Source of the DNA: Pseudomonadota bacterium
GTDB lineage: Bacteria; Chloroflexota; UBA6077; JAJPHF01
NCBI GenBank assembly: GCA_021325365.1
Contig: JAJPHF010000139.1
Span: forward strand, 62,001-126,000
Length of the DNA: 64,000 bases
Direction: 5' to 3'
The translations under genes were made by a program, and so were the position numbers. The notes under the pieces are model-generated. The model saw nothing but the letters and a program-made list of their open reading frames with translations. It was not told the origin of the DNA and searched no databases. This document shows, in pieces, positions 1-64,000 of the stretch; the stretch's first letter is position 1; every line of letters starts with the position of its first letter.

Positions 1-224
1 TTGCGGAAGGCTCCTACCACCAGCTCGCGGTGCGCGCGGGCCGCGGCTAGCCCCTCGTCGTCGCCCCACTCTGCGCGCATCGCCTTGGGCCAGTTGTCCA
101 TCGCGCGCGCCTCAGCGGGGATGGAGTCGCGCTTGAGGAAGCTGCGCAGGATGTCGGCCATGTTCTCGTCAGGAAACTGGAACATGGGTGCGTGGGATAG
201 CCCGATCCCGAGTAACTCGCCCAT
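1..224 (-). CDS. LigB-type extradiol dioxygenase, N-terminal part (runs off the window)
   Basis: Only the first 74 codons lie in the window. The protein starts MGELLGIGLSHAPMFQF, and His11 sits in the same position as His12 of the two complete LigB-type proteins at 51824-52798 and 53457-54404. In this family that His is an iron ligand, and the enzyme opens catechol-type rings at the meta position using Fe(II) and O2 in the cytoplasm. A GAGGAGTC ribosome binding site lies just upstream of the ATG. The gene follows the cupin gene by 12 bases on the same strand, so the two are probably co-transcribed. The family call rests on the N-terminus and context only. It could also be one of the related proteins of unknown substrate that share this fold. 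Confidence 0.6.
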   Translation of the reverse strand, partial: MGELLGIGLSHAPMFQFPDENMADILRSFLKRDSIPAEARAMDNWPKAMRAEWGDDEGLAAARAHRELVVGAFR

Positions 225-236
225 CTTGACTCCTCG

Positions 237-1307
237 TTAACCCCGCTGTGGCAACGGCATGAGTACCGGCTCAAGCCCCTTCGCACGGCACTCGGCGTAG
301 AAGGTCTCGCGAATCGCCGGATCCTCCAGCTCGTACTTCAGCAGCTCGGCCATGTGGGCCTCGGCGCCGCCCTCGCCCGCGCCGTACATCGAGGTGCCCC
401 CACGGAATGCGAGCTGGCGCAGCGGCTCGGGGTTCGGGTTCGCGTGCTGGTGATAGATCATGTTGCCCGGCGAGATGATCGAGCCGGGGCGCAGCTCAAA
501 CCGCTCGCGCGGCCCGCCCGCCCGAAACATCAGCTCGTAGCCGCTGCCCGACAGGATCAGGATCATCGCCCCCGCCGCGTGCCGGTGCGCCTGCACGTAC
601 GTGACGGGCGATAGCTCGTGGATGTGGCAGCCGTAGGTGCCCTCGGCCATCACGAACCGCATGTGGCGGGCGCCAGCCCCCTTCTCGTTCCACTGGTCCA
701 GCAGGAACTCGTTCACATTCGGCACGAAGTTGGTCTCCCAGCTCCGGACGCCCCAGGAGTGCCCCGGCCGCGAGAAGTAGTCGCGGTCCTCCGTGCTGAA
801 GCGGTCGCGGAACACCCACGGGTTGTCGAAGACGAAGTCTTCGCTGTGGTATTGGTTCAGCGCCCGCGGGGCGGTCGTGGCCGCCAGCAGGCGCGCGGGC
901 TCGGAGCCCGAGCCGTTGAAGAAGCGATGATGCGCGTTCAGCGGAATGGCGAACAGCGCGCCGGCCGACCACTCGAAGGTGTGCGGCTCCTCGTTCGGCT
1001 GCCAGACCTGCGTGAGCCCGGTCCCGCTCAGCACGTAGACGATCTTCTCGAACAGGTGGCGCTCCGGGTTCAGCGCGCCCCCCGGCGGGATCTCGACCAC
1101 GTAGCCGTCGGTCTGCTGCTGGTTCGCCAGGTTGATGTACGCGCCGCGACCGCCTACCCGCTTCCAGTCGGCGAGCGGCAGGGCGTACACGTCCTCCACG
1201 TAGTTGCCGCGGTAGACGGGGAGGCCTTCCTTCTCCAGGAACCAGTCATAGTAGCTCTGCCGGACCGCGTTGTCGCGCCAGCTCGTCCTATTCGTCGTCT
1301 GCGCCAT
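237..1307 (-). CDS. Double-cupin dioxygenase-like protein
   Basis: This 356-residue protein has two cupin barrels. The first spans about residues 65-145 with His84, Glu87, His126 and His127; the second spans about 220-310 with His241, His243, His286 and His288. Length and bicupin form match gentisate 1,2-dioxygenase-like proteins, which cleave hydroxylated aromatic acids with Fe(II). The exact substrate cannot be read from the sequence, and some relatives are not dioxygenases. The open frame extends further upstream, but I chose the internal ATG because a GGGAGGTG ribosome binding site lies right before it and the upstream stretch overlaps a relic in another frame. It sits between a LigB-type gene and a substrate-binding-protein relic, and a decayed second cupin copy lies at 56179-56599. 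Confidence 0.75.
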   Translation of the reverse strand: MAQTTNRTSWRDNAVRQSYYDWFLEKEGLPVYRGNYVEDVYALPLADWKRVGGRGAYINLANQQQTDGYVVEIPPGGALNPERHLFEKIVYVLSGTGLTQVWQPNEEPHTFEWSAGALFAIPLNAHHRFFNGSGSEPARLLAATTAPRALNQYHSEDFVFDNPWVFRDRFSTEDRDYFSRPGHSWGVRSWETNFVPNVNEFLLDQWNEKGAGARHMRFVMAEGTYGCHIHELSPVTYVQAHRHAAGAMILILSGSGYELMFRAGGPRERFELRPGSIISPGNMIYHQHANPNPEPLRQLAFRGGTSMYGAGEGGAEAHMAELLKYELEDPAIRETFYAECRAKGLEPVLMPLPQRG

Positions 1308-1411
1308 CCGTCCACCTCCCCTTGCTCCTTCGCTCGTGGTCGCGTGTGGCAGGGCGTTCACGTAGCGGGCCATCCCGGTCGCGTGGCGGAGCGCGCCCGC
1401 ACGGTGCCACC

Positions 1412-1591
1412 TCAGCCGCCGCCCAGCAGCTCTCGCAGCTTCTGCTGGGCGGCGGGTTGGATGTGGCCCTTGAACTCCCAGGTGTAGGTATCCTCGTAAC
1501 GCACCCCCGGCTTGGGTATCACGAAGCCGGGCACCCAGTCCGCGTAGTTCAGGCGGGCGACCGGGCTGGACGCGACGGGCGCGTGGCGCAT
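1412..1591 (-). pseudogene. C-terminal relic of an ABC substrate-binding protein
   Basis: A 59-codon frame encodes NYADWVPGFVIPKPGVRY and then a DTYTWEF block, ending in QKLRELLGGG. This matches the last 50 or so residues of the complete protein at 44960-46210 (YAQWVPEYTIPLPGVNY, DTYTWDF, KVKEILAGR). The rest of the gene (about 350 codons) is missing, so this is the tail of a deleted transporter component. An ATG happens to open the frame, so a short peptide could be made, but it could not bind a solute. Order on the strand (binding-protein tail, then cupin) is repeated in the decayed stretch at 56.2-57.0 kb. Confidence 0.75.
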
Positions 1592-1698
1592 CGGCGCTCC
1601 TCACGAGCGTACATCGCCTCGGCTGGGGCGCGGGCCAAGTATCAATTCGTTATACGATTTGGCGGTACGCCGTTCCAGCGGCGAGGTGACGGCGGTTA

Positions 1699-1728
1699 GC
1701 GCTCGGCGCGGCGAGTCGCGCCGAGCGC
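1699..1728 (-). terminator. 12-bp GC-rich hairpin after the aldolase gene
   Basis: A perfect 12-bp inverted repeat (GCGCTCGGCGCG and its complement) with a 6-base loop lies 8 bases beyond the stop codon of the minus-strand aldolase gene. Position and stability suit a transcript end or 3' stabiliser. There is no T-run after it, so a classical intrinsic terminator is not shown. Confidence 0.45.
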
Positions 1729-1735
1729 CCGTAGG

Positions 1736-2461
1736 CTACTCGCGCGGCACGTGGTCCCAGCGTGTCAGCTTGCGCGCGTAGTAGGCGAAGATGGGTGGCA
1801 GTCGCTCGGGCGGCACGGCGTGGAGCTGCTTGATCGGCGCTTCCGCGTCGGGTGTGTAGAGGGCCTCGCTGCCGTCCTGCTCGGCGAGAAGCTGCACGCG
1901 AGCCGCATAGTCCAGCATGATCGCCGCCACGCAGGCGTTCTCCACCGTCGGGCCTCGCACCGCGATGCCGTGGTTCAGCATGAACACGCCTTGCGCGTCG
2001 CCTAGCGCGTCCGACACCCACTTGCCCTCTTCGTGCGTCAGGATCAGGTCGGTCTTGCGGTCGAACACCGGCACGCCGGGCGGGCAGAAGTAGCTCCCCT
2101 CGTGGCCGACCGGCCGCAGCGGCCGGCCGCGCGCTGCGAACGCCACGGAGTAGGCCGGGTGCGTGTGTACTACCGCCAGCACGTCCGGGCGGTCGCGCAT
2201 GATCTCCGAATGGATGGGGTACTCGGCGTGACGGCGGTGGCGGCCTTCCAGCACCTCCCCGTCGAGGCTGACCAGCACCAGATCGTCGACGGTGATCTCT
2301 TCTAGGCCGAAGGTCGCCGGCTTCATCCAGTAGCGGTCCCAGCCTGGCAGCCGCGCGGACATGTGCCCGAGGATCGTGTTGCTCTGCCCCTCCATGGCCA
2401 GGATGTGGCACGCCTGCACCAGCGTCTCCTTCAGCGTGCGCTCGTCATCGTGGCTCGCCAT
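1736..2461 (-). CDS. Class II aldolase/adducin family protein
   Basis: This 241-residue protein is a typical length for class II aldolases (fuculose-phosphate aldolase/RhaD fold), which use a zinc ion to cleave or decarboxylate hydroxy-acids. The metal ligands are visible as His99 and His101 in VVHTHP and His164 in LNHG, with Glu80 in HAEYPIH in the place of the catalytic Glu. In aromatic-degradation clusters, relatives act as 4-carboxy-HMA aldolase or as hydroxyaromatic decarboxylases, which would suit the neighbouring Rieske and LigB genes; the substrate here is unknown. A GGAGGAG ribosome binding site precedes the ATG. A fragment of a second family member lies at 41572-41780. Confidence 0.85.
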   Translation of the reverse strand: MASHDDERTLKETLVQACHILAMEGQSNTILGHMSARLPGWDRYWMKPATFGLEEITVDDLVLVSLDGEVLEGRHRRHAEYPIHSEIMRDRPDVLAVVHTHPAYSVAFAARGRPLRPVGHEGSYFCPPGVPVFDRKTDLILTHEEGKWVSDALGDAQGVFMLNHGIAVRGPTVENACVAAIMLDYAARVQLLAEQDGSEALYTPDAEAPIKQLHAVPPERLPPIFAYYARKLTRWDHVPRE

Positions 2462-2644
2462 GGCTCGACTCCTCCTCCAGTAGCGTCGTATCAGGGCAGC
2501 CGCATCCGTGCCACGGAGTCCTAACCGTGGCGAGCGCCAGCCACGCCAGCCAGGCTAACGTTAGGCGCATCGGTCCCTCCCCTGCGGTTGGACTCCGATG
2601 CAGCAAGAGTACGGCCTGGTACCGGAGCTAGGCTAAGGAGGCCG

Positions 2645-3835
2645 TCAGTGGCCCACGCGCCCAACGGTGAGCCGTTGCTCCGGGCGCGCCCACTCCTTGA
2701 GCGGCCAGCCCTCCGCGAGCGCGCGCAACTCGCGCCGCCAGAGCTGGCGCAGCATGATCACGCTCACGTCCTCGCGGCCCAGCCGCTCATGCTGGCGGTC
2801 GGCAATCGTGCCCTGCCCCACCTGCGAGACGTAATCCTGGAGGTTGAACAGGCGCCCCGCGTCGGCCTTGACGTCGGGGATGTCCTCAATGCGGTAATCG
2901 CCGCGCAGCACCGCGTCTCCGAGCTCCGGTATCGGCGTGAGATTCTGCTGCCGCGCACGCTCCGCCCGCGCCCGCTGGCGCTCCTCGTAGCGCGCGCGGG
3001 CCTCGCCCGTCACGTGGGTGAAGTTCACGCCGAACGTAGCGAAGTGCTCGTCGTCCACGGGGACGCGCCAGGCCATCGCCTCGCGCCAGGCCTCGGCGCC
3101 CAGCTCGGGGGCCGTCCGCGTCGTGTGCATGCCAAGGGGCATGTGGAAGTGCAGGTGTGCCTCGGGCCACTTCGTCGCCTCGGGGCGGGTCACGTGCGCG
3201 ACGAAGCCGTACTCCGTCTCCTCACACGTGACCTTGGGCGTGCCCACGCGCCCGGCGGCGAGGTAGGACTCGCGGTGTACCCAGTCGCCGTGGAAAGGAT
3301 CGTTCTCCAGCGCCTGGAAGTAGTTGCAGGGCCAGGTGTACGTGTACACCTCACGCACGCCCTGCGCCTCGTCCTCCAGTTCCGGGAAGCGGGGGAGCGG
3401 CGGCGCCTCGTCCTCGCCGAGATAGGCGAAGATCAGCCCCAGGTACTCCTCGGTCGGGTAGCTGCGGATCTTGACCTTCGGGGGAAAGCTCGGGTCTTCG
3501 GCCGGCATCTCGACGCACTGGCCGGAGGCGTCGTACTTCCAGCCATGATAGAAGCAGCGGAGGCAGTCGCCCTCCACCCAGCCGGTCGAGAGCTGCGTCC
3601 CGCGGTGCGCGCAGCGGAACGCGACGATGTGCGGCTGCCCGCCCTCGCCGCGGTAGAGGGTGAAGTCCTCGCCCAGGATGCGAAGCGGCTTGGCCCAGCC
3701 GGCGGGGAGGTCCGCCGCGCGATAGACTGGCTGCCAGAAACGGCGCAGGTAGCGGCCCGCGAGCGTCCCGGGGCCGACGTGGGCGAAGTTGGCATCGTTG
3801 GCCTCGCGCGGGCGACCAGCGTTCATGGCAGCCAT
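2645..3835 (-). CDS. Rieske-type aromatic ring oxygenase, large subunit
   Basis: This 396-residue protein has a Rieske 2Fe-2S centre (Cys75-X-His77 and Cys94-XX-His97), followed by a catalytic domain with a mononuclear iron site around residues 177-187 (ENDPFHGDWVH, ligands His182 and His187). Family members of this phthalate-dioxygenase-like group hydroxylate or demethylate aromatic acids and need a separate reductase; no reductase gene is visible in the window. The longer open frame begins six codons earlier, but that ATG overlaps the GGAGGG ribosome binding site that serves the start chosen here. It heads the minus-strand group that runs to the left edge. Two paralogues lie at 50453-51715 and 57024-58241. 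Confidence 0.85.
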   Translation of the reverse strand: MAAMNAGRPREANDANFAHVGPGTLAGRYLRRFWQPVYRAADLPAGWAKPLRILGEDFTLYRGEGGQPHIVAFRCAHRGTQLSTGWVEGDCLRCFYHGWKYDASGQCVEMPAEDPSFPPKVKIRSYPTEEYLGLIFAYLGEDEAPPLPRFPELEDEAQGVREVYTYTWPCNYFQALENDPFHGDWVHRESYLAAGRVGTPKVTCEETEYGFVAHVTRPEATKWPEAHLHFHMPLGMHTTRTAPELGAEAWREAMAWRVPVDDEHFATFGVNFTHVTGEARARYEERQRARAERARQQNLTPIPELGDAVLRGDYRIEDIPDVKADAGRLFNLQDYVSQVGQGTIADRQHERLGREDVSVIMLRQLWRRELRALAEGWPLKEWARPEQRLTVGRVGH

Positions 3836-4258
3836 GATGCTCCCTCCAGGCATGCGGCCGTGGCTAGCAGCCCATGCCGCCTATCGCAGCGTACGATTAG
3901 AGTGCCGCCTTGCTCCGAGCACAAAGCGACGCGCCCCACCGCCACGCGCCCAGCCTTCGGCCGGCCGCGTCTAACGATTATAAGGAATGCACTGCGCGAG
4001 CGCGTCACGTAGGAGCAGCCGGCTCGCCGCCCTCCCTTACGATGCGATCGCTGCGGCCACGCCGACCACGGGTTGCGCAGCGGCTTCTTAGGCTGTTAGC
4101 ATTCTGCCGTCGGCACGAACGGGCGCTATGAACCCGTCGGTGGCCCCGAGAGAGGCTCCCGTACCAGGCAGCCCGCCGCCCTCGCTGCTCGCAGCGGAAC
4201 AGGGGCGCAGAACCATTACCTCTGCAATGCGGCACCGAGGGCCGGTGGGGGCAACACC
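3836..4258. other. Divergent intergenic region
   Basis: This gap separates the leftward aromatic genes from the rightward signalling/RiPP genes, so promoters for both should lie here. On the minus strand a TATAAT hexamer occurs at 3975-3980, 140 bases upstream of the Rieske start, but I see no good -35 partner. I see no convincing gene or repeat. Confidence 0.3.
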
Positions 4259-6340
4259 ATGGCAGAGGGAGACGCCAGGTTCGCGGCTCTCTACGAGGTC
4301 GGGCGCTACATCAACTCCTCACTCGATCTCGCCGAGGTGCTCGAACTAGCGATAGACACTATCCTCCGCGTGACCGGCGCCGAGCGCGGCTTCATCGTGT
4401 TGGCGGACCCCGACTCCAGCGAACTGCGGGTGCAGATCGCCCGCAACTTCGGTCGCTCCCCCACGGACACCCCCAGTTTCGAAGTTAGCCGCAACATCGT
4501 ACACAGCGTCGTCGAGCGCGGCACGCCCTTGCTGGTCAACGATGCCCTCAGCGACCCGAGCTTCCAGCGGTTCCAGAGCGTGCTGGTGCTGGGGCTGCAC
4601 TCCGTCCTGTGCGCGCCCTTGCGGGTCAAGGGCCGGACCATCGGCGCGATCTACGTGGACAACCGCCGCCGGCTGGGCTTGTTTACCCAGAGCCACCTCG
4701 ATTTGCTCGTCGCCTTTGCCGACCAGGCGGCCATCGCGATTGAAAATGCCCGGCTGTACCAGGGCTTGCAGCAGCGGCTGCGGGAGATCGCGGACCTCCA
4801 GGCGTATCAGGAGAACGTCTTCCGCAGCGTGGCGAGCGGCATCGTCGCCCTCGATCACGCCGGCTGCATCACCAGCTTCAACACCGCGGCGGAGGTCATC
4901 TTCGGCGCGCCGGCCGAGCAGGTGCTGGGCCGCGGGTATGACGCCGTGCTAGGCCCGGATATGGCCCAGTTCGTGCGCGCCTATCTGGCCGGCGCGCCAT
5001 TCTCCGAGCAGCCGGCCGACTCGGGGCAGGACATCGCTTGCGAGATCCCCGGGCGCGGGCGGATCTATCTTAGCGTGCGGGCGACGCCGCTGCGCGCAGC
5101 CGACGAGCGGGCGGGCGGCCTGGTACTCGCCATCGAGGATCAAACCGAGAATCGCCTGTTGCGGAAAGCGCGCCAGGCTGAGGAAGAGAAGCGTCGCTTG
5201 CTCAGTCGCTTCTTCGCGCCGGCGGTCCTGGAGGAGATCCTGCGCAATCCGGAGGCAGCCGCCAACCTCGCCGGCGTCCGCAAAGAACTGACGGTGCTCT
5301 TCGCGGACCTGCGCGGGTACACGACCTTGAGCGAACATCTCCCGCCCGAGCAAATCGTCACGCTGCTCAACTGTTGTCTGGATCTGGCCACGCGGGCCAT
5401 CCGGACCTGTAACGGCACCGTCGACAAATACATCGGTGATGCCGTGTTGGCTCTCTTCAACGCCCCGACCGAGCAGGCAAACCATCCGGAGCTGGCGATC
5501 TGGGCCGCCCTGGCGCTGCAGGGCACGAGCGCGCGCTTGCGCCACGTGGTGGGGCGGCACGTCCGCTTCGGGATCGGCTTGAACACGGGCGAGGCCGTGG
5601 CCGGTTATATCGGCACGCCCGAGCAATTGAGCTACACTGCGATTGGAGACGCGGTGAACGTGGCCGCTCGCCTGCAGGCCAGTGCCGCGCCGGGCGAGGT
5701 GCTGATCAGCGAGGCCACCTACCGCCGGGTGCAGCACGTCTTCGAGGCGCAATGCTTAGGGCCGCTAGAGGTCAAGGGACGCAGCGAGCCGGTGACCGCC
5801 TACCGCGTGCTGGGGCCGCGGGTCGCGGCCGCGGCCCCAGAAGATCGGCTCGCCCCTACGGCTCGCCACTGCCCCGCGTGCGGCGCGACGCTCCCGGCGC
5901 GACAGCTTCCGTGTCCGGCCTGCCATGGCGGCGCCGCGCCGGCCGATGCCGACTACCTCGAGCTGCCCGGGGGTCAGCGCTATGCGTTGGTCCGGAACAC
6001 GGTGACGCTCGGCAGAGGCGCCGAGAACGACTTGATGCTAGCGGACACGGCGATCTCGCGGCGGCACGCCCGGCTGCAGCGGCTCTCTCAGGGCTGGCTG
6101 CTCATCGACTGGAAAAGCAGCAACGGGACGCGGGTCAACGGAATCTTAATCGACGGGCCGTATCTTCTGGAGGACGGTGACGTAATCGTGTTGGGCGATC
6201 GGAGACTGGTCTTCCGTAGCGCTCCCCAGTCAGAGCCGTCAGCCGTCGACGCGAAGCACGAGGCCGCCGCGACCGTGCTGGGTCGCCTGGCGTTTCTGGC
6301 GACGCCCGCCGCGCCGTTGCGGGGCGCGGGGGGTGAGTAG
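4259..6340 (+). CDS. GAF-PAS-adenylate/guanylate cyclase-zinc ribbon-FHA protein
   Basis: This 693-residue cytoplasmic signalling protein has, in order: a GAF domain (about 3-170), a PAS domain (about 190-290), a class III nucleotide cyclase domain (about 335-520), a zinc ribbon with two CXXC pairs (about 540-560) and an FHA domain (about 575-660). The cyclase looks active: metal ligands Asp350 and Asp394, base-selecting Lys390 (DKYIGD) and Thr460, and transition-state residues Asn467 and Arg471 (NVAARL). Lys plus Thr favours ATP, so cAMP is the expected product. FHA domains bind phosphothreonine, which links it to the kinase at 20909-23437. The next gene, 56 bases on, has three cyclic-nucleotide-binding domains. 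The start is the first ATG; its ribosome binding site is weak. Confidence 0.85.
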   Translation: MAEGDARFAALYEVGRYINSSLDLAEVLELAIDTILRVTGAERGFIVLADPDSSELRVQIARNFGRSPTDTPSFEVSRNIVHSVVERGTPLLVNDALSDPSFQRFQSVLVLGLHSVLCAPLRVKGRTIGAIYVDNRRRLGLFTQSHLDLLVAFADQAAIAIENARLYQGLQQRLREIADLQAYQENVFRSVASGIVALDHAGCITSFNTAAEVIFGAPAEQVLGRGYDAVLGPDMAQFVRAYLAGAPFSEQPADSGQDIACEIPGRGRIYLSVRATPLRAADERAGGLVLAIEDQTENRLLRKARQAEEEKRRLLSRFFAPAVLEEILRNPEAAANLAGVRKELTVLFADLRGYTTLSEHLPPEQIVTLLNCCLDLATRAIRTCNGTVDKYIGDAVLALFNAPTEQANHPELAIWAALALQGTSARLRHVVGRHVRFGIGLNTGEAVAGYIGTPEQLSYTAIGDAVNVAARLQASAAPGEVLISEATYRRVQHVFEAQCLGPLEVKGRSEPVTAYRVLGPRVAAAAPEDRLAPTARHCPACGATLPARQLPCPACHGGAAPADADYLELPGGQRYALVRNTVTLGRGAENDLMLADTAISRRHARLQRLSQGWLLIDWKSSNGTRVNGILIDGPYLLEDGDVIVLGDRRLVFRSAPQSEPSAVDAKHEAAATVLGRLAFLATPAAPLRGAGGE

Positions 6341-6396
6341 CTCGGGCCCAGCTCCTGGCAATACCGCGGCTGGATCCCGGCCGCGAGGTGGCATAG

Positions 6397-9300
6397 ATGT
6401 TTGAAACCAGAAAGCGCGATAGCGCCCCGAACGAGGCCGAGACTGACCTGATCGAGGTGCGTCGGCCGGCCGCTCCCACGACGGAAATACGCTGGCGCCG
6501 CGATAGCTCCTTTACGATCGGGCGCCTGTCCCAGAACGCCCTGGCGCTGAGCGACGACCTCACCGTCTCGGGCTGTCATGCCGAGATCCAATACGTCGGC
6601 ACAATCGCGGTGATTCACGACCTCGGCAGCACCAACGGAACGCTTCTCAATGGGGAGCCGCTGCAGGTTCCGACGCGGCTGGCGCCGGGGGACCGCATCA
6701 ATGTGGGCAGCGCCGAGCTGGTGTTCAATCCGCCCTCGCCCACGGCCGCGGGGCCCCCGCCGCGGGCGCACGACGCCGACGTCTTCTACGTGCGCTGCGC
6801 GGACGCGCTCCCCTTCGTCTTCCGGTGGGACCGCGGCCAGCCGCTCAAGATCGGCCGGCTGGCCGTGAACACTCTGGCGTTCACCGATGATCGCGACGTC
6901 TCGCGCCGGCACGCGGAGATTCAGTACGTCGGGGATGCGGCCACGATCCAGGACGTGGGGAGCGCCAACGGGACCTTCCTCAACGGGGAGCCGGTGCAAG
7001 GGCCAGCGCGCCTGGCGCCCGGGGACCGCATCGGCATGGGCAACACTGAAATGGTGTTCCAGCCCGAGCTGGCCACCCCAGCGGCCGAAGCGTGGCTCGA
7101 GGTGCAATCCGGACCGGCACAACAGCCGGTGCCCGCGGAAATCCGCCTGCCCGCGGCGCGCTGCGTCTTCTTGGGGCGCGGTCCTCACTGCGACGTGGTA
7201 CTCCCGGACCCGGCCGTGGCCGAGAGACATGCCTGTATCCAGACGTATTGCGGCGACTACGTCTTTACCGATCTCTGTAGCTCGACGGGCACGTTCCTGA
7301 ACGGGCGGCGCATCTTCGGCGGGATCCGGCTCAAACCCGACGACGTGCTGCAACTGGGCAGCATGCGCTTTCGCTTCAAGTGCCCTCAGGCGGCGCCGCC
7401 GGCCGCGTTGGCCGGCGGCGAGGCCGATCCCTCCGCATCGGCCACCCTGCACAGCCTCCCCCCCTTCAACCAGCTGCCGACGGAGCTGCTTGCCGCGCTG
7501 GCCGAGAACTGCGAGTGGATCACGGTCGACGCGGGTGCGGACCTGATTCCGGACACGCGACGCGAGCTGCCGGCCGCGCTGTACATACTCGCCGAGGGCA
7601 AGGCGCACGTCGTCGGCACGGTAGGTGTCCGTCACCAGCAAGCCTACGTCGTGGCCGAGCTGCGGCGGGGCGATCTCATCGGGGAGCGCGCGCTGATCAC
7701 CGGCCGGCCGTACTCGCGCCGCGTGGTCGCCGATACCCCGCTTCGCGCGCTACGGATCACGCGGGCTGCGTATGCCGAGCGCTGGGCGACGAATCCCCGG
7801 CTCCGCGCCTTGTTCGAGGAGCAGCTGCCGCAGCTCGCGCTCCGCCGCCAGCTCGAGCGCACGCTGCTCCTCCGCTGCTTGCCTGCGGACGTCGTGGACC
7901 GCTTGCTCCCCCGCCTGCACGCGGTCGCCTACGCGGCCGGCGACCAGCTCGCTCAGCGCGGCCAGCCGAATGATCGCTTCCTGCTCCTCGTCGCGGGCCG
8001 CGCGCGCGTCCAGGCCCTGCGGGGGGAGCGAGAGGTCGCGCTGGGCCAGATCGGCGCGGGCGAATGTGTAGGCGAGGCGATCGCGGCCCCCGATGGCGTC
8101 TATTCTTCGACCGTCATCGCCGAGACGCCCGTCGAGGCCTACAGCCTCTCCCGGGCGGACTTCGAGGCGGCGACCGCCGGGCACCCGGCGCGGACGGGCC
8201 TGCTCAGCGGCAGCCTGGAGTTGACCCCGCCCAACCTTCTGCTCGAGAGCATCGCGCCCTTCAACGCGCTGCCACCCCAGCTCGTCACCCGGATCGCCAC
8301 ACACATGCGGTTGAAGCGATTCTATGCTGACGAAGTCGTTATCGAGCAGGACGATGTGGCGAGCGCGTTCTACATCGTCTTGAGCGGCACGGTGCAGGTC
8401 TCGTTTCACACCGCGTCCGGCGAAGAGAAAGTTATCACCACCCTGGGGCCCGGCCAACACTTCGGCGAAGCCGCCCTCCTCACCGGCGAAGGCCGCAATG
8501 CGCGCGTGCGCGCACTGGAGGATTGCCAGCTCTGGGCGCTCTACAAAGACGGGTTCGAAGAGGCCCTGGAGTATGGCCGAGCCTATCAGCTCGATGCCTA
8601 CTTCGGCCAAGACCTCCGGATGCGCTCGCGCCCGCGCCGCCTCGCGGAGATCGAGATCGTTCGCCAGTCTGGCGGGGCCGACGCGGGTTACATCTTGCAC
8701 CGGCCCAGCAGCAAGAGCTACCTGCGATTGTCCGAGCAGGGCATGTTCGTGTGGGGCCTCCTCGACGGCGACCACACGATCAATGACCTGTGCGTGGCCT
8801 ACCTGGCCAAATACCACAACTTCGATCTCGAGCTGATCGCCAGCACCGTGGCGCAGCTGCAGGCGCTGGGATTCGTCGAGGTTCCGCCAGTGGACCTGCA
8901 CCGAGGGGCGGTCGACCAGCGAGCGCCCGCCTGGCGCCGCGCCTTGACCACCGCCTTCCAGGTCCTGACCTGGCGGAAAGAATTCTCGCAAGCCGATGCC
9001 TGGTTCGACGCCCTGTACCGCCAGGGGGGGCGGGTCTTGTTCGCGCCGCTGGCGCTGGCGCTGCTCGGGCTTCTGGCCGTGGCCGGGCTGGCGGCCTTTG
9101 GCTACCTGTTGCTCGTGGAGCTGCGGGGCAGCCCGCCCGGGCGTGAGATGATGCAGGGGGCTGCCCTGGCGATCGTGCTGCTCGGCTTCCTGCTCATTAC
9201 CGCGCTTCACGAAGTTGGGCACGGGCTGACCTGTAAGCACTATGGGCGTCGAGTCAACGGCGCGGGCCTGGGAATCGCCTATTTGTTTCCCTATGCCTTC

Positions 9301-9870
9301 GTGGGCACGACGGACATCTGGATGGCCGGCAAAGGGGCGCGCATGGCCGTGAGCGCCGCCGGCCCGTTCGTCAACCTGCTGACCGGCGCCGTCTGCGCCC
9401 TGGCGGCCCTGGCCGTGTCCGACGTCACGATCCGCGCTGCCCTGTTCAGCCTCGCCGGCATCTCCTATCTCCTGGTCATCAGCAACCTGCACCCCTTTAT
9501 GGAGCTCGACGGGTACTACATCCTGGTCGACTGGCTAGAGATGCCGTCGCTTCGCAAGCGCGCGCTGCGGTTTCTCCGCCGTGACCTGTGGCGATGCTTG
9601 CGGGCGCGTCGCTTCGACCGCGAAGAGCGCATCCTGGCCGCTTTCGGAGCCGCCGTCCTGCTGTTCACGGTGCCCATGGGGCTGGGGCTCGTGGTGTTCT
9701 TCCACGACCTGTTCGTGAATCACCTGAGCGCGCTGCTGTCCGTCGGCGGCAGCGAGCTGCTGGGGTGGGCCTGCGGCGCGCTCGTTCTGCTAGCGTTCCT
9801 GATCCCATTCGCCTTTGAGCTGGAGCTTATCTCGCCTCAGCCGTTGACGTTGCACGGGCGAACGCAATAG
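6397..9870 (+). CDS. Triple-FHA, triple cyclic-nucleotide-binding, PqqD-like, M50 membrane protease fusion
   Basis: This 1157-residue protein has three FHA domains (about 30-112, 128-225, 230-330), three cyclic-nucleotide-binding domains (about 350-475, 483-600, 615-728), a PqqD-like domain (about 745-832) and an M50 site-2-protease-like membrane domain to the end. The protease site is His938-Glu-X-X-His942 (HEVGH) with Asp1038 in MELDGYY; about six hydrophobic segments surround it. Domains 1 and 3 keep the glycine-glutamate and arginine features of the cNMP phosphate cassette; domain 2 lacks the arginine and may be structural. PqqD-like domains hold RiPP leader peptides, and M50 proteins occur in RiPP loci (YydH in the yyd operon). 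I infer a regulated leader protease or maturation hub. It lies between the cyclase and, 24 bases on, the permease. Confidence 0.8.
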   Translation: MFETRKRDSAPNEAETDLIEVRRPAAPTTEIRWRRDSSFTIGRLSQNALALSDDLTVSGCHAEIQYVGTIAVIHDLGSTNGTLLNGEPLQVPTRLAPGDRINVGSAELVFNPPSPTAAGPPPRAHDADVFYVRCADALPFVFRWDRGQPLKIGRLAVNTLAFTDDRDVSRRHAEIQYVGDAATIQDVGSANGTFLNGEPVQGPARLAPGDRIGMGNTEMVFQPELATPAAEAWLEVQSGPAQQPVPAEIRLPAARCVFLGRGPHCDVVLPDPAVAERHACIQTYCGDYVFTDLCSSTGTFLNGRRIFGGIRLKPDDVLQLGSMRFRFKCPQAAPPAALAGGEADPSASATLHSLPPFNQLPTELLAALAENCEWITVDAGADLIPDTRRELPAALYILAEGKAHVVGTVGVRHQQAYVVAELRRGDLIGERALITGRPYSRRVVADTPLRALRITRAAYAERWATNPRLRALFEEQLPQLALRRQLERTLLLRCLPADVVDRLLPRLHAVAYAAGDQLAQRGQPNDRFLLLVAGRARVQALRGEREVALGQIGAGECVGEAIAAPDGVYSSTVIAETPVEAYSLSRADFEAATAGHPARTGLLSGSLELTPPNLLLESIAPFNALPPQLVTRIATHMRLKRFYADEVVIEQDDVASAFYIVLSGTVQVSFHTASGEEKVITTLGPGQHFGEAALLTGEGRNARVRALEDCQLWALYKDGFEEALEYGRAYQLDAYFGQDLRMRSRPRRLAEIEIVRQSGGADAGYILHRPSSKSYLRLSEQGMFVWGLLDGDHTINDLCVAYLAKYHNFDLELIASTVAQLQALGFVEVPPVDLHRGAVDQRAPAWRRALTTAFQVLTWRKEFSQADAWFDALYRQGGRVLFAPLALALLGLLAVAGLAAFGYLLLVELRGSPPGREMMQGAALAIVLLGFLLITALHEVGHGLTCKHYGRRVNGAGLGIAYLFPYAFVGTTDIWMAGKGARMAVSAAGPFVNLLTGAVCALAALAVSDVTIRAALFSLAGISYLLVISNLHPFMELDGYYILVDWLEMPSLRKRALRFLRRDLWRCLRARRFDREERILAAFGAAVLLFTVPMGLGLVVFFHDLFVNHLSALLSVGGSELLGWACGALVLLAFLIPFAFELELISPQPLTLHGRTQ

Positions 9871-9894
9871 CCCTGCAAGCTATAGGATCCTGAA

Positions 9895-12261
9895 ATGCTG
9901 CTCAAGAAAGCCTGGCGCGACCTCTCCGCGCGCAAGCTGCGCACCCTACTGGTAGTGCTGAGCGTCGCCATCGGCGTGTTCGGGGTCAGCGCGATCAAGA
10001 TCCTCGGCGACCAATTCGAGCGGGCCGCGCTCGAGCAATACGCTGCCTCGCGCCCCCCCGACCTCACGATGGACACCACTCCAGTGTCCACCGAGCAGAC
10101 TGACAAGCTCGCCAGCCTGGACAACGTTCAGTCGGTCGAGCGGCGCATTGCCAGCACCGCGCGCTGGCAGCCCCCGAGCGGCGATCGGAAGGAGAGCATT
10201 GCCGTCCAGGGTGTCGGCGATTTTCACGCCGACGCCACCCTCGACCGCGTGCGGGTGACCCGGGGCGCCCTGCCGAGCGCCGGGGAAGTGCTGTTCGAGA
10301 AGGGGTCACGCCAGAAGTACGGGCTGCAGATCGGTCAGGAAGTCACTCTGACCAGCGGCGACCGCGAGCAGACCTTCAAGATCTCGGGCTTCGGCGATAA
10401 CCCAAACGTGATGAGCGCGGCAGCCGTGGGCTTCGCCTCCGTGTGGCTGAACCAGGACGATGCAGAGAACCTGCTCCAGCTGGGTGGCGCGAACCGCCTG
10501 CTGATCAAGATGAAGCGCCAAGACACGGCAGACGTTCGTGCGGATACAGAGAAGCGTGTTCGCGAGTCCCTGGAAGGCGACGACGTCACGATAATCCGGA
10601 GCGACGTGCGCGACCCGGCGGTGGTGCCCGGCAAGGACACTCTAGACTCGCTGCGTACGCTGTTGCTGGTGTTCGCGATTCTGGGCGCTCTCACCAGCGG
10701 GCTGCTGGTCATCAATACCGTGTGTACGGTCATACTCGAGCAGCGGCCACAGATCGGCTCCATGAAGGCCGTCGGCGGTACGATGGCGCAGGTCATGCGC
10801 ATCTATCTGATGCTGGCACTGTTGTATGGCATTTTGGGTACCGCGCTTGGCCTGGCGGCGGCGATCGGCTTCAATCTCTTAGCGAGCGGTCTCCGCGCCG
10901 CGGCGCTGGATGAAGCGCCGACGGCGCTCAGCGTCAGCGCCGGGGCCGTGGCGCTGGCTGTTGGCGTGGGCGTCGGCATCTGTCTCCTCGCGGCGCTGAT
11001 TCCGAGCTGGCTCGGGTCGCGCGTCACCATCCGCGAGGCGATCGTATCGTACGGTCTCGCGTCGGACTTCGGCCGGACCCTGTGGGACCGCGCGATCGCG
11101 CGACTGACCATCCTGCCGCAGGCAGCGATTCTCGCCTCACGGAACCTGTTTCGGCAGACCAACCGCGCGCTGTTCACCATCCTCGGCCTGGCGGTAACGA
11201 CCGCCCTCATCATCGCCGTGCTCGCCGCGCTCAGCTCGCTGTTCACGCGCCTGGAGGTGTCCAGCAAAGCCCTCAAGGCCGACCTGGGATTTGCCTTCGA
11301 CGCGCCGGTCGAGGACGAGAAGGTCGATACCGCGCTCCAGGACACCACGGGCATCGACCGCCGCGAGCTGTGGATCGTCTCGTCGGCGAAGTCGGACGGC
11401 AAGGTCGTGTCCGTCACCGGCCTGCCCTGGAACACGGACCTGTTCGATCGGAGCACGGTGCAGGGCGGCGGGCGGTGGTTCGGCGAGGATCGCGACGACG
11501 AGGTAGTGATCACGCAGCGGCTCGCCACGCGGCGCGGGCTGAAACTGCAGGATCGGATCGAGCTGCAGAGCGGCTCCCACCCGACGCAAGCGTGGACGAT
11601 TGTCGGCATCGTCCCAGGCGCGGGAGCGGACGCGCTCGCGCCCGAAGGCGCCGTCTATGCGTCACGGGAGGCCGTGCGCAAGCTGCTCGATTTCCCCGAT
11701 GGACGCGGCAACTATCTGTACGCGCGCCTGGTCGACCATAGGGACGCCCAGGTCGATGCGAAAGCGACCGCGATTTCGGACGCGCTGGCGAACGCCGAGC
11801 TGTCCAATACGCCAGTGAAGATGTATGAGCAAGAGGAGAACAACCAGCGCGCCTTCATGGTGTTCATCCTGGTGTTTCTCTTGATGATCCTGATCGTGTC
11901 GGTAGTTGGCGCGCTAGGGCTGTTCAGCACCCTCACCATGAACGTGCTAGAGCGGCGGCGGGAGATCGGCGTGATGCGCTCGGTTGGCGCTTCGACGGGC
12001 ACGATCCTCTGGACCTTCCTGTTGGAGGGCTTGCTCCTGGGGATGGTCGGCTGGGGCCTGGGCGTCGTATTGGGCGGGCCGGCAGGCCGGTTGTTGGTCG
12101 ACTTCCTGAGCGACAAGCTGTTTGCCATGGAGTATGCCGCGGTGCCAGCGAGCGCCCTGGTGACGCTGATCGGCATCCTGGGCGTGGCTTTCGTGGCCAG
12201 TATCGGCCCGGCGATGGTCGCGGCCCGGATGAAGATCGCGGAAATCCTTCGCTACGCCTGA
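9895..12261 (+). CDS. FtsX/MacB-like ABC transporter permease
   Basis: This 788-residue membrane protein has an N-terminal transmembrane helix (about 15-35), a MacB-like extracytoplasmic domain (about 40-250), an FtsX-type helix bundle (about 255-375), then a second cycle: a helix near 420-445, a second extracytoplasmic domain and a C-terminal FtsX bundle (about 660-785). This duplicated layout is normal for the long MacB/LolCE-like permeases that move lipids, peptides or antibiotics. It has no ATPase domain of its own; the only MacB/LolD-type ATPase nearby is the FHA-ABC protein at 14768-16315, so I infer that the two form one transporter for the peptide. An AGGA ribosome binding site precedes the ATG. 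Confidence 0.85.
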   Translation: MLLKKAWRDLSARKLRTLLVVLSVAIGVFGVSAIKILGDQFERAALEQYAASRPPDLTMDTTPVSTEQTDKLASLDNVQSVERRIASTARWQPPSGDRKESIAVQGVGDFHADATLDRVRVTRGALPSAGEVLFEKGSRQKYGLQIGQEVTLTSGDREQTFKISGFGDNPNVMSAAAVGFASVWLNQDDAENLLQLGGANRLLIKMKRQDTADVRADTEKRVRESLEGDDVTIIRSDVRDPAVVPGKDTLDSLRTLLLVFAILGALTSGLLVINTVCTVILEQRPQIGSMKAVGGTMAQVMRIYLMLALLYGILGTALGLAAAIGFNLLASGLRAAALDEAPTALSVSAGAVALAVGVGVGICLLAALIPSWLGSRVTIREAIVSYGLASDFGRTLWDRAIARLTILPQAAILASRNLFRQTNRALFTILGLAVTTALIIAVLAALSSLFTRLEVSSKALKADLGFAFDAPVEDEKVDTALQDTTGIDRRELWIVSSAKSDGKVVSVTGLPWNTDLFDRSTVQGGGRWFGEDRDDEVVITQRLATRRGLKLQDRIELQSGSHPTQAWTIVGIVPGAGADALAPEGAVYASREAVRKLLDFPDGRGNYLYARLVDHRDAQVDAKATAISDALANAELSNTPVKMYEQEENNQRAFMVFILVFLLMILIVSVVGALGLFSTLTMNVLERRREIGVMRSVGASTGTILWTFLLEGLLLGMVGWGLGVVLGGPAGRLLVDFLSDKLFAMEYAAVPASALVTLIGILGVAFVASIGPAMVAARMKIAEILRYA

Positions 12262-12451
12262 GTCCTCGGCAGCCGGCGGCCACGCTGCCCAGCCGCATCG
12301 GCCCCACCGCCGCGAGCACAGCCCAGGCTCTTGCGCCTCAGCCGCCGTGCCGCGACCCAGCCCCAGCATCCGAAGCCCACGCTTTAGCGCCTCTCCGCCG
12401 GCCGGTCCGCTTTGGATTGGCCCAACGGTCGGCCTTGACTAGTCATTCTAC

Positions 12452-12480
12452 TTGACGGCTGATAAGGGAGTGCTTACAAT
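12452..12480 (+). promoter_or_regulatory. Candidate sigma-70-type promoter for the precursor operon
   Basis: TTGACG at 12452-12457 and TACAAT at 12475-12480 are separated by exactly 17 bases, close to the housekeeping consensus in an otherwise GC-rich stretch. It would give a leader of roughly 440 bases before the precursor ATG at 12929. No mapping data support it. Confidence 0.5.
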
Positions 12481-12928
12481 GCGCCAAGCCAACCACTAGG
12501 CGGTCGCAAGTGGTCCTGCGAAACAGGATGAGAGAGGTGGAGCCAGTTAGCGATCTTATCGCGTGAAATGCTAGCACGTTAATACCCGTCGGCCAAAGCA
12601 CGGTGATTCTGTTATCCATTGCGACACGATGATGCACCGTACAGCTACTCCTGAGGCGCGGCTGGACGCGGGAGTCTTGCCTCCACTGGGGCTCCTGTCA
12701 GTACATGCGCGCGACCGCCCTCGCCCCGCCCCCTTCCCCTCGTCCAAGCGGGGACTTTTTGAGAGGAGGATGCATCAAGAAGAGGCATAACCCGCAGTAC
12801 CCCTCGTCAAAAAATCCTGCCCTATGCTACGCTGGCGACGTGACGGACCGCCGACGAGACAAGTGAATATCTCGGCGGCAGCGGGTCCGGGAAGCCGGAG
12901 TGTATCGGACTCGATAGGAGGGAACGAT
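12481..12928 (+). other. Long, possibly structured 5' leader of the RiPP precursor
   Basis: No credible gene lies in this 448-base stretch. It holds several small inverted repeats that could form consecutive hairpins: ACCACT/AGTGGT (12492-12497 with 12509-12514), TCCTG/CAGGA (12514-12518 with 12524-12528) and GCGAT/ATCGC (12550-12554 with 12558-12562). A terminator-like structure follows at 12724-12760. It matches no riboswitch class I can recognise; in particular I see no cobalamin box, although a B12-type radical SAM enzyme is in the cluster. It may be an untranslated leader or a separate small RNA. Confidence 0.3.
12724..12760 (+). terminator. Candidate attenuator upstream of the precursor
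   Basis: CCCCGC (12724-12729) can pair with GCGGGG (12748-12753) over an 18-base loop, and a run of five T follows at 12756-12760. This is the order expected of an intrinsic terminator within the leader. The stem is only 6 bp, so it is weak and may act as a conditional stop. Confidence 0.35.
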
Positions 12929-13222
12929 ATGGCAACCCAACCCACCGAGCAGCAGGTCCAGGAAATGGTCCCCCAGCGCGAGCTGTCGCCTGGTTTCCAG
13001 GCGATGATCGGCCGGATGATTGCCGACCCCGAGTTCCGGAAGCAGTTGGCGGCAGACCCCGAGGGTGCGCTCAAGAACGCCAACATCCAGCTGAGCCCGG
13101 AGGAGATGCAGCGCTTCCGGACGATGAAGCCGGAGGATCGCGCGAAGCTCACCCAGGAGCTGGACGCCCGCGACTCCAAGTCGTGGTGGATCGTCATCTG
13201 GCGCTGGTTCTCGTGGTGGTAG
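12929..13222 (+). CDS. RiPP precursor peptide with Trp-rich core (NHLP/Os1348-like leader)
   Basis: This 97-residue peptide has an excellent ribosome binding site (ATAGGAGGG) before its ATG. Residues 18-65 form a leader with the pattern DPEFRKQLAADPEGALKNAN and then LSPEEM, typical of the Nif11/NHLP-type leaders, including those called Os1348 family, found beside RiPP radical SAM enzymes. After a charged linker the peptide ends SKSWWIVIWRWFSWW, with six Trp and one Phe in the last 12 residues and a free WW terminus. I infer that the core begins near residue 82-86 and is modified by the radical SAM enzymes encoded at 13216 and 18813. No GG or obvious protease site separates leader and core. 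There is no Cys in the core, so lanthionines and thioether links are excluded. Confidence 0.8.
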   Translation: MATQPTEQQVQEMVPQRELSPGFQAMIGRMIADPEFRKQLAADPEGALKNANIQLSPEEMQRFRTMKPEDRAKLTQELDARDSKSWWIVIWRWFSWW

Positions 13223-14742
13223 GCGTTCGTTTGGGGGCGGCCGCCGATTCGGCCGCCCCCACTCCCACCGCCGGCTGGCGCGCGGCCGAGGTCCACCTGA
13301 TCGAAGACGGTGGCCTGCTCGCCCTGGCCGTCCGCCACAGCCGTCTCTACGCTCTGCAGCCGGTGGAGGCGGCGGTGCTGCGTCTGCCGCCGCCCATCGG
13401 CGTCTCGACGGCCCAGGAGCGCCTGGCGTCGCAATTCGACCGGGCAACCGTCGCCGCGGCCTGTGCGTCGTTGCTGGACCGGGGCCTGTTGCTTCCGCAG
13501 GACGCGCCCGAAGCGGAGCCATTGCCGCGCGGGCCGCTTACGCGCCTCGAGCTGGGCGTGGCCGAGGACTGCAACCTGCGGTGTCCCTATTGTTTCGTGT
13601 CGCAGGGAAGTTTTGGCGGCACGCGACGCCTCATGCCGTGGCCCGTCGCCCAGCGAGCCGTCGAGCTGCTGTTTGCGGAGAGCGGCCCCGCGCCCCTGCT
13701 CCAGATCGGGTTCTACGGCGGCGAGCCGCTGCTCAACACCGCGGTGGTGCGGCAGGTTATCACCGAGGCCACGGCGCGCGCCGAGCAGGCTGGCAAGCAG
13801 GTCGGCTTCGACTTGATCACGAACGGCACGCGCCTCACGGCCGATCTGGTCGCCTTCCTGCGGGCGCACCGCGTGGCCGTGCAGGTGTCCCTGGATGGCC
13901 CAGCCGCCACGAACGACGCCATCCGGCCCAATCTCGGGGGGCGGGGCTCGTACCGGCAAGCGACCGCGCCGCTGCGCTTCTTCGCGGGCTACCCGGCGTT
14001 ACAAGCCCGAGCCACGCTGACGCGCGCGAATCCCGCCGCGGACGATATCGTCGAGCATCTGCTGGGCCTCGACCTACCAAGCGTGGTGGCGCGGCCCGTG
14101 GTTGGCGCCGAGGGCGACCTGGGGCTCGACGAGGCCGCCGCGCGCCGCATCGTCGCGGGCTACGGACGGTTGGCGGAGCGCTGCCTGGCGGCGGCGAGCG
14201 ACGCGGAGGCGGCACGGCGCAGCGCGCCCTTCCTGGGGTACTTCGGCAAGCTGATGGAGGGGCGGCCCCGGCGCGTGCCGTGCCAGCAGGAGGCCTGGAC
14301 GGTTGCGTGCGCCGCCGACGGGGCGCTATATCCCTGCAAGGACATGGCGGCCAAGCCGCAATACCAGATCGGCACCGTCTGGAGCGGCATCGACTGGGCC
14401 AAGGCCTATGACGACGCGCGCGGCAAACTGCTCTGCCAGCAGCAGGCGCCCAAGAAAGCGGAGTGCAAGACGTGCTGGGCCCGCGAGCTGTGCCAAATCA
14501 GTTGCATGCACGTCACGGTGGAGCCGAAGGGGGCAGACCAGGACGAGGCCCCCCAGTACAGCGGCTGGGAGTGTTGGACCAGCTTGCGGGTGATCGAGAT
14601 CGCGCTGGCCCTATTCCAGCGCCTGCGCCAGGAGCGGCCCGCCGTGTTCTGGGCGCTGCTCGGCGGGTACCAGGGGAGCGAGTCGCCTGCGATGGCTACC
14701 CTGCTGGCGCACCCTTCGTGCGCCCCGCCCGTCGAAGCTTAG
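13216..14742 (+). CDS. Radical SAM/SPASM peptide maturase
   Basis: This protein of about 508 residues has an N-terminal leader-binding-like region (about 20-95, PqqD/RRE-like by position and pattern), a radical SAM core with Cys119-X3-Cys123-X2-Cys126 (CNLRCPYC) and a GGEPL motif, and a Cys-rich SPASM region near the C-terminus (about 355-445, including CKTCWARELC) for extra Fe-S clusters. SPASM maturases cross-link, epimerise or otherwise modify peptides in the cytoplasm; a Trp-based C-C crosslink is an attractive guess for the WW-rich core. The start is uncertain: a GTG at 13216 overlaps the precursor stop (GTGGTAG), suggesting translational coupling; GTG at 13213 or 13183 and TTG at 13231 are alternatives. 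The next gene begins 25 bases on. Confidence 0.85.
   Translation: MVGVRLGAAADSAAPTPTAGWRAAEVHLIEDGGLLALAVRHSRLYALQPVEAAVLRLPPPIGVSTAQERLASQFDRATVAAACASLLDRGLLLPQDAPEAEPLPRGPLTRLELGVAEDCNLRCPYCFVSQGSFGGTRRLMPWPVAQRAVELLFAESGPAPLLQIGFYGGEPLLNTAVVRQVITEATARAEQAGKQVGFDLITNGTRLTADLVAFLRAHRVAVQVSLDGPAATNDAIRPNLGGRGSYRQATAPLRFFAGYPALQARATLTRANPAADDIVEHLLGLDLPSVVARPVVGAEGDLGLDEAAARRIVAGYGRLAERCLAAASDAEAARRSAPFLGYFGKLMEGRPRRVPCQQEAWTVACAADGALYPCKDMAAKPQYQIGTVWSGIDWAKAYDDARGKLLCQQQAPKKAECKTCWARELCQISCMHVTVEPKGADQDEAPQYSGWECWTSLRVIEIALALFQRLRQERPAVFWALLGGYQGSESPAMATLLAHPSCAPPVEA
13233..13260 (+). promoter_or_regulatory. Hairpin just after the precursor stop codon
   Basis: A perfect 11-bp stem (GGGGGCGGCCG with its complement) and a 6-base loop lie 10 bases after the precursor stop. 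RiPP loci often have such a structure to make more precursor than enzyme message. Here it would lie inside the radical SAM coding region if the GTG start is right. Confidence 0.5.
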
Positions 14743-14767
14743 CGGTAAGACTTTGGACGAGGTAGCG

Positions 14768-16315
14768 ATGTACTGCAGCGGATGCGGCGGCCTGAACGAT
14801 AACCAGGCCGCGTTCTGCACGCATTGCGGACGGGCGCTTCCCGGCCACCCGCGCGGCGTGGCGGTGGCAGGTCGCGGTGTGGGGGGGGGCGCGACCAAGC
14901 TGCAGGCCGCGCCCCCCTTGCCCCGGCCGGCGGGCGCGGCCCTTTACTTCCCGGGGCCACCTCGCAAGGGAGACCGCATCGAGCTAGATCCCCTGGCGCA
15001 GTGCACGGTCGGCCGCGCAGCGGACAACACGATAATCATCGACGACCAGTCGGTCTCGCGCGTTCATGCTTGTGTGAGCTACCACGAGGGCCAGTTCTTG
15101 GTGGCGGATCTGAATAGCCGCAATGGGACCTGGCTGAACGACGCCGTCGTGACGAGCCCAACGCCGCTGCACAACGGCGACATCCTGCGCCTGGGCGACG
15201 TGGAGCTGCAGTTCCAGGGGCCGGATGGCGAGGGGACGCAGCTCCTGGCGCAAGGCGACTGCCTGCAGCTTGCCGACGGCCAGGAGATTCCCCTCACCGG
15301 CGATGACCTGTACATTGGCCGCGCGCCCACGAATGACATCGTGTTCGACGACGACGCCACGTCGCGGCAACATGCGCGGCTCCAGCACCTCCCGCAGGGC
15401 TGGCTGCTCAGCGACCTGGACAGCAGCAATGGCACCTGGGTCAACGGCCAGCGACTCTCGGGCCCGGTGTTTCTGACGGCCGAAGACACCATCGCGATCG
15501 GCTGCTTGAACCTGACCTACCACCAGGGCGGCGTCCCGGCCGCGGCCGTGCGCCGCACCCAGGTGATCCACCGGCGCGACGGCGCGCTCGTCGTCGCGTC
15601 CGACGCGCGGCCCATACGGCCTGGCGGGGCGGCCGGGCCTGCCGGCGTGCCCATCGTGGTTCTGCACGAAATCGTGAAGAGCTACCGCGGCAGCGCGGGC
15701 ACGTCCACGGTGCTCAAGGGCGTCTCCCTCTCGGTGCAACCGGGAGAGTTCGTGGCTATTGTAGGCCCTTCCGGCTGTGGCAAGTCCACGCTGCTAAACA
15801 TCATCACCGGGATTGACCGACCGGATAGTGGCGAGGTGAACGTCCGAGGCCAGGACATCCTGAGCCTGAGCACCGACGCGCTGGCGCGCTGGCGCGGCCG
15901 CAACCTGGGGATCGTGTTCCAGTTCTTCCAGCTGCTCCCCACGCTGACCGTGCTCGAAAACGTGATGCTGCCGATGGCCTTCTGCGGCATGTATCGCGGG
16001 CGCGAGCGTCGCGCGCGCGCGATGGAGATGCTGCGCCTGGTGGGCATGGAGGACAAGGCGAACCGCCTGCCCAGCGCCCTATCGGGCGGGCAGCAGCAGC
16101 GCATCGCCATCGCGCGGGCCCTGGCCAACGACGCGCCGGTGCTGGTGGCCGACGAGCCGACCGGCAATCTGGATAGCGCGACGAGCCAACAGATGTTCGA
16201 CCTGTTCCTCACCCTCGTGGCCAAGGGGAAAACCGTGCTGATGGTCACTCACGATCCCGTGCTGGCGCGTAGCGCCGGCCGTCGGGTGGAGATGCTCGAC
16301 GGCGCAATCGTTTAG
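14768..16315 (+). CDS. Zinc ribbon-FHA-FHA-ABC transporter ATPase
   Basis: This 515-residue protein begins with a zinc ribbon (Cys3, Cys6, Cys17, Cys20), then two FHA domains (about 60-140 and 165-255), then a MacB/LolD-type ATPase (about 298-515) with Walker A GPSGCGKST (Gly333, Lys339), signature LSGGQQQR (about 438-445) and Walker B with DEPTGNLD. Such ATPases power FtsX-type permeases; the candidate partner is at 9895-12261, upstream of the precursor. The FHA domains imply that transport is controlled by threonine phosphorylation, presumably by the kinase at 20909. A TTG five codons upstream is possible, but the ATG has a better-placed GAGG. Confidence 0.85.
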   Translation: MYCSGCGGLNDNQAAFCTHCGRALPGHPRGVAVAGRGVGGGATKLQAAPPLPRPAGAALYFPGPPRKGDRIELDPLAQCTVGRAADNTIIIDDQSVSRVHACVSYHEGQFLVADLNSRNGTWLNDAVVTSPTPLHNGDILRLGDVELQFQGPDGEGTQLLAQGDCLQLADGQEIPLTGDDLYIGRAPTNDIVFDDDATSRQHARLQHLPQGWLLSDLDSSNGTWVNGQRLSGPVFLTAEDTIAIGCLNLTYHQGGVPAAAVRRTQVIHRRDGALVVASDARPIRPGGAAGPAGVPIVVLHEIVKSYRGSAGTSTVLKGVSLSVQPGEFVAIVGPSGCGKSTLLNIITGIDRPDSGEVNVRGQDILSLSTDALARWRGRNLGIVFQFFQLLPTLTVLENVMLPMAFCGMYRGRERRARAMEMLRLVGMEDKANRLPSALSGGQQQRIAIARALANDAPVLVADEPTGNLDSATSQQMFDLFLTLVAKGKTVLMVTHDPVLARSAGRRVEMLDGAIV

Positions 16316-16358
16316 CCCGTATGCCTCGGCCCACAATCAGACGCCGCGGAGGTGGATC

Positions 16359-18122
16359 GTGCTCAACCGGATCTGGCGTGGCTGGCGAGCAATGACCAGG
16401 CGCCCCGGGAGGCCGGCCGTCAGGCACGCCGGTCGCGCGTCGGCCCTCCTGGTGGTAGCGCTCCTCGCCCTATACCCGGCGGGCCTGGCGCAGGCGACGA
16501 CCGGCGGTCCGGCGGCGGCTCCGCCCGAGAGGGCCGGGCGCCTGGCGGGGAGTCGCGCGACGACGCCCCCGGCGTCCGTGCAGGACGCCCCCGCAAGGCA
16601 GATCGACCCCAACGTGGTCGTGCAGATCACCAGTCCCACCCCCGGGCAGCACTTGAGCGGGCCTGTGGACATCACGGGGTACGCGGCCGACACGCGCAGC
16701 CAGGACGGCTCCGGCATGAATGAGCGCGACATCCAGCTCTATCTCAACGATTCGTCGGACCCCTGGAACATCTTCGACTATGCCGTTGGGGGCCGGGACA
16801 GCCCCGACGCGGCGGCCGCGCTCGGGCCGCAGTTCAGCCAGGCCGGCTTTTGGGACGCCTGGGAGACCTGCACCTTCCCCGAGGGGCCGTATAAGCTGAT
16901 CGTCTGGGTGTCGAGCAGGGCGACGGAGGGAGCGCGGAACTTCGCCAGCGTGGACGTCTACATCGACGCCTGCCCGCAGGGCACCATGATCGGCCAGGCG
17001 AACTTCGATTCCGAGCCCGGTGGCGTCTATACCATTCGCCTGAATGGTCCGGAGACGCGGCAGCACTCGCTCGACCCGATCTTTGCCGACTTCGCGGCCG
17101 GGATCGACGCGCGATGCCCGGATGCTACCGTCAACTGTACCTACGGCCTCCAGTTCCGCGAGCTGCCGGGGCCGCAGGGCACCAACACCGACTCGTTCTA
17201 TCGCTTCACGGTTGACCCCACCGACGGCACCTTCACCCTCGGCTACTCGCCGCCGGGCGACGCTCCGATCGTGGCACTCGTGCCGTGGACGCCGTCGCCC
17301 ACGATCGCCCAGGGCAGCGCGACCAACCGGCTGGCCGTCATCGTGCAGGGCAACTGGCTGCGCCTGTTCATCAACGGGCAGCAGGTGGGCGACACGCGGG
17401 ACGATCGCCGGCCCTGGGGCCAGATCGGGTGGGTCGCCGAGACGACAGCCTCTCGCACCGTCGAGGCCCAGTTCGACAACTTCAGCGTCTCCACGCCGGG
17501 GCCGGCCGAACAATTGGCGCCGCTCTTCCCCGGGGCGGGCGTCGGCCCGGCCCCAGCGGCCGGCCGCGTCCTGCTCCACGACGACTTCAGCGACCCGTCC
17601 AGCGGGTGGCCCCGCCAGTCCAGCGACCCGTCCGCGCGTCGCGTCGGCTACGATCACGGCGAGTACGACATCGCGCGGATGCCGGGCGACGTGGGGGCGC
17701 CGTACGTCACGCGGTCGGACCGCTTTGGCGACTTCCAGGTAGAGATTGACGCGCGGCTCGTCCCGCCGACCGAGAACAGCTACCTCTACCTCGACTTTCG
17801 GCGGCAGGATGATGGGAGCCACTACTCCTTCATGGTCGACCCCAATGACAGCACCTTCATGCTGCGCCGGAACGGCCCCAATAGCGGCGTCAACCTGATC
17901 CCGTGGACCAGCGCGCCGGCGATCCAGGGCGGCTCCGCACGCAACCGCCTGGGCGTCCGCGCGCAAGGTCCAGACATCACGCTGCTCGTGAACGGCCAAG
18001 AGGTGGGCCACGTGCAGGACGGCACGTTCTCGGAAGGCACGTTAGCCTTTGGCGTCGACAGCTTTAACGACGGCCCGGCCGAGGGCCGCTTTGGGAACCT
18101 CCTGGTCACCGCCGTCGACTGA
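16359..18122 (+). CDS. Secreted protein with Ig-like region and two concanavalin-like repeats
   Basis: This 587-residue protein starts at a GTG with a perfect GGAGGTG site. A signal peptide follows (basic start, hydrophobic stretch LLVVALLALYPAGLAQA about 30-47). An Ig-like region (about 85-190, ITSPTPGQHLSGPVDITGYA) is followed by two related jelly-roll domains (about 195-385 and 405-587). Each repeat has a FxVDPxDxTFxL strand, a VPWT or IPWT strand and a LxxNGQxVG strand. The fold resembles LamG/3-keto-disaccharide-hydrolase-like domains, often involved in glycan binding. I see no catalytic residues. Its place between the ABC ATPase and the RiPP radical SAM gene suggests a surface role in peptide activity, immunity or display, but this is not proven. 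Confidence 0.65.
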   Translation: MLNRIWRGWRAMTRRPGRPAVRHAGRASALLVVALLALYPAGLAQATTGGPAAAPPERAGRLAGSRATTPPASVQDAPARQIDPNVVVQITSPTPGQHLSGPVDITGYAADTRSQDGSGMNERDIQLYLNDSSDPWNIFDYAVGGRDSPDAAAALGPQFSQAGFWDAWETCTFPEGPYKLIVWVSSRATEGARNFASVDVYIDACPQGTMIGQANFDSEPGGVYTIRLNGPETRQHSLDPIFADFAAGIDARCPDATVNCTYGLQFRELPGPQGTNTDSFYRFTVDPTDGTFTLGYSPPGDAPIVALVPWTPSPTIAQGSATNRLAVIVQGNWLRLFINGQQVGDTRDDRRPWGQIGWVAETTASRTVEAQFDNFSVSTPGPAEQLAPLFPGAGVGPAPAAGRVLLHDDFSDPSSGWPRQSSDPSARRVGYDHGEYDIARMPGDVGAPYVTRSDRFGDFQVEIDARLVPPTENSYLYLDFRRQDDGSHYSFMVDPNDSTFMLRRNGPNSGVNLIPWTSAPAIQGGSARNRLGVRAQGPDITLLVNGQEVGHVQDGTFSEGTLAFGVDSFNDGPAEGRFGNLLVTAVD

Positions 18123-18223
18123 CGTCCCGGCGTGAACGGCTTGCGGCAGCGGTGGGCGGAGTCGGCTCCTCCCAGCGCGCGACCGTAGCGACAAGCGGCG
18201 ATGTAGGTAGAGGAGCCGATCCG

Positions 18224-18784
18224 ATGCTTCGCATAGGCCTCGCGTTCGTGCTGGCCACGGTGACGCTGGGTTTGCCGTTGCGCGTCCACGCGCAAGGCCT
18301 AGACCTCGCCAGCGTGGTCTTGACCGAGTCCGACGTGCCAAGCGGCCTGCGGCTGAGCCGGGACCACAGCGGCGCGCAGGAACGCAACGGCGCCCCCGGC
18401 TATCAAGTGACCTTCGAGGCGGACCCGAGCCAGGTTGGCCCCGGCAGTGGCGGCATCGCCGTCGTGATGAATCTGGTGGCGCTGCCGAGCGATCCAGTGG
18501 CCGGTCTCGACGAGATCAGTCAGAGCGCGAAGCAAAGCCTGCCGGGCACGGCCACCGATCTGGCCCCGCCCGCGGTCGGCGAGGAGAGCCGCGCCTTCAC
18601 CAGCAACGCCGGCTTCGGCCCCTTCGCGATGACGGTCGCCACGACCACGTTTCGCCGTAACGGCGTCGTCGCCGGCGTTACCGTCATGAGCGCCGGGGGC
18701 CAGCCCCAAATCGAGCAGTGCTTGCGGCTGGCCCAGATCGTGGATAGCCGCCTGATGGCGGCGGGCAACCGATCGGGCACCTAA
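18224..18784 (+). CDS. Small secreted protein of unknown function
   Basis: This 186-residue protein starts at an ATG with an AGAGGAG site about 10 bases upstream. Residues 1-24 form a signal peptide ending VHAQG. The mature part is rich in small and acidic residues, has no Cys pairs and no motif I can assign; it has the pattern of a compact alpha/beta protein. It lies 101 bases after the LamG-like gene and 28 bases before the radical SAM gene, so it is very probably in the same transcript. An immunity protein, a chaperone for the exported peptide, or a receptor are possible roles, all inferred from position only. Confidence 0.55.
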   Translation: MLRIGLAFVLATVTLGLPLRVHAQGLDLASVVLTESDVPSGLRLSRDHSGAQERNGAPGYQVTFEADPSQVGPGSGGIAVVMNLVALPSDPVAGLDEISQSAKQSLPGTATDLAPPAVGEESRAFTSNAGFGPFAMTVATTTFRRNGVVAGVTVMSAGGQPQIEQCLRLAQIVDSRLMAAGNRSGT

Positions 18785-18812
18785 TTAGGCTAGTGCTCAA
18801 GGGAGTGGACAC

Positions 18813-20741
18813 GTGAAGCGCGCGCTGCTGGTGAGCATGCCGTTCGCGACGACGGCGAGTCCCTCACTCGGGCTCAGTCTGCTCAAGGCATCGTTGGTAC
18901 GCGAGGGCCTTCCCTGCGACCTGCATTATCTCAACTTGCTGTTTGCCCGGCGGATTGGCGTCACCGCCTACGAGCGCATTAGCAACTTCAGCCCCGACGT
19001 GCTGTTGGGCGATTGGCTCTTCGCCGCCAGCTTGTTCGGCGACCAGGTCCCGCCCCCGGCGCGCTACTTCGCCGAGGTGCTCCACCGCTGCGCCTTCCTG
19101 CCCTTCGAGCACGAGCGCGCCGAGGGCTACAGCCCGGAGCGCGATGGCGAGATTCTCGAGATCCGCGCCCAGGTGGCGGCGTACCTGGACGAATGCCTCG
19201 CCAGCGTGCCCTGGGAGGACTACGCGCTGGTCGGATTCACCAGCACGTTCCAGCAGAACGTGGCAACCCTGGCGCTCGCTCGGCGGCTCAAGGAGCGCTA
19301 CCCGCACCTCGTCGTCGTCCTCGGCGGTGCCAACTGCGAAGGCGAGATGGGCCTCGCCATCCACCGCCTCTTCCCGTTCGTCGACTACGTGTGCTCGGGC
19401 GAGGGCGACCTGGTCTTTCCCCGCCTCGCGCGGCACGTCCTAGAGGGCCAAACGCCCGGGGAGTTGCCGGGGATCATCTCCCGCGCGGCTGGCCGAACGG
19501 TGGGCTCGGCCGCGAGCGTGCCGGTGATGGACCTCGACTCCCTGCCCGTGCCCGATTACAGCGATTTCATCGCGCAGCGATCGATTCTGGGCGCCGAGGC
19601 GATCCCCGACTGGCACCTGCCGCTCGAGACGGCGCGCGGCTGCTGGTGGGGCGAGAAATCCCACTGCACCTTCTGCGGCCTCAACGGCGCCACCCTGCGG
19701 TTTCGCGCCAAGTCGGCGGAGCGCGCACTGGCGGAACTGGCGGCGCTGGTGGAGCAGTACCAGCCGCCGCGGGTCGCGGCCGTCGACAACATTCTGGACC
19801 TGGGCTACTTCCGCGACGTCCTGCCTCGCCTGGCCGAGATGCAGCTAGGCGTAGAGTTGTTCTACGAGACGAAAGCCAATCTCCGGAAGGAGCAGATCCG
19901 GCTGCTGCGCGAGGCGGGAATTAGCCGCATCCAGCCCGGGATCGAGAGCCTGAGCACCAACGTGCTGCGGCGGATGCGGAAAGGCGTGAGCGCCTTACAG
20001 AACATCCAGCTCTTGCGCTGGTGCTCCGAGTACATGGTACAGCCGTATTGGAGCCTGCTCGCCGGCTTCCCGGGCGAAGACCCGGCCGACTATGCGCGTC
20101 AAGCGGAGCTGGCCCCGTTGCTGACCCACCTCCCGCCGCCCATCGACGTGGCGCCGGTCCGCCTCGACCGCTTTAGCCCGCTGTTCGTGAACAAGGAGCA
20201 TAACGGCATCTGCAACGTCCACGCCGCCCACGCCTATCGCTATGTGTACCCGTTCCCAGAGCAGGACCTCGACCGCCTGGCCTATTATTTCGATTTCGAG
20301 TACGCCGACGGCCGAGCCCCGGTAAGCTACATCGGCGAGCTGCGGCGGCAGGTCGAGGTCTGGGCGAACCCGGCCAACCAGTGCCAGCTCGTGGCGCTCG
20401 TCGAGGGCGACGCCCTGGTGGTGCGCGACACGCGGCTGGTCGCGGTGCAGAAGGAGCATCGGCTGACGGGGCTCCAGCGGGCGCTGTACGAATACTGCGA
20501 CCAGGCGCGCACCCGCGCCGAGATCGATCGCCACCTAGCCTTGCTGACGGCGGACGAGAGCGCGGCGGCGGCCGCCGTCGACGAGGCGCTCGGCGCGCTC
20601 CTGACGGCGAAGTTGCTCCTGCACGAGGACGGGCGCTATCTTAGCCTGGCGGTCTGGGGCGGCTACCAGGTCGATTTCGTGACCCAGCAGCTAGGCCTTG
20701 CGCTCGGACTGCTGCCGGAGCCCGCGGCCGCGAGCGGGTAA
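18813..20741 (+). CDS. RiPP maturation radical SAM protein (B12-type, CX7CX2C)
   Basis: This 642-residue enzyme carries the hallmark GCWWGEKSHCTFCGLNG: Cys277-X7-Cys285-X2-Cys288. That motif and the N-terminal cobalamin-binding-like domain (about 1-235) define the 'RiPP maturation radical SAM protein 1' group, whose studied members are peptide C-methyltransferases. The radical SAM domain spans about 270-480. The last 110 residues look like a winged-helix or PqqD-like peptide-binding tail. Start is GTG with a GGGAG site. It is the strongest evidence that the cluster makes a RiPP. Trp C-methylation is a plausible reaction on this core, though the modified residue is not predictable from sequence. 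Confidence 0.88.
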   Translation: MKRALLVSMPFATTASPSLGLSLLKASLVREGLPCDLHYLNLLFARRIGVTAYERISNFSPDVLLGDWLFAASLFGDQVPPPARYFAEVLHRCAFLPFEHERAEGYSPERDGEILEIRAQVAAYLDECLASVPWEDYALVGFTSTFQQNVATLALARRLKERYPHLVVVLGGANCEGEMGLAIHRLFPFVDYVCSGEGDLVFPRLARHVLEGQTPGELPGIISRAAGRTVGSAASVPVMDLDSLPVPDYSDFIAQRSILGAEAIPDWHLPLETARGCWWGEKSHCTFCGLNGATLRFRAKSAERALAELAALVEQYQPPRVAAVDNILDLGYFRDVLPRLAEMQLGVELFYETKANLRKEQIRLLREAGISRIQPGIESLSTNVLRRMRKGVSALQNIQLLRWCSEYMVQPYWSLLAGFPGEDPADYARQAELAPLLTHLPPPIDVAPVRLDRFSPLFVNKEHNGICNVHAAHAYRYVYPFPEQDLDRLAYYFDFEYADGRAPVSYIGELRRQVEVWANPANQCQLVALVEGDALVVRDTRLVAVQKEHRLTGLQRALYEYCDQARTRAEIDRHLALLTADESAAAAAVDEALGALLTAKLLLHEDGRYLSLAVWGGYQVDFVTQQLGLALGLLPEPAAASG

Positions 20742-20908
20742 CCGCGGGAAGCCGGGACATCGGCGCGGCTCGCCGCGGGACGCGTCCCGGCGCCGCGACA
20801 ACGCGGCAGTCGGCTGCTCGCGACGGCGTGACACGCGAGACGGTTGTATGTAGCGCTCCGACCCAATCGCGTCCCTGTCCACGAAGACAGCGGCGAAAAG
20901 GCTAGGCG

Positions 20909-23437
20909 ATGGAACCGTCCGCACACCCGACTCGAATCAATGCCTTAGAAGGCCAGAAGCTCGGCCAGTACCAGATCGTCCAGATGATTGGCCGCGGCGG
21001 GATGGCTGTCGTCTATAAGGCCCTGCAGCCGTCGCTGCACCGATACGTGGCCATCAAGGTCTTGCCCCCGTATCTGGTCCAAGAGGAGGAGTTCCGCGCG
21101 CGCTTCCAGCGCGAGGCGGAAACCGTGGCGCGTCTTGACCATCCCAATATCCTGCCGGTCCATGACTACGTGCAGGAAGGCGACGTCGCCTACATCGTCA
21201 TGCCGCTGGTCACGGGAGGCACGCTCGGCGAGTGGCTGCAGCAATCGCCCCCGCTGGCACGCGTGGTGCCGGTGCTTAGCCAGATCCTGAGCGCCCTGGG
21301 CCACGCCCATACCCGCGTGCCGCCCATCGTCCATCGTGACATCAAGCCAAACAACATCCTGATGGGCGAGCGGGATCGGCCGCTGCTCACCGACTTCGGC
21401 ATTGCCAAGATCCTCGAGCCATCCTTGTATGCTACCCGCACGGGCACGCTGATTGGCACGCCCGAGTATATGGCTCCCGAGCAAAGCCAGGGTGGCCCCA
21501 TTGATGCCCGCACCGACCTGTATGCGCTGGGAATCATCCTCTTTCAGATCCTCACCGGTCGGCTGCCTTTTGAAGGGCAGACGCCGGTCATGGTCCTGAT
21601 GCAGCACGTCCAGGTGGAAGCCCCTTCGCCGCGCGCCCTCAATCCCGGGTTGTCGCCGGCGTGGGAGGAGGTCATCCGCCGGAGCCTGGCGAAGTCGCCG
21701 GTGGACCGCTACCCGAACGCCGACGCCATGGACCAGGCGATTCAGGCGGCCTGGCGCCAGGTGCAACGGGAGATGGACACCGCCAAGGCCGCGAAGCCGA
21801 GCCCCGCGTTGACCGTGCAGCAGGCCGCCGGCAGCGTGGCCCACGGTGACGAGGCGCTCGCGGCCGAGCGGTTCACCGAGGCCCGCCGCTACTACGAGGA
21901 AGCGCTGCGGCTAGCTCCGGGGCTCGTCGACGCGCTAAGCGGCCTCGAGCGCGTGCAGCAGGCCCAGACCGTCGCCGGCTTGTACCATTCGGCGCGCGCC
22001 GACATCGCCGCGGAGCAGTGGGACGACGCGGCGGCCAAGCTGGAGCAAGCGGCCACGCTCGCGCCGACGTACAAGGACGTCGTTGCGCTGCGCCAGATGG
22101 TCGCCCTGCAGCAAGAGCGGACGCACGCGCCCCTCGGCGACGTCCAGACCGACCAGCCCCTGCCAGCCCGGCCCACTACGCCCCTGCCGGTCCGGCCGGA
22201 GGCAGATGGCACCAAGGGCGGCATCCGCGTCCCCCCCGACGCTCACACGCCGCCGGACGACCGCCTCGCGCAGGAGGAGATGGTCGGCCCAGATCGCCAG
22301 TCGGCCGGGCCGCCGACTCGCCCGCCACGGGAGGTGGCCGAGAAGCGGGCCGGGCCGCCGACTCGCCCGCCGCGGGAGGTGGAGCGCCCACCAGTCGAAC
22401 CGGAGCGCCGCGACGACTCGCTGGACACTCAGCGGGACGAGCGCGGCCGGCCATATCGACGGATCGCCGGCCTGGTTGCTCTCATTGCGGTGGTCGCTGC
22501 AGTCGGCGTCTGGTGGATGGTCCATCCACGTCCGAGCCCGGAGCCGACGACCATTTCCGCAGACCCCACTGCAACCCCAGCGCCGAGTGCCACCCCCGAG
22601 CCGACCGCCGCCGACCTGTTCCCCGCCTGCCAGAGCGCCGTCGACGCGACAAGCTGGGATGACGCGGCCGACGCGTGCGAGAAAGTGCGCGCCAAGGATG
22701 CCAGCTATCCCGGGCTGGCGGACGCGCTCGACGCCACTTACCTGGGCCTTGGCAAGAAGCAGCTGGCCCAAGGGGGACCGGTAGATGCGGCGCTAGCGTA
22801 CTTCCAGCAGGCGCTCGCGGCCAATCCCGACGACGCGGACGCCGAGGCGGAGCGGTCCAGGGCTGCCGAATTCCAGGAAGGCGCCGCCGCGCTCGACGCG
22901 GGCAACTGGTCCGTGGCCGCCGAGAAGCTGGGCGACGTCTACGCCGCGGCCCCCGACTATCTGGACAGCGCCGGGGATGGCCGCGTGAAGGCGAAGCTGT
23001 TCGCGGCGCGGCTGGGCTGGGGCCAGGCCCTGCTCGACGCGGGCGATTACGCGAACGCGCTGCAGCGCTGTGAGGACGCGCTGGCGCTAGATGCCGACAG
23101 CCCCGAGGCCACGACCTGCAAGACGACCGCGCTCGCCGCGCTCGCTACCCCGACGCCCAGGCCGGCGCCTGTCGAACCGGTGGTGCGCCAACCAACCGCC
23201 GTCCCACCGCGGCCGCAGCCCCAGCCAGAGCCGCCGCGGCCGACTCCGGTCCCGCCGCGGCCGCAGCCGCAGCCGCAGCCGCCGCCGCGGCCAACTCCAG
23301 TCCCGCCGCGGCCACAGCCCCAACCGCAGCCACCGCCGCCACCGCGGCCGACTCCGGTCCCGCCACGGCCGCAGCCGGCGCCACCCGCACCGCCGACGCG
23401 GGCGCCGATAGTGGCACCGCCCACGCGCGCGCCGTAG
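20909..23437 (+). CDS. Transmembrane Ser/Thr protein kinase (PknB-type) with TPR-like regions and proline-rich tail
   Basis: This 842-residue protein has a full kinase domain (about 18-290): glycine loop GRGGMA (28-33), Lys50 in VAIK, HRDIKPNN with Asp144, DFG at 162-164 and an APEQ motif. Helical TPR-like repeats follow (about 300-395), then a Pro- and Arg-rich linker, a single transmembrane helix (about 516-536) and an outer region with further TPR-like repeats. The C-terminus is a PQ-rich repeat, possibly spanning or binding the cell wall. Such kinases phosphorylate threonines that FHA domains read; six FHA domains are encoded upstream. It is 167 bases after the radical SAM gene and may have its own promoter. 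Confidence 0.88.
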   Translation: MEPSAHPTRINALEGQKLGQYQIVQMIGRGGMAVVYKALQPSLHRYVAIKVLPPYLVQEEEFRARFQREAETVARLDHPNILPVHDYVQEGDVAYIVMPLVTGGTLGEWLQQSPPLARVVPVLSQILSALGHAHTRVPPIVHRDIKPNNILMGERDRPLLTDFGIAKILEPSLYATRTGTLIGTPEYMAPEQSQGGPIDARTDLYALGIILFQILTGRLPFEGQTPVMVLMQHVQVEAPSPRALNPGLSPAWEEVIRRSLAKSPVDRYPNADAMDQAIQAAWRQVQREMDTAKAAKPSPALTVQQAAGSVAHGDEALAAERFTEARRYYEEALRLAPGLVDALSGLERVQQAQTVAGLYHSARADIAAEQWDDAAAKLEQAATLAPTYKDVVALRQMVALQQERTHAPLGDVQTDQPLPARPTTPLPVRPEADGTKGGIRVPPDAHTPPDDRLAQEEMVGPDRQSAGPPTRPPREVAEKRAGPPTRPPREVERPPVEPERRDDSLDTQRDERGRPYRRIAGLVALIAVVAAVGVWWMVHPRPSPEPTTISADPTATPAPSATPEPTAADLFPACQSAVDATSWDDAADACEKVRAKDASYPGLADALDATYLGLGKKQLAQGGPVDAALAYFQQALAANPDDADAEAERSRAAEFQEGAAALDAGNWSVAAEKLGDVYAAAPDYLDSAGDGRVKAKLFAARLGWGQALLDAGDYANALQRCEDALALDADSPEATTCKTTALAALATPTPRPAPVEPVVRQPTAVPPRPQPQPEPPRPTPVPPRPQPQPQPPPRPTPVPPRPQPQPQPPPPPRPTPVPPRPQPAPPAPPTRAPIVAPPTRAP
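23201..23407 (+). repeat. Tandem repeats coding the proline-glutamine-rich kinase tail
   Basis: Four in-frame units begin at 23201, 23249, 23300 and 23357 (about 48, 51, 57 and 51 bases). Each codes a variant of VPPRPQPQPQPPPRPTP. Unit lengths differ by whole codons, as expected of slippage under selection for frame. Confidence 0.8.
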
Positions 23438-23599
23438 CGACTCTGGCGAGCCCGGTAGCTTAGAGCCGCTTGCGCGCGCGGTGAGCAGCCGGTCGGTCAT
23501 AGGAGCGGCTCTCGTGGCCGCCTGCGGCCCTGCACCCGTTCCTGCTCGGCCGCCCATTCCGCATCAAGTGGCTGAACAAGGCGCGCGGTCGTCCAGCGC

Positions 23600-24580
23600 C
23601 TACGAGCGCGGGCTCGGCGCTGCTGGGCTGGCGTCGACCGTGGGGACGTCCCCGGGGCCATGATTCGTCTGGTCGAGCGCCGCGCGGAGGCCGTGCGCCA
23701 GGGCCAGCGCGTCGTCGTTGGCGAAGAAGTGCATGAATGTCAGGTGGGGCTGATCGCCTAGCTCGTGGTTGTGAATCGGGCCGACGTCGATGCCGTTCGT
23801 CCGAAGCGCCCGGATGACGGGATTCACCTCGCTGTCCACGAGACAGAAATCGCCCGTCACCGCCGCCCGCCCTGGGCCAGTGGGCTGGAAGAAGATCTCC
23901 GTCTCCGCGCCCGCGGACTGCGGCAGCGGCCGCCCGTTCACGGTGATAGTCTCGGCGCGCGGGACTTCGAACTTGAGGATGCCGCTATCCGCGTACCCGG
24001 GCTCGCCCATGATCGCCTGAATCTGGGCGGCGTCGATCCCGCGCGGCGCCCGACCGATCGCGGCTGGCTGGAGCTCCATCGTAGTGAATTGCATGGCCGC
24101 GCCCAGCTCTTGGGCGAGCTGCATCGGATCGCCTTGACCGCTGAAGTGCAAAAAGAGGACCGGTGGGGTGTCGCCGATGGCATGGTGGTGGATCGCCGTC
24201 ACCTCGAACTGGTGATCCTCCAGCATGGCCATCACAGGGCTGACCTCGTCCTCGCGCAGCGGCAGCTCCCCACCTACCAGCGCGCCGTTTGCCGTCGGCA
24301 CGAAGTGGACCTCGCCCGTCTGGAAGAACGCCGGTCGCGTCGGCACTCCCATCACGGCCACCTGCAGGTCGGCACGCGGGGTGGTGAACGTGGCCACGCC
24401 GTCATTCGACAGCAGGGCGCGCCTGCCGACGATCTGCTCGACCTGGGCCAGCTCTGGGATTGGTGCTGCCTGCCCCTGGGCCAGGGCGGGGCGATGCGCC
24501 ATCGCCCCGAATGTGGCGAACCCGGCCGCCGCGAGAACGGCGAGACCGCTTGCGGTCAAGCGCGCGCGTAGCCCGTACAT
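23600..24580 (-). CDS. Secreted DUF1259 (LppY/LpqO-like) protein, duplicated domain
   Basis: This 326-residue protein begins with a signal peptide (hydrophobic stretch to about residue 35, cleaved near ALAQG). Two related DUF1259 domains follow (about 45-180 and 185-315); each carries a His-rich block, VTAIHHHAIGD in the first and VGPIHNHELGD in the second, followed by a conserved FLHF or FMHF strand. The function of this family is unknown; the paired histidines suggest metal binding. An ATG 35 codons into the open frame was chosen because GGAGG precedes it and the signal peptide then starts properly. It converges on the kinase gene and is not part of the RiPP transcript. Confidence 0.75.
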   Translation of the reverse strand: MYGLRARLTASGLAVLAAAGFATFGAMAHRPALAQGQAAPIPELAQVEQIVGRRALLSNDGVATFTTPRADLQVAVMGVPTRPAFFQTGEVHFVPTANGALVGGELPLREDEVSPVMAMLEDHQFEVTAIHHHAIGDTPPVLFLHFSGQGDPMQLAQELGAAMQFTTMELQPAAIGRAPRGIDAAQIQAIMGEPGYADSGILKFEVPRAETITVNGRPLPQSAGAETEIFFQPTGPGRAAVTGDFCLVDSEVNPVIRALRTNGIDVGPIHNHELGDQPHLTFMHFFANDDALALAHGLRAALDQTNHGPGDVPTVDASPAAPSPRS

Positions 24581-24683
24581 CGCGATGCGCCTCCTCCATG
24601 CTCCAGGCGCCGGGGCTAAGGCCGGCGGTTCGCGTGCGCGCCGCCTTGAGCAAGATTCGAACCGGTCCCTGTCGGTGGCTGGC

Positions 24684-25067
24684 ATGCGGCACCGCTCGAT
24701 GGTAGAGGTCGTCGCTGGCGCCCAGATCGGCTTGGAGGCGCAGCCGCCCCAGCTCTACGGCGACATCGTGCCAGCCCTCAAAGAGAAGTACGGCTGCACC
24801 GACGCCCAGATCGCCTACTTCTCGGTCCATGTAGACGCGGATACCGAACATGGCGGGCGAGCCTATGACCTGGTGGAAAAGTACGCGCGCAGCGCGGAGC
24901 AGCGGCGGCGCGCGGTACGCGCGGCGCGCGAGGGGGCGGAGAAGCGCTGGCTGTACATCGACGGCATCTGCATCCACTACGTGCTGGGCTATAAGCTCAC
25001 GGATGACCGGTGGAACGAGTACCAGGCCGAGTGGGGGCCGAGCCCCTACTACGACGCGGTCTACTAA
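24684..25067 (+). pseudogene. C-terminal part of a TenA/PqqC-like iron-dependent oxidase
   Basis: The frame encodes about 127 residues, including YGCTDAQIAYFSVHVDADTE followed by HGGRAYDL, a pattern typical of the last helices of the haem-oxygenase-like TenA/PqqC/CADD family (di-iron or cofactor-free oxidases of about 220-250 residues). The His of VHVDADTEH belongs to the usual metal-ligand helices. The N-terminal half is absent: upstream in frame the sequence is antisense to the DUF1259 gene. No ribosome binding site fits the ATG at 24684. I read it as an N-terminally truncated remnant, though a short protein could still be made. Confidence 0.6.
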
Positions 25068-25077
25068 CCTGATTCGG

Positions 25078-25120
25078 GGACGGAGTGCAGGGCTGGCGCT
25101 GCCAGCCCTGCACTCCGTCC
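25078..25120. terminator. 20-bp perfect inverted repeat between convergent genes
   Basis: A flawless 20-bp stem (25078-25097 with 25101-25120, arm starting GGACGGAGTGCAGGGC) encloses a 3-base loop. It lies 10 bases after the PqqC-like frame and 117 bases from the end of the leftward hydrolase, where a two-way terminator would be expected. There is no T-run, so another role for the repeat is possible. Confidence 0.55.
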
Positions 25121-25237
25121 TTGATGAGCTGCTTCGCCGGCCCCCCGGGAGCGGGGCTGGACTCCCGTCGGTTCTCGCGCGCGCTGGGGCGCTCTAGTGG
25201 GAGGGGCCGAGCGTCTGCACGGCCAGGCGCTGGGGCA

Positions 25238-26176
25238 TCACGGCGCGGTGAGGAAGGTGTGGATGGTTGCGGCGATCTGGCGCGGGTACTGGAGCTGCAT
25301 CGCGTGGCCCCCGCCCGTGAACTGGGCCAGCCAGGCGCCCGGGATGCGCTCGGCCAGGATCACCGCGTTGGCGGGGGGCAGCACCTCGTCGCGCGTGCCG
25401 ACCAGGATCAGCGCCGGCAGCTGGAGCTGTGGGAGCCGCTCGCAGGTGCCGGGCCAGTCCGCCATCGCCTGCTCCTGCTGCCCGATCGTGTCGGCCGACG
25501 CATGCTCGCGGGGTCCGGCGCTGGCAGCGCGCAGGTAAGCTTGATTCTGCGCGACCCACTCTGGCGGGAGCAGCACGCCAAGAATCTGCGCGGCGCGCTC
25601 GGCGGGGTCGCCATCCGGGGCGCCGATGAGGCGGATCGCTTCGGCGTTGGCCGGCAGCCCCGTGCTCCCCCCGCAGGCCGTCGACATCAGCACCAGCCGT
25701 CGCACCCGCTCGGGATAGCGCAGCGCCAGCTCCTGGGCGATGTACCCGCCCATCGAGTAGCCCAGGACGTGCGCCGGCGCGAGCCCGAGCGCGTCGAGGA
25801 AGGCTGCCGCGTCCTCGGTGAGCTGCGCGATGGAGAACCCGCCCGGCGGGGCGGTCGAGCGACCGATGCCCCGATTGTCGAAGGCGATTACCAGGTAGTG
25901 GTCCGCGAGGGCGGCGAGCAGGGTGGGGTCCCAGTCGTCGATCGTGGCGGCGTACCCGGTGATCAGCACGAGCGGCTCGCCCTGACCCAGGACCCGGTAG
26001 CCCACCTCTCGGTCCCCGATAGACACCGTCAGCACCCGGTCGGGCGGGGCAACCTGCGCCGGGTACGGGACGCCCGCGGCGGCCCCGGTCGGCGCGGTAG
26101 CGCGCCCGGCGAGCGCGGCGCCGACCAGGGCCAACACTCCCAGCGCGGTGGGCAGGCCGAGCGTGGACCGCCTCAT
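25238..26176 (-). CDS. Secreted alpha/beta hydrolase
   Basis: This 312-residue protein has a signal peptide (about 1-35), then an alpha/beta hydrolase fold. The nucleophile is Ser141 in GYSMGG; the acid is likely Asp in the VGTRDEV segment near the C-terminus, and the base His is in GGGHAMQ. An oxyanion-type NRGIGRS block follows strand 4. Such enzymes hydrolyse esters, lactones or peroxides outside the membrane; the substrate is unknown. An AGGAGGAG site sets the ATG, well inside a longer open frame. It points away from the next hydrolase gene. Confidence 0.8.
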   Translation of the reverse strand: MRRSTLGLPTALGVLALVGAALAGRATAPTGAAAGVPYPAQVAPPDRVLTVSIGDREVGYRVLGQGEPLVLITGYAATIDDWDPTLLAALADHYLVIAFDNRGIGRSTAPPGGFSIAQLTEDAAAFLDALGLAPAHVLGYSMGGYIAQELALRYPERVRRLVLMSTACGGSTGLPANAEAIRLIGAPDGDPAERAAQILGVLLPPEWVAQNQAYLRAASAGPREHASADTIGQQEQAMADWPGTCERLPQLQLPALILVGTRDEVLPPANAVILAERIPGAWLAQFTGGGHAMQLQYPRQIAATIHTFLTAP

Positions 26177-26606
26177 ATCTTCTCCTCCTGGGCGACGCCC
26201 CCTGGGCGCTGGCTGGGTCACCGCGGCGCTCCCCTTCCCCTGGATCACCGACGCGGCAGACGGCACCGTCGGCCGACCGCCAGTATAGCGTGTGCGGGCG
26301 CCGCCTGCGTCGGGCGCCTGACGGTCAGCGCCCGTGGACCGCGGACAGGCGCTGCCCACCCCCCTCGCCCCAGCACCCAGCGCACCCCGCGTCGCTTGCC
26401 CAACCCCAATCGCTCGCCACGCTGGCTCAGGCTACCTGCCTGGACGCTCGCCGTGCAGCGGTCCCGCGTGTCCGAGCCCTCGGGCGCTGGACGTGCCGCA
26501 ACCGCTGGGCGTACCCTACAGCCCGTAGTCTCGCAGCAACCGGGGAGCGGACCGAGCGGAGCCCGTGGGCCGCGAGAGACGGGCGACTCCGCTGGCGGGG
26601 GGTGGC
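26177..26606. other. Divergent intergenic region between two hydrolase genes
   Basis: Promoters for both hydrolase genes should lie here. The region is GC-rich throughout; I see no clear -35/-10 pair, no repeat and no credible gene. Open frames that cross it are shadows of the GC bias. Confidence 0.3.
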
Positions 26607-28457
26607 ATGGTGAAGAGCATGTGGTCGCGCTGGCAAGTCCTCTTGGCGCTCGTCTGTCTGTGCGGGATGGGGTCCGTCACCGTGCAGGGTCCGCGGCAGG
26701 TGGCGGCGGCCCGGCTACCGCAGGCGAGCCCGGTGGTCACGCGGCTCGTCCAGGTGCAGACCGAAGACGGGGTGCGCCTCGACGGTGCGCTGTACACTCC
26801 GGACGCGCCGCAGCAGCGTACGGTGGGCGTGGTCGTGCTGCACGGAGTGGGCGGCCGTTTCTACGGCGAGTTCGAGCGGTTCTTCGCCCCGGCGCTCGCC
26901 GCTGCCGGCTACCCGGCGCTCGCGATCAACATGCGCTCGCACGACGCGGGCTATGCCGACAGCCGCTTTCCCGACTCGCGGCTGGACGTGCGCGCCGCCC
27001 TGGACTACCTCGCGGCGCAGGGCGTCGAGCGAGTGTTCCTGGTGGGGCACAGCCTGGGCAGCATCACCGCCGCCTACTACGCCGCGGTGGCCGACGATCC
27101 GCGCGTGGTGGCGGTGGGGCTCTACTCCGCCATCGACGACCTGCCGCTCATCCAGCGCGACTACCAGCAAGGCGCGGCGGACTACGACGCCTGGGTGGCC
27201 CGCACCCGCGCCCTCGTCGCCCAGGGGGAGGGCGACACGATGCTGCTGGCGCCGGCCGGCATTACCGGGGCGCCGCGCCCCATGACCGCCGCGACCTGGC
27301 TGAGCTGGCGCGGCCCCGACGCCGAGACCGCGCCGGTCCGCTACGCCGGCCAGATCCGCGTGCCGCTGCTGCTCGCGTGGGGCGAGGACGACTGGACGGA
27401 CGGGCCGGCGGGCCGGCGCCACTTCCGCGAGGATGCCGCGGCCATCTACGCGGCGGCGGTTGCGGCGCCCACCCGAGTCATGCGGGAGATGCCCGGCGAT
27501 CACTACTACGCGGGCCACGAGGGCGAGCTGGTCGCGTTTACGCTCGACTGGCTGCACGGGCAGGGGCTGGACGCCAGCCAGCCGGCGGCGCCGCAGACGC
27601 CGGAGCCCTATCGCACGGAGCTAGTGTACCTCCCAGCAGCGGACGGCTCCGTGCTGGAGGGCGCCTGGTACACGCCCCGCGAGCAGCCACAGTCGGTCGC
27701 GGTCCTCACGCTACACGGCACGGGCGGCAACTTCTACAGCGGCCCGGCCGGCTTCCTCGGCCCGGGGCTCGCGGCACGCGGGTATCCGGTGCTGGCGCTC
27801 AATCGCCGTGACCACGACGCGGGCTTTGCCCAGAGCACGTTCGAAGGCGGACTTGCGGACGTGGGGGCGGGTGTAGACTTCCTCGCGGCGCAGGGCTACG
27901 ACCGGGTGGTCCTGGCCGGGCACAGCCTCGGCACGACCTTCGCCAGCGCCTACGTGCCGCAGACGAATGATGCTCGAATCGTGGGCCTCGTGCTCAGCGG
28001 CACGCTCGCCGACCTGCCGGCGCGCACGCAGGAGTTCATCCCACCCGACGACTACGCGGCGACCGAGAGCTGGGCGGAGCAAGCCGTTGCGGCCGGGCGG
28101 GGCCGCGAGCTGCGGCTGATCCCCTACTACACAGGCGGGCAACTGCTCACGTCGGCGCGGGCCTTTCTGAGCTATCGCGTGGCCGGCTCGCTCGCGGTGC
28201 CGCGTGAGCAGGTCCAGGACGTGGCGCTGCCGCTGCTCATCGTCCACGACAGCAACGACCTGGTGGCGCGCAGGGAGTTCTCCGAGGAAGTCGCTGCGAG
28301 CGCCCTCCTGGCGCCCACGGTTACGCAGGTAGAGCTGCGGGACCCGACGCCCCGCGACCCGAACGCCGGCCACAGTCACGTCGGGCTGGAGACGGAGACG
28401 ATCACGACGATCGGGGCCTGGCTCGACGCTCAGATCGGGCCGCGGCGGGCGCAGTAG
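26607..28457 (+). CDS. Secreted tandem alpha/beta hydrolase (two domains in one chain)
   Basis: This 616-residue protein has a signal peptide (about 1-35) and two copies of one alpha/beta hydrolase domain (about 45-325 and 330-612). Each copy has a VVLHGVGG or TLHGTGG oxyanion strand, a SRNxRDHDAGxA-like block (NMRSHDAGYA, NRRDHDAGFA) and a GHSLG nucleophile (VGHSLGSI, AGHSLGTT). The repeats show an internal duplication and fusion. Both nucleophiles are present, so both halves may be active. The first half keeps a clear acid and base (EDDWTDG, GDHYYAGH). The last 28 bases overlap the convergent methyltransferase-GT2 gene. Start at ATG 26607; ATG 26619 is an alternative. Confidence 0.75.
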   Translation: MVKSMWSRWQVLLALVCLCGMGSVTVQGPRQVAAARLPQASPVVTRLVQVQTEDGVRLDGALYTPDAPQQRTVGVVVLHGVGGRFYGEFERFFAPALAAAGYPALAINMRSHDAGYADSRFPDSRLDVRAALDYLAAQGVERVFLVGHSLGSITAAYYAAVADDPRVVAVGLYSAIDDLPLIQRDYQQGAADYDAWVARTRALVAQGEGDTMLLAPAGITGAPRPMTAATWLSWRGPDAETAPVRYAGQIRVPLLLAWGEDDWTDGPAGRRHFREDAAAIYAAAVAAPTRVMREMPGDHYYAGHEGELVAFTLDWLHGQGLDASQPAAPQTPEPYRTELVYLPAADGSVLEGAWYTPREQPQSVAVLTLHGTGGNFYSGPAGFLGPGLAARGYPVLALNRRDHDAGFAQSTFEGGLADVGAGVDFLAAQGYDRVVLAGHSLGTTFASAYVPQTNDARIVGLVLSGTLADLPARTQEFIPPDDYAATESWAEQAVAAGRGRELRLIPYYTGGQLLTSARAFLSYRVAGSLAVPREQVQDVALPLLIVHDSNDLVARREFSEEVAASALLAPTVTQVELRDPTPRDPNAGHSHVGLETETITTIGAWLDAQIGPRRAQ

Positions 28458-30064
28458 GGCTCGCCCTGAGCCATCGCGCTGCCCGCCAACCTGTCGTCCC
28501 CCGCCCATTTGCTAGCGCCAATCCCCTGCACGACCACTCCATTGTTGGTCCTAGCTAATCGGAACCGCGAGCATCTCGCGCGACGGTTGCGCCAGTCAGC
28601 CACCACGAGCTTTAGGAGGGCAGCCATATAGTCGGGCGCGACACGCAAAACTCTGAACGACGAGCTACCCATATCGAGCGTCCGATTGATCCAGGACATC
28701 GGAACCTCCGCAATGTCGTAGCCCGCCATGAGTGGCCTCAGGCCCGTCTCTACGTTTGCGGCGAATCCTGGCTGCTCGATGATCAACTGCTTGAAGATCT
28801 CCGCGCGGTAGAGCTTCAAGTTATTGGATATGTCCCGAAAGTCGCGTCGGATAAGAAGGTTGGCTAGCAGATGAAACGCTCGGTTGCATATAATCTTCAT
28901 GAACGGATAGTTGATCAGAACAGATTCCTGGGAAAAACGACTCCCTATAGCACCGTCATGGCCGTCAGCCACCACCTCAAACAGATCGCGTAGCTCTGGT
29001 GTGATTAGAGCAAAATCACTGTCCATGGTCAGAATGTAGCGCCCAGTGGCTGCGGCGTAGCCATCGCGCAACGCCCGGCCCACGCCACCCGGGGGCGCCC
29101 GCTGGATGAGCTTGATGCGCGGTTCGCTGCCGGACAACTGCCGCGTTACAGCCGCCGTACGGTCGGTGCTATTGTCATCTACGATAATGATCTCGTGAAT
29201 ATAGGCGTCATATCTCTTCAGCAGCTCCGACACCAGCGGACCGACGTTCATTTCCTCATTGTGACATGGCACCACGACCGACGTTGACGAATAAAGACGC
29301 GGGTTGGTGGCCAGGCTCACTGACGGTCGCCGCGCTTGCTCATCGCCCGGCTTCTTTAGCCAAATATAAAGAGTGCCGCACACCTCGCGGATTACGGGCG
29401 CGTGTTCAAGAATGAAGGCTAGTGATGTGATAGCAGGAATCAGACGGTTGGGCGTGAGCGGGTGTAGAATATCGTAAGGCACGACCTCGATATGTGTAAA
29501 CCCTTGTCGCGACGCGGTCTGCATCAACTCGTAACGGCGCATACCGCGCTGACAACTGGCTTGTCCAGCCAGCCTACCAAACCATTGAATACGGTCCTTC
29601 AGAAATACCTGCGGGTTCCAGTGATTAGCTTCGAAGAATAGCACCTGTCCGCCAGGTTTGAGCAGCCTATAAAGCGCCTGAAGGTTCATGGCGTACAGAT
29701 TATGACAGAGGATTGCCGAGCCAACGATATAGTCAAAACTTTCCGGCGTTAAGTCGGTATTTAGGTCATTAACGTGGAGAAACTGGACATTCTTGAGCCT
29801 ACGCTGCGCTGCGACGCACATGAAGCCAGGGTTGAACACGGCAGCAGTAATCGGGTTCTCACCGCGCAGCACCTGCGCTAGGTGTGCTGTCCAAAGGCCA
29901 GTGCCCGCGCCTACCTCTAGAATCGACTCCCCAGGTAAGACGTGGAGGCAATGGCGCACCGTAAGAGCTCTCCATCGCAGTCGAATTGGCGAGGTCTTCG
30001 GGTATCTTCGCCAGTATCCTTCCCGGGTCTGCTCCATCTCTCGAAGATTATCTGTGAGCGACAT
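28430..30064 (-). CDS. Methyltransferase-glycosyltransferase family 2 fusion
   Basis: This 544-residue protein joins a class I SAM-dependent methyltransferase (about 1-240, motif LEVGAGTG) to a family 2 glycosyltransferase (about 255-480, VVPCHNEE, a VDDNST block and MDSDF as the metal-binding acid motif). The GT half resembles dolichol-phosphate-mannose-synthase-like enzymes without membrane helices. Together they could make a methylated sugar lipid or decorate a surface polysaccharide. Start ATG has a GAGGGGG site. Codon and base use are less GC-rich than in flanking genes. The last 40 or so residues run into the GC-rich neighbour and look like read-through past an island junction. Confidence 0.75.
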   Translation of the reverse strand: MSLTDNLREMEQTREGYWRRYPKTSPIRLRWRALTVRHCLHVLPGESILEVGAGTGLWTAHLAQVLRGENPITAAVFNPGFMCVAAQRRLKNVQFLHVNDLNTDLTPESFDYIVGSAILCHNLYAMNLQALYRLLKPGGQVLFFEANHWNPQVFLKDRIQWFGRLAGQASCQRGMRRYELMQTASRQGFTHIEVVPYDILHPLTPNRLIPAITSLAFILEHAPVIREVCGTLYIWLKKPGDEQARRPSVSLATNPRLYSSTSVVVPCHNEEMNVGPLVSELLKRYDAYIHEIIIVDDNSTDRTAAVTRQLSGSEPRIKLIQRAPPGGVGRALRDGYAAATGRYILTMDSDFALITPELRDLFEVVADGHDGAIGSRFSQESVLINYPFMKIICNRAFHLLANLLIRRDFRDISNNLKLYRAEIFKQLIIEQPGFAANVETGLRPLMAGYDIAEVPMSWINRTLDMGSSSFRVLRVAPDYMAALLKLVVADWRNRRARCSRFRLARTNNGVVVQGIGASKWAGDDRLAGSAMAQGEPYCARRGPI

Positions 30065-30223
30065 GGTGCCCCCTCGGCCGCCTGGCCCGTTTCCTGGGGA
30101 GCCGACACCCCTGACGGCATCGGCACATGCTGGTGTAATGAGTACGGTTGTGCGTGAGGCATCCCTACGTATGGTCAGCCGGCACGTGTCCCTAGGGCCG
30201 AGTGGGTCAGCTCGGCTACTCTA

Positions 30224-31948
30224 CTATTGCGGCGATACTCGGCTCGCGGCGGGAAACGACGCTTCGTCGCCCTCCGGTACGAAGTAGGAGATCCTGGCCT
30301 CGCCGATCACCAATTCATTCGTCAGGAGCGCATGTTGGCGCAGCCAAGCCTCCTCAGGTGCCGGCTCGGCCACATCGTGTAGTTTCACCAGTATCACTCG
30401 CCGATAGCCGGCCGTGAGGGCTTCCAGATCTTCGGGGACGCGGCGCTGGGCGAGCTGGCCGACCCACGAGAGAATCGGCGTACTGCCGTGGACGTAGCGA
30501 GCTAAACCGAGGACACCTGAAGGAATCGAGTGCATAATCACCACGTCGCCGGGCTGTGCGTCCCGGTCGAGCAGCTCAGCGACTGGGCGGAACGGCTTGG
30601 CAGGATAGCGATTATCGGTCAGGTGTCGAATGCCGGGTGACCAGGCCACGATGACGAGCAGCAAGAACGCTCCCCGGATGGGCAGCGGCAGCCGGCTGAG
30701 CGCTAAGCCGGCCAGCAGCATCGCGGCCGGCATGCCGGCCAGGACGTAGCGCGGGACAGCCATCGTGTACGTCCCGCGCAGCGCGTCGAAGATGAGCGGG
30801 CCGGCTAACGCCCCGAGAAGCCAGACCCAGACCAGCCCGCGGTCCCCGGAAAAGAGCCGGCGGGAGAACTTCCAGCAAAGAACCCCGGCCAACGTGGCGA
30901 ACAGCAGCAAGGCCAACATGTCGGCGCGGCCGCGGGCGCCCCACTGTGGCATGTCCATGCCCCCGAGGTCCCCACTGCCGGAGATGTAGCTCAAGGGTAG
31001 GCGGACTAGCGCGTCTAGCCGCGAAACCCTTGGCGGCAGGACGAGCCAGTAGCCGGTTACCCGCCAAGCGGCCAGGCTCTGCGGCACCAGGACATACCAA
31101 GGCAGGACAAGGAGAGCCGTCGCGGCGCAGGCAGCGCCGAGCACTCTGCGCGGTAGGCGACCGGGATTCAGCAGTAGCCACCCGCTCAAGGCGAGCCAGA
31201 CAAAGACGTAGAAGTAGTGGGTCAAGAAGCCGGCCGCGCCGATAAGGATCCACGAGGCCACAGCGGAGAGCCGTGGTCCTTCTCGGAGCGCCAGCGCGAA
31301 CCACGCGCTGCTGACGACGATGAACCACAAAAGGGAGTACATTCGTCCTTCGGTTGCGTAGTACAAGGCGACCGGCGCCAGAAAGAAGAGCACGCTAGTG
31401 GGTGCAATTGCTCCGCTCCCGCCTATCCGCCGAGCAACTAGGCCAAGCATGGGAAGGCAGGCAAGTGCCCACAGGATCGAGAAAAGCCGGAGACTTGGAT
31501 CGCTCGTTCCAACCAAGCGCGTCCAGCCAGACAGCAGCAAGTAGTACAGCGGCGGACTAGTGTCGGATAGCAGCACGGCGCGGAGCACTCGGTCGGGCCC
31601 GGCGGGCGGCTCGTCGTGCGCCAAATAGCGATGATAGTCGGCTGCTAATAGCGGTGCTGGCGCTTCCACGTAATCGCCCTGCCTGGGGTCCGCTTGCGCG
31701 GCGGGATGCTCAAGGCTATGACCTGTCGCCATTGCGAGCGAGAACACCTCGTCGGGCCACAGCGGCTGATTCACAAGCCGGAGCATGAGCACGGCCGACG
31801 CCACGAGCACCAACACCTCCTGCAACCAAGGAGCCCGAAGGAGTCCTAGCGGCTCGGCCCATCGAAGCCAATGACGCCGGGCGGACGAGGAGCGCGTGGA
31901 AAGGTCTATCACAGGCCACTGACCGCCTTTGCCAGGCCATGTACGCAT
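30224..31948 (-). CDS. GT39-like membrane glycosyltransferase
   Basis: This 574-residue protein has a short cytoplasmic start, about 10-12 transmembrane helices and the N-terminal LWPDEVFSLA motif, in which the Asp-Glu pair is the usual catalytic or lipid-sugar-binding acid motif of GT39/ArnT-like enzymes. A soluble C-terminal region (about 470-574) follows. These enzymes move sugars from polyprenyl-phosphate donors on the outer side of the membrane. The frame stays open for almost 900 further bases, but that stretch is antisense to an IS element; the ATG chosen lies 7 bases from the IS end. The element may have cut off the original promoter or first codons. It follows a GT2 gene on the same strand. 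Confidence 0.75.
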   Translation of the reverse strand: MRTWPGKGGQWPVIDLSTRSSSARRHWLRWAEPLGLLRAPWLQEVLVLVASAVLMLRLVNQPLWPDEVFSLAMATGHSLEHPAAQADPRQGDYVEAPAPLLAADYHRYLAHDEPPAGPDRVLRAVLLSDTSPPLYYLLLSGWTRLVGTSDPSLRLFSILWALACLPMLGLVARRIGGSGAIAPTSVLFFLAPVALYYATEGRMYSLLWFIVVSSAWFALALREGPRLSAVASWILIGAAGFLTHYFYVFVWLALSGWLLLNPGRLPRRVLGAACAATALLVLPWYVLVPQSLAAWRVTGYWLVLPPRVSRLDALVRLPLSYISGSGDLGGMDMPQWGARGRADMLALLLFATLAGVLCWKFSRRLFSGDRGLVWVWLLGALAGPLIFDALRGTYTMAVPRYVLAGMPAAMLLAGLALSRLPLPIRGAFLLLVIVAWSPGIRHLTDNRYPAKPFRPVAELLDRDAQPGDVVIMHSIPSGVLGLARYVHGSTPILSWVGQLAQRRVPEDLEALTAGYRRVILVKLHDVAEPAPEEAWLRQHALLTNELVIGEARISYFVPEGDEASFPAASRVSPQ

Positions 31949-31954
31949 GCGCAA

Positions 31955-32801
31955 GAGCCTGTTGTGAATTGTCGGGTCGCTTCTGGCTGCCGCATGAGTA
32001 CGGTCAGCTGCAAGCCCTACCCGAGCGATGTGAGTGCTGGGGAATGGGCGACGGTCGCCCCCTAGGTCACGCTGCTGCCTCAAGATGCCGGCCAGCGTCG
32101 CTACCCACTGCGCGAGATCGTCAACGGCGCGCGCCGGATCGTGCGGGCCAGCGCCCCGTGACGCTTGCTGCCGAGCGACCTGCCGCCCTGGAAGGTGGTC
32201 TAGCAGCAGACGCAGCGCTGGCTGGCCGCCCGCTGCTTTGAAGCGCTGGTACCCGACCTGCTGCGCCTGCTGGCGGAGCGGAACCCGTGGTCGAGCGCGA
32301 TCAGCTTCCACAGCCGGACGCTGCAATCGACGCCCAAGAGCGGCGCCCGCGCCCGCTAGGACGGGGCCAAGCGGGGCCACGGCTCCAAGCCCCATCTGGC
32401 GATAGAGACGCTCGGCTATTAGCTCCCCGCGTTTCTCCCGGCGGCCGACCAGCAGGTCCGGGCCCCGGTGACCCATGTGACCGGCGTCGCGCCGGCGGTG
32501 ACCGGGGAGCAAGTCGAGCTGGCGTATGTGGGTCAGGCCTATACGGGCGAGCAGGCCGCGGCTGACGCGGCCACGCACTGCATCTCGTTGGAGGCCGTGC
32601 AGCGGCCCGGGGCCAAGCGCGGCTTGGTGCTCCGGCCCCGCCGCTGGGTCGTGCCGCGCCCGCTTGGCTGGCTGGCACGGTTCCAACGCCTCGTCCCCGA
32701 CTATGAGCGGTTGGCAGAGACTGTCGAGGCCTTGACCTTCGTCGCCTTCGCTTGCTTGATGCTTCACCGGCTCGTCCATGCCTTCAGTTCGCAACAGGCT
32801 C
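31955..32801 (+). mobile_element. Decayed IS5-family insertion sequence with terminal inverted repeats
   Basis: The left end GAGCCTGTTGTGAATT (31955-31970) and the right end, read inward, GAGCCTGTTGCGAACT (32786-32801) match at 14 of 16 positions. The 847-base span suits the IS5/IS427 group and encloses one transposase-derived frame. Flanking bases (CAA to the left, CAG to the right) do not give an exact target duplication. The insertion separates two glycosyltransferase genes of one strand. Confidence 0.8.
31994..32800 (+). pseudogene. Dead IS5-family transposase
   Basis: One continuous frame from ATG 31994 reads as a transposase (SDVSAGEWATVAP, RTLQSTPKSGAR, YTGEQAAADAA, RRWVVPRPLGWLARF, FVAFACLMLHRL) but holds five in-frame stops (four TAG, one TGA) and no frameshift. 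Compared with the family patterns as I know them, the three catalytic acids also seem lost: the Asp before SRTLQSTP is His, the Asp of YVDQGYTG is Gly, and the Glu of VVERSFAW is Pro. It is therefore inactive on two counts. Family assignment is by recognised motifs. Confidence 0.8.
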
Positions 32802-32858
32802 CAGACGCGAAGGAGCCACCGCGGTTGCTTCAGACAACCCAGCACCTGCTCTTCTCGC

Positions 32859-34145
32859 TCAGCGCGGCGGCGAGGCGCCCAGCAGTTTCTGAAGTCGGGC
32901 CTCGCGTTCGTCCGTGACCCCCTCCGCGGGGTCCAAGGCGCTCTCCCGATCGCGGAGCGCTGTTAGCACCCTGATGAGCACGCTCGCCAGAACGAGCTGG
33001 ATGCCTCCTAGCACGAGCGTGGTACCAATTGAGAGGTATGACCAATGGCGGGTAATCGTCAGCGTGGATAGATACTCTAGCGCCGCTGGGGTATATAGAA
33101 CCCCGCCGAGCACCATGAGCACGAGGCCGCTGGTTCCTATTGCTACGACGGGTGGCGCATGCAGAGTAGGCCGTGCGAGCATGCCTTGCCGGATGGGGCG
33201 TGGATCAAATAAGTAGATGGCGGAGTTAATGGCCAGCCCGAAAGTGATCAGCGTTACCCCGGCTACGCTGCACAGCAACACGACAAAGAATCGATAGATA
33301 AACCACTCTTCCAGGCGGTGGTTCTCCACGTAGTAGACCGCGGGGGGTAATCCGACGATGAGCGCGGCTAGCAGCAGCAGTGACCCTATCATGGCGCAGA
33401 GACGCAAGGGATTATACAGCATGGTGTGCCAAACGATGGCCCAAAAGAAGCGCCATCCATCCCGGAATACACCGAGCTTGGAGCGGCCCGCGCGCTCCTT
33501 GTAAGGTATAGGCACCTCGCGGACGCACAAATTCTCATGAAGCGCAACCGTGCTCATTGCCGGCGTGAAGTGTAAGCCATCGGGCAACGGAGCGCACAGC
33601 GCCAACAAACTGCGGTGGAACAGGCGCATACCACTCGCGCTATCCGCAACCGGCTGGTTTGTTATGAACGATAGCATGGTCGCGAAAAAGAGATTGCCCA
33701 GGCGCCGCACCCGTGGCATTTCACTATAGTCCCCGCTCATACGGCTGGCCACTACTAGGTCCACGTCGCCACTCTCCGCGACTGCGCAAAGCCGTGCGAG
33801 CGCCGCGGGCGGATATGTCCCATCGGCGTCGAGAAAGGCTAACCACTCATACGTCGCAGCATTGAAACCCGTCTTTAACGCCGCACCATAACCTCGGTTC
33901 ACCTTATGCCGGATAAGCCGGACATCGGCAAACCGAGCCACTACCTCCGGGGTTCGGTCATTCGACCCGTCATCGACAACAATGATCTCGACAGTCTCCA
34001 CGCCACTTCCCGCCAATAGACCACGTTGCCTCATAAGCTCCGTGAGAATTGCCGCGATCCCCTCCTCTTCGTTATATGCTGGGATCACGATACTAATGGC
34101 AGTTGGCTTGTCGTGTTGCTGTCGTCCTGAGCGTCCGGTCTTCAT
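32859..34145 (-). CDS. Membrane-anchored family 2 glycosyltransferase
   Basis: This 428-residue protein has a GT-A domain (about 15-245: VIPAYNEEE, VDDGSNDRT, FLDADGTYPP as metal site) followed by four to five transmembrane helices (about 250-410). The layout matches polyprenyl-phosphate sugar synthases of the DPM1/GtrB type, which supply sugar donors to GT39-like enzymes such as the neighbour at 30224. ATG has a GGAG site. It lies upstream of the IS element on the same strand as that neighbour, so the two were probably once an operon. Base composition is lower in GC than in the flanking catabolic regions. Confidence 0.85.
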   Translation of the reverse strand: MKTGRSGRQQHDKPTAISIVIPAYNEEEGIAAILTELMRQRGLLAGSGVETVEIIVVDDGSNDRTPEVVARFADVRLIRHKVNRGYGAALKTGFNAATYEWLAFLDADGTYPPAALARLCAVAESGDVDLVVASRMSGDYSEMPRVRRLGNLFFATMLSFITNQPVADSASGMRLFHRSLLALCAPLPDGLHFTPAMSTVALHENLCVREVPIPYKERAGRSKLGVFRDGWRFFWAIVWHTMLYNPLRLCAMIGSLLLLAALIVGLPPAVYYVENHRLEEWFIYRFFVVLLCSVAGVTLITFGLAINSAIYLFDPRPIRQGMLARPTLHAPPVVAIGTSGLVLMVLGGVLYTPAALEYLSTLTITRHWSYLSIGTTLVLGGIQLVLASVLIRVLTALRDRESALDPAEGVTDEREARLQKLLGASPPR

Positions 34146-34988
34146 CCGATGCTCCGCACCTGAGGCGCCACCACCCCACGGAGTCGCCCCTTGCCCGTTG
34201 AGACGCTCCCAGCTATGGCACCCCTAAAGCAGCCGTCTGGCGGCGCTCGTAGCAGACAGACCGAGCGGCCCCCGCCCTCCCCCGCATGAGAAGCCCCCCC
34301 GCCGGTTCAGCCAGACGTGCGCCGCCCCAGGCACTAAGGCCTGCGGGGCGCTCCCCCGACACCTGTCAGGAGCTGAGCCATCTTGCGCCGGCCACGCCGC
34401 TCGGTCCGGCCGGCATCCCCGCGTGGGCCTTGACGCTCGGTTCCTGAGCGGAACCCGTTCTGGCTCTCCTCACCGAGCACCCGCCCGACTCGGTGCGCAC
34501 CCCCCGCATCGCAAACACTATCCACAAGGGACCGCCACGCCCCCTGGACCACGGGCCTGCGACACGAGGACTACATTCCCATTCCGGCCATTAGGGAACA
34601 ATAAAATTAATGACAGCAGTTGTAAAAAAACTGCTTGGAAACCGAGCGTGCATACCGTTACTTCTCCTGAACTCCACGCTCGCAGCCACGCTCCTTCCGA
34701 TGGCGCAATCCCTGTCCCCGCTGTATCATGGCTGGTAGCCTAGGGGACAGACGTACTTTACGCGCGTTCCACGGCGGAGATGGCACTCCCGCTCAAGTGC
34801 GCCCTACCACTTGACAATATCATCAGCAGACTGACACACTTCCCACTGCTGACCGGCGGCCGCCCGCGAGCGCTGCTCGCGCCGGCCCCCTATCCATATA
34901 ACGTAGCCTCGGCGCTCACGATGGTCCCGCAGCAGTTCGCGCCGAGGGGATAGTTCGAGTAATGCAAAGGGTTCCGCGCGGAGAATAT
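34146..34988. other. Long AT-richer divergent intergenic region in the glycosyltransferase island
   Basis: No gene is supported in these 843 bases. AT-rich patches occur (around 34600-34630, with an AGCAGTT/AACTGCT inverted repeat) and a TTGACA at 34811-34816, but no good -10 lies 16-18 bases after it. Promoters for the GT2 gene to the left and the membrane enzyme to the right should be here. Confidence 0.3.
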
Positions 34989-36842
34989 ATGTTGCAGAGA
35001 CTAAGCGCCCGCGCGAAAGATCTCACCGGCGATCGCCCGGGAGTGCGAAGGCTCGCTCATCCCGAGACTCGGCAGATGGCTCATCCTGAACCGCCGACCT
35101 CGGCCGCAACCGCGCGTAGCTGGGCTGGCTGGCCCTTGCTGATACTCATCGCCATCACAGCGCTCCTCTGGCTACCACGCCTCGCCGGGCCAATCGATTT
35201 ACGCTACGACGCAGGAGCCTACTACATTCTTGGGACTTCCCTCGCACAGGGTAAAGGCTATCGGCTCACGAATGAGCCGGGCGAGATCCACGCCGTCCAA
35301 TACCCACCTCTGTTGCCATCGATAATCGCACTGCAGGAAACGCTGCTTGGCCAGCATGACCCGGTCGTGGTCGGCCATTACCTTCGGTTGCTCAACCTGG
35401 CTTTCTCCCTGGCCTACACCATCGCCGTCTATCTGTTCACCAGACGCTATCTCCCGGCCTGGTGGGCACTATTTGCGGCTCTGATCACCATTGCCTCCCT
35501 CCAGACATATTATTTGTCCGACCTCCTGTTTGCTGAATTACCATTCGCGCTTGTGAGCATCTTGTTCTTCCTGGCTAGCAGCAGAGCGTCGGGGCGCACC
35601 TCCCAGCTGCTAGCAGGGTTGCTGGCGGCCGCGGCATTTCTGCTACGCACGACGGGAGTGGCACTGCTGGCGGCATGGATTCTCGAGGGCGCTTTTGCCG
35701 GCGGCCTTCGCCGGGCAGCGTATCGAAGTGTATTCCTAATTCTACCCCTCGTCCTATGGCAGGCTTACGTAACCAGTATCCAAAGCTCTCCAGAGTACCA
35801 ACAACCGTCCTACCCATACCAGCGAGCGGCATACCAGTACTACAACGTCAACTACCTCGACAACATCCTACTGATCGACCCCTTCCGGCCAGAGCTCGGC
35901 AAGGCCTCGCCACGAGATATCCTTCGGCGCGCATTTGGGAACGTCTTGCCCCTGGCCGTAGGTCTCGGAGAGACTATCTCCGCGCCGATCGGGTTCCCTC
36001 GGTTGCTGATCACGAGGGTTAATGAACGCCTCCCGGGAATTCGCGTCCCTTACCGTACGGCCCAGATTGTGCTACTGGCGCTGGCTGTCTTCATCATTGT
36101 CGGCCTGATTCAGCTCGCGCGTCGTCGCGAGTTGCTACTGCCCGCGTACGTCGTCGTCTCCCTTACACTGATCGACTTCACGCCGTGGCCGGGACAATTC
36201 ACGCGCTATCTCATGCCACTGGCCCCGGTTCTCAGTGTGGCACTTTGTCTCGGGCTCATGACGACGCTCATGGTAGCAAGCCGCCGCACGCGCCTACTAG
36301 CCCAAAGATCCTATCTCGTTCCACTCCCAGCGGTCGGCGTGGTTTTAATCCTGGAAGCTTTTAGCGTCCACGATGCGTACATAGATCACCATGATCCCGT
36401 GGTTTCGTATGACGCTGCCGATCAGCCAGTCGCCTACCATCTCTTCTACTACGACGAGAACTGGGATGCCTTCGAGCGCGCCCTGTACTGGCTGAAGGGA
36501 CATGATGTGGGGACTGATAGCGTCATAGCGACCTCTGCGCCGCACTTCGCCTATCTGCGCACCGGGCACCGCGCAGTGATGCCCCCTTTCGAACCGGATA
36601 CGAGCGCAGCACAAACCTTGTTGGACTCTGTACCGGTACAGTACGTCATCGTGGACGAGCTGGGATTCACCGATATCTCGCGGCGCTATGCGCTTCCGGT
36701 CATGGAAGCCCACCCTGCCGACTGGCTCGAGATCTACGCGGATGGAGCCCGCCTCCGTATCTACCAGCGAGTCAATGTTACAAGCGATCGGACCGGCCAA
36801 GCTGAGCGGCCGGACCGTAGCGCCGCGGCGGTAGTCCGCTGA
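34989..36842 (+). CDS. GT39/ArnT-like membrane glycosyltransferase
   Basis: This 617-residue protein has a cytoplasmic start of about 45 residues, 10-12 transmembrane helices (about 50-460) and a soluble outer C-terminus. The first outer loop contains DLRYDAGAYY, where the Asp residues are in the place of the catalytic acids of GT39/GT87-like enzymes. It would add sugars or other groups from polyprenyl-phosphate donors to surface glycans. An ATG nine codons upstream is in frame, but the one chosen has a GGAG site 7 bases away. Family member number two in the island (see 30224). The next gene starts 115 bases downstream in the same direction. Confidence 0.75.
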   Translation: MLQRLSARAKDLTGDRPGVRRLAHPETRQMAHPEPPTSAATARSWAGWPLLILIAITALLWLPRLAGPIDLRYDAGAYYILGTSLAQGKGYRLTNEPGEIHAVQYPPLLPSIIALQETLLGQHDPVVVGHYLRLLNLAFSLAYTIAVYLFTRRYLPAWWALFAALITIASLQTYYLSDLLFAELPFALVSILFFLASSRASGRTSQLLAGLLAAAAFLLRTTGVALLAAWILEGAFAGGLRRAAYRSVFLILPLVLWQAYVTSIQSSPEYQQPSYPYQRAAYQYYNVNYLDNILLIDPFRPELGKASPRDILRRAFGNVLPLAVGLGETISAPIGFPRLLITRVNERLPGIRVPYRTAQIVLLALAVFIIVGLIQLARRRELLLPAYVVVSLTLIDFTPWPGQFTRYLMPLAPVLSVALCLGLMTTLMVASRRTRLLAQRSYLVPLPAVGVVLILEAFSVHDAYIDHHDPVVSYDAADQPVAYHLFYYDENWDAFERALYWLKGHDVGTDSVIATSAPHFAYLRTGHRAVMPPFEPDTSAAQTLLDSVPVQYVIVDELGFTDISRRYALPVMEAHPADWLEIYADGARLRIYQRVNVTSDRTGQAERPDRSAAAVVR

Positions 36843-36957
36843 GCGATGGTTGGCGGGTGACTCCCCGGGTAGATGGTGACATCATCCTGATTGGCAAGTA
36901 GGCGCGGGTGGAAGCCCGGAACTGCTTTGAGGCGGCCGGTGGTGCGGAGGGCGGCGG

Positions 36958-37962
36958 ATGGTGCCCGGTCAGAAGATTGCAGTGACGGTGGCGATTCCCA
37001 CCTATAACCGGCCGGCTCTGTTGCGAGAGGCTTTGGCATCCGTGGTGGCGCAAGACATGCAGGAGTTCGAAGTTCTCGTCGTAGACGATGCGTCGCCGAG
37101 CGATACGCAAGGAGTGCTGGCCTCGTTCCGCGATCCGCGGCTTCGACTACTGCGGCAGAGCAGCAACGTCGGCATGCAACGGAATTGGCGGACGGCCTTG
37201 ACCACACCAAGCACTCGTTATGTGGCACTGTTAGAGGACGACAACCTCTGGCTACCGCATCACCTCCGCGCGGCGGTGTCGGCGCTGGAGGCTCACCCCG
37301 AGGCCACCATGTATGCCTGCGCCAGTGAGAGGTTCGGGGGGGGACGCGAGGACTATTTCCGGCCTGAGTGGGCTAAGAGTTCGGGCTCAGAATTGTGGCG
37401 CTGGCGGGAGACAGGGTATGCGAGGTGGCTGGCCGGCTGCCCCATCCTGGCGTCAGCCGTCGTGGTGCGGCGGCAGTCTCTAGACCGCCTGTTCTGGGGG
37501 GGCAGCAACTGGCCTTGGTGCCACGACTGGCTATGGTGGGGGCAGCTCGCGTTACAAGGCGCCGTATTTTACGATAGTAGAATTGGTATCAGGTATCGGT
37601 GGCATGAATCGAACGCGACCTATGGTTTCGAGAACATGCGGGGTCGCGCAGAGTGGTTGTATACAATACGTGAACTGGCGACACGTGCCTGGAAAGCAGG
37701 AGCGTTACGCGACTTAGCTGGGGAGACGTTATCCTTTTCGCCAGCTGCGCTGTCCATAATGGTGGTAGCCCTGACCGCGCCGGAAACGCCGCCACCGCTT
37801 CGTCGGCAGGCGTACCGTCTGTTCCGCATGCGTCGAGACATCGCTAAGCGCCCCGGGTGTGCGATGAACTTCCGGATCGCGTGCGTCTTGGGCGGGTGGT
37901 GGCTCAGTCACGCCGATCTGCGAGCACGCCTGTGGGCTCGCTGGTGGCCTAAGGCGAACTAG
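36958..37962 (+). CDS. Family 2 glycosyltransferase
   Basis: This 334-residue soluble protein has a GT-A fold: VAIPTYNRPALL at the N-terminus, VVDDASPSD for nucleotide binding and LLEDDNLW as the metal-binding acid motif. The C-terminal part (about 230-334) is helical and basic. It transfers a sugar from a nucleotide-sugar onto a growing glycan; donor and acceptor are not predictable. A GGAGGGC site precedes the ATG. Its TAG stop is also the first part of a 78-base palindromic repeat (37959-38036). Confidence 0.8.
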   Translation: MVPGQKIAVTVAIPTYNRPALLREALASVVAQDMQEFEVLVVDDASPSDTQGVLASFRDPRLRLLRQSSNVGMQRNWRTALTTPSTRYVALLEDDNLWLPHHLRAAVSALEAHPEATMYACASERFGGGREDYFRPEWAKSSGSELWRWRETGYARWLAGCPILASAVVVRRQSLDRLFWGGSNWPWCHDWLWWGQLALQGAVFYDSRIGIRYRWHESNATYGFENMRGRAEWLYTIRELATRAWKAGALRDLAGETLSFSPAALSIMVVALTAPETPPPLRRQAYRLFRMRRDIAKRPGCAMNFRIACVLGGWWLSHADLRARLWARWWPKAN

Positions 37963-38036
37963 TGGTCTGTCACGAGTCAATTGCCGGGTGTTGGCAGTTG
38001 CCAACACCCGGCAATTGACTCGTGACGAGGTACTAG
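37959..38036 (+). repeat. Palindromic repeat, copy A (28-bp perfect stem)
   Basis: The core is a perfect 28-bp inverted repeat (37969-37996 with 37999-38026) with a 2-base loop. The outer ends read CTAGTGGT and GAGGTACTAG. The same ends, with a different stem sequence, occur at 50380-50456 on the other strand. The TAG of the upstream gene lies in the left end. It can act as a transcript terminator or stabiliser, but the shared ends point to a repeat family. Confidence 0.75.
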
Positions 38037-38183
38037 TATGGCACGAGTTAAGAGTTCTGATAGGTGCTACTGGCCAAGAGAGGGTCATTGCAGGCCAAGA
38101 GACGTGTTCGACGGAACTGAGAGTCGCTCAACGCGCGCATGGCAATGGTGATAGTGAGCATAGTAGTCGTGGATAAGCATGCA

Positions 38184-39101
38184 ATGGCAGAAACACTCGT
38201 TTCGGTGATTATTCCATGCTACAATGCCGGCCGATTTCTGGGTGAGACTCTAGATAGTGTGCTCAGGCAGGGACACAGCAATCTAGAGATCATCGTAGTA
38301 GACGATGGCTCTACGGACGGTAGCGCTAATGTTGCTGCCAAATATCCAACGGTGCGTTGCGTGCACCAGCGCAATGCTGGGGTTGCGGCGGCGCGGAACA
38401 CCGGGTTGCAAAACAGCAATGGCGCGTTTGTCATTTTCCTGGACGCAGATGATCGCATGCTACCGGGTGCCGTCGAAGCCAACCTGCATTGTTTGCTAAG
38501 GCAGCCAGAATGCGCGTTTGCGTTTGGCGATGTGCAAGCCATTGACGTCAACGGTGTGCCGCTTCCGCACCGGTCGGCTTGCCCACATCACGAGAACTAT
38601 CACTACCTCTCGCTGCTGTATCACTGCTATATCTGGACACCTGGCGCAGTAATGTACCGGCGCAGCGTGCTGGAAGCCGTATCAGGATTCGATAGCCGGG
38701 TCGCCGCCGCAGCGGATTTAGATCTGAATCTTCGAATCACCCGTATCTACCCTGCTTGCTACTGTGGCACCACCGTGCTGGAATATCGAATGTATCAAGG
38801 CAACATGAACAGCAACTACGCTACTATGTTGGCGGCTACAGTATCGGTAATGCGACGACAGCGCCGGTGGGTGGATGGGGACGCACGGCATAGAGAAGCA
38901 TATCAGCACGGTGTCAAGTTCTTCCAGGCGTACTATGGCAATCTGCTCATCACTCAGCTCGTCGATTGCATAAGGCATCGTAGCAATTGGCGGATGGCGG
39001 TTAGTGGAATGCTAGTGCTGGCGCGGTATGCTCCGCTGGTACCAGTCAAGCGCGGCATGCGGCATGCGCCGTGGATCGGAAAGATGGCTCGGAGATCCTG
39101 A
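38184..39101 (+). CDS. Family 2 glycosyltransferase
   Basis: This protein of about 305 residues has a GT-A domain: VIIPCYNAGRFL, VVDDGSTDGS and FLDADDRMLP as the metal site. The C-terminal third is helical with many Arg and Tyr residues. It probably extends a surface polysaccharide or decorates a lipid carrier. An upstream ATG at 38139 is in frame, but the MAETLVSVII start fits the family better. Codon use is markedly less GC-rich than in the flanking catabolic genes, consistent with transfer of the island. The island seems to end just after it. Confidence 0.8.
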   Translation: MAETLVSVIIPCYNAGRFLGETLDSVLRQGHSNLEIIVVDDGSTDGSANVAAKYPTVRCVHQRNAGVAAARNTGLQNSNGAFVIFLDADDRMLPGAVEANLHCLLRQPECAFAFGDVQAIDVNGVPLPHRSACPHHENYHYLSLLYHCYIWTPGAVMYRRSVLEAVSGFDSRVAAAADLDLNLRITRIYPACYCGTTVLEYRMYQGNMNSNYATMLAATVSVMRRQRRWVDGDARHREAYQHGVKFFQAYYGNLLITQLVDCIRHRSNWRMAVSGMLVLARYAPLVPVKRGMRHAPWIGKMARRS

Positions 39102-39154
39102 GGGCTGAGAGGGCCGTAGCCTCGGTCCCTGGCCTTCGGGGAGCCGCCCGGCTA

Positions 39155-39210
39155 AGCGTAGCAAGCGGCCGCGCTGGTCGTACGCCGCCAGCGCGGCCGC
39201 TTGCTACGCT
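39155..39210. terminator. 23-bp perfect inverted repeat at the island edge
   Basis: A 23-bp perfect stem (39155-39177 with 39188-39210, arm starting AGCGTAGCAAGCGGCC) encloses a 10-base loop. It follows the last glycosyltransferase by 53 bases and precedes the small regulator gene by 41. It could end the glycosyltransferase transcript; no T-run is present. Its arms are unlike those of the two related palindromes. Confidence 0.5.
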
Positions 39211-39251
39211 CTAGCGGCACCCGGTATGGTGGCGCGCAAAGGATGGTGCTA

Positions 39252-39488
39252 ATGCCCACGTTGCGGGAAGTCCGGGTCAGCCGGTTGCTCACAATGCGCG
39301 AATTGGCGCGGCGCGCCGGCGTCGCCCTGAGCACGGTCTATTTGCTGGAAGCCGGCCGTACCCGACCCTCGCTGCGGGTAATCCGCAAACTCAGCGCGGC
39401 GTTGGGCGTGGCGCCCGAGGCCGTCGACGAGTTTCGGGCCGTCGTGGAGCTGTCGGACCCGTCGATGGAGGCCCACACCCCGCCATAA
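39252..39488 (+). CDS. Small XRE-family DNA-binding protein
   Basis: This 78-residue protein is a single helix-turn-helix domain (about 5-62): RLLTMRELARRAGVALSTVY, then LEAGRTRPSLRVIRKLSAAL, the usual XRE pattern. It has no ligand domain, so it may bind DNA constitutively or with a partner. The ATG at 39252 has AAGGATGG at a suitable distance; ATG 39243 is in frame but lies on top of the site. It converges with a hypothetical gene and may regulate one of the neighbours. Confidence 0.75.
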   Translation: MPTLREVRVSRLLTMRELARRAGVALSTVYLLEAGRTRPSLRVIRKLSAALGVAPEAVDEFRAVVELSDPSMEAHTPP

Positions 39489-39501
39489 CCAGCCGCCATC
39501 G

Positions 39502-39972
39502 TCACTGGCCGTGCCGGCCGGAGGGCTCCCCCCGGAGCGTGTCACAGTCCGCGTCCGTTCCGATGACATGGGCAGCCACCGCACGGATCGCCAGCTCCTG
39601 CTCGGGGAAGTGGCGCGCTAAGGCGTCCAGCAGGTGGCACTGCCAGGCATCGCAGGCGGCCACCGTCGCAAGCTCCTCTAAGTGACGCAGTTGCCAGACC
39701 AGCTCGAAATCCTCTGGGGACAGCCGGTCGCGTAGCTGGCGTTCGAGTAGTCGGATCCGCTCTTCCAGGTCTGCGTCGAGGGGCGGCAGCATCACGTCGC
39801 ATCCTCCCCGGTAGCCGGTCATCGCTTGAGCCGAGAATCGGTAGAGACAGGATAGCCGCCAGCCCACCAAAAAGCGAGCGATCAGGGGGGTGTGGACGCG
39901 GGTTCCGAGGGCTGCTACCTCGGCCAGGCGTGCCTCGGCCGTCTTGCACTCGTACGCCAGCGCGTCGAGCAT
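39502..39972 (-). CDS. Hypothetical protein
   Basis: This frame encodes 156 residues, mostly helical, rich in Leu, Glu, Arg and with six Cys (for example YECKT, LSCLYRF, GGCDVM, AACDAWQCHL). I do not recognise it. It ends 13 bases from the XRE gene, tail to tail. No strong ribosome binding site is visible before the ATG (CCCCGAG only), so expression is less certain than for other genes. The reading frame has the high third-position GC expected of a real gene here. Confidence 0.45.
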   Translation of the reverse strand: MLDALAYECKTAEARLAEVAALGTRVHTPLIARFLVGWRLSCLYRFSAQAMTGYRGGCDVMLPPLDADLEERIRLLERQLRDRLSPEDFELVWQLRHLEELATVAACDAWQCHLLDALARHFPEQELAIRAVAAHVIGTDADCDTLRGEPSGRHGQ

Positions 39973-40051
39973 CTCGGGGGTATGCCCAGCCCAGATGGCT
40001 GTCGCGCCTTACAAGACGCTCGCCAGCTTGCCCGCGTCGCCCAGAGAGCTG

Positions 40052-40492
40052 CTACGGTTCCGGTAGGACTCCGACCTGCCGCAGCACGGACAACTGGTCC
40101 CAGTAGATGCGCTCGCTGCAGATCTTTCCATCCCGGAATCCGACCACGGCGACTTGATCCGTTGTAACGTGGCGGCTCGTCGGCGGCACGTTCGGGAGTA
40201 GCCAGTCCATCTGTTTGCTATGGGTAAATGTGATATGCACCTCCTCGACGAGCTGGCTCTCCCCTATCACCCGGTTGGTCGATTGGACCTGCCAGTCGTC
40301 AGGCAGTGAGGCGATGAACACATCCTGGTAGTAGGCGCGCACCGCCTGGTAGCCACGAGCACCGGTGTTGACCGGCATGTTGTGGTTCACGACGTCGTCC
40401 GTCACGGTCGTCATGAGCGTGTCGATGTCCTTCGAGTCGAATTCCGCTCGCAGGTGGGTCTCCCAGACCCGCATCATCGCTGCCCGGGTCAT
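40052..40492 (-). CDS. SnoaL-like (NTF2 fold) protein
   Basis: This 146-residue protein has the pattern of SnoaL/ester-cyclase-like members of the NTF2 fold: an N-terminal helix with FDSKDIDTLMTTVTDDVVNH, a GYQAVRAYYQDVF helix and C-terminal strands ending CSERIYWDQLSVLRQVG. Family members act as polyketide cyclases, dehydratases or isomerases, and many have no known role. An AGAGG site precedes the ATG. It may act on a catabolic intermediate; nothing nearby fixes the substrate. Confidence 0.7.
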   Translation of the reverse strand: MTRAAMMRVWETHLRAEFDSKDIDTLMTTVTDDVVNHNMPVNTGARGYQAVRAYYQDVFIASLPDDWQVQSTNRVIGESQLVEEVHITFTHSKQMDWLLPNVPPTSRHVTTDQVAVVGFRDGKICSERIYWDQLSVLRQVGVLPEP

Positions 40493-40907
40493 CGCTCAAC
40501 CTCTACCCGAGTGCTCGCCGAGCCGGGCTGCCAACTCGCGCACTTGCTCTTGCCGGGCGGCATTCTCCACGTGAGCGCGGCGTTCTCCAGTTGGCGCCTC
40601 GCCGACTGCTCCGAGAGAGGTGCCGGATCAGCAGCCCGAGTCGTCACGGACCGCTCGGGGGCCAACAACAGCGTCGTCTCGATCATGCCACGGTTGTAGC
40701 GCGTCGCAGGCGACCTGGCAAGCGGGCGGCCAGGCTCTCACACCGGGGGATCTGAACGGTTACGTACGTGCCAGCGCCCGGTTCAGTGCATCGCGCGCCT
40801 GGGAGACGCGCGGCAGAGCCGTTGCAGGGTGGCGAGGGCCGTACCCAGGCCCCGTCAACGGCGGCTTGGTGACAAAGGCCGCGAACTGGGTCAACTGCAC
40901 GCGCCGA
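40493..40907. other. Gap between SnoaL-like and GYD genes
   Basis: No gene is convincing here. A minus-strand frame at 40489-40686 overlaps the SnoaL start as ATGA but has an unlikely composition. Another minus frame just upstream of 40492 reads ENAARQEQVRELAARLGEH before a stop, which looks like the coiled tail of a lost protein. I cannot name it. Confidence 0.25.
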
Positions 40908-41243
40908 CTAGCCGGCGGGCTTGGGGGCCATCGGGGGCGCCGTGGCCGCCTGTTGCAGCGCCGCATGCATCTCGTCCGGGGAGAGCACACGCACCAAGCG
41001 GTTGCTTCTCAGGTGCCCCCCGGCCAGGTCCGCGATCTCGATGGCGGCCGCGGCGGCATCATCCGGCGCTTCGAACAGTGCGAAGCCGTCGTACTCGGTG
41101 CCGGGCGTGTAGTACAGCCCTACCAGACGGCCCCCGAAGTGCCGCACCAGCGCGTCGGAGGCCGCCGCCCGGTCCTGTGGCGCGTGGATGAGCGTCGCCC
41201 AGGCCGCCGGGCTATATGCAAACTGCGCCATGAACAATGGCAT
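40908..41243 (-). CDS. GYD-like small protein
   Basis: This 111-residue protein has the ferredoxin-like pattern of GYD-domain proteins: YSPAAWATLIHAPQDR, a VGLYYTPGTEYDGFALFEAP block and a short helical tail. The family name comes from a Gly-Tyr-Asp motif, here seen as EYDGF. Function is unknown; many lie beside catabolic or stress genes. A GGAGGAT site lies before the ATG. The neighbour at 40052 is on the same strand, separated by about 415 bases. Confidence 0.6.
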   Translation of the reverse strand: MPLFMAQFAYSPAAWATLIHAPQDRAAASDALVRHFGGRLVGLYYTPGTEYDGFALFEAPDDAAAAAIEIADLAGGHLRSNRLVRVLSPDEMHAALQQAATAPPMAPKPAG

Positions 41244-41571
41244 GATCGTATCCTCCCGTCACGGCAGCACCGTATGCAAGCAGGTATAGCGTGCCACCAT
41301 CGCGTAGACAAGCGCATGACCGCGCCGCCTGCTTAGCTTGTGATTTAACTCATGAGCGGCGGGCCGATCCGCGAAGGATCGGGGAGTTCAACGATGGGCA
41401 GGGGGTACGGGGCTGTCCGCCGGCTGGGCCTCCAGCAGCGCTCGGATCTGCGCCGCCGCGACAGTGTGGGCGTTGGCGGTGGGCGGCACGCGGCGCACGT
41501 CGAGCGGCGCCGTCCAGCTATCGTGCGTGAAGCTGATCTGCGCCAGCCCCGCCGATGCAGGTCCGCCACGC
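41244..41571. other. Gap with possible unrecognised relic
   Basis: I see no supported gene. A minus-strand frame ending at 41388 reads AQISFTHDSWTAPLDVRRVP and then an alanine-rich helix, which has protein-like character but matches nothing I recognise. It adjoins the aldolase relic, so it may be part of the same decayed stretch. Confidence 0.25.
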
Positions 41572-41780
41572 CATGCCCGCATCCTACGCGCGCCGCCCGA
41601 CGTGCAGAGCGTCTGCCACACGCACTCCAGCGGGTGCGTGCTGTTCAGCGTGCTGCCGATCAAGCTGCGCGCGGCGCACAACTACGGCGCCTTCCTGCCC
41701 GCCGAGGGCGCGGCGCTCTACGAGCCGGCTGGCCTGATCCGGACGATCGAGCAAGGGGACGCGCGGGCCGCCCGCTGGGC
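41572..41780 (+). pseudogene. Fragment of a class II aldolase
   Basis: About 68 codons read HARILRAPPDVQSVCHTHSS, then a strand and AAHNYGAFLPAEGAALYEPA, the middle of a class II aldolase including the HTH metal-binding pair. Both ends are missing: upstream there is no family sequence and downstream the similarity stops at about 41780. It is therefore the remnant of a gene like that at 1736-2461, in a stretch of decayed DNA. Confidence 0.6.
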
Positions 41781-41952
41781 GAGGAGTCTGCTGCCCCGGG
41801 GTCCTCACAACGAGACGGCGCCGTCGATAGTGGTTCAAACTGGGGAACCGCGGTGGTCGCACGCGGGGATGCGCTCGGGCGCCGGCGGGTCCGCCCCACC
41901 GTCATACGACTCGCTGGCGTTGCCCAACGCCGCCGGTCGGTGGCCAGTCGCG

Positions 41953-42807
41953 TCAATCCGTGAACCACACCTCTGGGCCGCCGAAGCCATTGGCGGCGTT
42001 CCACTCGATGGTGTCGAAGACCCGGCCGGTGATACCCGTCTTCGCATCCTGCTCGGCCAGGAACAACGCCAGCGGGACCACGTGCTCCGGCTTCGCGCCG
42101 ATGACCTTGGACCCGCCCATCAGCGCGTAGCGCGCCGAGGTCTTTTCGTCGAAGCCAGTGGTGCGGGCGCCCGTCGGGTTGATGACGTTGACGGCCACGT
42201 TCTGCTCCTTCACTTCGTCGGCGAGGTAGCAGCACATGGCCGTGAGCGCCGCCTTGGCCGACATATAGGGCTGCTCGCGGCTGTTGGGACGCCGCGCGAC
42301 CCACGACACGCCGTCCCCGTACGGCATAGTGGTGCCGCCCTTGCTGGAGATGCCGATGATGCTGCCTGATTGCTGCGCGAGCATGGGCCGGATGAACGCG
42401 CGCGTGACCTTCAGCGTCCCGAACAGCGACACGGCGAACTGCCGCTCCCAGTCGGCGTCCGTGGTCTCCAGGATCGTGATGTCCCCAATCGGGGGGAACT
42501 GCGCGCTGGGGAGTAGGGCGGCGTTGTTGATGAGCACGTCCACGGTCTTGAACTTGTCGATCGTGGCCTGGTACGCCGCGGCGATCTGCTCCACGTTGGT
42601 GATGTCGCAGGTCAGCATGAGGGCGTCGTCACGGGCCGCAAGCTCCCGATAGAAGCGGTCGTCGGCATCGTTCGAGGCGCCGGACGGCGCCCAGGAGAGG
42701 TCGAGCGCCGCGACCTTGGCGCCCCTGGCGAGGAACGCTTGCACGTACGCGCGGCCCATGCCGCGGGCCCCGCCCGTGACCACGACCACCTTGTCTTGAA
42801 GTGCCAT
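41953..42807 (-). CDS. Short-chain dehydrogenase/reductase
   Basis: This 284-residue protein has the NAD(P)-binding TGGARGMG (11-18), NNAA (about 98-101), a catalytic Ser in GISSKGG and the YMSAK Tyr-Lys pair. An acidic residue after strand 2 (ALDLSW) suggests NAD rather than NADP. An insert around GGTTMPYGDGVSWVARRPNS is longer than in typical members. It oxidises or reduces an alcohol or diol, perhaps a dihydrodiol from Rieske chemistry. A GGAGGAG site before ATG 42807 sets the start. The 36-base repeated motif copy 1 lies 210 bases upstream. Confidence 0.85.
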   Translation of the reverse strand: MALQDKVVVVTGGARGMGRAYVQAFLARGAKVAALDLSWAPSGASNDADDRFYRELAARDDALMLTCDITNVEQIAAAYQATIDKFKTVDVLINNAALLPSAQFPPIGDITILETTDADWERQFAVSLFGTLKVTRAFIRPMLAQQSGSIIGISSKGGTTMPYGDGVSWVARRPNSREQPYMSAKAALTAMCCYLADEVKEQNVAVNVINPTGARTTGFDEKTSARYALMGGSKVIGAKPEHVVPLALFLAEQDAKTGITGRVFDTIEWNAANGFGGPEVWFTD

Positions 42808-43016
42808 TACTCCTCCGGTAGTAGTAGCATGTGCCAACCGTCTGGTTTCGCCGTGACGCGCTCCGCTGTAGCGGTGGAGGGCGATTCCCGTAGTCGACGT
42901 GCCGCCAAGCGAGCCGGCATTGCCCAGACCGCGCTGGCCGCGGGCCGGCTTCGCCTGCTCCACGGTAGCGACTCGCCGAGTGATTCACCAACCATCGCAG
43001 CCGGCATTAGCCAGGC

Positions 43017-43052
43017 GCCAGGGAGCGATTGTTGGGGTAGTCTGACTACCTG
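43017..43052 (-). promoter_or_regulatory. Repeated 36-bp motif, copy 1
   Basis: On the plus strand it reads GCCAGGGAGCG, 8 bases, GGTAG, 5 bases, CTACCTG; the inner part here is GGTAGTC-T-GACTACC, a perfect 7-bp inverted repeat. Copies 2 and 3 (56105 and 58347) keep the same spacing to the base. This copy overlaps the stop codon of the XRE/MmyB gene and lies upstream of the SDR gene. An operator or an intergenic repeat is possible. Confidence 0.5.
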
Positions 43053-43948
43053 GCGGTGGCCCCGGCGCCTGTTGGTGAGCTAGCGTGGATGCCCCCCTCG
43101 GCGCGACGAGCCAGGATCAGGCGCTCGATCTTGCCAGGCGTGTCGTCGTCGGGGAGCGGCGTGTAGACCTGGATTTTGTGTTCGGGGTTGTCTTGCGAGT
43201 GCAGCACGAGCCGCTCGACGGCGAGGCGCCCCGCGCGCGGATGAAAGATGTGCGTGGAGCCCGGGCGGTAGAGCCGAACGTCGTGTTGCTGCCACCACGC
43301 GCGGAACTCCGGGCTGGCCGCTTCGAGCCGCTCCAGTAGCTCCGCAAACATGGTGTCGCCCGCGTAGTGCGCCGCAGTGGCGCGGAAGTCCGACAGCCAG
43401 CGGCGCGCCACGTTCCCCCAGTCGCGGAACAGGCGCTGGAAGCGCCGGCTCGTGAAGATGAGCCAGAGGCTGTTGCGCTCGTCCGCGGGCACGGTGCTGA
43501 ACTCGAAGACCGCGTCCGCGGCCTCGTTCCAGGCGAGTATGTCGTCGCGGCGGCCACGGACGAACGCCGGGCTGACCAGCAGCCCGGCGAGCATCCGTTG
43601 AACGAGCGGGCTGACGGCTTCCTCGGCTGGCCGCGCGGGGGCTTCCCGCCGCGCGAGGGTGAGCAGGTACGCTTGCTCGTCCGCGTTCAGGCGCAGCGCC
43701 CGGCCAATGCTTTCCAGCACCTGGACCGACGGGTGGATGTCGCGCCCCTGCTCCAGCCAGGTGTACCAGGGCTCGCTGACGCCGGCGAGCGACGCGACCT
43801 CGTTCCGGCGCAGCCCCGGGGTATTCCGGCGGAACCCCGTGGGCAGCCCGACCTCGGCGGGCGTGAGCCGCGCCCGGCGCGTGCGCAGGAAGTCCGCGAG
43901 CTCCTGCCGACGCTGGAGCGCCCGCGGCGCGCCGCGCGCGTCTTGCAT
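43046..43948 (-). CDS. XRE regulator with MmyB-like ligand-binding domain
   Basis: This 300-residue protein has an N-terminal helix-turn-helix (about 10-85: LADFLRTRRARLTPAEVGLP, RRNEVASLAGVSEPWYTWLE) and a C-terminal PAS-like MmyB domain (about 105-285: ILAWNEAADAVFEF, RDWGNVARRWLSDFRA). Such proteins usually control a divergent or adjacent oxidoreductase gene, often with a fatty-acid-like ligand. Here the SDR gene lies downstream on the same strand and a hydrolase lies divergently. A GGAGAG site before ATG 43948 sets the start. Confidence 0.85.
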   Translation of the reverse strand: MQDARGAPRALQRRQELADFLRTRRARLTPAEVGLPTGFRRNTPGLRRNEVASLAGVSEPWYTWLEQGRDIHPSVQVLESIGRALRLNADEQAYLLTLARREAPARPAEEAVSPLVQRMLAGLLVSPAFVRGRRDDILAWNEAADAVFEFSTVPADERNSLWLIFTSRRFQRLFRDWGNVARRWLSDFRATAAHYAGDTMFAELLERLEAASPEFRAWWQQHDVRLYRPGSTHIFHPRAGRLAVERLVLHSQDNPEHKIQVYTPLPDDDTPGKIERLILARRAEGGIHASSPTGAGATAR

Positions 43949-44261
43949 CGTCGTGCTCTCCTTTCCGGCTACCGTGGTACCCGAAGAGGGGACGTTGAGA
44001 CCCAATTTTGTCCCGTTAGGAATAGTTCTCGCAAATAGCTCGCTCCGCGCGCCGGGAGCAGCGCGGGCAGCGCCCGCTGAGACGTTTGCCCTGATAGTCG
44101 CGCTACCTGTTGGCCCGGGCCCGGGCGGCCGTATAGTTGCACTGGCGCGCGCGTGCCCGTCTGCCGCGGAGGGAGGGCCCCGGCGCCGCGTGCGCCCGGC
44201 GCGGCGGAGCCGGCGCTACGCCCAGCGGGCGACCCCGCCGGCTCAGGATAAACGAGGGCAG
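43949..44261. other. Divergent region between regulator and hydrolase
   Basis: Promoters for the XRE/MmyB regulator and the hydrolase should lie in these 313 bases. The first 90 bases are less GC-rich than the rest, but I see no clear promoter pair and no long inverted repeat that would be a regulator site. Confidence 0.3.
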
Positions 44262-44954
44262 ATGGCCACGTACCTGCTCATTCATGGGGCGAATCAGGGG
44301 GGATGGATCTGGAAGCCCGTGGCGGCCCGGCTGCGCGCCGCCGGCCACGTGGTGTATCACCCCAGCCTGGATGGCTGCGCGGAGCGCAGCCATGCCGTCC
44401 GGCCGGGCATCACGCTGGATAGCCAGGGCACGGAGATCGCCGGACTACTGTTCTATGACGACCTGACCGAGGTCATCCTCGTGGCGACCAGCGTCGGCGG
44501 GATGGTGGCCGCGCGCGCGGCCGAGCTAGCGCCGGGACGCATTCGGCGCCTGGTGTTTATCGACGCCATCGTCCCCACGCCCGGCGAGTCCGTCTCGGTG
44601 GTCCTGAACCGCCCCCCCTGGGACCCGGGCGAGCTCGTCCACGGCGTCTCGCCCGAACAGGCGCGCGAGCAGGTATTTGCGGAGCTGGAGCCGGGCCTGC
44701 GCGCGTGGGCGGCGGCGCGCTACACGCGCCAGCCGCGCGCGCCCCACGAGGAGCCCGTCGACCTGCGGGCGTTCTGGGCGGCGCGCTGGCTGGTGGACGT
44801 GCTGCGCTGCCGCCAGAGCCCGCGGCCGCCGGAGGCCCATCAACGGCGCACGGCCGAGCGGCTGGGCGGGCGCTATCAGGAGATCGACGCCGGGCATTAC
44901 CCGATGCTCTCGCACGCCGACGAGCTAGCCGCCTATCTCCTGGCGATGGCCTGA
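44262..44954 (+). CDS. Alpha/beta hydrolase (salicylate-esterase/nitrile-lyase-like)
   Basis: This 230-residue protein has the compact form of the plant-esterase/hydroxynitrile-lyase branch: LLIHGANQGGWIWKP at the start as oxyanion loop, nucleophile Ser in ATSVGG, and His in GHYPMLSH near the C-terminus. The first Gly of the usual GXSXG is Ala here, a small deviation. The acid residue is not certain. It probably hydrolyses an ester linked to the aromatic catabolism around it. A GAGGG site precedes the ATG. It is followed after 5 bases by the substrate-binding protein gene. Confidence 0.8.
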   Translation: MATYLLIHGANQGGWIWKPVAARLRAAGHVVYHPSLDGCAERSHAVRPGITLDSQGTEIAGLLFYDDLTEVILVATSVGGMVAARAAELAPGRIRRLVFIDAIVPTPGESVSVVLNRPPWDPGELVHGVSPEQAREQVFAELEPGLRAWAAARYTRQPRAPHEEPVDLRAFWAARWLVDVLRCRQSPRPPEAHQRRTAERLGGRYQEIDAGHYPMLSHADELAAYLLAMA

Positions 44955-44959
44955 ACGTG

Positions 44960-46210
44960 ATGGAAGAGCTGTGGGCAAGCCGTCCGCGGCCGCATGGCCG
45001 CGAGGAGACAGTTGCGACGTCCGATTCGCGTCGGCGCCACCTGCCGGCGCTCGACCGGCGCGCCTTCCTGCGGACACTGGCCGTGGGGGGCGCCGGCCTG
45101 CTCGCCGGCTGCCAGGGGGCGCCGACGCCACGGCCCGCGGGCGCGCCCACCGTCGGCCCGGGGGGTGCCCCATCCACCGCCAGCGCCCCCGCCGACTGGG
45201 ACGCGCTCGTCGCCGCCGCGAAGCAGGAGGGCCAGCTCGTCCTCCACGGACCGCCCAATCCCGACACCCGGCAGATGGTCCCAGAGGCGTTCACGCGCCG
45301 CTTCGGCATCCCCGTCGAGTACAACGCGGTGCGCACGAACGAGCTAGCGGCGAAGATGGTGGCGGAGAAGCAGGCCGGGCTGGTCACGGTCGACGTGATG
45401 ATGATCGGCCTCGGCACCTTTGCCGATGTCCTCTATCCCAACGGTATGCTGGCCGACGTGCGCTCCGCGCTGATTTTGCCCGAGGTGACCGACCCCACCG
45501 TCTGGTTGATGGAGCCGGCCGACCTCTTCCTCGACCCGGAGCACACCCGGCTAATGCGGCTCTTCTACACGGCCACCTGCCCCCTGGCGATCAACCGCGA
45601 CTACGCCGACCCCGCGCTCATCAAGAGCGCGCAGGACCTGCTGCGGCCAGAGCTTAAGGGGAAACTCTCCGCCGAGGACCCGACCGTCTCCGGCTCGGGC
45701 GCGAATACCGCGACCCACCTCTACCTGCTCTTCGGCGAGGACTTCGTCCGCCGCCTATACCTCGACCAGGCGGTCACCACCCGGGACTACCGCCAGCGGG
45801 CCGACTGGCTCGTGCGGGGCACGCAGCCGATCGCGCTCTTCATGAACGCCCCCGACATCGACCGCGCCCAGAAGGACGGCTTCCCAGTCGACGTCGTGCG
45901 GACGCTGCCCGACCTGCCGGGCACGACCAGCTCCACCTTCGGCGTGGTCGGGCTGATCGACGGCGGCCCGCACGCGAACGCGGCGCGGGTATTCGTCAAC
46001 TGGATCGCCAGCCGCGAGGGCCTGGAGGTCTTCAGCCGCGCGGAGCGGGTCCCCGGCACCCGCAAAGACCTGGACTACGCGCAGTGGGTCCCGGAGTACA
46101 CGATCCCCCTGCCCGGGGTGAATTACCTGGACACCTACACCTGGGACTTCAAGGCCAACACGCAGCCGGCCGCCGCGGCGAAGGTGAAGGAGATTCTCGC
46201 GGGCCGCTAG
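44960..46210 (+). CDS. TAT-exported ABC substrate-binding lipoprotein
   Basis: This 416-residue protein starts with a twin-arginine signal (DRRAFLRTLAVGGAG) leading to a lipobox LLAGC near residue 50. The mature part has the two-lobe fold of Fe3+/spermidine-type (family 1) binding proteins, with TRRFGIPVEYNAVRTNELAA and a FNWIASREG-like hinge (VNWIASREGLE). In catabolic clusters such proteins bind organic acids, but the ligand is unknown. No strong ribosome binding site is visible; the 5-base gap to the hydrolase gene suggests coupling. No intact permease or ATPase of this system is in the window. Its C-terminal part matches the relic at 1412-1591. Confidence 0.8.
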   Translation: MEELWASRPRPHGREETVATSDSRRRHLPALDRRAFLRTLAVGGAGLLAGCQGAPTPRPAGAPTVGPGGAPSTASAPADWDALVAAAKQEGQLVLHGPPNPDTRQMVPEAFTRRFGIPVEYNAVRTNELAAKMVAEKQAGLVTVDVMMIGLGTFADVLYPNGMLADVRSALILPEVTDPTVWLMEPADLFLDPEHTRLMRLFYTATCPLAINRDYADPALIKSAQDLLRPELKGKLSAEDPTVSGSGANTATHLYLLFGEDFVRRLYLDQAVTTRDYRQRADWLVRGTQPIALFMNAPDIDRAQKDGFPVDVVRTLPDLPGTTSSTFGVVGLIDGGPHANAARVFVNWIASREGLEVFSRAERVPGTRKDLDYAQWVPEYTIPLPGVNYLDTYTWDFKANTQPAAAAKVKEILAGR

Positions 46211-46396
46211 AGGGCCGCGGCGGGCGTTCTACGGGCGGAACCCCGAACCGGGAGGACGAGCGACGGGCGGCGGCCTGGCACGCATCCGGACGGGCGTGGC
46301 GGGCAACCTGATCAGCCAGGACGACCAGCGGCGCAAGCTGGAGCGCGTGGTCGAGACGGCGCGCCGGGCGTGGGGCTAGCAGCCCGCTCGGGGCGC

Positions 46397-47563
46397 TTAC
46401 TTTAGGACCTCGCTGGTCAGCTCCAGCGCGCGCACGCGGACCGGGAGCAGCGCCTCGTCCTGGTGGGGCACGTACGTGTCCCACTCCGCCGGGTCGGGCT
46501 GCATTTCAGGCACGGAGGATGGCACGTCGGTGCGGCGGCTGCTGTCCCCGGTCGCCTGGGTGAGCGCCTGCTGCGCGCGCTGCGTCATGAGCCAGTTGCT
46601 GAACACTTTGGCGGCGTTCGGGTGCGGCGGCTGGCTGAGCGCCTGGATGCCGCCCGAGCCGATGGAGAGGGGCACCGCCTCGGTGCGCAGCGGCTCCACG
46701 TTCTTGCCGAGGCCTTCCTGCTGGAACACGAGCAGGTCCGAGTGGCGCAGCCCGATCGCGAGCGGGTAGCGGCCCCGCACGACCCACTCGGCCACCTGCC
46801 GGTTGTCGTTGGAGACCACCAGGTCCTGACTCAGCAGGTCGCGCAAGTACTGCTCGCCGTGGACCTTCAAGAACGTGGCGAGCGCGGCCAGCGTGGCGCC
46901 GCCCCGCGGGTCCTGGATCACGATCTTGCCCTTCCACTTGGGGTCGAGCAGGTCGCGCTCGGTGCGCACGTCGGGCGCCTGGTCGCGGTTCACGAAGACG
47001 ATGGGCGCCAGCGTCGCTAGAAACCCGGGGATGAAGCGCCGCTCCTTGTCGGCGAAGATGCTGTCGTAGCCGCCGAACCACTTGCTGTCGTCCACCACGT
47101 CCGGGAGCACGAGGAGCGAGCGCGCCGGCTCGAACATGCCCTCGTCCTTCGCGGCGAACACCTGGGGGTCGGTCCCGCCGACGCGCACGTCCCAGAGGTA
47201 CTGCCCGCCCGCGCGCTCGCGGCTCACGCGCGGGAAGAAGTCGCGCGAGTTGGCCCCCGTGTACTCGACCGGGATCTCCGGGTACTCCTTCTGGAAGGCG
47301 GTTAGCTGCTCGCGCCAGACGGCGTTGGCCGGGCCGGAGACGACGACTTTGCCCTCCCGCTTGGCTGCGGCCACCGTCTCGTCCCAGTCGGCGGGCCCCG
47401 GCGCGCTGGCCGAGGGGGCTGGCGGCGCCGGCTGGCTGCCGCTGGGCCGCGCGGGCGAGCCGGTGCTCGGGCCGGCAGCCGGGCCGCAGGCCGCCAGCAG
47501 CGCGGCCGCCAGTCCTAGTAAGAACAGCCGACCGAGCGGCAAATGGGTGGCCCGACGCGGCAT
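46397..47563 (-). CDS. ABC substrate-binding lipoprotein (iron/organic-acid type)
   Basis: This 388-residue protein has a signal peptide with lipobox LLAAC near residue 26, a Pro/Ser/Ala-rich linker, and a two-lobe binding-protein fold beginning DWDETVAAAKREGKVVVSGP, a pattern common to type-1 Fe3+-like binding proteins. A SNWLMTQRAQQAL helix is near the C-terminus. The ligand is likely an organic or aromatic acid by context. A GGAGG site sets the ATG at 47563, nine codons inside the open frame. It lies 13 bases after the UbiD gene on the same strand. Confidence 0.8.
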   Translation of the reverse strand: MPRRATHLPLGRLFLLGLAAALLAACGPAAGPSTGSPARPSGSQPAPPAPSASAPGPADWDETVAAAKREGKVVVSGPANAVWREQLTAFQKEYPEIPVEYTGANSRDFFPRVSRERAGGQYLWDVRVGGTDPQVFAAKDEGMFEPARSLLVLPDVVDDSKWFGGYDSIFADKERRFIPGFLATLAPIVFVNRDQAPDVRTERDLLDPKWKGKIVIQDPRGGATLAALATFLKVHGEQYLRDLLSQDLVVSNDNRQVAEWVVRGRYPLAIGLRHSDLLVFQQEGLGKNVEPLRTEAVPLSIGSGGIQALSQPPHPNAAKVFSNWLMTQRAQQALTQATGDSSRRTDVPSSVPEMQPDPAEWDTYVPHQDEALLPVRVRALELTSEVLK

Positions 47564-47576
47564 CAGGTTCCTCCGG

Positions 47577-49028
47577 CTAGCCCAAGCCATACTCGTGCCA
47601 GCGCGCGCGGACTCTCTGCCGCAGCTCGGGCGAGGTCGTGGCCACGGGTGGGTCCGCGGTCTCGCCGGCGCCCGGGCCCCACTCCATCTCCGGCTTGTTG
47701 CGGAACGTGGCGTCGATCACCAGCATCGGCACCGCGCCGTAGCGCCCCGCGCGCACTTCCTGGACCTTGAGGTCCTTGTCGGGGCGCACGGCCAGCGTGA
47801 AGCGCCAGAACAGGTCGCCCGGATCGCGAATCTCCGCATCCTCGTCCACGATCACGAGCCAGTTCGGCTTGACCAGCAGGTACGACTCGCTCGGCATGGC
47901 GACCACGGCGTCCACGATGCGCTGCACGTCGTCCGGCTGGCGCACCCGGGCGGACACGACCGTGAGGGGACGGTTGCCCGTCCGCGGGTGTACGTACACG
48001 TCGCGCACGATGTCCAGCTTCGAGCGCAGGTAGCTCTTGGTCGCGGCCCCGGTCAGGAACTTGGGATAGTCCATGAGCGGCCGACAGGTCATGCCGTAGT
48101 TGATTGGATTCCTGCGGTGCGTGATGCAGTTGACCTGCATGAGCAGCGCGCACTCGGAGGCCGCGTAGATGTCGGCGTTCTCGCCCCAGGGCCCCTCGGC
48201 CGTGCGCCGGTCGCGCAGCACCTCGCCCTCGATAACGATCTCCGCCCACGCCGGCACGAGCAGGTCGTTCGTCACGCACTTCACGACCTCGAGCGGCTCC
48301 CCGAGCCACGCGCCGGCCACCGCGTATTCCGCGTGCCCGTTATCCGGCACCGTGACGGCCTGGGCCGTGGCGTAGGTGAGCATCGGGTCCATCCCGATGG
48401 CGAGGGCGATGGGCGCGTTCTGGCCCTGCTGCTCCCACTTCAGCACCTGGTAAGCGCCGCCCTTGCGTCTGGTGTTCGGATCGGGCTTCGTGCCGACCGG
48501 GTAGTTGCCGTTGGCGACCGAGATGTGGTTCCGGTCGAGGATCATGCAGCGGTACATCCCGCTGTTGATGGCGCCGGTTTCGGGGTCGGCGGTGATGACG
48601 CCCGCGGCCGTGCCGATGTAGGGTCCCCCGTCCTGCTCGTGCCAGATCGGCGTCGGGATAGAGTAGACGTCGACGGTGTCGCCGGTCTGCACGACCTCCT
48701 GGCAGACGGCGGCGTCGGCCGCCCGGGGGGCGAGCGGGTTCGCCTTGCCCTGGTGGATGACGTCGACGATGGCCTCGTCGTCCGGCGCGGTGTTGAAGGC
48801 GAGCGCGACCTGCTCGGTCGTGGACATGACGTTCACGACCAGCCGCTTCCCCGGATGGCCCTTGATGTTCTCGAACAGGAGGCCGGGGCCGCCAGCGTCC
48901 AGCGACAGCGCGGCGATGGCGCCGATCTCGTGCTTGAGATCGACTTCCGCCCTAACGTGGCGCAGCAGGCCGTGCTGCTCCAGCAGCGCCAGATAGCCGC
49001 GCAGGTCCTTGTAGCCAACCCGTCCCAT
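47577..49028 (-). CDS. UbiD-family decarboxylase
   Basis: This 483-residue protein has the usual length and motifs of UbiD enzymes, which (de)carboxylate aromatic or alpha,beta-unsaturated acids using prenylated FMN. It opens with RVGYKDLRGYLALLEQHG, and a conserved AEGPWGE block (about 271-277) corresponds to the EGPFGE motif that carries an active-site Glu. No UbiX prenyltransferase gene is visible here. A GAGGAG site precedes the ATG. A second member lies at 62467-63951. With the Rieske and LigB genes it fits removal of a carboxyl group before ring cleavage. Confidence 0.85.
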   Translation of the reverse strand: MGRVGYKDLRGYLALLEQHGLLRHVRAEVDLKHEIGAIAALSLDAGGPGLLFENIKGHPGKRLVVNVMSTTEQVALAFNTAPDDEAIVDVIHQGKANPLAPRAADAAVCQEVVQTGDTVDVYSIPTPIWHEQDGGPYIGTAAGVITADPETGAINSGMYRCMILDRNHISVANGNYPVGTKPDPNTRRKGGAYQVLKWEQQGQNAPIALAIGMDPMLTYATAQAVTVPDNGHAEYAVAGAWLGEPLEVVKCVTNDLLVPAWAEIVIEGEVLRDRRTAEGPWGENADIYAASECALLMQVNCITHRRNPINYGMTCRPLMDYPKFLTGAATKSYLRSKLDIVRDVYVHPRTGNRPLTVVSARVRQPDDVQRIVDAVVAMPSESYLLVKPNWLVIVDEDAEIRDPGDLFWRFTLAVRPDKDLKVQEVRAGRYGAVPMLVIDATFRNKPEMEWGPGAGETADPPVATTSPELRQRVRARWHEYGLG

Positions 49029-49149
49029 GGTACGGCTCCTCAGTTCGTCAGTGGCAACAGGCTCCCAGAAGCGGGCGGACGGAGGACGGTCTACCCGCGC
49101 GGGCCTGGGCCTGGCTGCGTGCGGCGCGCTCGCGGCAGCGCGCCGGGTC

Positions 49150-50352
49150 TCATGCTGGTACTGGACACTGGTGCGACAGGACGATCTCCTTCCGCTGGCG
49201 CGCGGACTCGTAGATGGCGACCGTGGCCTCCAGCGTCGCCATGCCCCATTCGCCGCTCGGGAAGACCGGGCGGTCCTCGATAATCGCGTTGTACATCTCG
49301 TTCATCTCGGCCACGCGGGCGGGCTCGGACCCCGCTAGCGAGATCTCGCGCCGCCCGTCGTCGCCGTAGATGAGGAGTCCGTCCGGGGACTGGCGTATGT
49401 CCCCCTTCTCGCAGCTCACGAGCGTGAGGCCAAAGAACGGCTGCCGCCGCGGTATCTTCAGGTCGAAGTGCGAGTAGGCGCCCTCCGCGCGGCCCCCGTA
49501 CTGCATCGCCGCCTTTAGCTCCGCCTCGTTGCCGTCGACCGCCGCCTGGGCGATGCGCCGCCGCGACTTGATCGCCTGCTCCGGATCGCGGTTCTGCCCT
49601 CCCTCGCCGACCCACCAGTGCAGCTCGCCCGTGTCGAAGTGCGCGTAGCCGTTGTACACCGCCGTCGCCGGCGTGCCGTCCTCGAACTCCAGGTAGGCGG
49701 TGTAAGCACCGTCGCAGGGGCGGCTCGGCACCCAGTTGCCGACCATGCCGCGCAGGCTGCGGACCATCCCGCCGCCGATGAAGCGGATGATGTCGAGCTG
49801 GTGGGGTGCTTGCAGGTACACGGCGCCGCCGCCCTTCTCGGTGACCAGCTCGTGGGGCATGCGCGGCCGGTAGACCAGGTCCGTGTAGTCCCAGTTGTGG
49901 ATCATGCCGAGCTGGCCCAGCTCGCCGCTGCGCACGATCTCGCCCATCTTGCGCACCGGCGCGTCCAGCATCTTCGTGTGGCCCTGCATGAGCCGTACGC
50001 CGTTGCGCCGGGCGGCGTCCACCATCGCCTGGCACTCCGTCACGGTCAGGGCCATCGGCTTCTCGACGATGACGTTCTTCTTGTGCTCGGCCAGCAGGAC
50101 CACGTGCTCGGCGTGAAACTGGTTCGGCGTGGAGACGAACACGATGTCGACGTTGCTCTTCGCCAGGTCCTCGACGCTACGGTAGGTCTCGCCCCCGAAT
50201 TCTGCCGCGAACTTGTCCAGCACCTCGGGGCGGACGTCGGCGGCTGCCGCGACTTTCAGGTGCGGCAGCAGCTCGAAGGCCGGCAGGACCTGGGTGCTGG
50301 CGACGCCCAGTCCCGCGAAGCCAACCCGGAGCTGGCGCGTTGTCGTAGCCAT
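49150..50352 (-). CDS. Gfo/Idh/MocA-family oxidoreductase
   Basis: This 400-residue protein has an N-terminal Rossmann domain (GFAGLGVAS at about 11-19, VSTPNQFHAEH, then VEKPMALT with the catalytic Lys of EKP) and a C-terminal alpha/beta domain (about 135-385). Members oxidise sugars, cyclitols or, in phthalate pathways, dihydrodiols (4,5-dihydro-4,5-dihydroxyphthalate dehydrogenase is of this family). That reaction would fit between a Rieske oxygenase and a LigB-type enzyme. GGAGGAT precedes the ATG. The gene lies downstream of a Rieske gene on the same strand, separated by about 100 bases that include a palindromic repeat. Confidence 0.85.
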   Translation of the reverse strand: MATTTRQLRVGFAGLGVASTQVLPAFELLPHLKVAAAADVRPEVLDKFAAEFGGETYRSVEDLAKSNVDIVFVSTPNQFHAEHVVLLAEHKKNVIVEKPMALTVTECQAMVDAARRNGVRLMQGHTKMLDAPVRKMGEIVRSGELGQLGMIHNWDYTDLVYRPRMPHELVTEKGGGAVYLQAPHQLDIIRFIGGGMVRSLRGMVGNWVPSRPCDGAYTAYLEFEDGTPATAVYNGYAHFDTGELHWWVGEGGQNRDPEQAIKSRRRIAQAAVDGNEAELKAAMQYGGRAEGAYSHFDLKIPRRQPFFGLTLVSCEKGDIRQSPDGLLIYGDDGRREISLAGSEPARVAEMNEMYNAIIEDRPVFPSGEWGMATLEATVAIYESARQRKEIVLSHQCPVPA

Positions 50353-50379
50353 GAAATCCTCCTCCGCGGGTGGTGTCAG

Positions 50380-50456
50380 CTAGTACCTCGCACGGGCAAT
50401 CGGATGTGTGTTGTGGACTCACAACGCACATCCATTCACCAGTGACGCACCACTAG
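50380..50456 (-). repeat. Palindromic repeat, copy B
   Basis: Read on the minus strand, it starts CTAGTGGT and ends GAGGTACTAG, the same ends as copy A at 37959-38036. The stem here (50402-50415 with 50420-50433, one mismatch in 14) has different bases from copy A but still pairs. It starts at the TAG stop of the Rieske gene and lies upstream of the Gfo/Idh gene. Confidence 0.7.
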
Positions 50457-51715
50457 CTCGGGGCGAGCCCCGGCGCGGCGAGATCGCGCGGCTCTTCCTG
50501 CCAGAAGGCGCGGTGGTCGACGGAGTTCGGCATGACCTGGCTGGTCAGGACGAGGTCGGCATAGCGATTGGCGGCCGGGTCCCGAACGACGTTGCGCGGG
50601 TCGCGGCCGGCCTGCACGTCCTTCATGGCGGCCATGAGCAGCTTGCGCATGGTGACGATGGCGATGTCGCGCGAAGTCAAGTGCTCCTGCGTGCGGTCCT
50701 GGACCGGCCCCTGCGTCTCGGTCGCCCAGGCGTCGTGCTCCTGGAAGGACATCCCCATCCCGAGGAACGACCGCGTCTTCATCTCCTCGCGGTCCTGGAG
50801 GTAGCGGTTCGCCCGGTTGCGCACGAGATGGTAATCGGGCGTCGTCTCCGCCTTGACCTGGACAGCCTGCGTCCTGTCGATCGGTCCGCCGCGGCGAAAC
50901 GCGATGACGTACTTCCAGTGGTGCGTGTCGTCGATGGCCACGTGCCAGTTGATGCTGTAGCCGTCCTGGTAGCCGCCGAAGCACGTCAGATTGGGCATCA
51001 CGGCGTTGGTCAGCCGGACGTACTTGGAGTCCGGCCCCGCCTGCCGCACCGCGTAGATGCGCAGCCCCCAGTCCGTGACCTCCAAGTCGATCGTGGGGGC
51101 CGTATCCCGCGCGAGGAGCTTGATGCGCGCCGCCTGGTCGGGGACCTCCTCACGCTGGATCCGGTGCAGGAACGAGAGGTGGATCGGGTCCTGGTTACCC
51201 TCGTTCCCCTGCAGGTAGTTGCAGTCCTGGAAGATTTTCGTCACGACGCGGTGCTCGTCCGGGACGTTCAGGAACTCGTACCCCGGGAGCAGCGGCGGCT
51301 CGCCGGGGCCCAGGTAGGCGAAGATGATCCCGCCCTTCTCCCGGCAGGGATAGGCGGTGTGCCGGATGCGCTGGTAGAACGTGCTGCCCGCGGGCTCGCC
51401 CGGCTGCTCCAGGCAGCGGCCGGCGCGATCGAAGAGCCAGCCGTGGTACAGGCAGCGCAGGCCGCCGTCCTCCAGCCGACCGTAGGAGAGGTCCGCCCCC
51501 CGGTGTGGGCAGTGCAGGCCGAGGAGGCCCGGCTGCCCCGCCTCGTCGCGGTAGAGCACGAGGTCTTCCCCGAACAGGCGGACGGGGAGCGGGGCGCCGC
51601 CGGCGGGCAGCTCCTCCGACAGGGCGGCGGGCTGCCAGTAGCGGCGCATCAGCTCGCCGCACGGCGTGCCGGGCCCCACGCGCGTCAGCAACTCGTTCTC
51701 TTCCTGCGTCGGCAT
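50453..51715 (-). CDS. Rieske-type aromatic ring oxygenase, large subunit
   Basis: This 420-residue protein has the Rieske cluster ligands Cys69-X-His71 and Cys88-XX-His91 and an iron site with His179 and His184 (DPIHLSFLHR). The N-terminus EENELLTRVGPGTPCGELMR is very like that of the paralogue at 57024 and marks the phthalate-dioxygenase-like branch. It should hydroxylate an aromatic acid with electrons from a reductase not found in the window. A GGAG site sets the ATG at 51715, 29 codons inside the open frame. It lies downstream of the LigB gene at 51824 on the same strand. Confidence 0.88.
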   Translation of the reverse strand: MPTQEENELLTRVGPGTPCGELMRRYWQPAALSEELPAGGAPLPVRLFGEDLVLYRDEAGQPGLLGLHCPHRGADLSYGRLEDGGLRCLYHGWLFDRAGRCLEQPGEPAGSTFYQRIRHTAYPCREKGGIIFAYLGPGEPPLLPGYEFLNVPDEHRVVTKIFQDCNYLQGNEGNQDPIHLSFLHRIQREEVPDQAARIKLLARDTAPTIDLEVTDWGLRIYAVRQAGPDSKYVRLTNAVMPNLTCFGGYQDGYSINWHVAIDDTHHWKYVIAFRRGGPIDRTQAVQVKAETTPDYHLVRNRANRYLQDREEMKTRSFLGMGMSFQEHDAWATETQGPVQDRTQEHLTSRDIAIVTMRKLLMAAMKDVQAGRDPRNVVRDPAANRYADLVLTSQVMPNSVDHRAFWQEEPRDLAAPGLAPS

Positions 51716-51823
51716 GCTCGTTCTCCAGACTTGTCCCCGTGGCGCCGGCCCCCGCTTTGGGCCGGCGGGCCGCCGCCCGCGACGAGATCGCCCGGACGGC
51801 AAGGCCGCGCTGCGCGCCTGGCG

Positions 51824-52798
51824 CTAGCTCCAGTAGGCGAAGCCCATCCCCACGCCCGTCGCGGCCGGGGAGCGGTAGGCCGGCTCGTAGCTCACGAGCG
51901 TCATGTCGAGCGGCTCCAGGGCGCCCGCGGCCACGATCCAGTTGCGAATCTCCGTCGTCCCGGCGGCACGGTCCAGACGGTCGGCCGGGAGCGCGCGCAG
52001 CCGATCGGCGTCCTTGGCGAGCAGCGCGTCGAGCAGGGTGCGGTCCAGCTCCTCGTCGATGATGACGTGGCTGAGCCCGCCCGACGCCATGACCGCGACG
52101 CGCTTGGCGCCGTCCCAGGCCTCGATCCCTTTCCGAATGGCCTGGCCGAGGGCGTAGCAGCGCTTCGCCGTCGGCACGTTCGGGCCGTACATCGTGTTGA
52201 CCATGATCGGCAGCATGGGGACGTTGCACTCGGGCAGGATCGTGCGGTAGACGAAGTGGAAGGCGTGGCCCATGCCGATCTCTTCGCGGAACGCACTGCA
52301 CGTCGCCACGTCGAAGTCGTCGTCGCGCAGGAAGCGGATCAGGTGATCGGCCAGCTCTGGGGCGGCCTCGCACGGCCGCGGCACGTCCGGCGCCGTCGCG
52401 TTCGAATGCTGGTGGTAGCCCAGGCTGGCGAACATCCCCCGGCGCCGCCGGCGCTTGAAGAACTGCATCGGGCCGCCGCGGTAGACGCAGAACGCCGGCA
52501 TGTTCTCGTCGTCGAACTGCTCGTTCTGGTCGTCGCCGATCACCACGAGCACGTCCGGCGCGGTGTCTTCCAGCACCTGCTGCAGCGTCCTCAGCGCCCG
52601 CTGGCTGGCCTCATAGCGCGCCCGCTTGCGCTCCAGGGTGATCTCCTCTGCGATGTTGGCCGGGGCCGTCTGCAGCAGGGCCTGGTAGTCCATCCGCTTG
52701 TCGACCTGGTCCTTCTCCATGAGCATGTGCCAGAGGTCCGCGGACATGGTCACCGGCGGGCCGTGGGAGGAGCCCAGGCCGAGCACGATCTCTGCCAT
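51824..52798 (-). CDS. LigB-type (class III) extradiol dioxygenase
   Basis: This 324-residue protein starts MAEIVLGLGSSHGPPVTM with His12 as the first iron ligand of the LigB fold; VIGDDQNEQF and GGLSHVIIDEE are further conserved blocks, the latter with the catalytic His region. Family members, such as protocatechuate 4,5-dioxygenase beta subunit, open catechol-type rings next to the diol. An AAGGAAG site precedes the ATG. No separate LigA-like small subunit gene is visible. A paralogue lies at 53457-54404 and part of a third at 1-224. Confidence 0.85.
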   Translation of the reverse strand: MAEIVLGLGSSHGPPVTMSADLWHMLMEKDQVDKRMDYQALLQTAPANIAEEITLERKRARYEASQRALRTLQQVLEDTAPDVLVVIGDDQNEQFDDENMPAFCVYRGGPMQFFKRRRRRGMFASLGYHQHSNATAPDVPRPCEAAPELADHLIRFLRDDDFDVATCSAFREEIGMGHAFHFVYRTILPECNVPMLPIMVNTMYGPNVPTAKRCYALGQAIRKGIEAWDGAKRVAVMASGGLSHVIIDEELDRTLLDALLAKDADRLRALPADRLDRAAGTTEIRNWIVAAGALEPLDMTLVSYEPAYRSPAATGVGMGFAYWS

Positions 52799-52902
52799 CC
52801 TGCACTTCCTTTAGCAGGCCCCGGCCCCGCGGCGGAGGCGATCGGCGGGAGCCCGCCCGCCGGCTGCCCGCGAGCGCGCGCCGTCTGCGCTGGCCGCGGC
52901 CC

Positions 52903-53415
52903 TTAGATGGCCTTCGTCCCCTCGCGACGGCGACCCTCGCGATGCGCCTCCAGCGATTCGCCGCCGCGGTAGAGGCCGAGCTTCTGGCGCTCCGCCTTGC
53001 CCCTGTCGACGACGGCCAGCGCCTCCTCAGCGGTCGGGTAGTGCGCTTCGATCTCGATGCGGTGGCCGTCCGGGTCCTGGAAGAACCAGGATACGTTCTC
53101 CGGCTCGTTCCCGTGGCCCTGCGGGCCCTCGACCTCGACGCCGCACGACTTGACGTGCGCGATGGCCGCGTCGGCGTTTTCCGGGAGCACTCGGTACGCG
53201 AAGTGAATGGCGAAGGGCACCTCGTACGGCTCGCCCGGCTTGCGCTCGTGCACGGACAGCCCGAGGTTCCCTACGTACATCTTGATGCTCTTCATCTTGG
53301 GTGTCTCGCGCCGCCACTCCAGCTTGGCGCCCAGGACTTCCGTGTACCACTTGATGCACCGGTCGATGTCCTCGACGTCGAAGCCGGTGTGGCTCATGCC
53401 CTCAAGCTCGATCAT
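52903..53415 (-). CDS. VOC-family (glyoxalase/extradiol-like) protein
   Basis: This 170-residue protein has the paired beta-alpha-beta-beta-beta units of the vicinal-oxygen-chelate fold: MSHTGFDVEDIDRCIKWY at the start with His9 as a metal ligand, and SWFFQDPDGHRIEIEAHYP at the end with a Glu in the ligand position. Members are glyoxalases, extradiol dioxygenases, isomerases or resistance proteins; the length suits a single-domain enzyme. The last 40 residues are charged and helical. The frame is open far upstream, but GGAGGAC before ATG 53415 gives the start. It sits between two LigB-type genes. Confidence 0.8.
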   Translation of the reverse strand: MIELEGMSHTGFDVEDIDRCIKWYTEVLGAKLEWRRETPKMKSIKMYVGNLGLSVHERKPGEPYEVPFAIHFAYRVLPENADAAIAHVKSCGVEVEGPQGHGNEPENVSWFFQDPDGHRIEIEAHYPTAEEALAVVDRGKAERQKLGLYRGGESLEAHREGRRREGTKAI

Positions 53416-53456
53416 CCTGTCCTCCTTGCCTTGCCGCGCGACGATGCGCGCCTGGC

Positions 53457-54404
53457 TCAGTTGCTCAGGTCCCAGTAGCCGACGCCCATCGCCTGGATCG
53501 CGCGGTAGAACGGCTCGTAGACGAGGAGATCGGGGCGTACGTCGCCAATCACGCCGTGCAGCGCAATCCAGCTCCGCAGCTCGATCTCCCCATTCGCCAG
53601 GATCGCGTCGTTGGTCAGCTCCCGCAGCGCGCGCCCCTGGCCGGCCGCCATCTGCGCGAAGAGCGCGCGGTCGAACGCTTCGCTGATCGAGCCATAGGTG
53701 TAGGGGCCGTGGTAATGGCGCCACGGGTAGCCCGCGGTGAAGTGCGACATCCCGCCCGAGGCGTACACCGCCACGCGCTGGTCCGGATCGGCCCGCGCGA
53801 TGCCGGCGCGGATCGCCTCGCCGTAGCCGTAGCAGCGCTCCGGCGCGGGCGCCGGGACGTGAATCGCGTTCACGAAGACCGGCACGACCGCGACCCGCGC
53901 CGCCGGGTCCACGACCCGCAGCGTCGGCCCGAAGGCGTGCGCCAGCAGCGTGTCGTCCGGGAACCGCCGTAGCGCCGCCATGTCGATGCCCGACTCCACG
54001 CACGCGGCCAGAATCGCCTCGGCCAGCGCCGGGTCGCCGCGATAGCGTACTTCCTCGTCGCCGCCCCGCGAGCGCACGACGAAGCTCTCCCCGAGATAGA
54101 TGGCGATCTGCGGCACGTTGAGGTCGGTGAAGTTCTCGTTCTGGTCGTCGCCGATCATGATGAGGGTGCGGGCGTCGCTCGCCGCCAGCCGCTCCCGCAG
54201 CGCGCTGAGCGCGTCGCGGATGCGACCGTAGCGCGCCCGCACGTCCTCCTCGGTCTCGCCCTCGACGCCCGGGTTCTCGGGCGGCAGCACGCCGTAGCGC
54301 CGCTGGTAGCCCTGGCGGTTGCGGGCGCGGTGCTCGTCCCACACGCTCGGGTCGTTGAACGTCGCCGCATGCGACGAGGCCATCCCCGCGACCACGGTTG
54401 CCAT
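53457..54404 (-). CDS. LigB-type (class III) extradiol dioxygenase
   Basis: This 315-residue protein has the family start MATVVAGMASSHAATFND with His12, the MIGDDQNENF block and GGMSHFTAGYPW with a further conserved His. It is of the same class as 51824-52798 but clearly different in sequence, so the two may act on different catechols or one may have changed function. A GGAGGAGGG site sets the ATG at 54404. The VOC gene follows after 41 bases on the same strand. Confidence 0.85.
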   Translation of the reverse strand: MATVVAGMASSHAATFNDPSVWDEHRARNRQGYQRRYGVLPPENPGVEGETEEDVRARYGRIRDALSALRERLAASDARTLIMIGDDQNENFTDLNVPQIAIYLGESFVVRSRGGDEEVRYRGDPALAEAILAACVESGIDMAALRRFPDDTLLAHAFGPTLRVVDPAARVAVVPVFVNAIHVPAPAPERCYGYGEAIRAGIARADPDQRVAVYASGGMSHFTAGYPWRHYHGPYTYGSISEAFDRALFAQMAAGQGRALRELTNDAILANGEIELRSWIALHGVIGDVRPDLLVYEPFYRAIQAMGVGYWDLSN

Positions 54405-54531
54405 CTCTGCCCTCCTCCCCGGTCGCCCCTCACGAGCGAGGCTGCGCCAACGGCCGTACGTTCGCGCCCGTGCCGCACCATACAGCGGTTTGAGCTGCCG
54501 CTGCACGGTTAGCTAGCGCCGGGTCTGCGGC

Positions 54532-54642
54532 CAGTTGCGCTTGCCGTATTCCGCGCCCCACGCCCCCGCGGCACCGGCCCTCCCGGTTGCTCCGGCTCCC
54601 GGACGGGGGCAGTGGCGCTTGCCGTATTCCGCGCCACAGGCC
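54532..54642. repeat. Two direct 33-bp repeats
   Basis: The blocks at 54532-54564 and 54610-54642 are alike at 29 or more of 33 positions and share the run GCGCTTGCCGTATTCCGCGC. They lie 78 bases apart, start to start, between a LigB gene and the decarboxylase-like gene. No gene is supported across them. They could be regulatory sites or a short duplicated segment. Confidence 0.5.
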
Positions 54643-54703
54643 GCGGTGGGCACGAGACCCGCCCCTACGCCACCCTGGCCGCTACACCGCTCCGCAACGC
54701 GCG

Positions 54704-55675
54704 CTAGGTGTTCAGCGTGCTCGACGCGAAGATCTCCTCGTACGGCGGGACCCGCTCGATGATGCCGTGTTCGTGGCAGTGCTTGGCGAACGTGTCGATC
54801 GCCACCTTGTTGGGCGTGCTGCCGTGCGGGAAGAGATCGCCCCACGCCTCGGTTTGCGCGAGCGCGCGCTCGCGCAGGTCGATCAGCGAGAACCCCGCTC
54901 GGTCGTCGAGCACGTCGTCCATGGCGATGCGCTTCGCCTGCTCGAACGCGGCGCACAGCTTGCCGGCCAGCTCGGGATAGTCGCGGTCGAGCTTCCGGCT
55001 CAGCACCATCATGTGGACCGGCGTGTAGATGCCCGACTCCTCGAAGTAGCGGCGCGCCTCGCCCAGATAGTCCGGGAACAGCCGCGTGATTTTCGGGTGC
55101 GTCTCCAGCGTCTGCCAGAGCTGGCGGTCCGAGACGTCCAGCATCGTCGCGTCCGCGTCGCCGTCCAGCAGCGCATCGACCACGCTCTTGCGCCCCGGGA
55201 GCTGCTCGACGGTCCAATCAGCACGATGCTGGGGCCACTGCTCGCGGCCGGTCACCCAGGTGACGCGCGTGAGGTCCACGCCGTGCCGGTGCGCGAGCAG
55301 CGCCTTGAGCCAGATCGCTACCGCGCTGCCGCCCATCGTGCTCAGCACCCGCTTGCCTTCGAGGTCTTTGGGCGTCTCGATGCCCGCGTCGGCACGGCAG
55401 AAGAGGTACGTGTAGACGTGCTTGCGCTTCGGGAACACGGGAAGCGGCGCGATCTCCCAGCCGGCCTCGAGGCCGGTCAGCCAGTTGCCCATGTTCATGT
55501 CGACCAGGCCGAAGTCGCCGCGCGGGATCGGGTTATCCGGCCCGATGATCGTGCCGTTCGGCACGGACCGGCTCGGGACGAGCTTCACGCCGTCGACGGC
55601 GACGCGCCCGTCAATGAGCGGCATCGTCACATCGTAGCGCATCCAGGTAATGGGGATCTCCAGCTCCGTAGCCAC
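54704..55675 (-). CDS. 4,5-dihydroxyphthalate-decarboxylase-like / periplasmic-binding-fold protein
   Basis: This 323-residue protein begins ELEIPITWMRYDVTMPLIDG, followed by RVAVDGVKLVPS, matching the pattern YDxTxPLxDGRVxxxGxxL shared with the protein at 59487-60503. This group includes 4,5-dihydroxyphthalate decarboxylase and NMT1/SsuA-like solute-binding proteins. It has no signal peptide, so an enzyme is more likely than a transporter part. Context (Rieske, LigB, Gfo/Idh) matches the bacterial phthalate route in which 4,5-dihydroxyphthalate is decarboxylated to protocatechuate. No good ribosome binding site other than GGAAGG is seen. Confidence 0.7.
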   Translation of the reverse strand: MATELEIPITWMRYDVTMPLIDGRVAVDGVKLVPSRSVPNGTIIGPDNPIPRGDFGLVDMNMGNWLTGLEAGWEIAPLPVFPKRKHVYTYLFCRADAGIETPKDLEGKRVLSTMGGSAVAIWLKALLAHRHGVDLTRVTWVTGREQWPQHRADWTVEQLPGRKSVVDALLDGDADATMLDVSDRQLWQTLETHPKITRLFPDYLGEARRYFEESGIYTPVHMMVLSRKLDRDYPELAGKLCAAFEQAKRIAMDDVLDDRAGFSLIDLRERALAQTEAWGDLFPHGSTPNKVAIDTFAKHCHEHGIIERVPPYEEIFASSTLNT

Positions 55676-55691
55676 GGGTGCTCCCTTCCGG

Positions 55692-56012
55692 TCAGCTTGC
55701 TGACGGCGCGGCCATTGCTAGCGCCCCGTGGTGACCCGACTTCGAGACCGGCAGTAGGCCCCGGGCCACGCTGTCCCAGCGCTCCCCCTGGTCGTCGCTG
55801 AAGAACGCGTCGCCGTCCGTCGGGCCGGCGAACAGCGCGAAGCCGTTCGCGTGCGCGTTCATGCTCAGCGAAGGGCAGACCTCTCGCCAGGCCGCCCCCG
55901 ACGCGGCGCGCTGGAATGTGACGATGCCGCGCTGCGTGGCGACCAGCAGCTCCTCCACCGGGCCCGGCGTCGCATGGAGATTCACACCATCGGGGGACAG
56001 GCTCACGGCCAC
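55692..56012 (-). CDS. Short BNR/beta-propeller-like protein (probably truncated)
   Basis: This 106-residue protein has the strands and turns of BNR/WD40-like propeller blades: ELLVATQRGIVTFQR, CPSLSMNAHANGFALFAGPT, DGDAFFSDDQGERWDSVARG. Related proteins normally have several blades and over 300 residues, so this one lacks most of the propeller. The GTG start has a GGGGAGGTG site at the right distance, and the frame ends in a normal stop, so it may be expressed. It lies directly upstream of the decarboxylase-like gene; the repeated motif copy 2 is 93 bases upstream. Function unknown. Confidence 0.5.
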   Translation of the reverse strand: MAVSLSPDGVNLHATPGPVEELLVATQRGIVTFQRAASGAAWREVCPSLSMNAHANGFALFAGPTDGDAFFSDDQGERWDSVARGLLPVSKSGHHGALAMAAPSAS

Positions 56013-56104
56013 GTCTGCACCTCCCCGCGTCGTGCGACCATGCCGAGGGATCGGAAGACGCCGATGAATGGTACCCCCCATTGTGTGCCGCGCACGGGGG
56101 GCCC

Positions 56105-56140
56105 GCCAGGGAGCGCCTGTTGTGGTAGTGGCTCTACCTG
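56105..56140 (-). promoter_or_regulatory. Repeated 36-bp motif, copy 2
   Basis: GCCAGGGAGCG, 8 bases, GGTAG, 5 bases, CTACCTG, with the same spacing as copies 1 and 3. It is 93 bases upstream of the BNR-like gene start on the minus strand. The inner part pairs imperfectly here. Confidence 0.5.
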
Positions 56141-56178
56141 CCAGGGACTCCCCATCCCCCGCCTTTTCGGCCATTGTC

Positions 56179-56599
56179 CTAGGGTTGGTCATCAGGCTGG
56201 GTATTTGCGGGAGTCTCGCTGGCCGCAGTCGCCGCGTCGCGACCGCTCGCGCGCGGAGCTGGGCGCTGCCCGATCGGGCGGAGCTTCATGCTGCTGCTCA
56301 TCGCCACGTCGGGGATGCAGTTCGTCTCCCAGATGGGCATGTCGCGGGCGCCGCCCTGGTAGCGCTGGTCGAGCGTCAGGAAGTCGGCCTGGCCGTCGAA
56401 GCGCTCGCGGAAGCGGAAGGGATCGTTGTAGATGAACTCCTCGCGAGTCCTCCAGCGTGGTCGAGCCCGAGCCTTCCAGGATGTAGATGACCTTTTCGTA
56501 GAGGTGGTGCTCGCGGTTCGTGGTGCCGCCAGCGGGGATCTCCGCCACGTACATGCCCGTGATTCCCTCCATGCCCTTGAGCACCACCAAGTACGCCAC
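56179..56599 (-). pseudogene. Decayed double-cupin gene
   Basis: The upstream part reads YVAEIPAGGTTNREHHLYEK, followed by a cupin strand ending in STTLED, in one frame. Then the frame shifts and a later part of the same kind of protein follows (EFIYNDPFRFRERFDGQADF, MPIWETNCIPDVAMSSSMKL), with the intervening barrel deleted. Both parts match regions of the intact protein at 237-1307. The second barrel is absent. The copy is dead. Confidence 0.75.
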
Positions 56600-56602
56600 C
56601 TT

Positions 56603-56990
56603 TCAAGCACAAATCCATCGATCGGTCGCCAGGGCCCCGAGCCGCGGCGCACCAACGACGGGGAGAAACGTGAAGTCTGAGGGCCGCTTCCCAAGGAACG
56701 GCTGCCCCAGCCCCTCGGTCAGCCAGACGAAGCGCGACTGGCCGCCGCCGGGCCCTGGCCGGCGGATGAAGGCGACGATCTTGCCGCGGTACTTCGGATC
56801 GAGCGCGTCCCAGTAAGAGGTAAAGCTGTTCGGATCGACCTGGCTCGTGTTCACCGCGATAAGCTGGCTGACGCTCCCCTCGAACATCGGGGTGTATTGC
56901 TGCTCGTTGTCGGCCCACCAGAGCTGGTTCTCGAACTAGCGCGCGGTATCGGTCACGTCCGGGCGGACGAGCAGCGGCGGCATGGGATCG
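56603..56990 (-). pseudogene. Decayed ABC substrate-binding protein gene
   Basis: A fragment reads DPMPPLLVRPDVTDTAR, an in-frame TAG (56936-56938), then FENQLWWADNEQQYTPMFEG and DALDPKYRGKIVAFIRRPGP, typical of Fe3+-type binding proteins. The stop replaces what is normally a codon in mid-protein (TGG to TAG would explain it). Both ends are missing. It lies directly before the cupin relic, as the relic at 1412 lies before the intact cupin. Confidence 0.7.
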
Positions 56991-57023
56991 AGGGCACCGG
57001 CGGGCGGACGTCTTCTGATCCGG

Positions 57024-58241
57024 CTACTGCTTCGGCGCCTGGAACGCGGCCGTCGGGTGATTGCGCACGCCCTGGGTGACCACCGTGTAGGCGTCCCCAT
57101 TCAGCGTGGGCCAGCCCTTCGTCTCAGCGACTGTCACCAGCATCTCGTTCTGTGCGGGGTCGCGAACGAGCGCCATCGGCTCGCCGCCGCGCTGCACGAT
57201 CTCGATCTGCTCACGCAGCAGCTTGCGCAGCATGACGATGCCCCGGTCGGAGGCGCCCAGGTGCTCCTGAGTGCGATCGTACAGCGCCCCCTGCGTCTCC
57301 CAGGCCATCTTGTCCTGCGCAGGGAAATCACACAGGTCGTACTCGTCGTCCGGGCCGATGAACGTACCCAGATAGGCGGCGGGCGGGTCCTCCGGCTGCT
57401 CAACCCGGCTGCCGTCGGGCGAGGGCCGGAACATGACGCGCATGATGCGCATGTGCGTGTCGTCGATCGGCACCCGCCAGTGCATCGACAGCGAGCGGTC
57501 CTCGAAGACGCGCAGGATGTTCGGGAAGATCAGCGGGATGCCCATCGCCGCCTCGCCGCGCTCGCCGCCATACCGCCAGTACTTGAGGATGCCCCACTCG
57601 AAGCTCTTGAAGCCGTATTCCTCGATGGGGCGGTAGAAGTAGGCGACGCCGCCCTTCTGCTCCCCCCGCAGGTACATCGTATGCCCATGCAGATAGTAGG
57701 TATGGGTGAAGTCGACGGTATTCTCCATCGCCTGCAGCCAGTTGCAGTCGATCGGGCGCACCTCCAGGCGGCGCTCGCCGTCCTCACGTACCAGCACGTC
57801 CCAGCGCGGGAGCAGCGGCGCCGGCTCCGGGCCGAGGTACACCCACAGGAACCCGGCCAGCTTCTGCACCGGGTAGGCGCGCTGCCGCACGCGCTCCCGG
57901 TACGTGCTGCCGGCCGGCTCGAACGGCTGCTCCAGGCACTGGCCGTCCGTCGTGCGGTACTTCCAGCCGTGGTAGGGGCAGCGGATGCCGCAGTCCTCCA
58001 CGAAGCCGTAGTAGAGCGAGGCGCCCCGGTGCGCGCACTGCTCCGCGACGCAGCCGTAAGTCCCCTGCTGGTCGCGGAAGGTGACCACGTTCTCGCCCAT
58101 GATGGTGACGCGCTTGGTGGGCTTCTGGGCGGTCAGCTCCGCCGCGACGCAGAGCGGCTGCCAGTAGCGCCGCAGCAGCGCGCCCGCCGGCGTGCCGGGG
58201 CCGATGCGCGTAAGTAGCTCGTTCTCTTCCGCCGTCAGCAT
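57024..58241 (-). CDS. Rieske-type aromatic ring oxygenase, large subunit
   Basis: This 405-residue protein has Rieske ligands Cys69-X-His71 and Cys88-XX-His91 and an iron site with His180 and His185 (NTVDFTHTYYLHGH). The start LTAEENELLTRIGPGTPAGA is nearly the same as in the paralogue at 50453. Both belong to the phthalate-dioxygenase-like branch that acts on carboxylated or methoxylated rings. A GGGAG site precedes the ATG. Motif copy 3 lies 106 bases upstream. No reductase gene is near. Confidence 0.88.
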   Translation of the reverse strand: MLTAEENELLTRIGPGTPAGALLRRYWQPLCVAAELTAQKPTKRVTIMGENVVTFRDQQGTYGCVAEQCAHRGASLYYGFVEDCGIRCPYHGWKYRTTDGQCLEQPFEPAGSTYRERVRQRAYPVQKLAGFLWVYLGPEPAPLLPRWDVLVREDGERRLEVRPIDCNWLQAMENTVDFTHTYYLHGHTMYLRGEQKGGVAYFYRPIEEYGFKSFEWGILKYWRYGGERGEAAMGIPLIFPNILRVFEDRSLSMHWRVPIDDTHMRIMRVMFRPSPDGSRVEQPEDPPAAYLGTFIGPDDEYDLCDFPAQDKMAWETQGALYDRTQEHLGASDRGIVMLRKLLREQIEIVQRGGEPMALVRDPAQNEMLVTVAETKGWPTLNGDAYTVVTQGVRNHPTAAFQAPKQ

Positions 58242-58346
58242 CGTTCCGACTCCCTACCGCCGCTGCTTCCACAAGCCCGCGATCGCCTTGCGGCCGGGAT
58301 TCCATTCGTCCTGGGCAGGCATTCTCGCACCGCGGCGCGTCCGGCT

Positions 58347-58382
58347 GCCAGGGAGCGCTAGTGCGGGTAGTCCGGCTACCTG
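58347..58382 (-). promoter_or_regulatory. Repeated 36-bp motif, copy 3
   Basis: GCCAGGGAGCG, 8 bases, GGTAG, 5 bases, CTACCTG, again with the same spacing. It is 106 bases upstream of the Rieske gene start on the minus strand and 155 bases from the permease pseudogene on the other strand. A CCGGCTACC/GGTAGCCGG pair nearby (58373-58381 with 58433-58441) could form a larger stem. Confidence 0.5.
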
Positions 58383-58536
58383 TAGCCGTCAATTGCCGTG
58401 GTTGGGGGAGACTCGCACTATCTGGTAGCCGGGCGAACCATCGCGTATAAGTAGCGTCGGCGCCCGAACCGACGGGCTTGCCGCGGGCCGATGGACAGCG
58501 CTCGGCGCACGCAAGCACGAGGAGTAGCGGGAGCGG

Positions 58537-59494
58537 ATGGCGGAGCTAGCGCCGGCTGCGCGACGACCCGCCGCGCGGCCGTGGCCAATTCGGTGGAGCT
58601 GGCCCCAGGTCGGCATGCTGGCCTTGATCGGCGCCCTCGGGTTCTACGTGCTCTACCCGCTGTTCCTCATTCTCTTGGGCAGCTTCAACACGGCGCGGAT
58701 CGGCCAGCCGCCCGTCTACAGCCTCCAGCCCTGGATCGACGCGTGGAGCGCGCCGGGATTGCTCCAGTCGCTCTGGAACACGCTCTCTGTCGCGTTCTGG
58801 TACCAGGCGATCTCGTTTCCGATCGGCATCGTGCTGGCCTGGGCTCTGGCGCGCACGAACGTGCCCTGGGCGCGCGGGCTGGAGTTCCTGTTCTGGCTGT
58901 CATGCTTCATCCCGGCGCTCTCGACCACCCTGGGGTGGATGCTCCTGCTCGATCCGCGCGTCGGCGTGCTGAACCAGGTTGCGACCACACGGCTCGGGCT
59001 GCCCGCGGGCTTCTTCAACATCTATTCCTTCTGGGCATCGTCTGGGTCCATCTCATGGCCCACTCGATCTCCCTCAAGGTCATGCCGCTCACGCCGGCCC
59101 GTGGCGCTGGGGCGTGTTCGCGCTCGTGCTCGCCGTGTGCGTGCTGCTGGTCGTGGTACCGATCTTCGCGATCGGGACCGGTAGCTTCATGACGCGGTTC
59201 GGGTTCTTCCACCTGGCCCAGCCGTGGACGCTCGACAATTGGGCCCGCACGCTCGAGGAGTCGGTCTTCGGGCGCTCCGTGCGCAACACACTGCTGCTCG
59301 CGTTCACGGCCGCCATCGTGAGCCCGCTGGTATGCTCGGTGATCGCCTACGTCGTCGAGCGCGCCCGGCACGTCTGGGGACGCGGTCTGCTGGACCTGCT
59401 CCTACTCCTATGGGTGCCCAGTGTCATCCCGGGCGCGCTCGCGGGATTTGAGGCTGCCTCGCGGCTCCGACGACGGGCGGGCCGCATTAGTTAG
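58537..59494 (+). pseudogene. Broken ABC permease (iron/organic-acid type)
   Basis: The frame from ATG 58537, with a GGGAGCGG site, reads as the first half of a binding-protein-dependent permease (VLYPLFLILLGSFNTARIG, WALARTNVPWARGLEFLFWL, TTLGWMLLLDPRVGVLNQVA). Near 59030 the frame breaks: GIVWVHLMAHSISLKVM continues in a second frame and GVFALVLAVCVLLVVVPIFA with a second FMTRFGFFHLAQPWTLDNW in a third. The tail is lost after VPSVIPGALAGF. The full-length family member has about 550 residues. It could once have served the binding proteins of this region. Confidence 0.75.
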
Positions 59495-60503
59495 GGCGCG
59501 CGGCCTCGGGCTCCGGGTCAAGCCCCGTCCAGGTCTCGGGCGCGAACAGCTCCTCCAGCGCCACGGGCCGCGCCGTGAGCCCCTGCTCGTGCAGCGCCGC
59601 GAGCAACGCCCGCAGCGTGTGGCGGTTCGCCGCCAGGCCATACGGCCAGAAGTCGGGGCCCATCAGCGCGCGCGTCTCCTCCAGCGCATGCATGAGGAAC
59701 GGCACGCTCGCGGCCAGCGCGCCACTGTAGCTCAACTGGCGCATGCCGAGGGCCTTCGCCGCCGCGAACGCCTTGTACACACTCCGCGCCACCCACGGCT
59801 CGCGCTCGTACACGTCGCGCCGCACGACGACGACGTGCATGATCGGGAAGTGGCGCGTGCGGCGATAGTAGTCCATCTCCCGCTGGTGATAGTCGGGAAA
59901 CAGGCGCCGCACGCTGGGCGAGCCCGCTAGGAAACACCGCGGCAGATCGGCGCTGATAAGCGCGTCGATCGCGCCGCGCTCCAGCAGGTCGCTCAGCGTC
60001 TCCCCCGCGCCGAGGCGCACGGCTTGCAGCCCCGCGGGCGCGCTCCCCTCGATGCGCTCCTCCTCGGCGGGCTCGTCCAACCCGCCCAGGTACCACTCCA
60101 GTTGCCCTGGGTGGACGCCGTGGTCGCGCGCAAGGAAATCGCGCACCCACACCGCCGCCGTCTGGACATACTCGGGGCAGCCCACGCGCCGCCCGATCAG
60201 ATCGCCCGGCTGCTCGATGCCGGCCGCGGCGTGGACCAGGATGTGGCCGTGGCGGAAGGAGCGTGAGGGAAACACGGGCACGCCCACGAACCGCCGGTCG
60301 CCGCGGCTGAGCAGCACGGCGTGCGTGGCGAGCGAGAACTCAGCGACTGCGAACTCGGCGTGGCGCGCCTGCCGCCGGAACATCTCCGCCGGTGGCAGCA
60401 CGATGGGTGTGAAGTCGATGCCCTCGGCCTTCACCCGCCCGTCGAGCAGCGGTCGCGTGCGGTCGTAGTCGCCGCAGGCCAGCGAGAGCGCCAACTGGCT
60501 CAT
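59487..60503 (-). CDS. 4,5-dihydroxyphthalate-decarboxylase-like protein
   Basis: This 338-residue protein begins LSLACGDYDRTRPLLDGRVK, the pattern of 4,5-dihydroxyphthalate decarboxylase (Pht5-type) and its relatives, which also resemble periplasmic-binding folds but lack a signal peptide. FSLATHAVLLSRGDRRFVGV and MHVVVVRRDVYEREPWVARS are further family blocks. The ATG overlaps the stop of the LysR gene as ATGA, with no ribosome binding site of its own, so translation is probably coupled. A substrate like a dihydroxylated phthalate or similar acid is suggested by context. It ends overlapping the broken permease. Confidence 0.75.
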   Translation of the reverse strand: MSQLALSLACGDYDRTRPLLDGRVKAEGIDFTPIVLPPAEMFRRQARHAEFAVAEFSLATHAVLLSRGDRRFVGVPVFPSRSFRHGHILVHAAAGIEQPGDLIGRRVGCPEYVQTAAVWVRDFLARDHGVHPGQLEWYLGGLDEPAEEERIEGSAPAGLQAVRLGAGETLSDLLERGAIDALISADLPRCFLAGSPSVRRLFPDYHQREMDYYRRTRHFPIMHVVVVRRDVYEREPWVARSVYKAFAAAKALGMRQLSYSGALAASVPFLMHALEETRALMGPDFWPYGLAANRHTLRALLAALHEQGLTARPVALEELFAPETWTGLDPEPEAARPN

Positions 60504-61384
60504 GCGGAACGATAGGTCAGTAAGTGCCGCCGGTACAAGCCGGCCGCCGTACTGAGGTTCCCCTTCTGGTGGACGACGGCATAGTCGATACGGATCGGAA
60601 AGCCCTCGACCTGGAGAATGGCCAGCTGGCCCGCTGTAATCCCCGGCACCGCCGCGTGGCTGCCAACGGGCGCGATGCCCACCCCATCGGCCACGGCATG
60701 CAGTTTGGCTTCGATGTGGTTGGCCTCCATGGCCACCTGGAGCGTGATGCCCGCCTCTGCCGCCAGGCGGTGCATGATGGAACGGAGAAAGAACGTCGGC
60801 TTCGGCAGGAGCAATTGCTCGGATCGCAGCGCGGCGAACGGCGCTGGCGGCCCGTGCTGCAAGCGATGGCCCGGGCGCCCCACCAGGACCACGTCATAGC
60901 TGCCGAGCGGCTCGGCGACCAGCGCGGGATCGTCGACCGGACCAGCCACGACTACCAGGTCAAAGCGGTGCCGCCGTACACCGTCTAACAAGTCGGGTAC
61001 GTCGCCGATTTCCTGCGTGACGTGGACGCCGGGCTGGGACTGCCGAAAGGCAGTGTGCACGCGCGGCAGGAGGTAGGCGCCGAAGTAGAGCGAGGCGCCA
61101 AAGGTCACCGTGCCATGCTCGAGCCCGCGGAAGGCGCTGAGCGCCTTGTCCGTTCGCTCCAGCATGTCCTCGATCTCGGCGCACGACGCGAGCAAGACCT
61201 CGCCGGCCGGGGTCAGGTCGATCTGGCGGCGGCCCCGGGAGCGCACTAGCAGGCGCACCCCGAGGATCGTCTCCAGCTCCTTGATCTGAGCGGACACCGC
61301 GGGCTGCGACAGGCAAAGGTCATCGGCCGCCCGGGCAAAGCTCCGTTGGCGGCTCACCGCCGCGAAGGTCCGTAGGTGGTGCAT
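60500..61384 (-). CDS. LysR-family transcriptional regulator
   Basis: This 294-residue protein has a standard LysR layout: helix-turn-helix (about 1-60: AVSRQRSFARAADDLCLSQP, AVSAQIKELE) and an effector domain (about 90-294). It shares an ATGA overlap with the decarboxylase-like gene downstream and is divergent from the DUF3891-UbiD genes. It probably responds to an aromatic acid and controls one or both. The ATG chosen gives the usual MHHLRTFAAV start; a GTG ten codons upstream is in frame but has no better site. Confidence 0.88.
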   Translation of the reverse strand: MHHLRTFAAVSRQRSFARAADDLCLSQPAVSAQIKELETILGVRLLVRSRGRRQIDLTPAGEVLLASCAEIEDMLERTDKALSAFRGLEHGTVTFGASLYFGAYLLPRVHTAFRQSQPGVHVTQEIGDVPDLLDGVRRHRFDLVVVAGPVDDPALVAEPLGSYDVVLVGRPGHRLQHGPPAPFAALRSEQLLLPKPTFFLRSIMHRLAAEAGITLQVAMEANHIEAKLHAVADGVGIAPVGSHAAVPGITAGQLAILQVEGFPIRIDYAVVHQKGNLSTAAGLYRRHLLTYRSA

Positions 61385-61566
61385 GGTGATCGAGGAGCAG
61401 CGATCGTACAACACGCGCCGCGTTCTCTCCGGGTCCCGCGTAGATATAAGCGCCCGTGATTTTAATGCTAATCAAGCGAGTATTGCAGGGCGCTATCGAG
61501 GGTGCTACGGTGGGATGGATTCGTTCTACGGTTGGGCAGTGGCGGTCCGTTCAGGAGGTGGTCCCC

Positions 61567-62409
61567 ATGATGGTCGGTCGCTACGACGAGTCGCGCCTGT
61601 TGCTGGTGTCCCAGGTGGACCATTCACGGGTGGCGGGCCTCCTCGCCGCCCACTGGGGCAACGACACGTTCGCGCCGCCCACGCCGTACCTGTCGATGGT
61701 CCTCGCCGCGCAGGAGCACGACACCGGCTGGTGGGAGTGGGAGAACAAGCCGACGCTGAACGAGGCCGGCTACCCGCCCGACTACATCGGCAGCATTCGG
61801 CACCTCGGCCGCGGCGTCTGGCTCGATTTCTACCGCCGGGGCATCCAGCGCGTGGCGGCGCAAGACCCCTACGCGGGCTACATGGTCTCGATGCACGGCG
61901 ATGGGCTGCTGACGCAGGGGATGGGTCTACTGCCCTACATGCCCAAGTACACGGGCGATCCGGCGGTCGTAGCCTTCCTCGACGAGCAGAAGGCGCTGCG
62001 TGCCGACCTGAAGCCCCGCCTGCAAGCGGACGGCGTCGCCCCCGAGGCGCTGACGGAAGAGCACCTCTGGACTAACTTCAAGCTGATGGAAGTGTTCGAC
62101 CAGTTCGCCCAGTTCATCTGCAACCGCTACCCGTTCAACAGTCGGGAGCGCCAGAACGGGCCGACCCCCACGCTCAGCGATACGCCGGCGCCGGTGCGGC
62201 CGGGCCAGGACGACGTCGTCCTCACCGTCGACGTGCAGAACGAGACGCGCGCCATCGTGCGGCCGTACCCATTCGGCGTCGACCCGCTAGTAGTGTCGTT
62301 CCAGGGCCGCCTGGTGCCCAATCGGCCCTTCGCCAGCCAGGACGAGTTCCTCCACGTCTTCTACACGGCCGAGCGCGTCAACCTGACCTACACGCTGCAC
62401 GCCGCGTAG
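61567..62409 (+). CDS. DUF3891-family protein
   Basis: This 280-residue protein reads LLLVSQVDHSRVAGLLAAHW, SMVLAAQEHDTGWWEWENKP and YAGYMVSMHGDGLL, the His-rich, HD-like pattern of DUF3891. The family has no settled function; the conserved HD and His residues suggest a metal-dependent enzyme. A GGAGGTG site precedes ATG 61567. It starts the rightward transcript opposite the LysR gene, 57 bases before the UbiD gene. That position implies a role in the same pathway. Confidence 0.75.
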   Translation: MMVGRYDESRLLLVSQVDHSRVAGLLAAHWGNDTFAPPTPYLSMVLAAQEHDTGWWEWENKPTLNEAGYPPDYIGSIRHLGRGVWLDFYRRGIQRVAAQDPYAGYMVSMHGDGLLTQGMGLLPYMPKYTGDPAVVAFLDEQKALRADLKPRLQADGVAPEALTEEHLWTNFKLMEVFDQFAQFICNRYPFNSRERQNGPTPTLSDTPAPVRPGQDDVVLTVDVQNETRAIVRPYPFGVDPLVVSFQGRLVPNRPFASQDEFLHVFYTAERVNLTYTLHAA

Positions 62410-62466
62410 GCCCGGGGGCGCGCAGCGGCACCGCGCCGTGGGCACGAAGAGAGGGGGGAGCGACGC

Positions 62467-63951
62467 ATGGCAGTCGAGGTCGAGGTGGGACGCACCGACC
62501 TGGCGCGGCCGCGGTGGCGCGATCTGCGGGAGTGGCTCGCCCTCGTCGAGGGCATCGGCGAGCTCCGGCGGGTGGACGGGGCCAGCTCGGAAGAGGACGT
62601 TGGCGCCATCACCGAGATGCTGGAGCGCTACGAGGACAGCCCGTGCGTTCTCTTCGACCGGCTGCCGGGGTTCGAGCCCGGCTACCGTGTGCTCTCCAAC
62701 GCGCTCGGGACGCGGCGGCGGCACGCGCTGACCCTCGGGCTCGACCCGGCCGAGGCCACACATGAGCGACTGCTGGCCTACTGGCGCACCCTGCTGCGCG
62801 GCTTCACCCCCATCCCGCCGGTCGTGGTCGGCGATGGGCCCATCCGGGAGAACGTCCTGCGCGACACGGCCGTGGACCTCACGCGCTTCCCCGCGCCCAT
62901 CTGGCACCCGCTCGACGGCGGCCGCTACATCGGGACCGCCAGCCTGAACATCGTGCGCGACCCGGAGACCGGCGCGATCAACATGGGCGCCTACCGGAAC
63001 CAGGTGTTCGACCGCAACAGCATCGGTTTTCGCGGCGCACCCACCCACCACGGCGGCATGATCCAGCAGAAGTACGACCGGCGTGGGGAGCCGACACCCA
63101 TCGTCGTCGTGGTGGGCTCCGACCCGCTCCTGTTCATGGCGTCGTGTGTGGAGGGCTTGCACCTCGGCCAGAGCGAGCTGGACTGGGCCGGCGGGGTGCA
63201 GGGGCGGCCCGTCGAGGTGATCGAGGGCGAGCTGACGGGGCTGCCGATTCCGGCCCACGCGGAGATCGCGCTCGAAGGCTTTATCTCCACCGAGGAGTAC
63301 GACGTCACCGAGGGGCCCTACGGCGAGTGGATGGGCTACTACCAGGAGGGCTTCGCGCGCAACCGGGTCGTGCGGATTCAGCGCGTCTACCATCGCCACC
63401 AGCCGATCCTCCTGGGCTGCCCCCAGGGCAAGCCGCCGCACGAGGACAACCGCTTCCTCGCCTACCTGCGCGCGGGCATGATCTGGGACCAGCTTGAGAA
63501 GGCCGGGGTGCCCGACATCCGTGGTGTCTGGACCCCGCCCGAGGGCGGCAACCGGCTGATGACGGTGGTCGCCATCAAGCAGCGCTATCCCGGCCATGCC
63601 AAGCAAGCGGCCACCATCGCGTCCCAGTGCGGGGGCGGGGTGGAGATGAACCGCCTGACGGTCGTGGTGGACGAGTACGTGGACATCACCAGCCTGCAAG
63701 ACGTGGTGTGGGCGATCCTGGCGCGGTCGGACCCGGCCCGCGACGTGGAGATCGTCACGCGCACGAAGGCCAGCCGGATCGACATGGCGCTCAGCCCCGA
63801 CGAGCGCAACCTGTCGCTCAGCTCGCGCATGATCATCGACGCCACCACCCCATTCGAGTGGAAAGACGATCCCCAGGCCGGCACCCCGATCGGCTCGCCC
63901 GAGCGCACGCGCGCGACGCTCGAGCGCTGGGGCTGGCTGCTGAAGGAGTAG
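62467..63951 (+). CDS. UbiD-family decarboxylase
   Basis: This 494-residue protein has the UbiD pattern: RWRDLREWLALVEGIGELRR at the start, YIGTASLNIVRDPETGAINM, and the TEGPYGEW block (about 280-287) with the active-site Glu motif. It uses prenylated FMN made elsewhere. It is of normal length and differs from the member at 47577. A GGGGGAG site precedes the ATG. A following gene starts 2 bases after its stop, so they are one operon with the DUF3891 gene. Confidence 0.88.
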   Translation: MAVEVEVGRTDLARPRWRDLREWLALVEGIGELRRVDGASSEEDVGAITEMLERYEDSPCVLFDRLPGFEPGYRVLSNALGTRRRHALTLGLDPAEATHERLLAYWRTLLRGFTPIPPVVVGDGPIRENVLRDTAVDLTRFPAPIWHPLDGGRYIGTASLNIVRDPETGAINMGAYRNQVFDRNSIGFRGAPTHHGGMIQQKYDRRGEPTPIVVVVGSDPLLFMASCVEGLHLGQSELDWAGGVQGRPVEVIEGELTGLPIPAHAEIALEGFISTEEYDVTEGPYGEWMGYYQEGFARNRVVRIQRVYHRHQPILLGCPQGKPPHEDNRFLAYLRAGMIWDQLEKAGVPDIRGVWTPPEGGNRLMTVVAIKQRYPGHAKQAATIASQCGGGVEMNRLTVVVDEYVDITSLQDVVWAILARSDPARDVEIVTRTKASRIDMALSPDERNLSLSSRMIIDATTPFEWKDDPQAGTPIGSPERTRATLERWGWLLKE

Positions 63952-63953
63952 CG

Positions 63954-64000
63954 ATGACGCTAGGCCAGTCGGTCCCCCTGGTCGATGCGCGGGCGCGCGT
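63954..64000 (+). CDS. N-terminus of a probable molybdopterin-binding hydroxylase subunit (runs off the window)
   Basis: Only 15 codons are present: MTLGQSVPLVDARAR. The pattern GxSVPxVDARAxV is typical of the start of xanthine-dehydrogenase/aldehyde-oxidase family large subunits, which hydroxylate aromatic and heterocyclic rings or oxidise aldehydes. An AAGGAG site lies 5 bases before the ATG, and the start is 2 bases after the UbiD stop. The call is tentative because the visible part is so short. Confidence 0.4.
   Translation, partial: MTLGQSVPLVDARAR

What the first reader, a model, noticed from the sequence alone, without database searches (positions are those of the whole stretch)
4259..23437. 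RiPP system with built-in cAMP and phosphothreonine signalling
Seen: ten consecutive plus-strand genes combining a leader-type precursor, two radical SAM enzymes, a PqqD-M50 protease, an ABC ATPase and permease, a class III cyclase, three cyclic-nucleotide domains, six FHA domains and a transmembrane Ser/Thr kinase. Known: precursor, radical SAM enzyme, M50 protease and ABC pair resemble the Bacillus yydFGHIJ epipeptide operon. Inferred: maturation or export is controlled by cAMP and by kinase-FHA phospho-recognition. I know of no described RiPP system with this layer.
Basis: partly seen in the sequence, partly recalled or inferred. Interest (0 to 1): 0.93.

Follow-up and report, generated by a model that had tools for sequence, protein, structure and literature searches.

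The report
Peptide cluster wired to cAMP signalling
A bacterial gene cluster for a small tryptophan-rich peptide also encodes a predicted cyclic-AMP-making enzyme, a predicted protein kinase, and a predicted peptide-cutting protease fused to cyclic-nucleotide-binding and phosphate-reading domains, so the cell would likely use its own internal signals to decide when the peptide is matured and exported.

Summary
In detail: ten consecutive + strand genes at 4259-23437 encode an Os1348/NHLP-type precursor (likely start 12929), a SPASM radical SAM enzyme, a B12 radical SAM C-methyltransferase, an FHA3-cNMP3-PqqD-M50 protein, an FHA2-ABC ATPase, an FtsX-type permease, a GAF-PAS-cyclase-FHA protein, a Ser/Thr kinase and two predicted secreted proteins. 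The FHA-cNMP-PqqD-M50 fusion recurs in 9 listed database proteins (the window's own included) and 6 Chloroflexota genomes. Genome G001 has eight of the ten proteins at 47-72% identity, but on separate contigs, the cyclase apart, no C-methyltransferase found. More widely, Os1348 peptides go with cyclic-nucleotide genes: of 60 loci taken nearly in rank order, 29 have a cyclase and 8 an M50/cNMP gene within 500 bp; all 38 of 38 genomes with the PqqD-M50 protein have Os1348 hits, against 54 of 362 without (lineage-confounded). The kinase/FHA arm is restricted: kinases 5/60 vs 1/20 controls, FHA 0/60. Most likely the peptide is cut by a cAMP- and phosphothreonine-gated protease and exported by an FHA-ABC transporter (gating inferred). 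Partial precedents: TOMM kinase/cyclase, cyc_nuc_ocin, Rv1747-PknF. New variant of a known kind.

The parts
4259..6340 (+). GAF-PAS-class III nucleotide cyclase-FHA protein, 693 aa
   Evidence: Pfam; best sequence match among solved cyclases CyaB 3r5g; 62% identical GAF-PAS-cyclase in G001 without the FHA part
6397..9870 (+). FHA x3 - cNMP x3 - PqqD - M50 membrane metalloprotease, 1157 aa
   Evidence: FHA2 residues S169 R170 R171 H172, N191 G192 T193, cNMP3 residues F689 G690 E691 ... R700 N701 A702 and H938 E939 H942 invariant in 8 of 8 rows
9895..12261 (+). FtsX/MacB-type ABC permease, 788 aa
   Evidence: Pfam; 48% identical orthologue (cut by the contig end) directly downstream of the M50 fusion in G001
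12452..12480 (+). promoter-like site TTGACG-17-TACAAT upstream of the precursor
   Evidence: Consensus scan, (1 found, mean 0.1 in shuffles); not evidence of function
12929..13222 (+). Os1348/NHLP-clan precursor peptide, 97 aa, Trp-rich C-terminus DSKSWWIVIWRWFSWW
   Evidence: NF038399 63.2 bits (cutoff 40); RBS; 5 database relatives plus 2 in G001 with the same kind of core
13183..14742 (+). radical SAM/SPASM peptide maturase (open frame; start uncertain, overlaps precursor end)
   Evidence: PapB family 213 bits, below cutoff 340; 5wgg best solved match by sequence; 66% identical copy beside two precursors in G001
14753..16315 (+). FHA x2 - ABC ATPase (LolD/MacB-like), 520 aa; weak zinc-ribbon-like N-terminus below Pfam cut-off
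   Evidence: 57% identical in G001; same domain order directly next to the M50 fusion in G288, G443-G446
16359..18122 (+). LamG/3-keto-disaccharide hydrolase-like protein, 587 aa, secreted by eye
   Evidence: Pfam; 61% identical protein between FHA2-ABC and kinase in G001
18152..18784 (+). protein of unknown family, 210 aa, secreted by eye
   Evidence: No Pfam/NCBIfam match at E 0.01; no relative in the loci fetched up; whole genomes not searched for it
18813..20741 (+). B12-dependent radical SAM RiPP C-methyltransferase, 642 aa
   Evidence: TIGR03975 694 bits, cutoff 282; no match in G001 at E 1e-40
20909..23437 (+). Ser/Thr kinase (PknB-like) with a transmembrane segment (read by eye) and TPR-bearing C-terminal part, 842 aa
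   Evidence: 72% identity over 86 aa to a kinase downstream of LamG in G001, cut by the contig end

Best explanation
The cluster encodes a Trp-rich Os1348-type peptide together with a predicted cyclase, a predicted kinase and a PqqD-M50 protein fused to FHA and cyclic-nucleotide-binding domains, and it most likely makes a modified peptide whose leader removal and export are switched on by cAMP and by phosphothreonine docking. Predicted steps: (1) the SPASM radical SAM enzyme cross-links the Trp-rich core (no Cys, so a carbon-carbon link rather than a thioether is expected) and the B12 enzyme C-methylates it; (2) the PqqD part of the M50 fusion binds the leader and the membrane metalloprotease cuts near the ..DxRxSK.. 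junction; (3) the GAF-PAS cyclase senses a cue and makes cAMP, which binds the third cNMP domain (the canonical one) and opens the protease; (4) the kinase phosphorylates partners that are then held by the canonical FHA domains of cyclase, protease fusion and ABC ATPase, assembling cyclase, protease and FHA-ABC/FtsX exporter at the membrane. Shown: gene content, fusions, conserved residues, recurrence and linkage. Inferred: every biochemical step and the gating.
For: Fusion in one polypeptide: FHA+cNMP+PqqD-M50 in 9 of 120 listed proteins, the window's own among them, and in genomes G001, G288, G443-G446. Ligand sites kept: FHA2 and cNMP3 motifs invariant in 8 of 8 aligned rows. Next-door FHA2-ABC ATPase in 5 of 5 of G288, G443-G446. 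Orthologues in G001: M50 fusion 50%, permease 48%, precursors 64 and 47%, SPASM 66%, FHA2-ABC 57%, LamG 61%, kinase 72% over 86 aa, with FHA2-ABC, LamG, kinase in the window's relative order and the two precursors beside SPASM. The FHA domain fused to the window's cyclase is a separate 157-aa gene directly upstream of FHA2-ABC in G001 (53.5% identity). P0002 (fusion, 74%) and P0124 (precursor, 78%) are both listed with a longest contig of 56,347 bp, which suggests that they are linked. Wider link: of 60 Os1348 loci, cyclase within 500 bp in 29 and M50/cNMP in 8, either in 37; any cyclase in 30/60 vs 2/20 control stretches, p 0.0014. Os1348 hits in 38 of 38 genomes with the PqqD-M50 protein vs 54 of 362 without (Fisher 4e-28); in 9 of the 12 outside the class of G288 the two genes lie on one contig within 5 kb (two of the nine, G070 and G285, by Os1348 hits just under the cut-off). 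A cyclase is the direct neighbour of an Os1348 gene in G288, G443, G444, G445 and 2.1 kb away in G446. Core more conserved than leader (0.75 vs 0.62 mean pairwise identity, core at least equal in 26 of 28 pairs, ungapped from the C-terminus).
Against: In G001 the cyclase is on a separate 3.4-kb contig next to a substrate-binding-protein-like gene and no TIGR03975 enzyme was found. In G288 and G443-G446 my profiles found no precursor or radical SAM gene near the M50-FHA/ABC pair. Kinases are not enriched at Os1348 loci (5/60 vs 1/20, p 1), FHA is at 0/60, and in those 60 the excess of cNMP (10/60 vs 0/20, p 0.059) and M50 (7/60 vs 0/20, p 0.18) is not significant against so few controls. 23 of the 60 have neither a cyclase nor M50/cNMP within 500 bp. 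The larger figure of 44 of 72 includes 8 loci fetched because they hold the M50 gene. The 29 cyclase cases are mostly one arrangement in related genomes. The 38/38 figure is lineage-confounded: 8 of 10 PqqD-M50-negative genomes listed for the class of G288 and present in the 400 also have Os1348 hits. cNMP1, cNMP2 and the third FHA lack canonical residues (partly by eye). The AlphaFold model is weak (pLDDT 65, pTM 0.37). No phosphodiesterase or phosphatase showed among the ten proteins, and no experiment exists.
Confidence: 0.47

Rival explanations
1. A signalling peptide circuit rather than an exported product: the Os1348 protein is the output or regulator of a cyclase/cNMP circuit, released at the membrane by regulated intramembrane proteolysis, and modification enzymes are lineage-specific extras.
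For: At 60 Os1348 loci my two radical SAM profiles hit 6 (B12MT) and 0 (SPASM) (limited sensitivity); tails such as LDPRLSKSAGRGFI differ little between genomes; [DE]xRx[ST]K after the leader in 46 of 83 frames, shuffled mean 0.2, could be a kinase or protease site (inference).
Against: The window's peptide has two dedicated radical SAM enzymes and an ABC pair; G120 has a TIGR03975 gene 175 bp from an Os1348 gene; Os1348 of Pseudomonas Os17 is antibiotic-related (PMC7726476).
Confidence: 0.28
2. Two neighbouring units: a RiPP operon (precursor, SPASM, B12 enzyme) set inside an independent kinase-FHA-ABC/M50 envelope-signalling module of the Rv1747-PknF kind, with no functional link to the peptide.
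For: In G288 and G443-G446 the FHA-cNMP-M50/FHA-ABC pair stands without peptide genes found nearby; in G001 M50+permease, precursor+SPASM, FHA-ABC+LamG+kinase and cyclase lie on four contigs; 667-bp gap before the precursor.
Against: The M50 part carries a PqqD domain, and outside the class of G288 an Os1348 hit lies within 5 kb of it in 9 of 12 genomes; all six genomes with the FHA-cNMP fusion carry Os1348 hits over the cut-off; in G001 the M50-permease contig ends, and the precursor-SPASM contig begins, where the window's order would continue.
Confidence: 0.19
3. Ordinary epipeptide- or daptide-like RiPP cluster with unusually many regulatory domains of no special meaning.
For: Same kinds of parts: precursor, radical SAM, M50, ABC pair.
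Against: Family models are not met (YydH/LiaK 51 of 225 bits; daptide protease 146 of 300 bits); FHA2/cNMP3 ligand motifs invariant in 8 rows, the seven relatives being 50-65% identical to the window, speak against meaningless domains.
Confidence: 0.06

Closest known systems
Os1348 family NHLP-clan peptides (NF038399; Os1348 of Pseudomonas sp. Os17)
   Same: Leader domain model met (63.2 bits, cutoff 40); weak sequence match to the 85-aa PDB chain 6lk7, which I take to be Os1348; predicted modification genes next door
   Different: The Os17 cluster as described in the passages seen has an acetyltransferase, a peptidase-like protein and a SagB-type dehydrogenase (PMC7726476); core differs
Epipeptide locus yydFGHIJ / epeXEPAB
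   Same: Precursor, radical SAM, M50 protease, ABC ATPase and permease (layout of the known locus partly recalled)
   Different: M50 model score 51 of 225 bits; SPASM enzyme and B12 methyltransferase; FHA, cNMP, cyclase and kinase added
TOMM kinase/cyclase (TIGR03903) and the large Ser/Thr kinase beside NHLP-Burk TOMM precursors
   Same: Ser/Thr kinase and nucleotide cyclase next to NHLP-type precursors
   Different: There, by the model's name, one fused protein in azole-forming systems; here separate proteins scoring 135 and 27 of 706 bits, with radical SAM enzymes
cyc_nuc_ocin (TIGR03896), bacteriocin-type transport-associated protein
   Same: cNMP part matches (54.6 bits)
   Different: Below cutoff 161; here fused to FHA and PqqD-M50
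Rv1747-PknF FHA-ABC exporter and kinase of mycobacteria
   Same: Kinase-linked ABC transporter with two FHA domains (6cah among FHA matches; abstracts of PMC3908365 and PMC5549992 in the listing)
   Different: Permease here is a separate FtsX-type protein and the cluster holds a peptide precursor
CteB (5wgg) / PapB thioether SPASM maturases
   Same: 5wgg is the best solved match (name CteB recalled); PapB model 213 bits
   Different: Below cutoff 340; precursor has no Cys, so no thioether

Membership tests
Os1348/NHLP-clan RiPP precursor | NF038399 leader model above 40 bits | tested here: met
   63.2 bits
Os1348/NHLP-clan RiPP precursor | peptide is actually modified and cleaved | not testable with these tools
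   needs mass spectrometry
RiPP B12 radical SAM C-methyltransferase (TIGR03975) | model above 281.85 bits | tested here: met
   694.3 bits
Epipeptide (Yyd/Epe) | YydH/LiaK-type M50 (NF058609, cutoff 225) | tested here: not met
   51 bits
Daptide | daptide HExxH protease (NF041824, cutoff 300) | tested here: not met
   146.3 bits
Ranthipeptide (PapB) | NF047865 above 340 bits and Cys in the core | tested here: not met
   213 bits; no Cys in the precursor
TOMM kinase/cyclase system | TIGR03903 fusion above 705.75 bits | tested here: not met
   135.3 bits (kinase), 27.1 bits (cyclase), separate proteins
cyc_nuc_ocin | TIGR03896 above 161.05 bits | tested here: not met
   54.6 bits
Kinase-FHA-ABC exporter of the Rv1747 kind | FHA domains on the ABC ATPase and a Ser/Thr kinase linked to it | tested here: met
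   FHA2-ABC 14753-16315 and kinase 20909-23437; both with LamG between them in G001
Kinase-FHA-ABC exporter of the Rv1747 kind | ATPase and permease in one polypeptide (recalled for Rv1747) | tested here: not met
   permease is a separate protein at 9895-12261
Kinase-FHA-ABC exporter of the Rv1747 kind | kinase phosphorylates the transporter or a partner read by its FHA domain | not testable with these tools
   needs kinase assay

The most novel reading that the evidence does not exclude
A second-messenger-gated RiPP machine: cAMP and phosphothreonine together license a PqqD-M50 intramembrane protease and an FHA-ABC exporter to release a Trp-rich radical-SAM-modified peptide, and Os1348 peptides across Chloroflexota are in general the output arm of cyclic-nucleotide signalling rather than free-standing bacteriocins.
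Probability: 0.33. Interest if true: 0.92.

Novelty: new variant of a known kind. Interest (0 to 1): 0.75.

Why it matters
To my knowledge (recalled) RiPP pathways are described as controlled by transcription and by leader recognition. A protease that carries both leader-binding (PqqD) and cAMP/phosphothreonine-reading domains would put peptide release under direct second-messenger control. The wider pattern gives a specific, testable role to a family of small Chloroflexota proteins: many of them travel with cyclases or cNMP-PqqD-M50 proteins. It makes the question of what Os1348/NHLP peptides do in these bacteria directly testable.

Tried and rejected
Considered and set aside: true epipeptide, daptide, ranthipeptide, TOMM kinase/cyclase or cyc_nuc_ocin membership (all below NCBIfam cut-offs). 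My guess that Os1348 was named after Oscillochloris was wrong: it is from Pseudomonas sp. Os17. The kinase/FHA layer as a general feature of Os1348 loci was tested and not supported. A second 400-genome phylum search with another centre seemed to draw much the same sample (the handles listed) and added only the centre G443 to the matches. TIGR03975 as phylum-wide comparison: 10 of 400 genomes, of which 1 has the PqqD-M50 protein and 5 have Os1348 hits. No Rfam match at gathering score, no tRNA. Literature searches for this combination: (PqqD, M50, cyclic nucleotide-binding, Chloroflexi; 3 of 4 terms) returned 0 papers; the library lacks most subscription journals. Gene starts in fetched loci come from a crude GC-bias caller of my own, distances are between stop-to-stop frames, and domain hits there come from profiles built from window domains and partly iterated.

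Rows dropped and choices: P0005 (short) was left out of alignment A2; A3 used 22 of 120 listed proteins. Os1348 loci: 60 (L179-L238) were taken nearly in the rank order; four ranked places (G106 C26, G353 C98, G084 C44, G040 C70) were skipped and L238 (G288) was picked out of order; if the four lack both neighbours the count would be about 37 of 64. A further 12 came from earlier calls: L130, L136-L138, L143, L144, L146, L147 fetched because they hold the M50 gene, L131-L134 from G001. L135 (below cut-off) was left out.
Full report
Observation. The window holds ten consecutive + strand genes at 4259-23437. Pfam and NCBIfam confirm the domains: GAF-PAS-cyclase-FHA; FHA x3-cNMP x3-PqqD-M50; FtsX/MacB permease; Os1348-type precursor; radical SAM/SPASM enzyme; FHA x2-ABC ATPase; a LamG-like and an unknown protein, both secreted by eye; TIGR03975 B12 radical SAM C-methyltransferase; PknB-like kinase. 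That is six FHA and three cNMP domains, as stated. The precursor starts most plausibly at ATG 12929 behind AGGAGGG, giving 97 aa that end in DSKSWWIVIWRWFSWW. A 667-bp gap with one promoter-like site precedes it. No whole genome is held for the window; those of the nearest relatives that bear an organism label are labelled Chloroflexota (P0009, P0124).

The peptide. The leader meets NF038399 (63.2 bits, cutoff 40). Five database relatives and two tandem copies in G001 share the Trp-rich tail. The last 15 residues are more conserved than the 75 before them (mean pairwise identity 0.75 vs 0.62; at least as conserved in 26 of 28 pairs; ungapped from the C-terminus). A conserved core argues for a fixed target or role rather than an arms race (inference). 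There is no Cys in the precursor, so the SPASM enzyme, although closest to thioether enzymes (5wgg; PapB 213 bits of 340), cannot make a thioether here; a Trp-centred carbon-carbon link is my expectation (inference). Os1348 itself is a small protein, dimeric in the crystal, with a role in antibiotic activity of Pseudomonas sp. Os17 (PMC7726476; abstract and passages seen).

The protease fusion. Searching with the PqqD-M50 part alone, 122 proteins reach E 0.001 and 120 are listed (candidates capped at 7996). Nine (P0001-P0009, P0001 being the window's own protein) also carry FHA and three cNMP domains in the window's order; 70 of the next 82 carry cNMP, often behind the protease instead of before it. 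In the eight aligned fusions the second FHA (SRRH...NGT) and the third cNMP cassette (FGE.ALLTG..RNA.V) are invariant, as is HE..H; FHA3, cNMP1 and cNMP2 look degenerate (partly by eye). That these motifs mean phosphothreonine and cyclic-nucleotide binding is recalled knowledge; sequence comparison gives GarA and, weaker, Rv1747 for the FHA and PKG/PKA-type proteins for the cNMP. M50 proteases act on epipeptides (EpeP) and pearlins (TglG, TmoG) according to PMC10885120 (passages). The AlphaFold model is weak (pLDDT 65.3, pTM 0.37); the 50 rows that Foldseek lists for it are PKG/PKA-type structures or complexes, with low TM-scores.

Synteny. G001 (the genome of L001, record title Chloroflexi bacterium isolate HOG27) has orthologues of eight of the ten window proteins (the cyclase): M50 fusion then permease up to a contig end; two precursors then SPASM on contig C32; a 157-aa FHA protein, FHA2-ABC, LamG protein and the start of the kinase on contig C228. 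The cyclase orthologue (62%, no FHA) sits on a 3.4-kb contig beside a substrate-binding-protein-like gene (by eye), and no TIGR03975 enzyme was found at E 1e-40; the 210-aa protein was sought only in fetched loci. The free FHA protein is 53.5% identical to the FHA domain of the window's cyclase, which suggests a gene fission or fusion that ties the cyclase to the ABC/kinase set (inference; other FHA domains reach 46-49% at most). P0002 and P0124 share a longest-contig length of 56,347 bp, a hint of linkage in another genome. G288 and G443-G446 have the M50 fusion directly followed by FHA2-ABC (5 of 5), with no precursor or radical SAM gene found near it by my profiles; in the same genomes an Os1348 gene lies directly beside a ~1230-aa cyclase at another place in four of five, and 2.1 kb from one, with two frames between, in G446. 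All five carry Os1348 hits over the cut-off, as does G001.

Wider association. In 400 Chloroflexota genomes 38 have the PqqD-M50 protein at E 1e-60 and 92 have Os1348 hits at E 1e-7, 76 of them over the cut-off. All 38 are among the 92; of the 362 others 54 are (Fisher 4e-28). This is lineage-confounded: 26 of the 38 belong to the class of G288, where 8 of 10 listed PqqD-M50-negative genomes that are also in the 400 have Os1348 hits. Outside that class it is 12 of 12, and in 9 of the 12 (G017, G070, G087, G096, G110, G173, G180, G285, G314) the two lie on the same contig within 5 kb (G070 and G285 by hits just under the cut-off). This adjacency, counted from the M50 side, is the strongest single link. 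For comparison TIGR03975, in 10 of 400, coincides with the PqqD-M50 protein once. Of the 30 M50 proteins whose loci were annotated, 28 have a fused cNMP and 3 a fused FHA domain.

Neighbourhoods. For 60 Os1348 loci taken nearly in rank order and 20 control stretches (19 of them from the same genomes): cyclase 30/60 vs 2/20 (p 0.0014), cNMP 10/60 vs 0/20 (p 0.059), M50 7/60 vs 0/20 (p 0.18), kinase 5/60 vs 1/20 (p 1), FHA 0/60 vs 0/20. Within 500 bp: cyclase in 29, M50/cNMP in 8, either in 37 of 60. With 12 more loci, 8 of them fetched because they hold the M50 gene, the figure is 44 of 72. Most of the 29 are one conserved double-cyclase arrangement in related genomes, so they are not independent events; the single-cyclase, cNMP-M50 and M50-cNMP arrangements are different ones.

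Verdict on the parts. The cyclic-nucleotide link of Os1348 peptides is well supported for cyclases and, from the M50 side, for the cNMP-bearing protease. The phospho link is supported by fusion (FHA on protease, ABC ATPase and cyclase) and by the kept order FHA-ABC, LamG, kinase in two genomes, but is confined to a small group. The radical SAM pair is the least constant part: SPASM is kept in G001, the B12 enzyme was not found there, although G120 has TIGR03975 175 bp from an Os1348 gene.

What is known. NCBIfam names a TOMM kinase/cyclase fusion (TIGR03903) and a bacteriocin-type transport-associated protein cyc_nuc_ocin (TIGR03896); the window's proteins score far below both cut-offs. Haft 2010 (PMC2887384, passages) mentions a large Ser/Thr kinase with Burkholderia TOMM precursors. 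A kinase-modulated FHA-ABC transporter is known in Rv1747-PknF (PMC3908365 and PMC5549992, abstract starts in the listing). PMC8939145 (passages) mentions adenylate cyclases among genes near some ATP-grasp RiPP loci. In the listings I saw no paper on a cNMP/FHA-bearing PqqD-M50 protease; only PMC7726476, PMC2887384, PMC8939145 and PMC10885120 were opened, as abstract or passages. I therefore file the cluster as a new variant of a known kind (RiPP cluster) with an unusual control layer.

Noticed in passing
L179-L204 and L207 (Chloroflexota genomes): Os1348 genes beside (within 500 bp of) a large cyclase protein, mostly ~1450 aa with two cyclase domains (AAA_16 and TPR too in L186), same strand; in L186 followed by HEAT-repeat and ribonucleotide-reductase-like proteins and preceded by a 390-aa radical SAM protein.
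   Followed up: partly
72 Os1348 loci: A [DE]xRx[ST]K motif follows the leader in 46 of 83 frames (shuffled mean 0.2); it could be a cleavage or phosphorylation site.
   Followed up: partly
L136, L137, L144: Os1348 gene facing or next to a cNMP2-PqqD-M50 gene in a shared gene neighbourhood that looks housekeeping-like by eye.
   Followed up: no
L147 (G070), 9163-18949: FHA-PqqD-M50 protein followed by a frame with a kinase-profile hit and three Os1348 leaders on long open frames (348 to 1029 aa), some overlapping.
   Followed up: no
L263-L266 (G445, G443, G444, G288): TIGR03975 enzyme next to a small protein; in L263-L265 one of 85-108 aa that looks Nif11-like by eye with a double-glycine leader and an alternating S/I/T core (e.g. 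VRSISITITIKF), in L266 a Gly-rich tail; apparently a different RiPP system.
   Followed up: no
G120 contig C8, 95712-97868: TIGR03975 gene 175 bp upstream of an Os1348 hit.
   Followed up: no
window 28430-39101: Stretch of lower third-position GC (0.59-0.74) than the genes before it (0.82-0.91), with glycosyltransferases; perhaps an acquired surface-polysaccharide island.
   Followed up: no
window 2645-3853, 47577-58241: Rieske protein (Pfam, 2645-3853), UbiD-type decarboxylase (Pfam, 47577-49028) and further Rieske-like frames by eye; perhaps an aromatic-compound gene set.
   Followed up: no
window 23600-24685: Protein with two DUF1259 stretches (PF07485) just downstream of the kinase on the other strand.
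   Followed up: no
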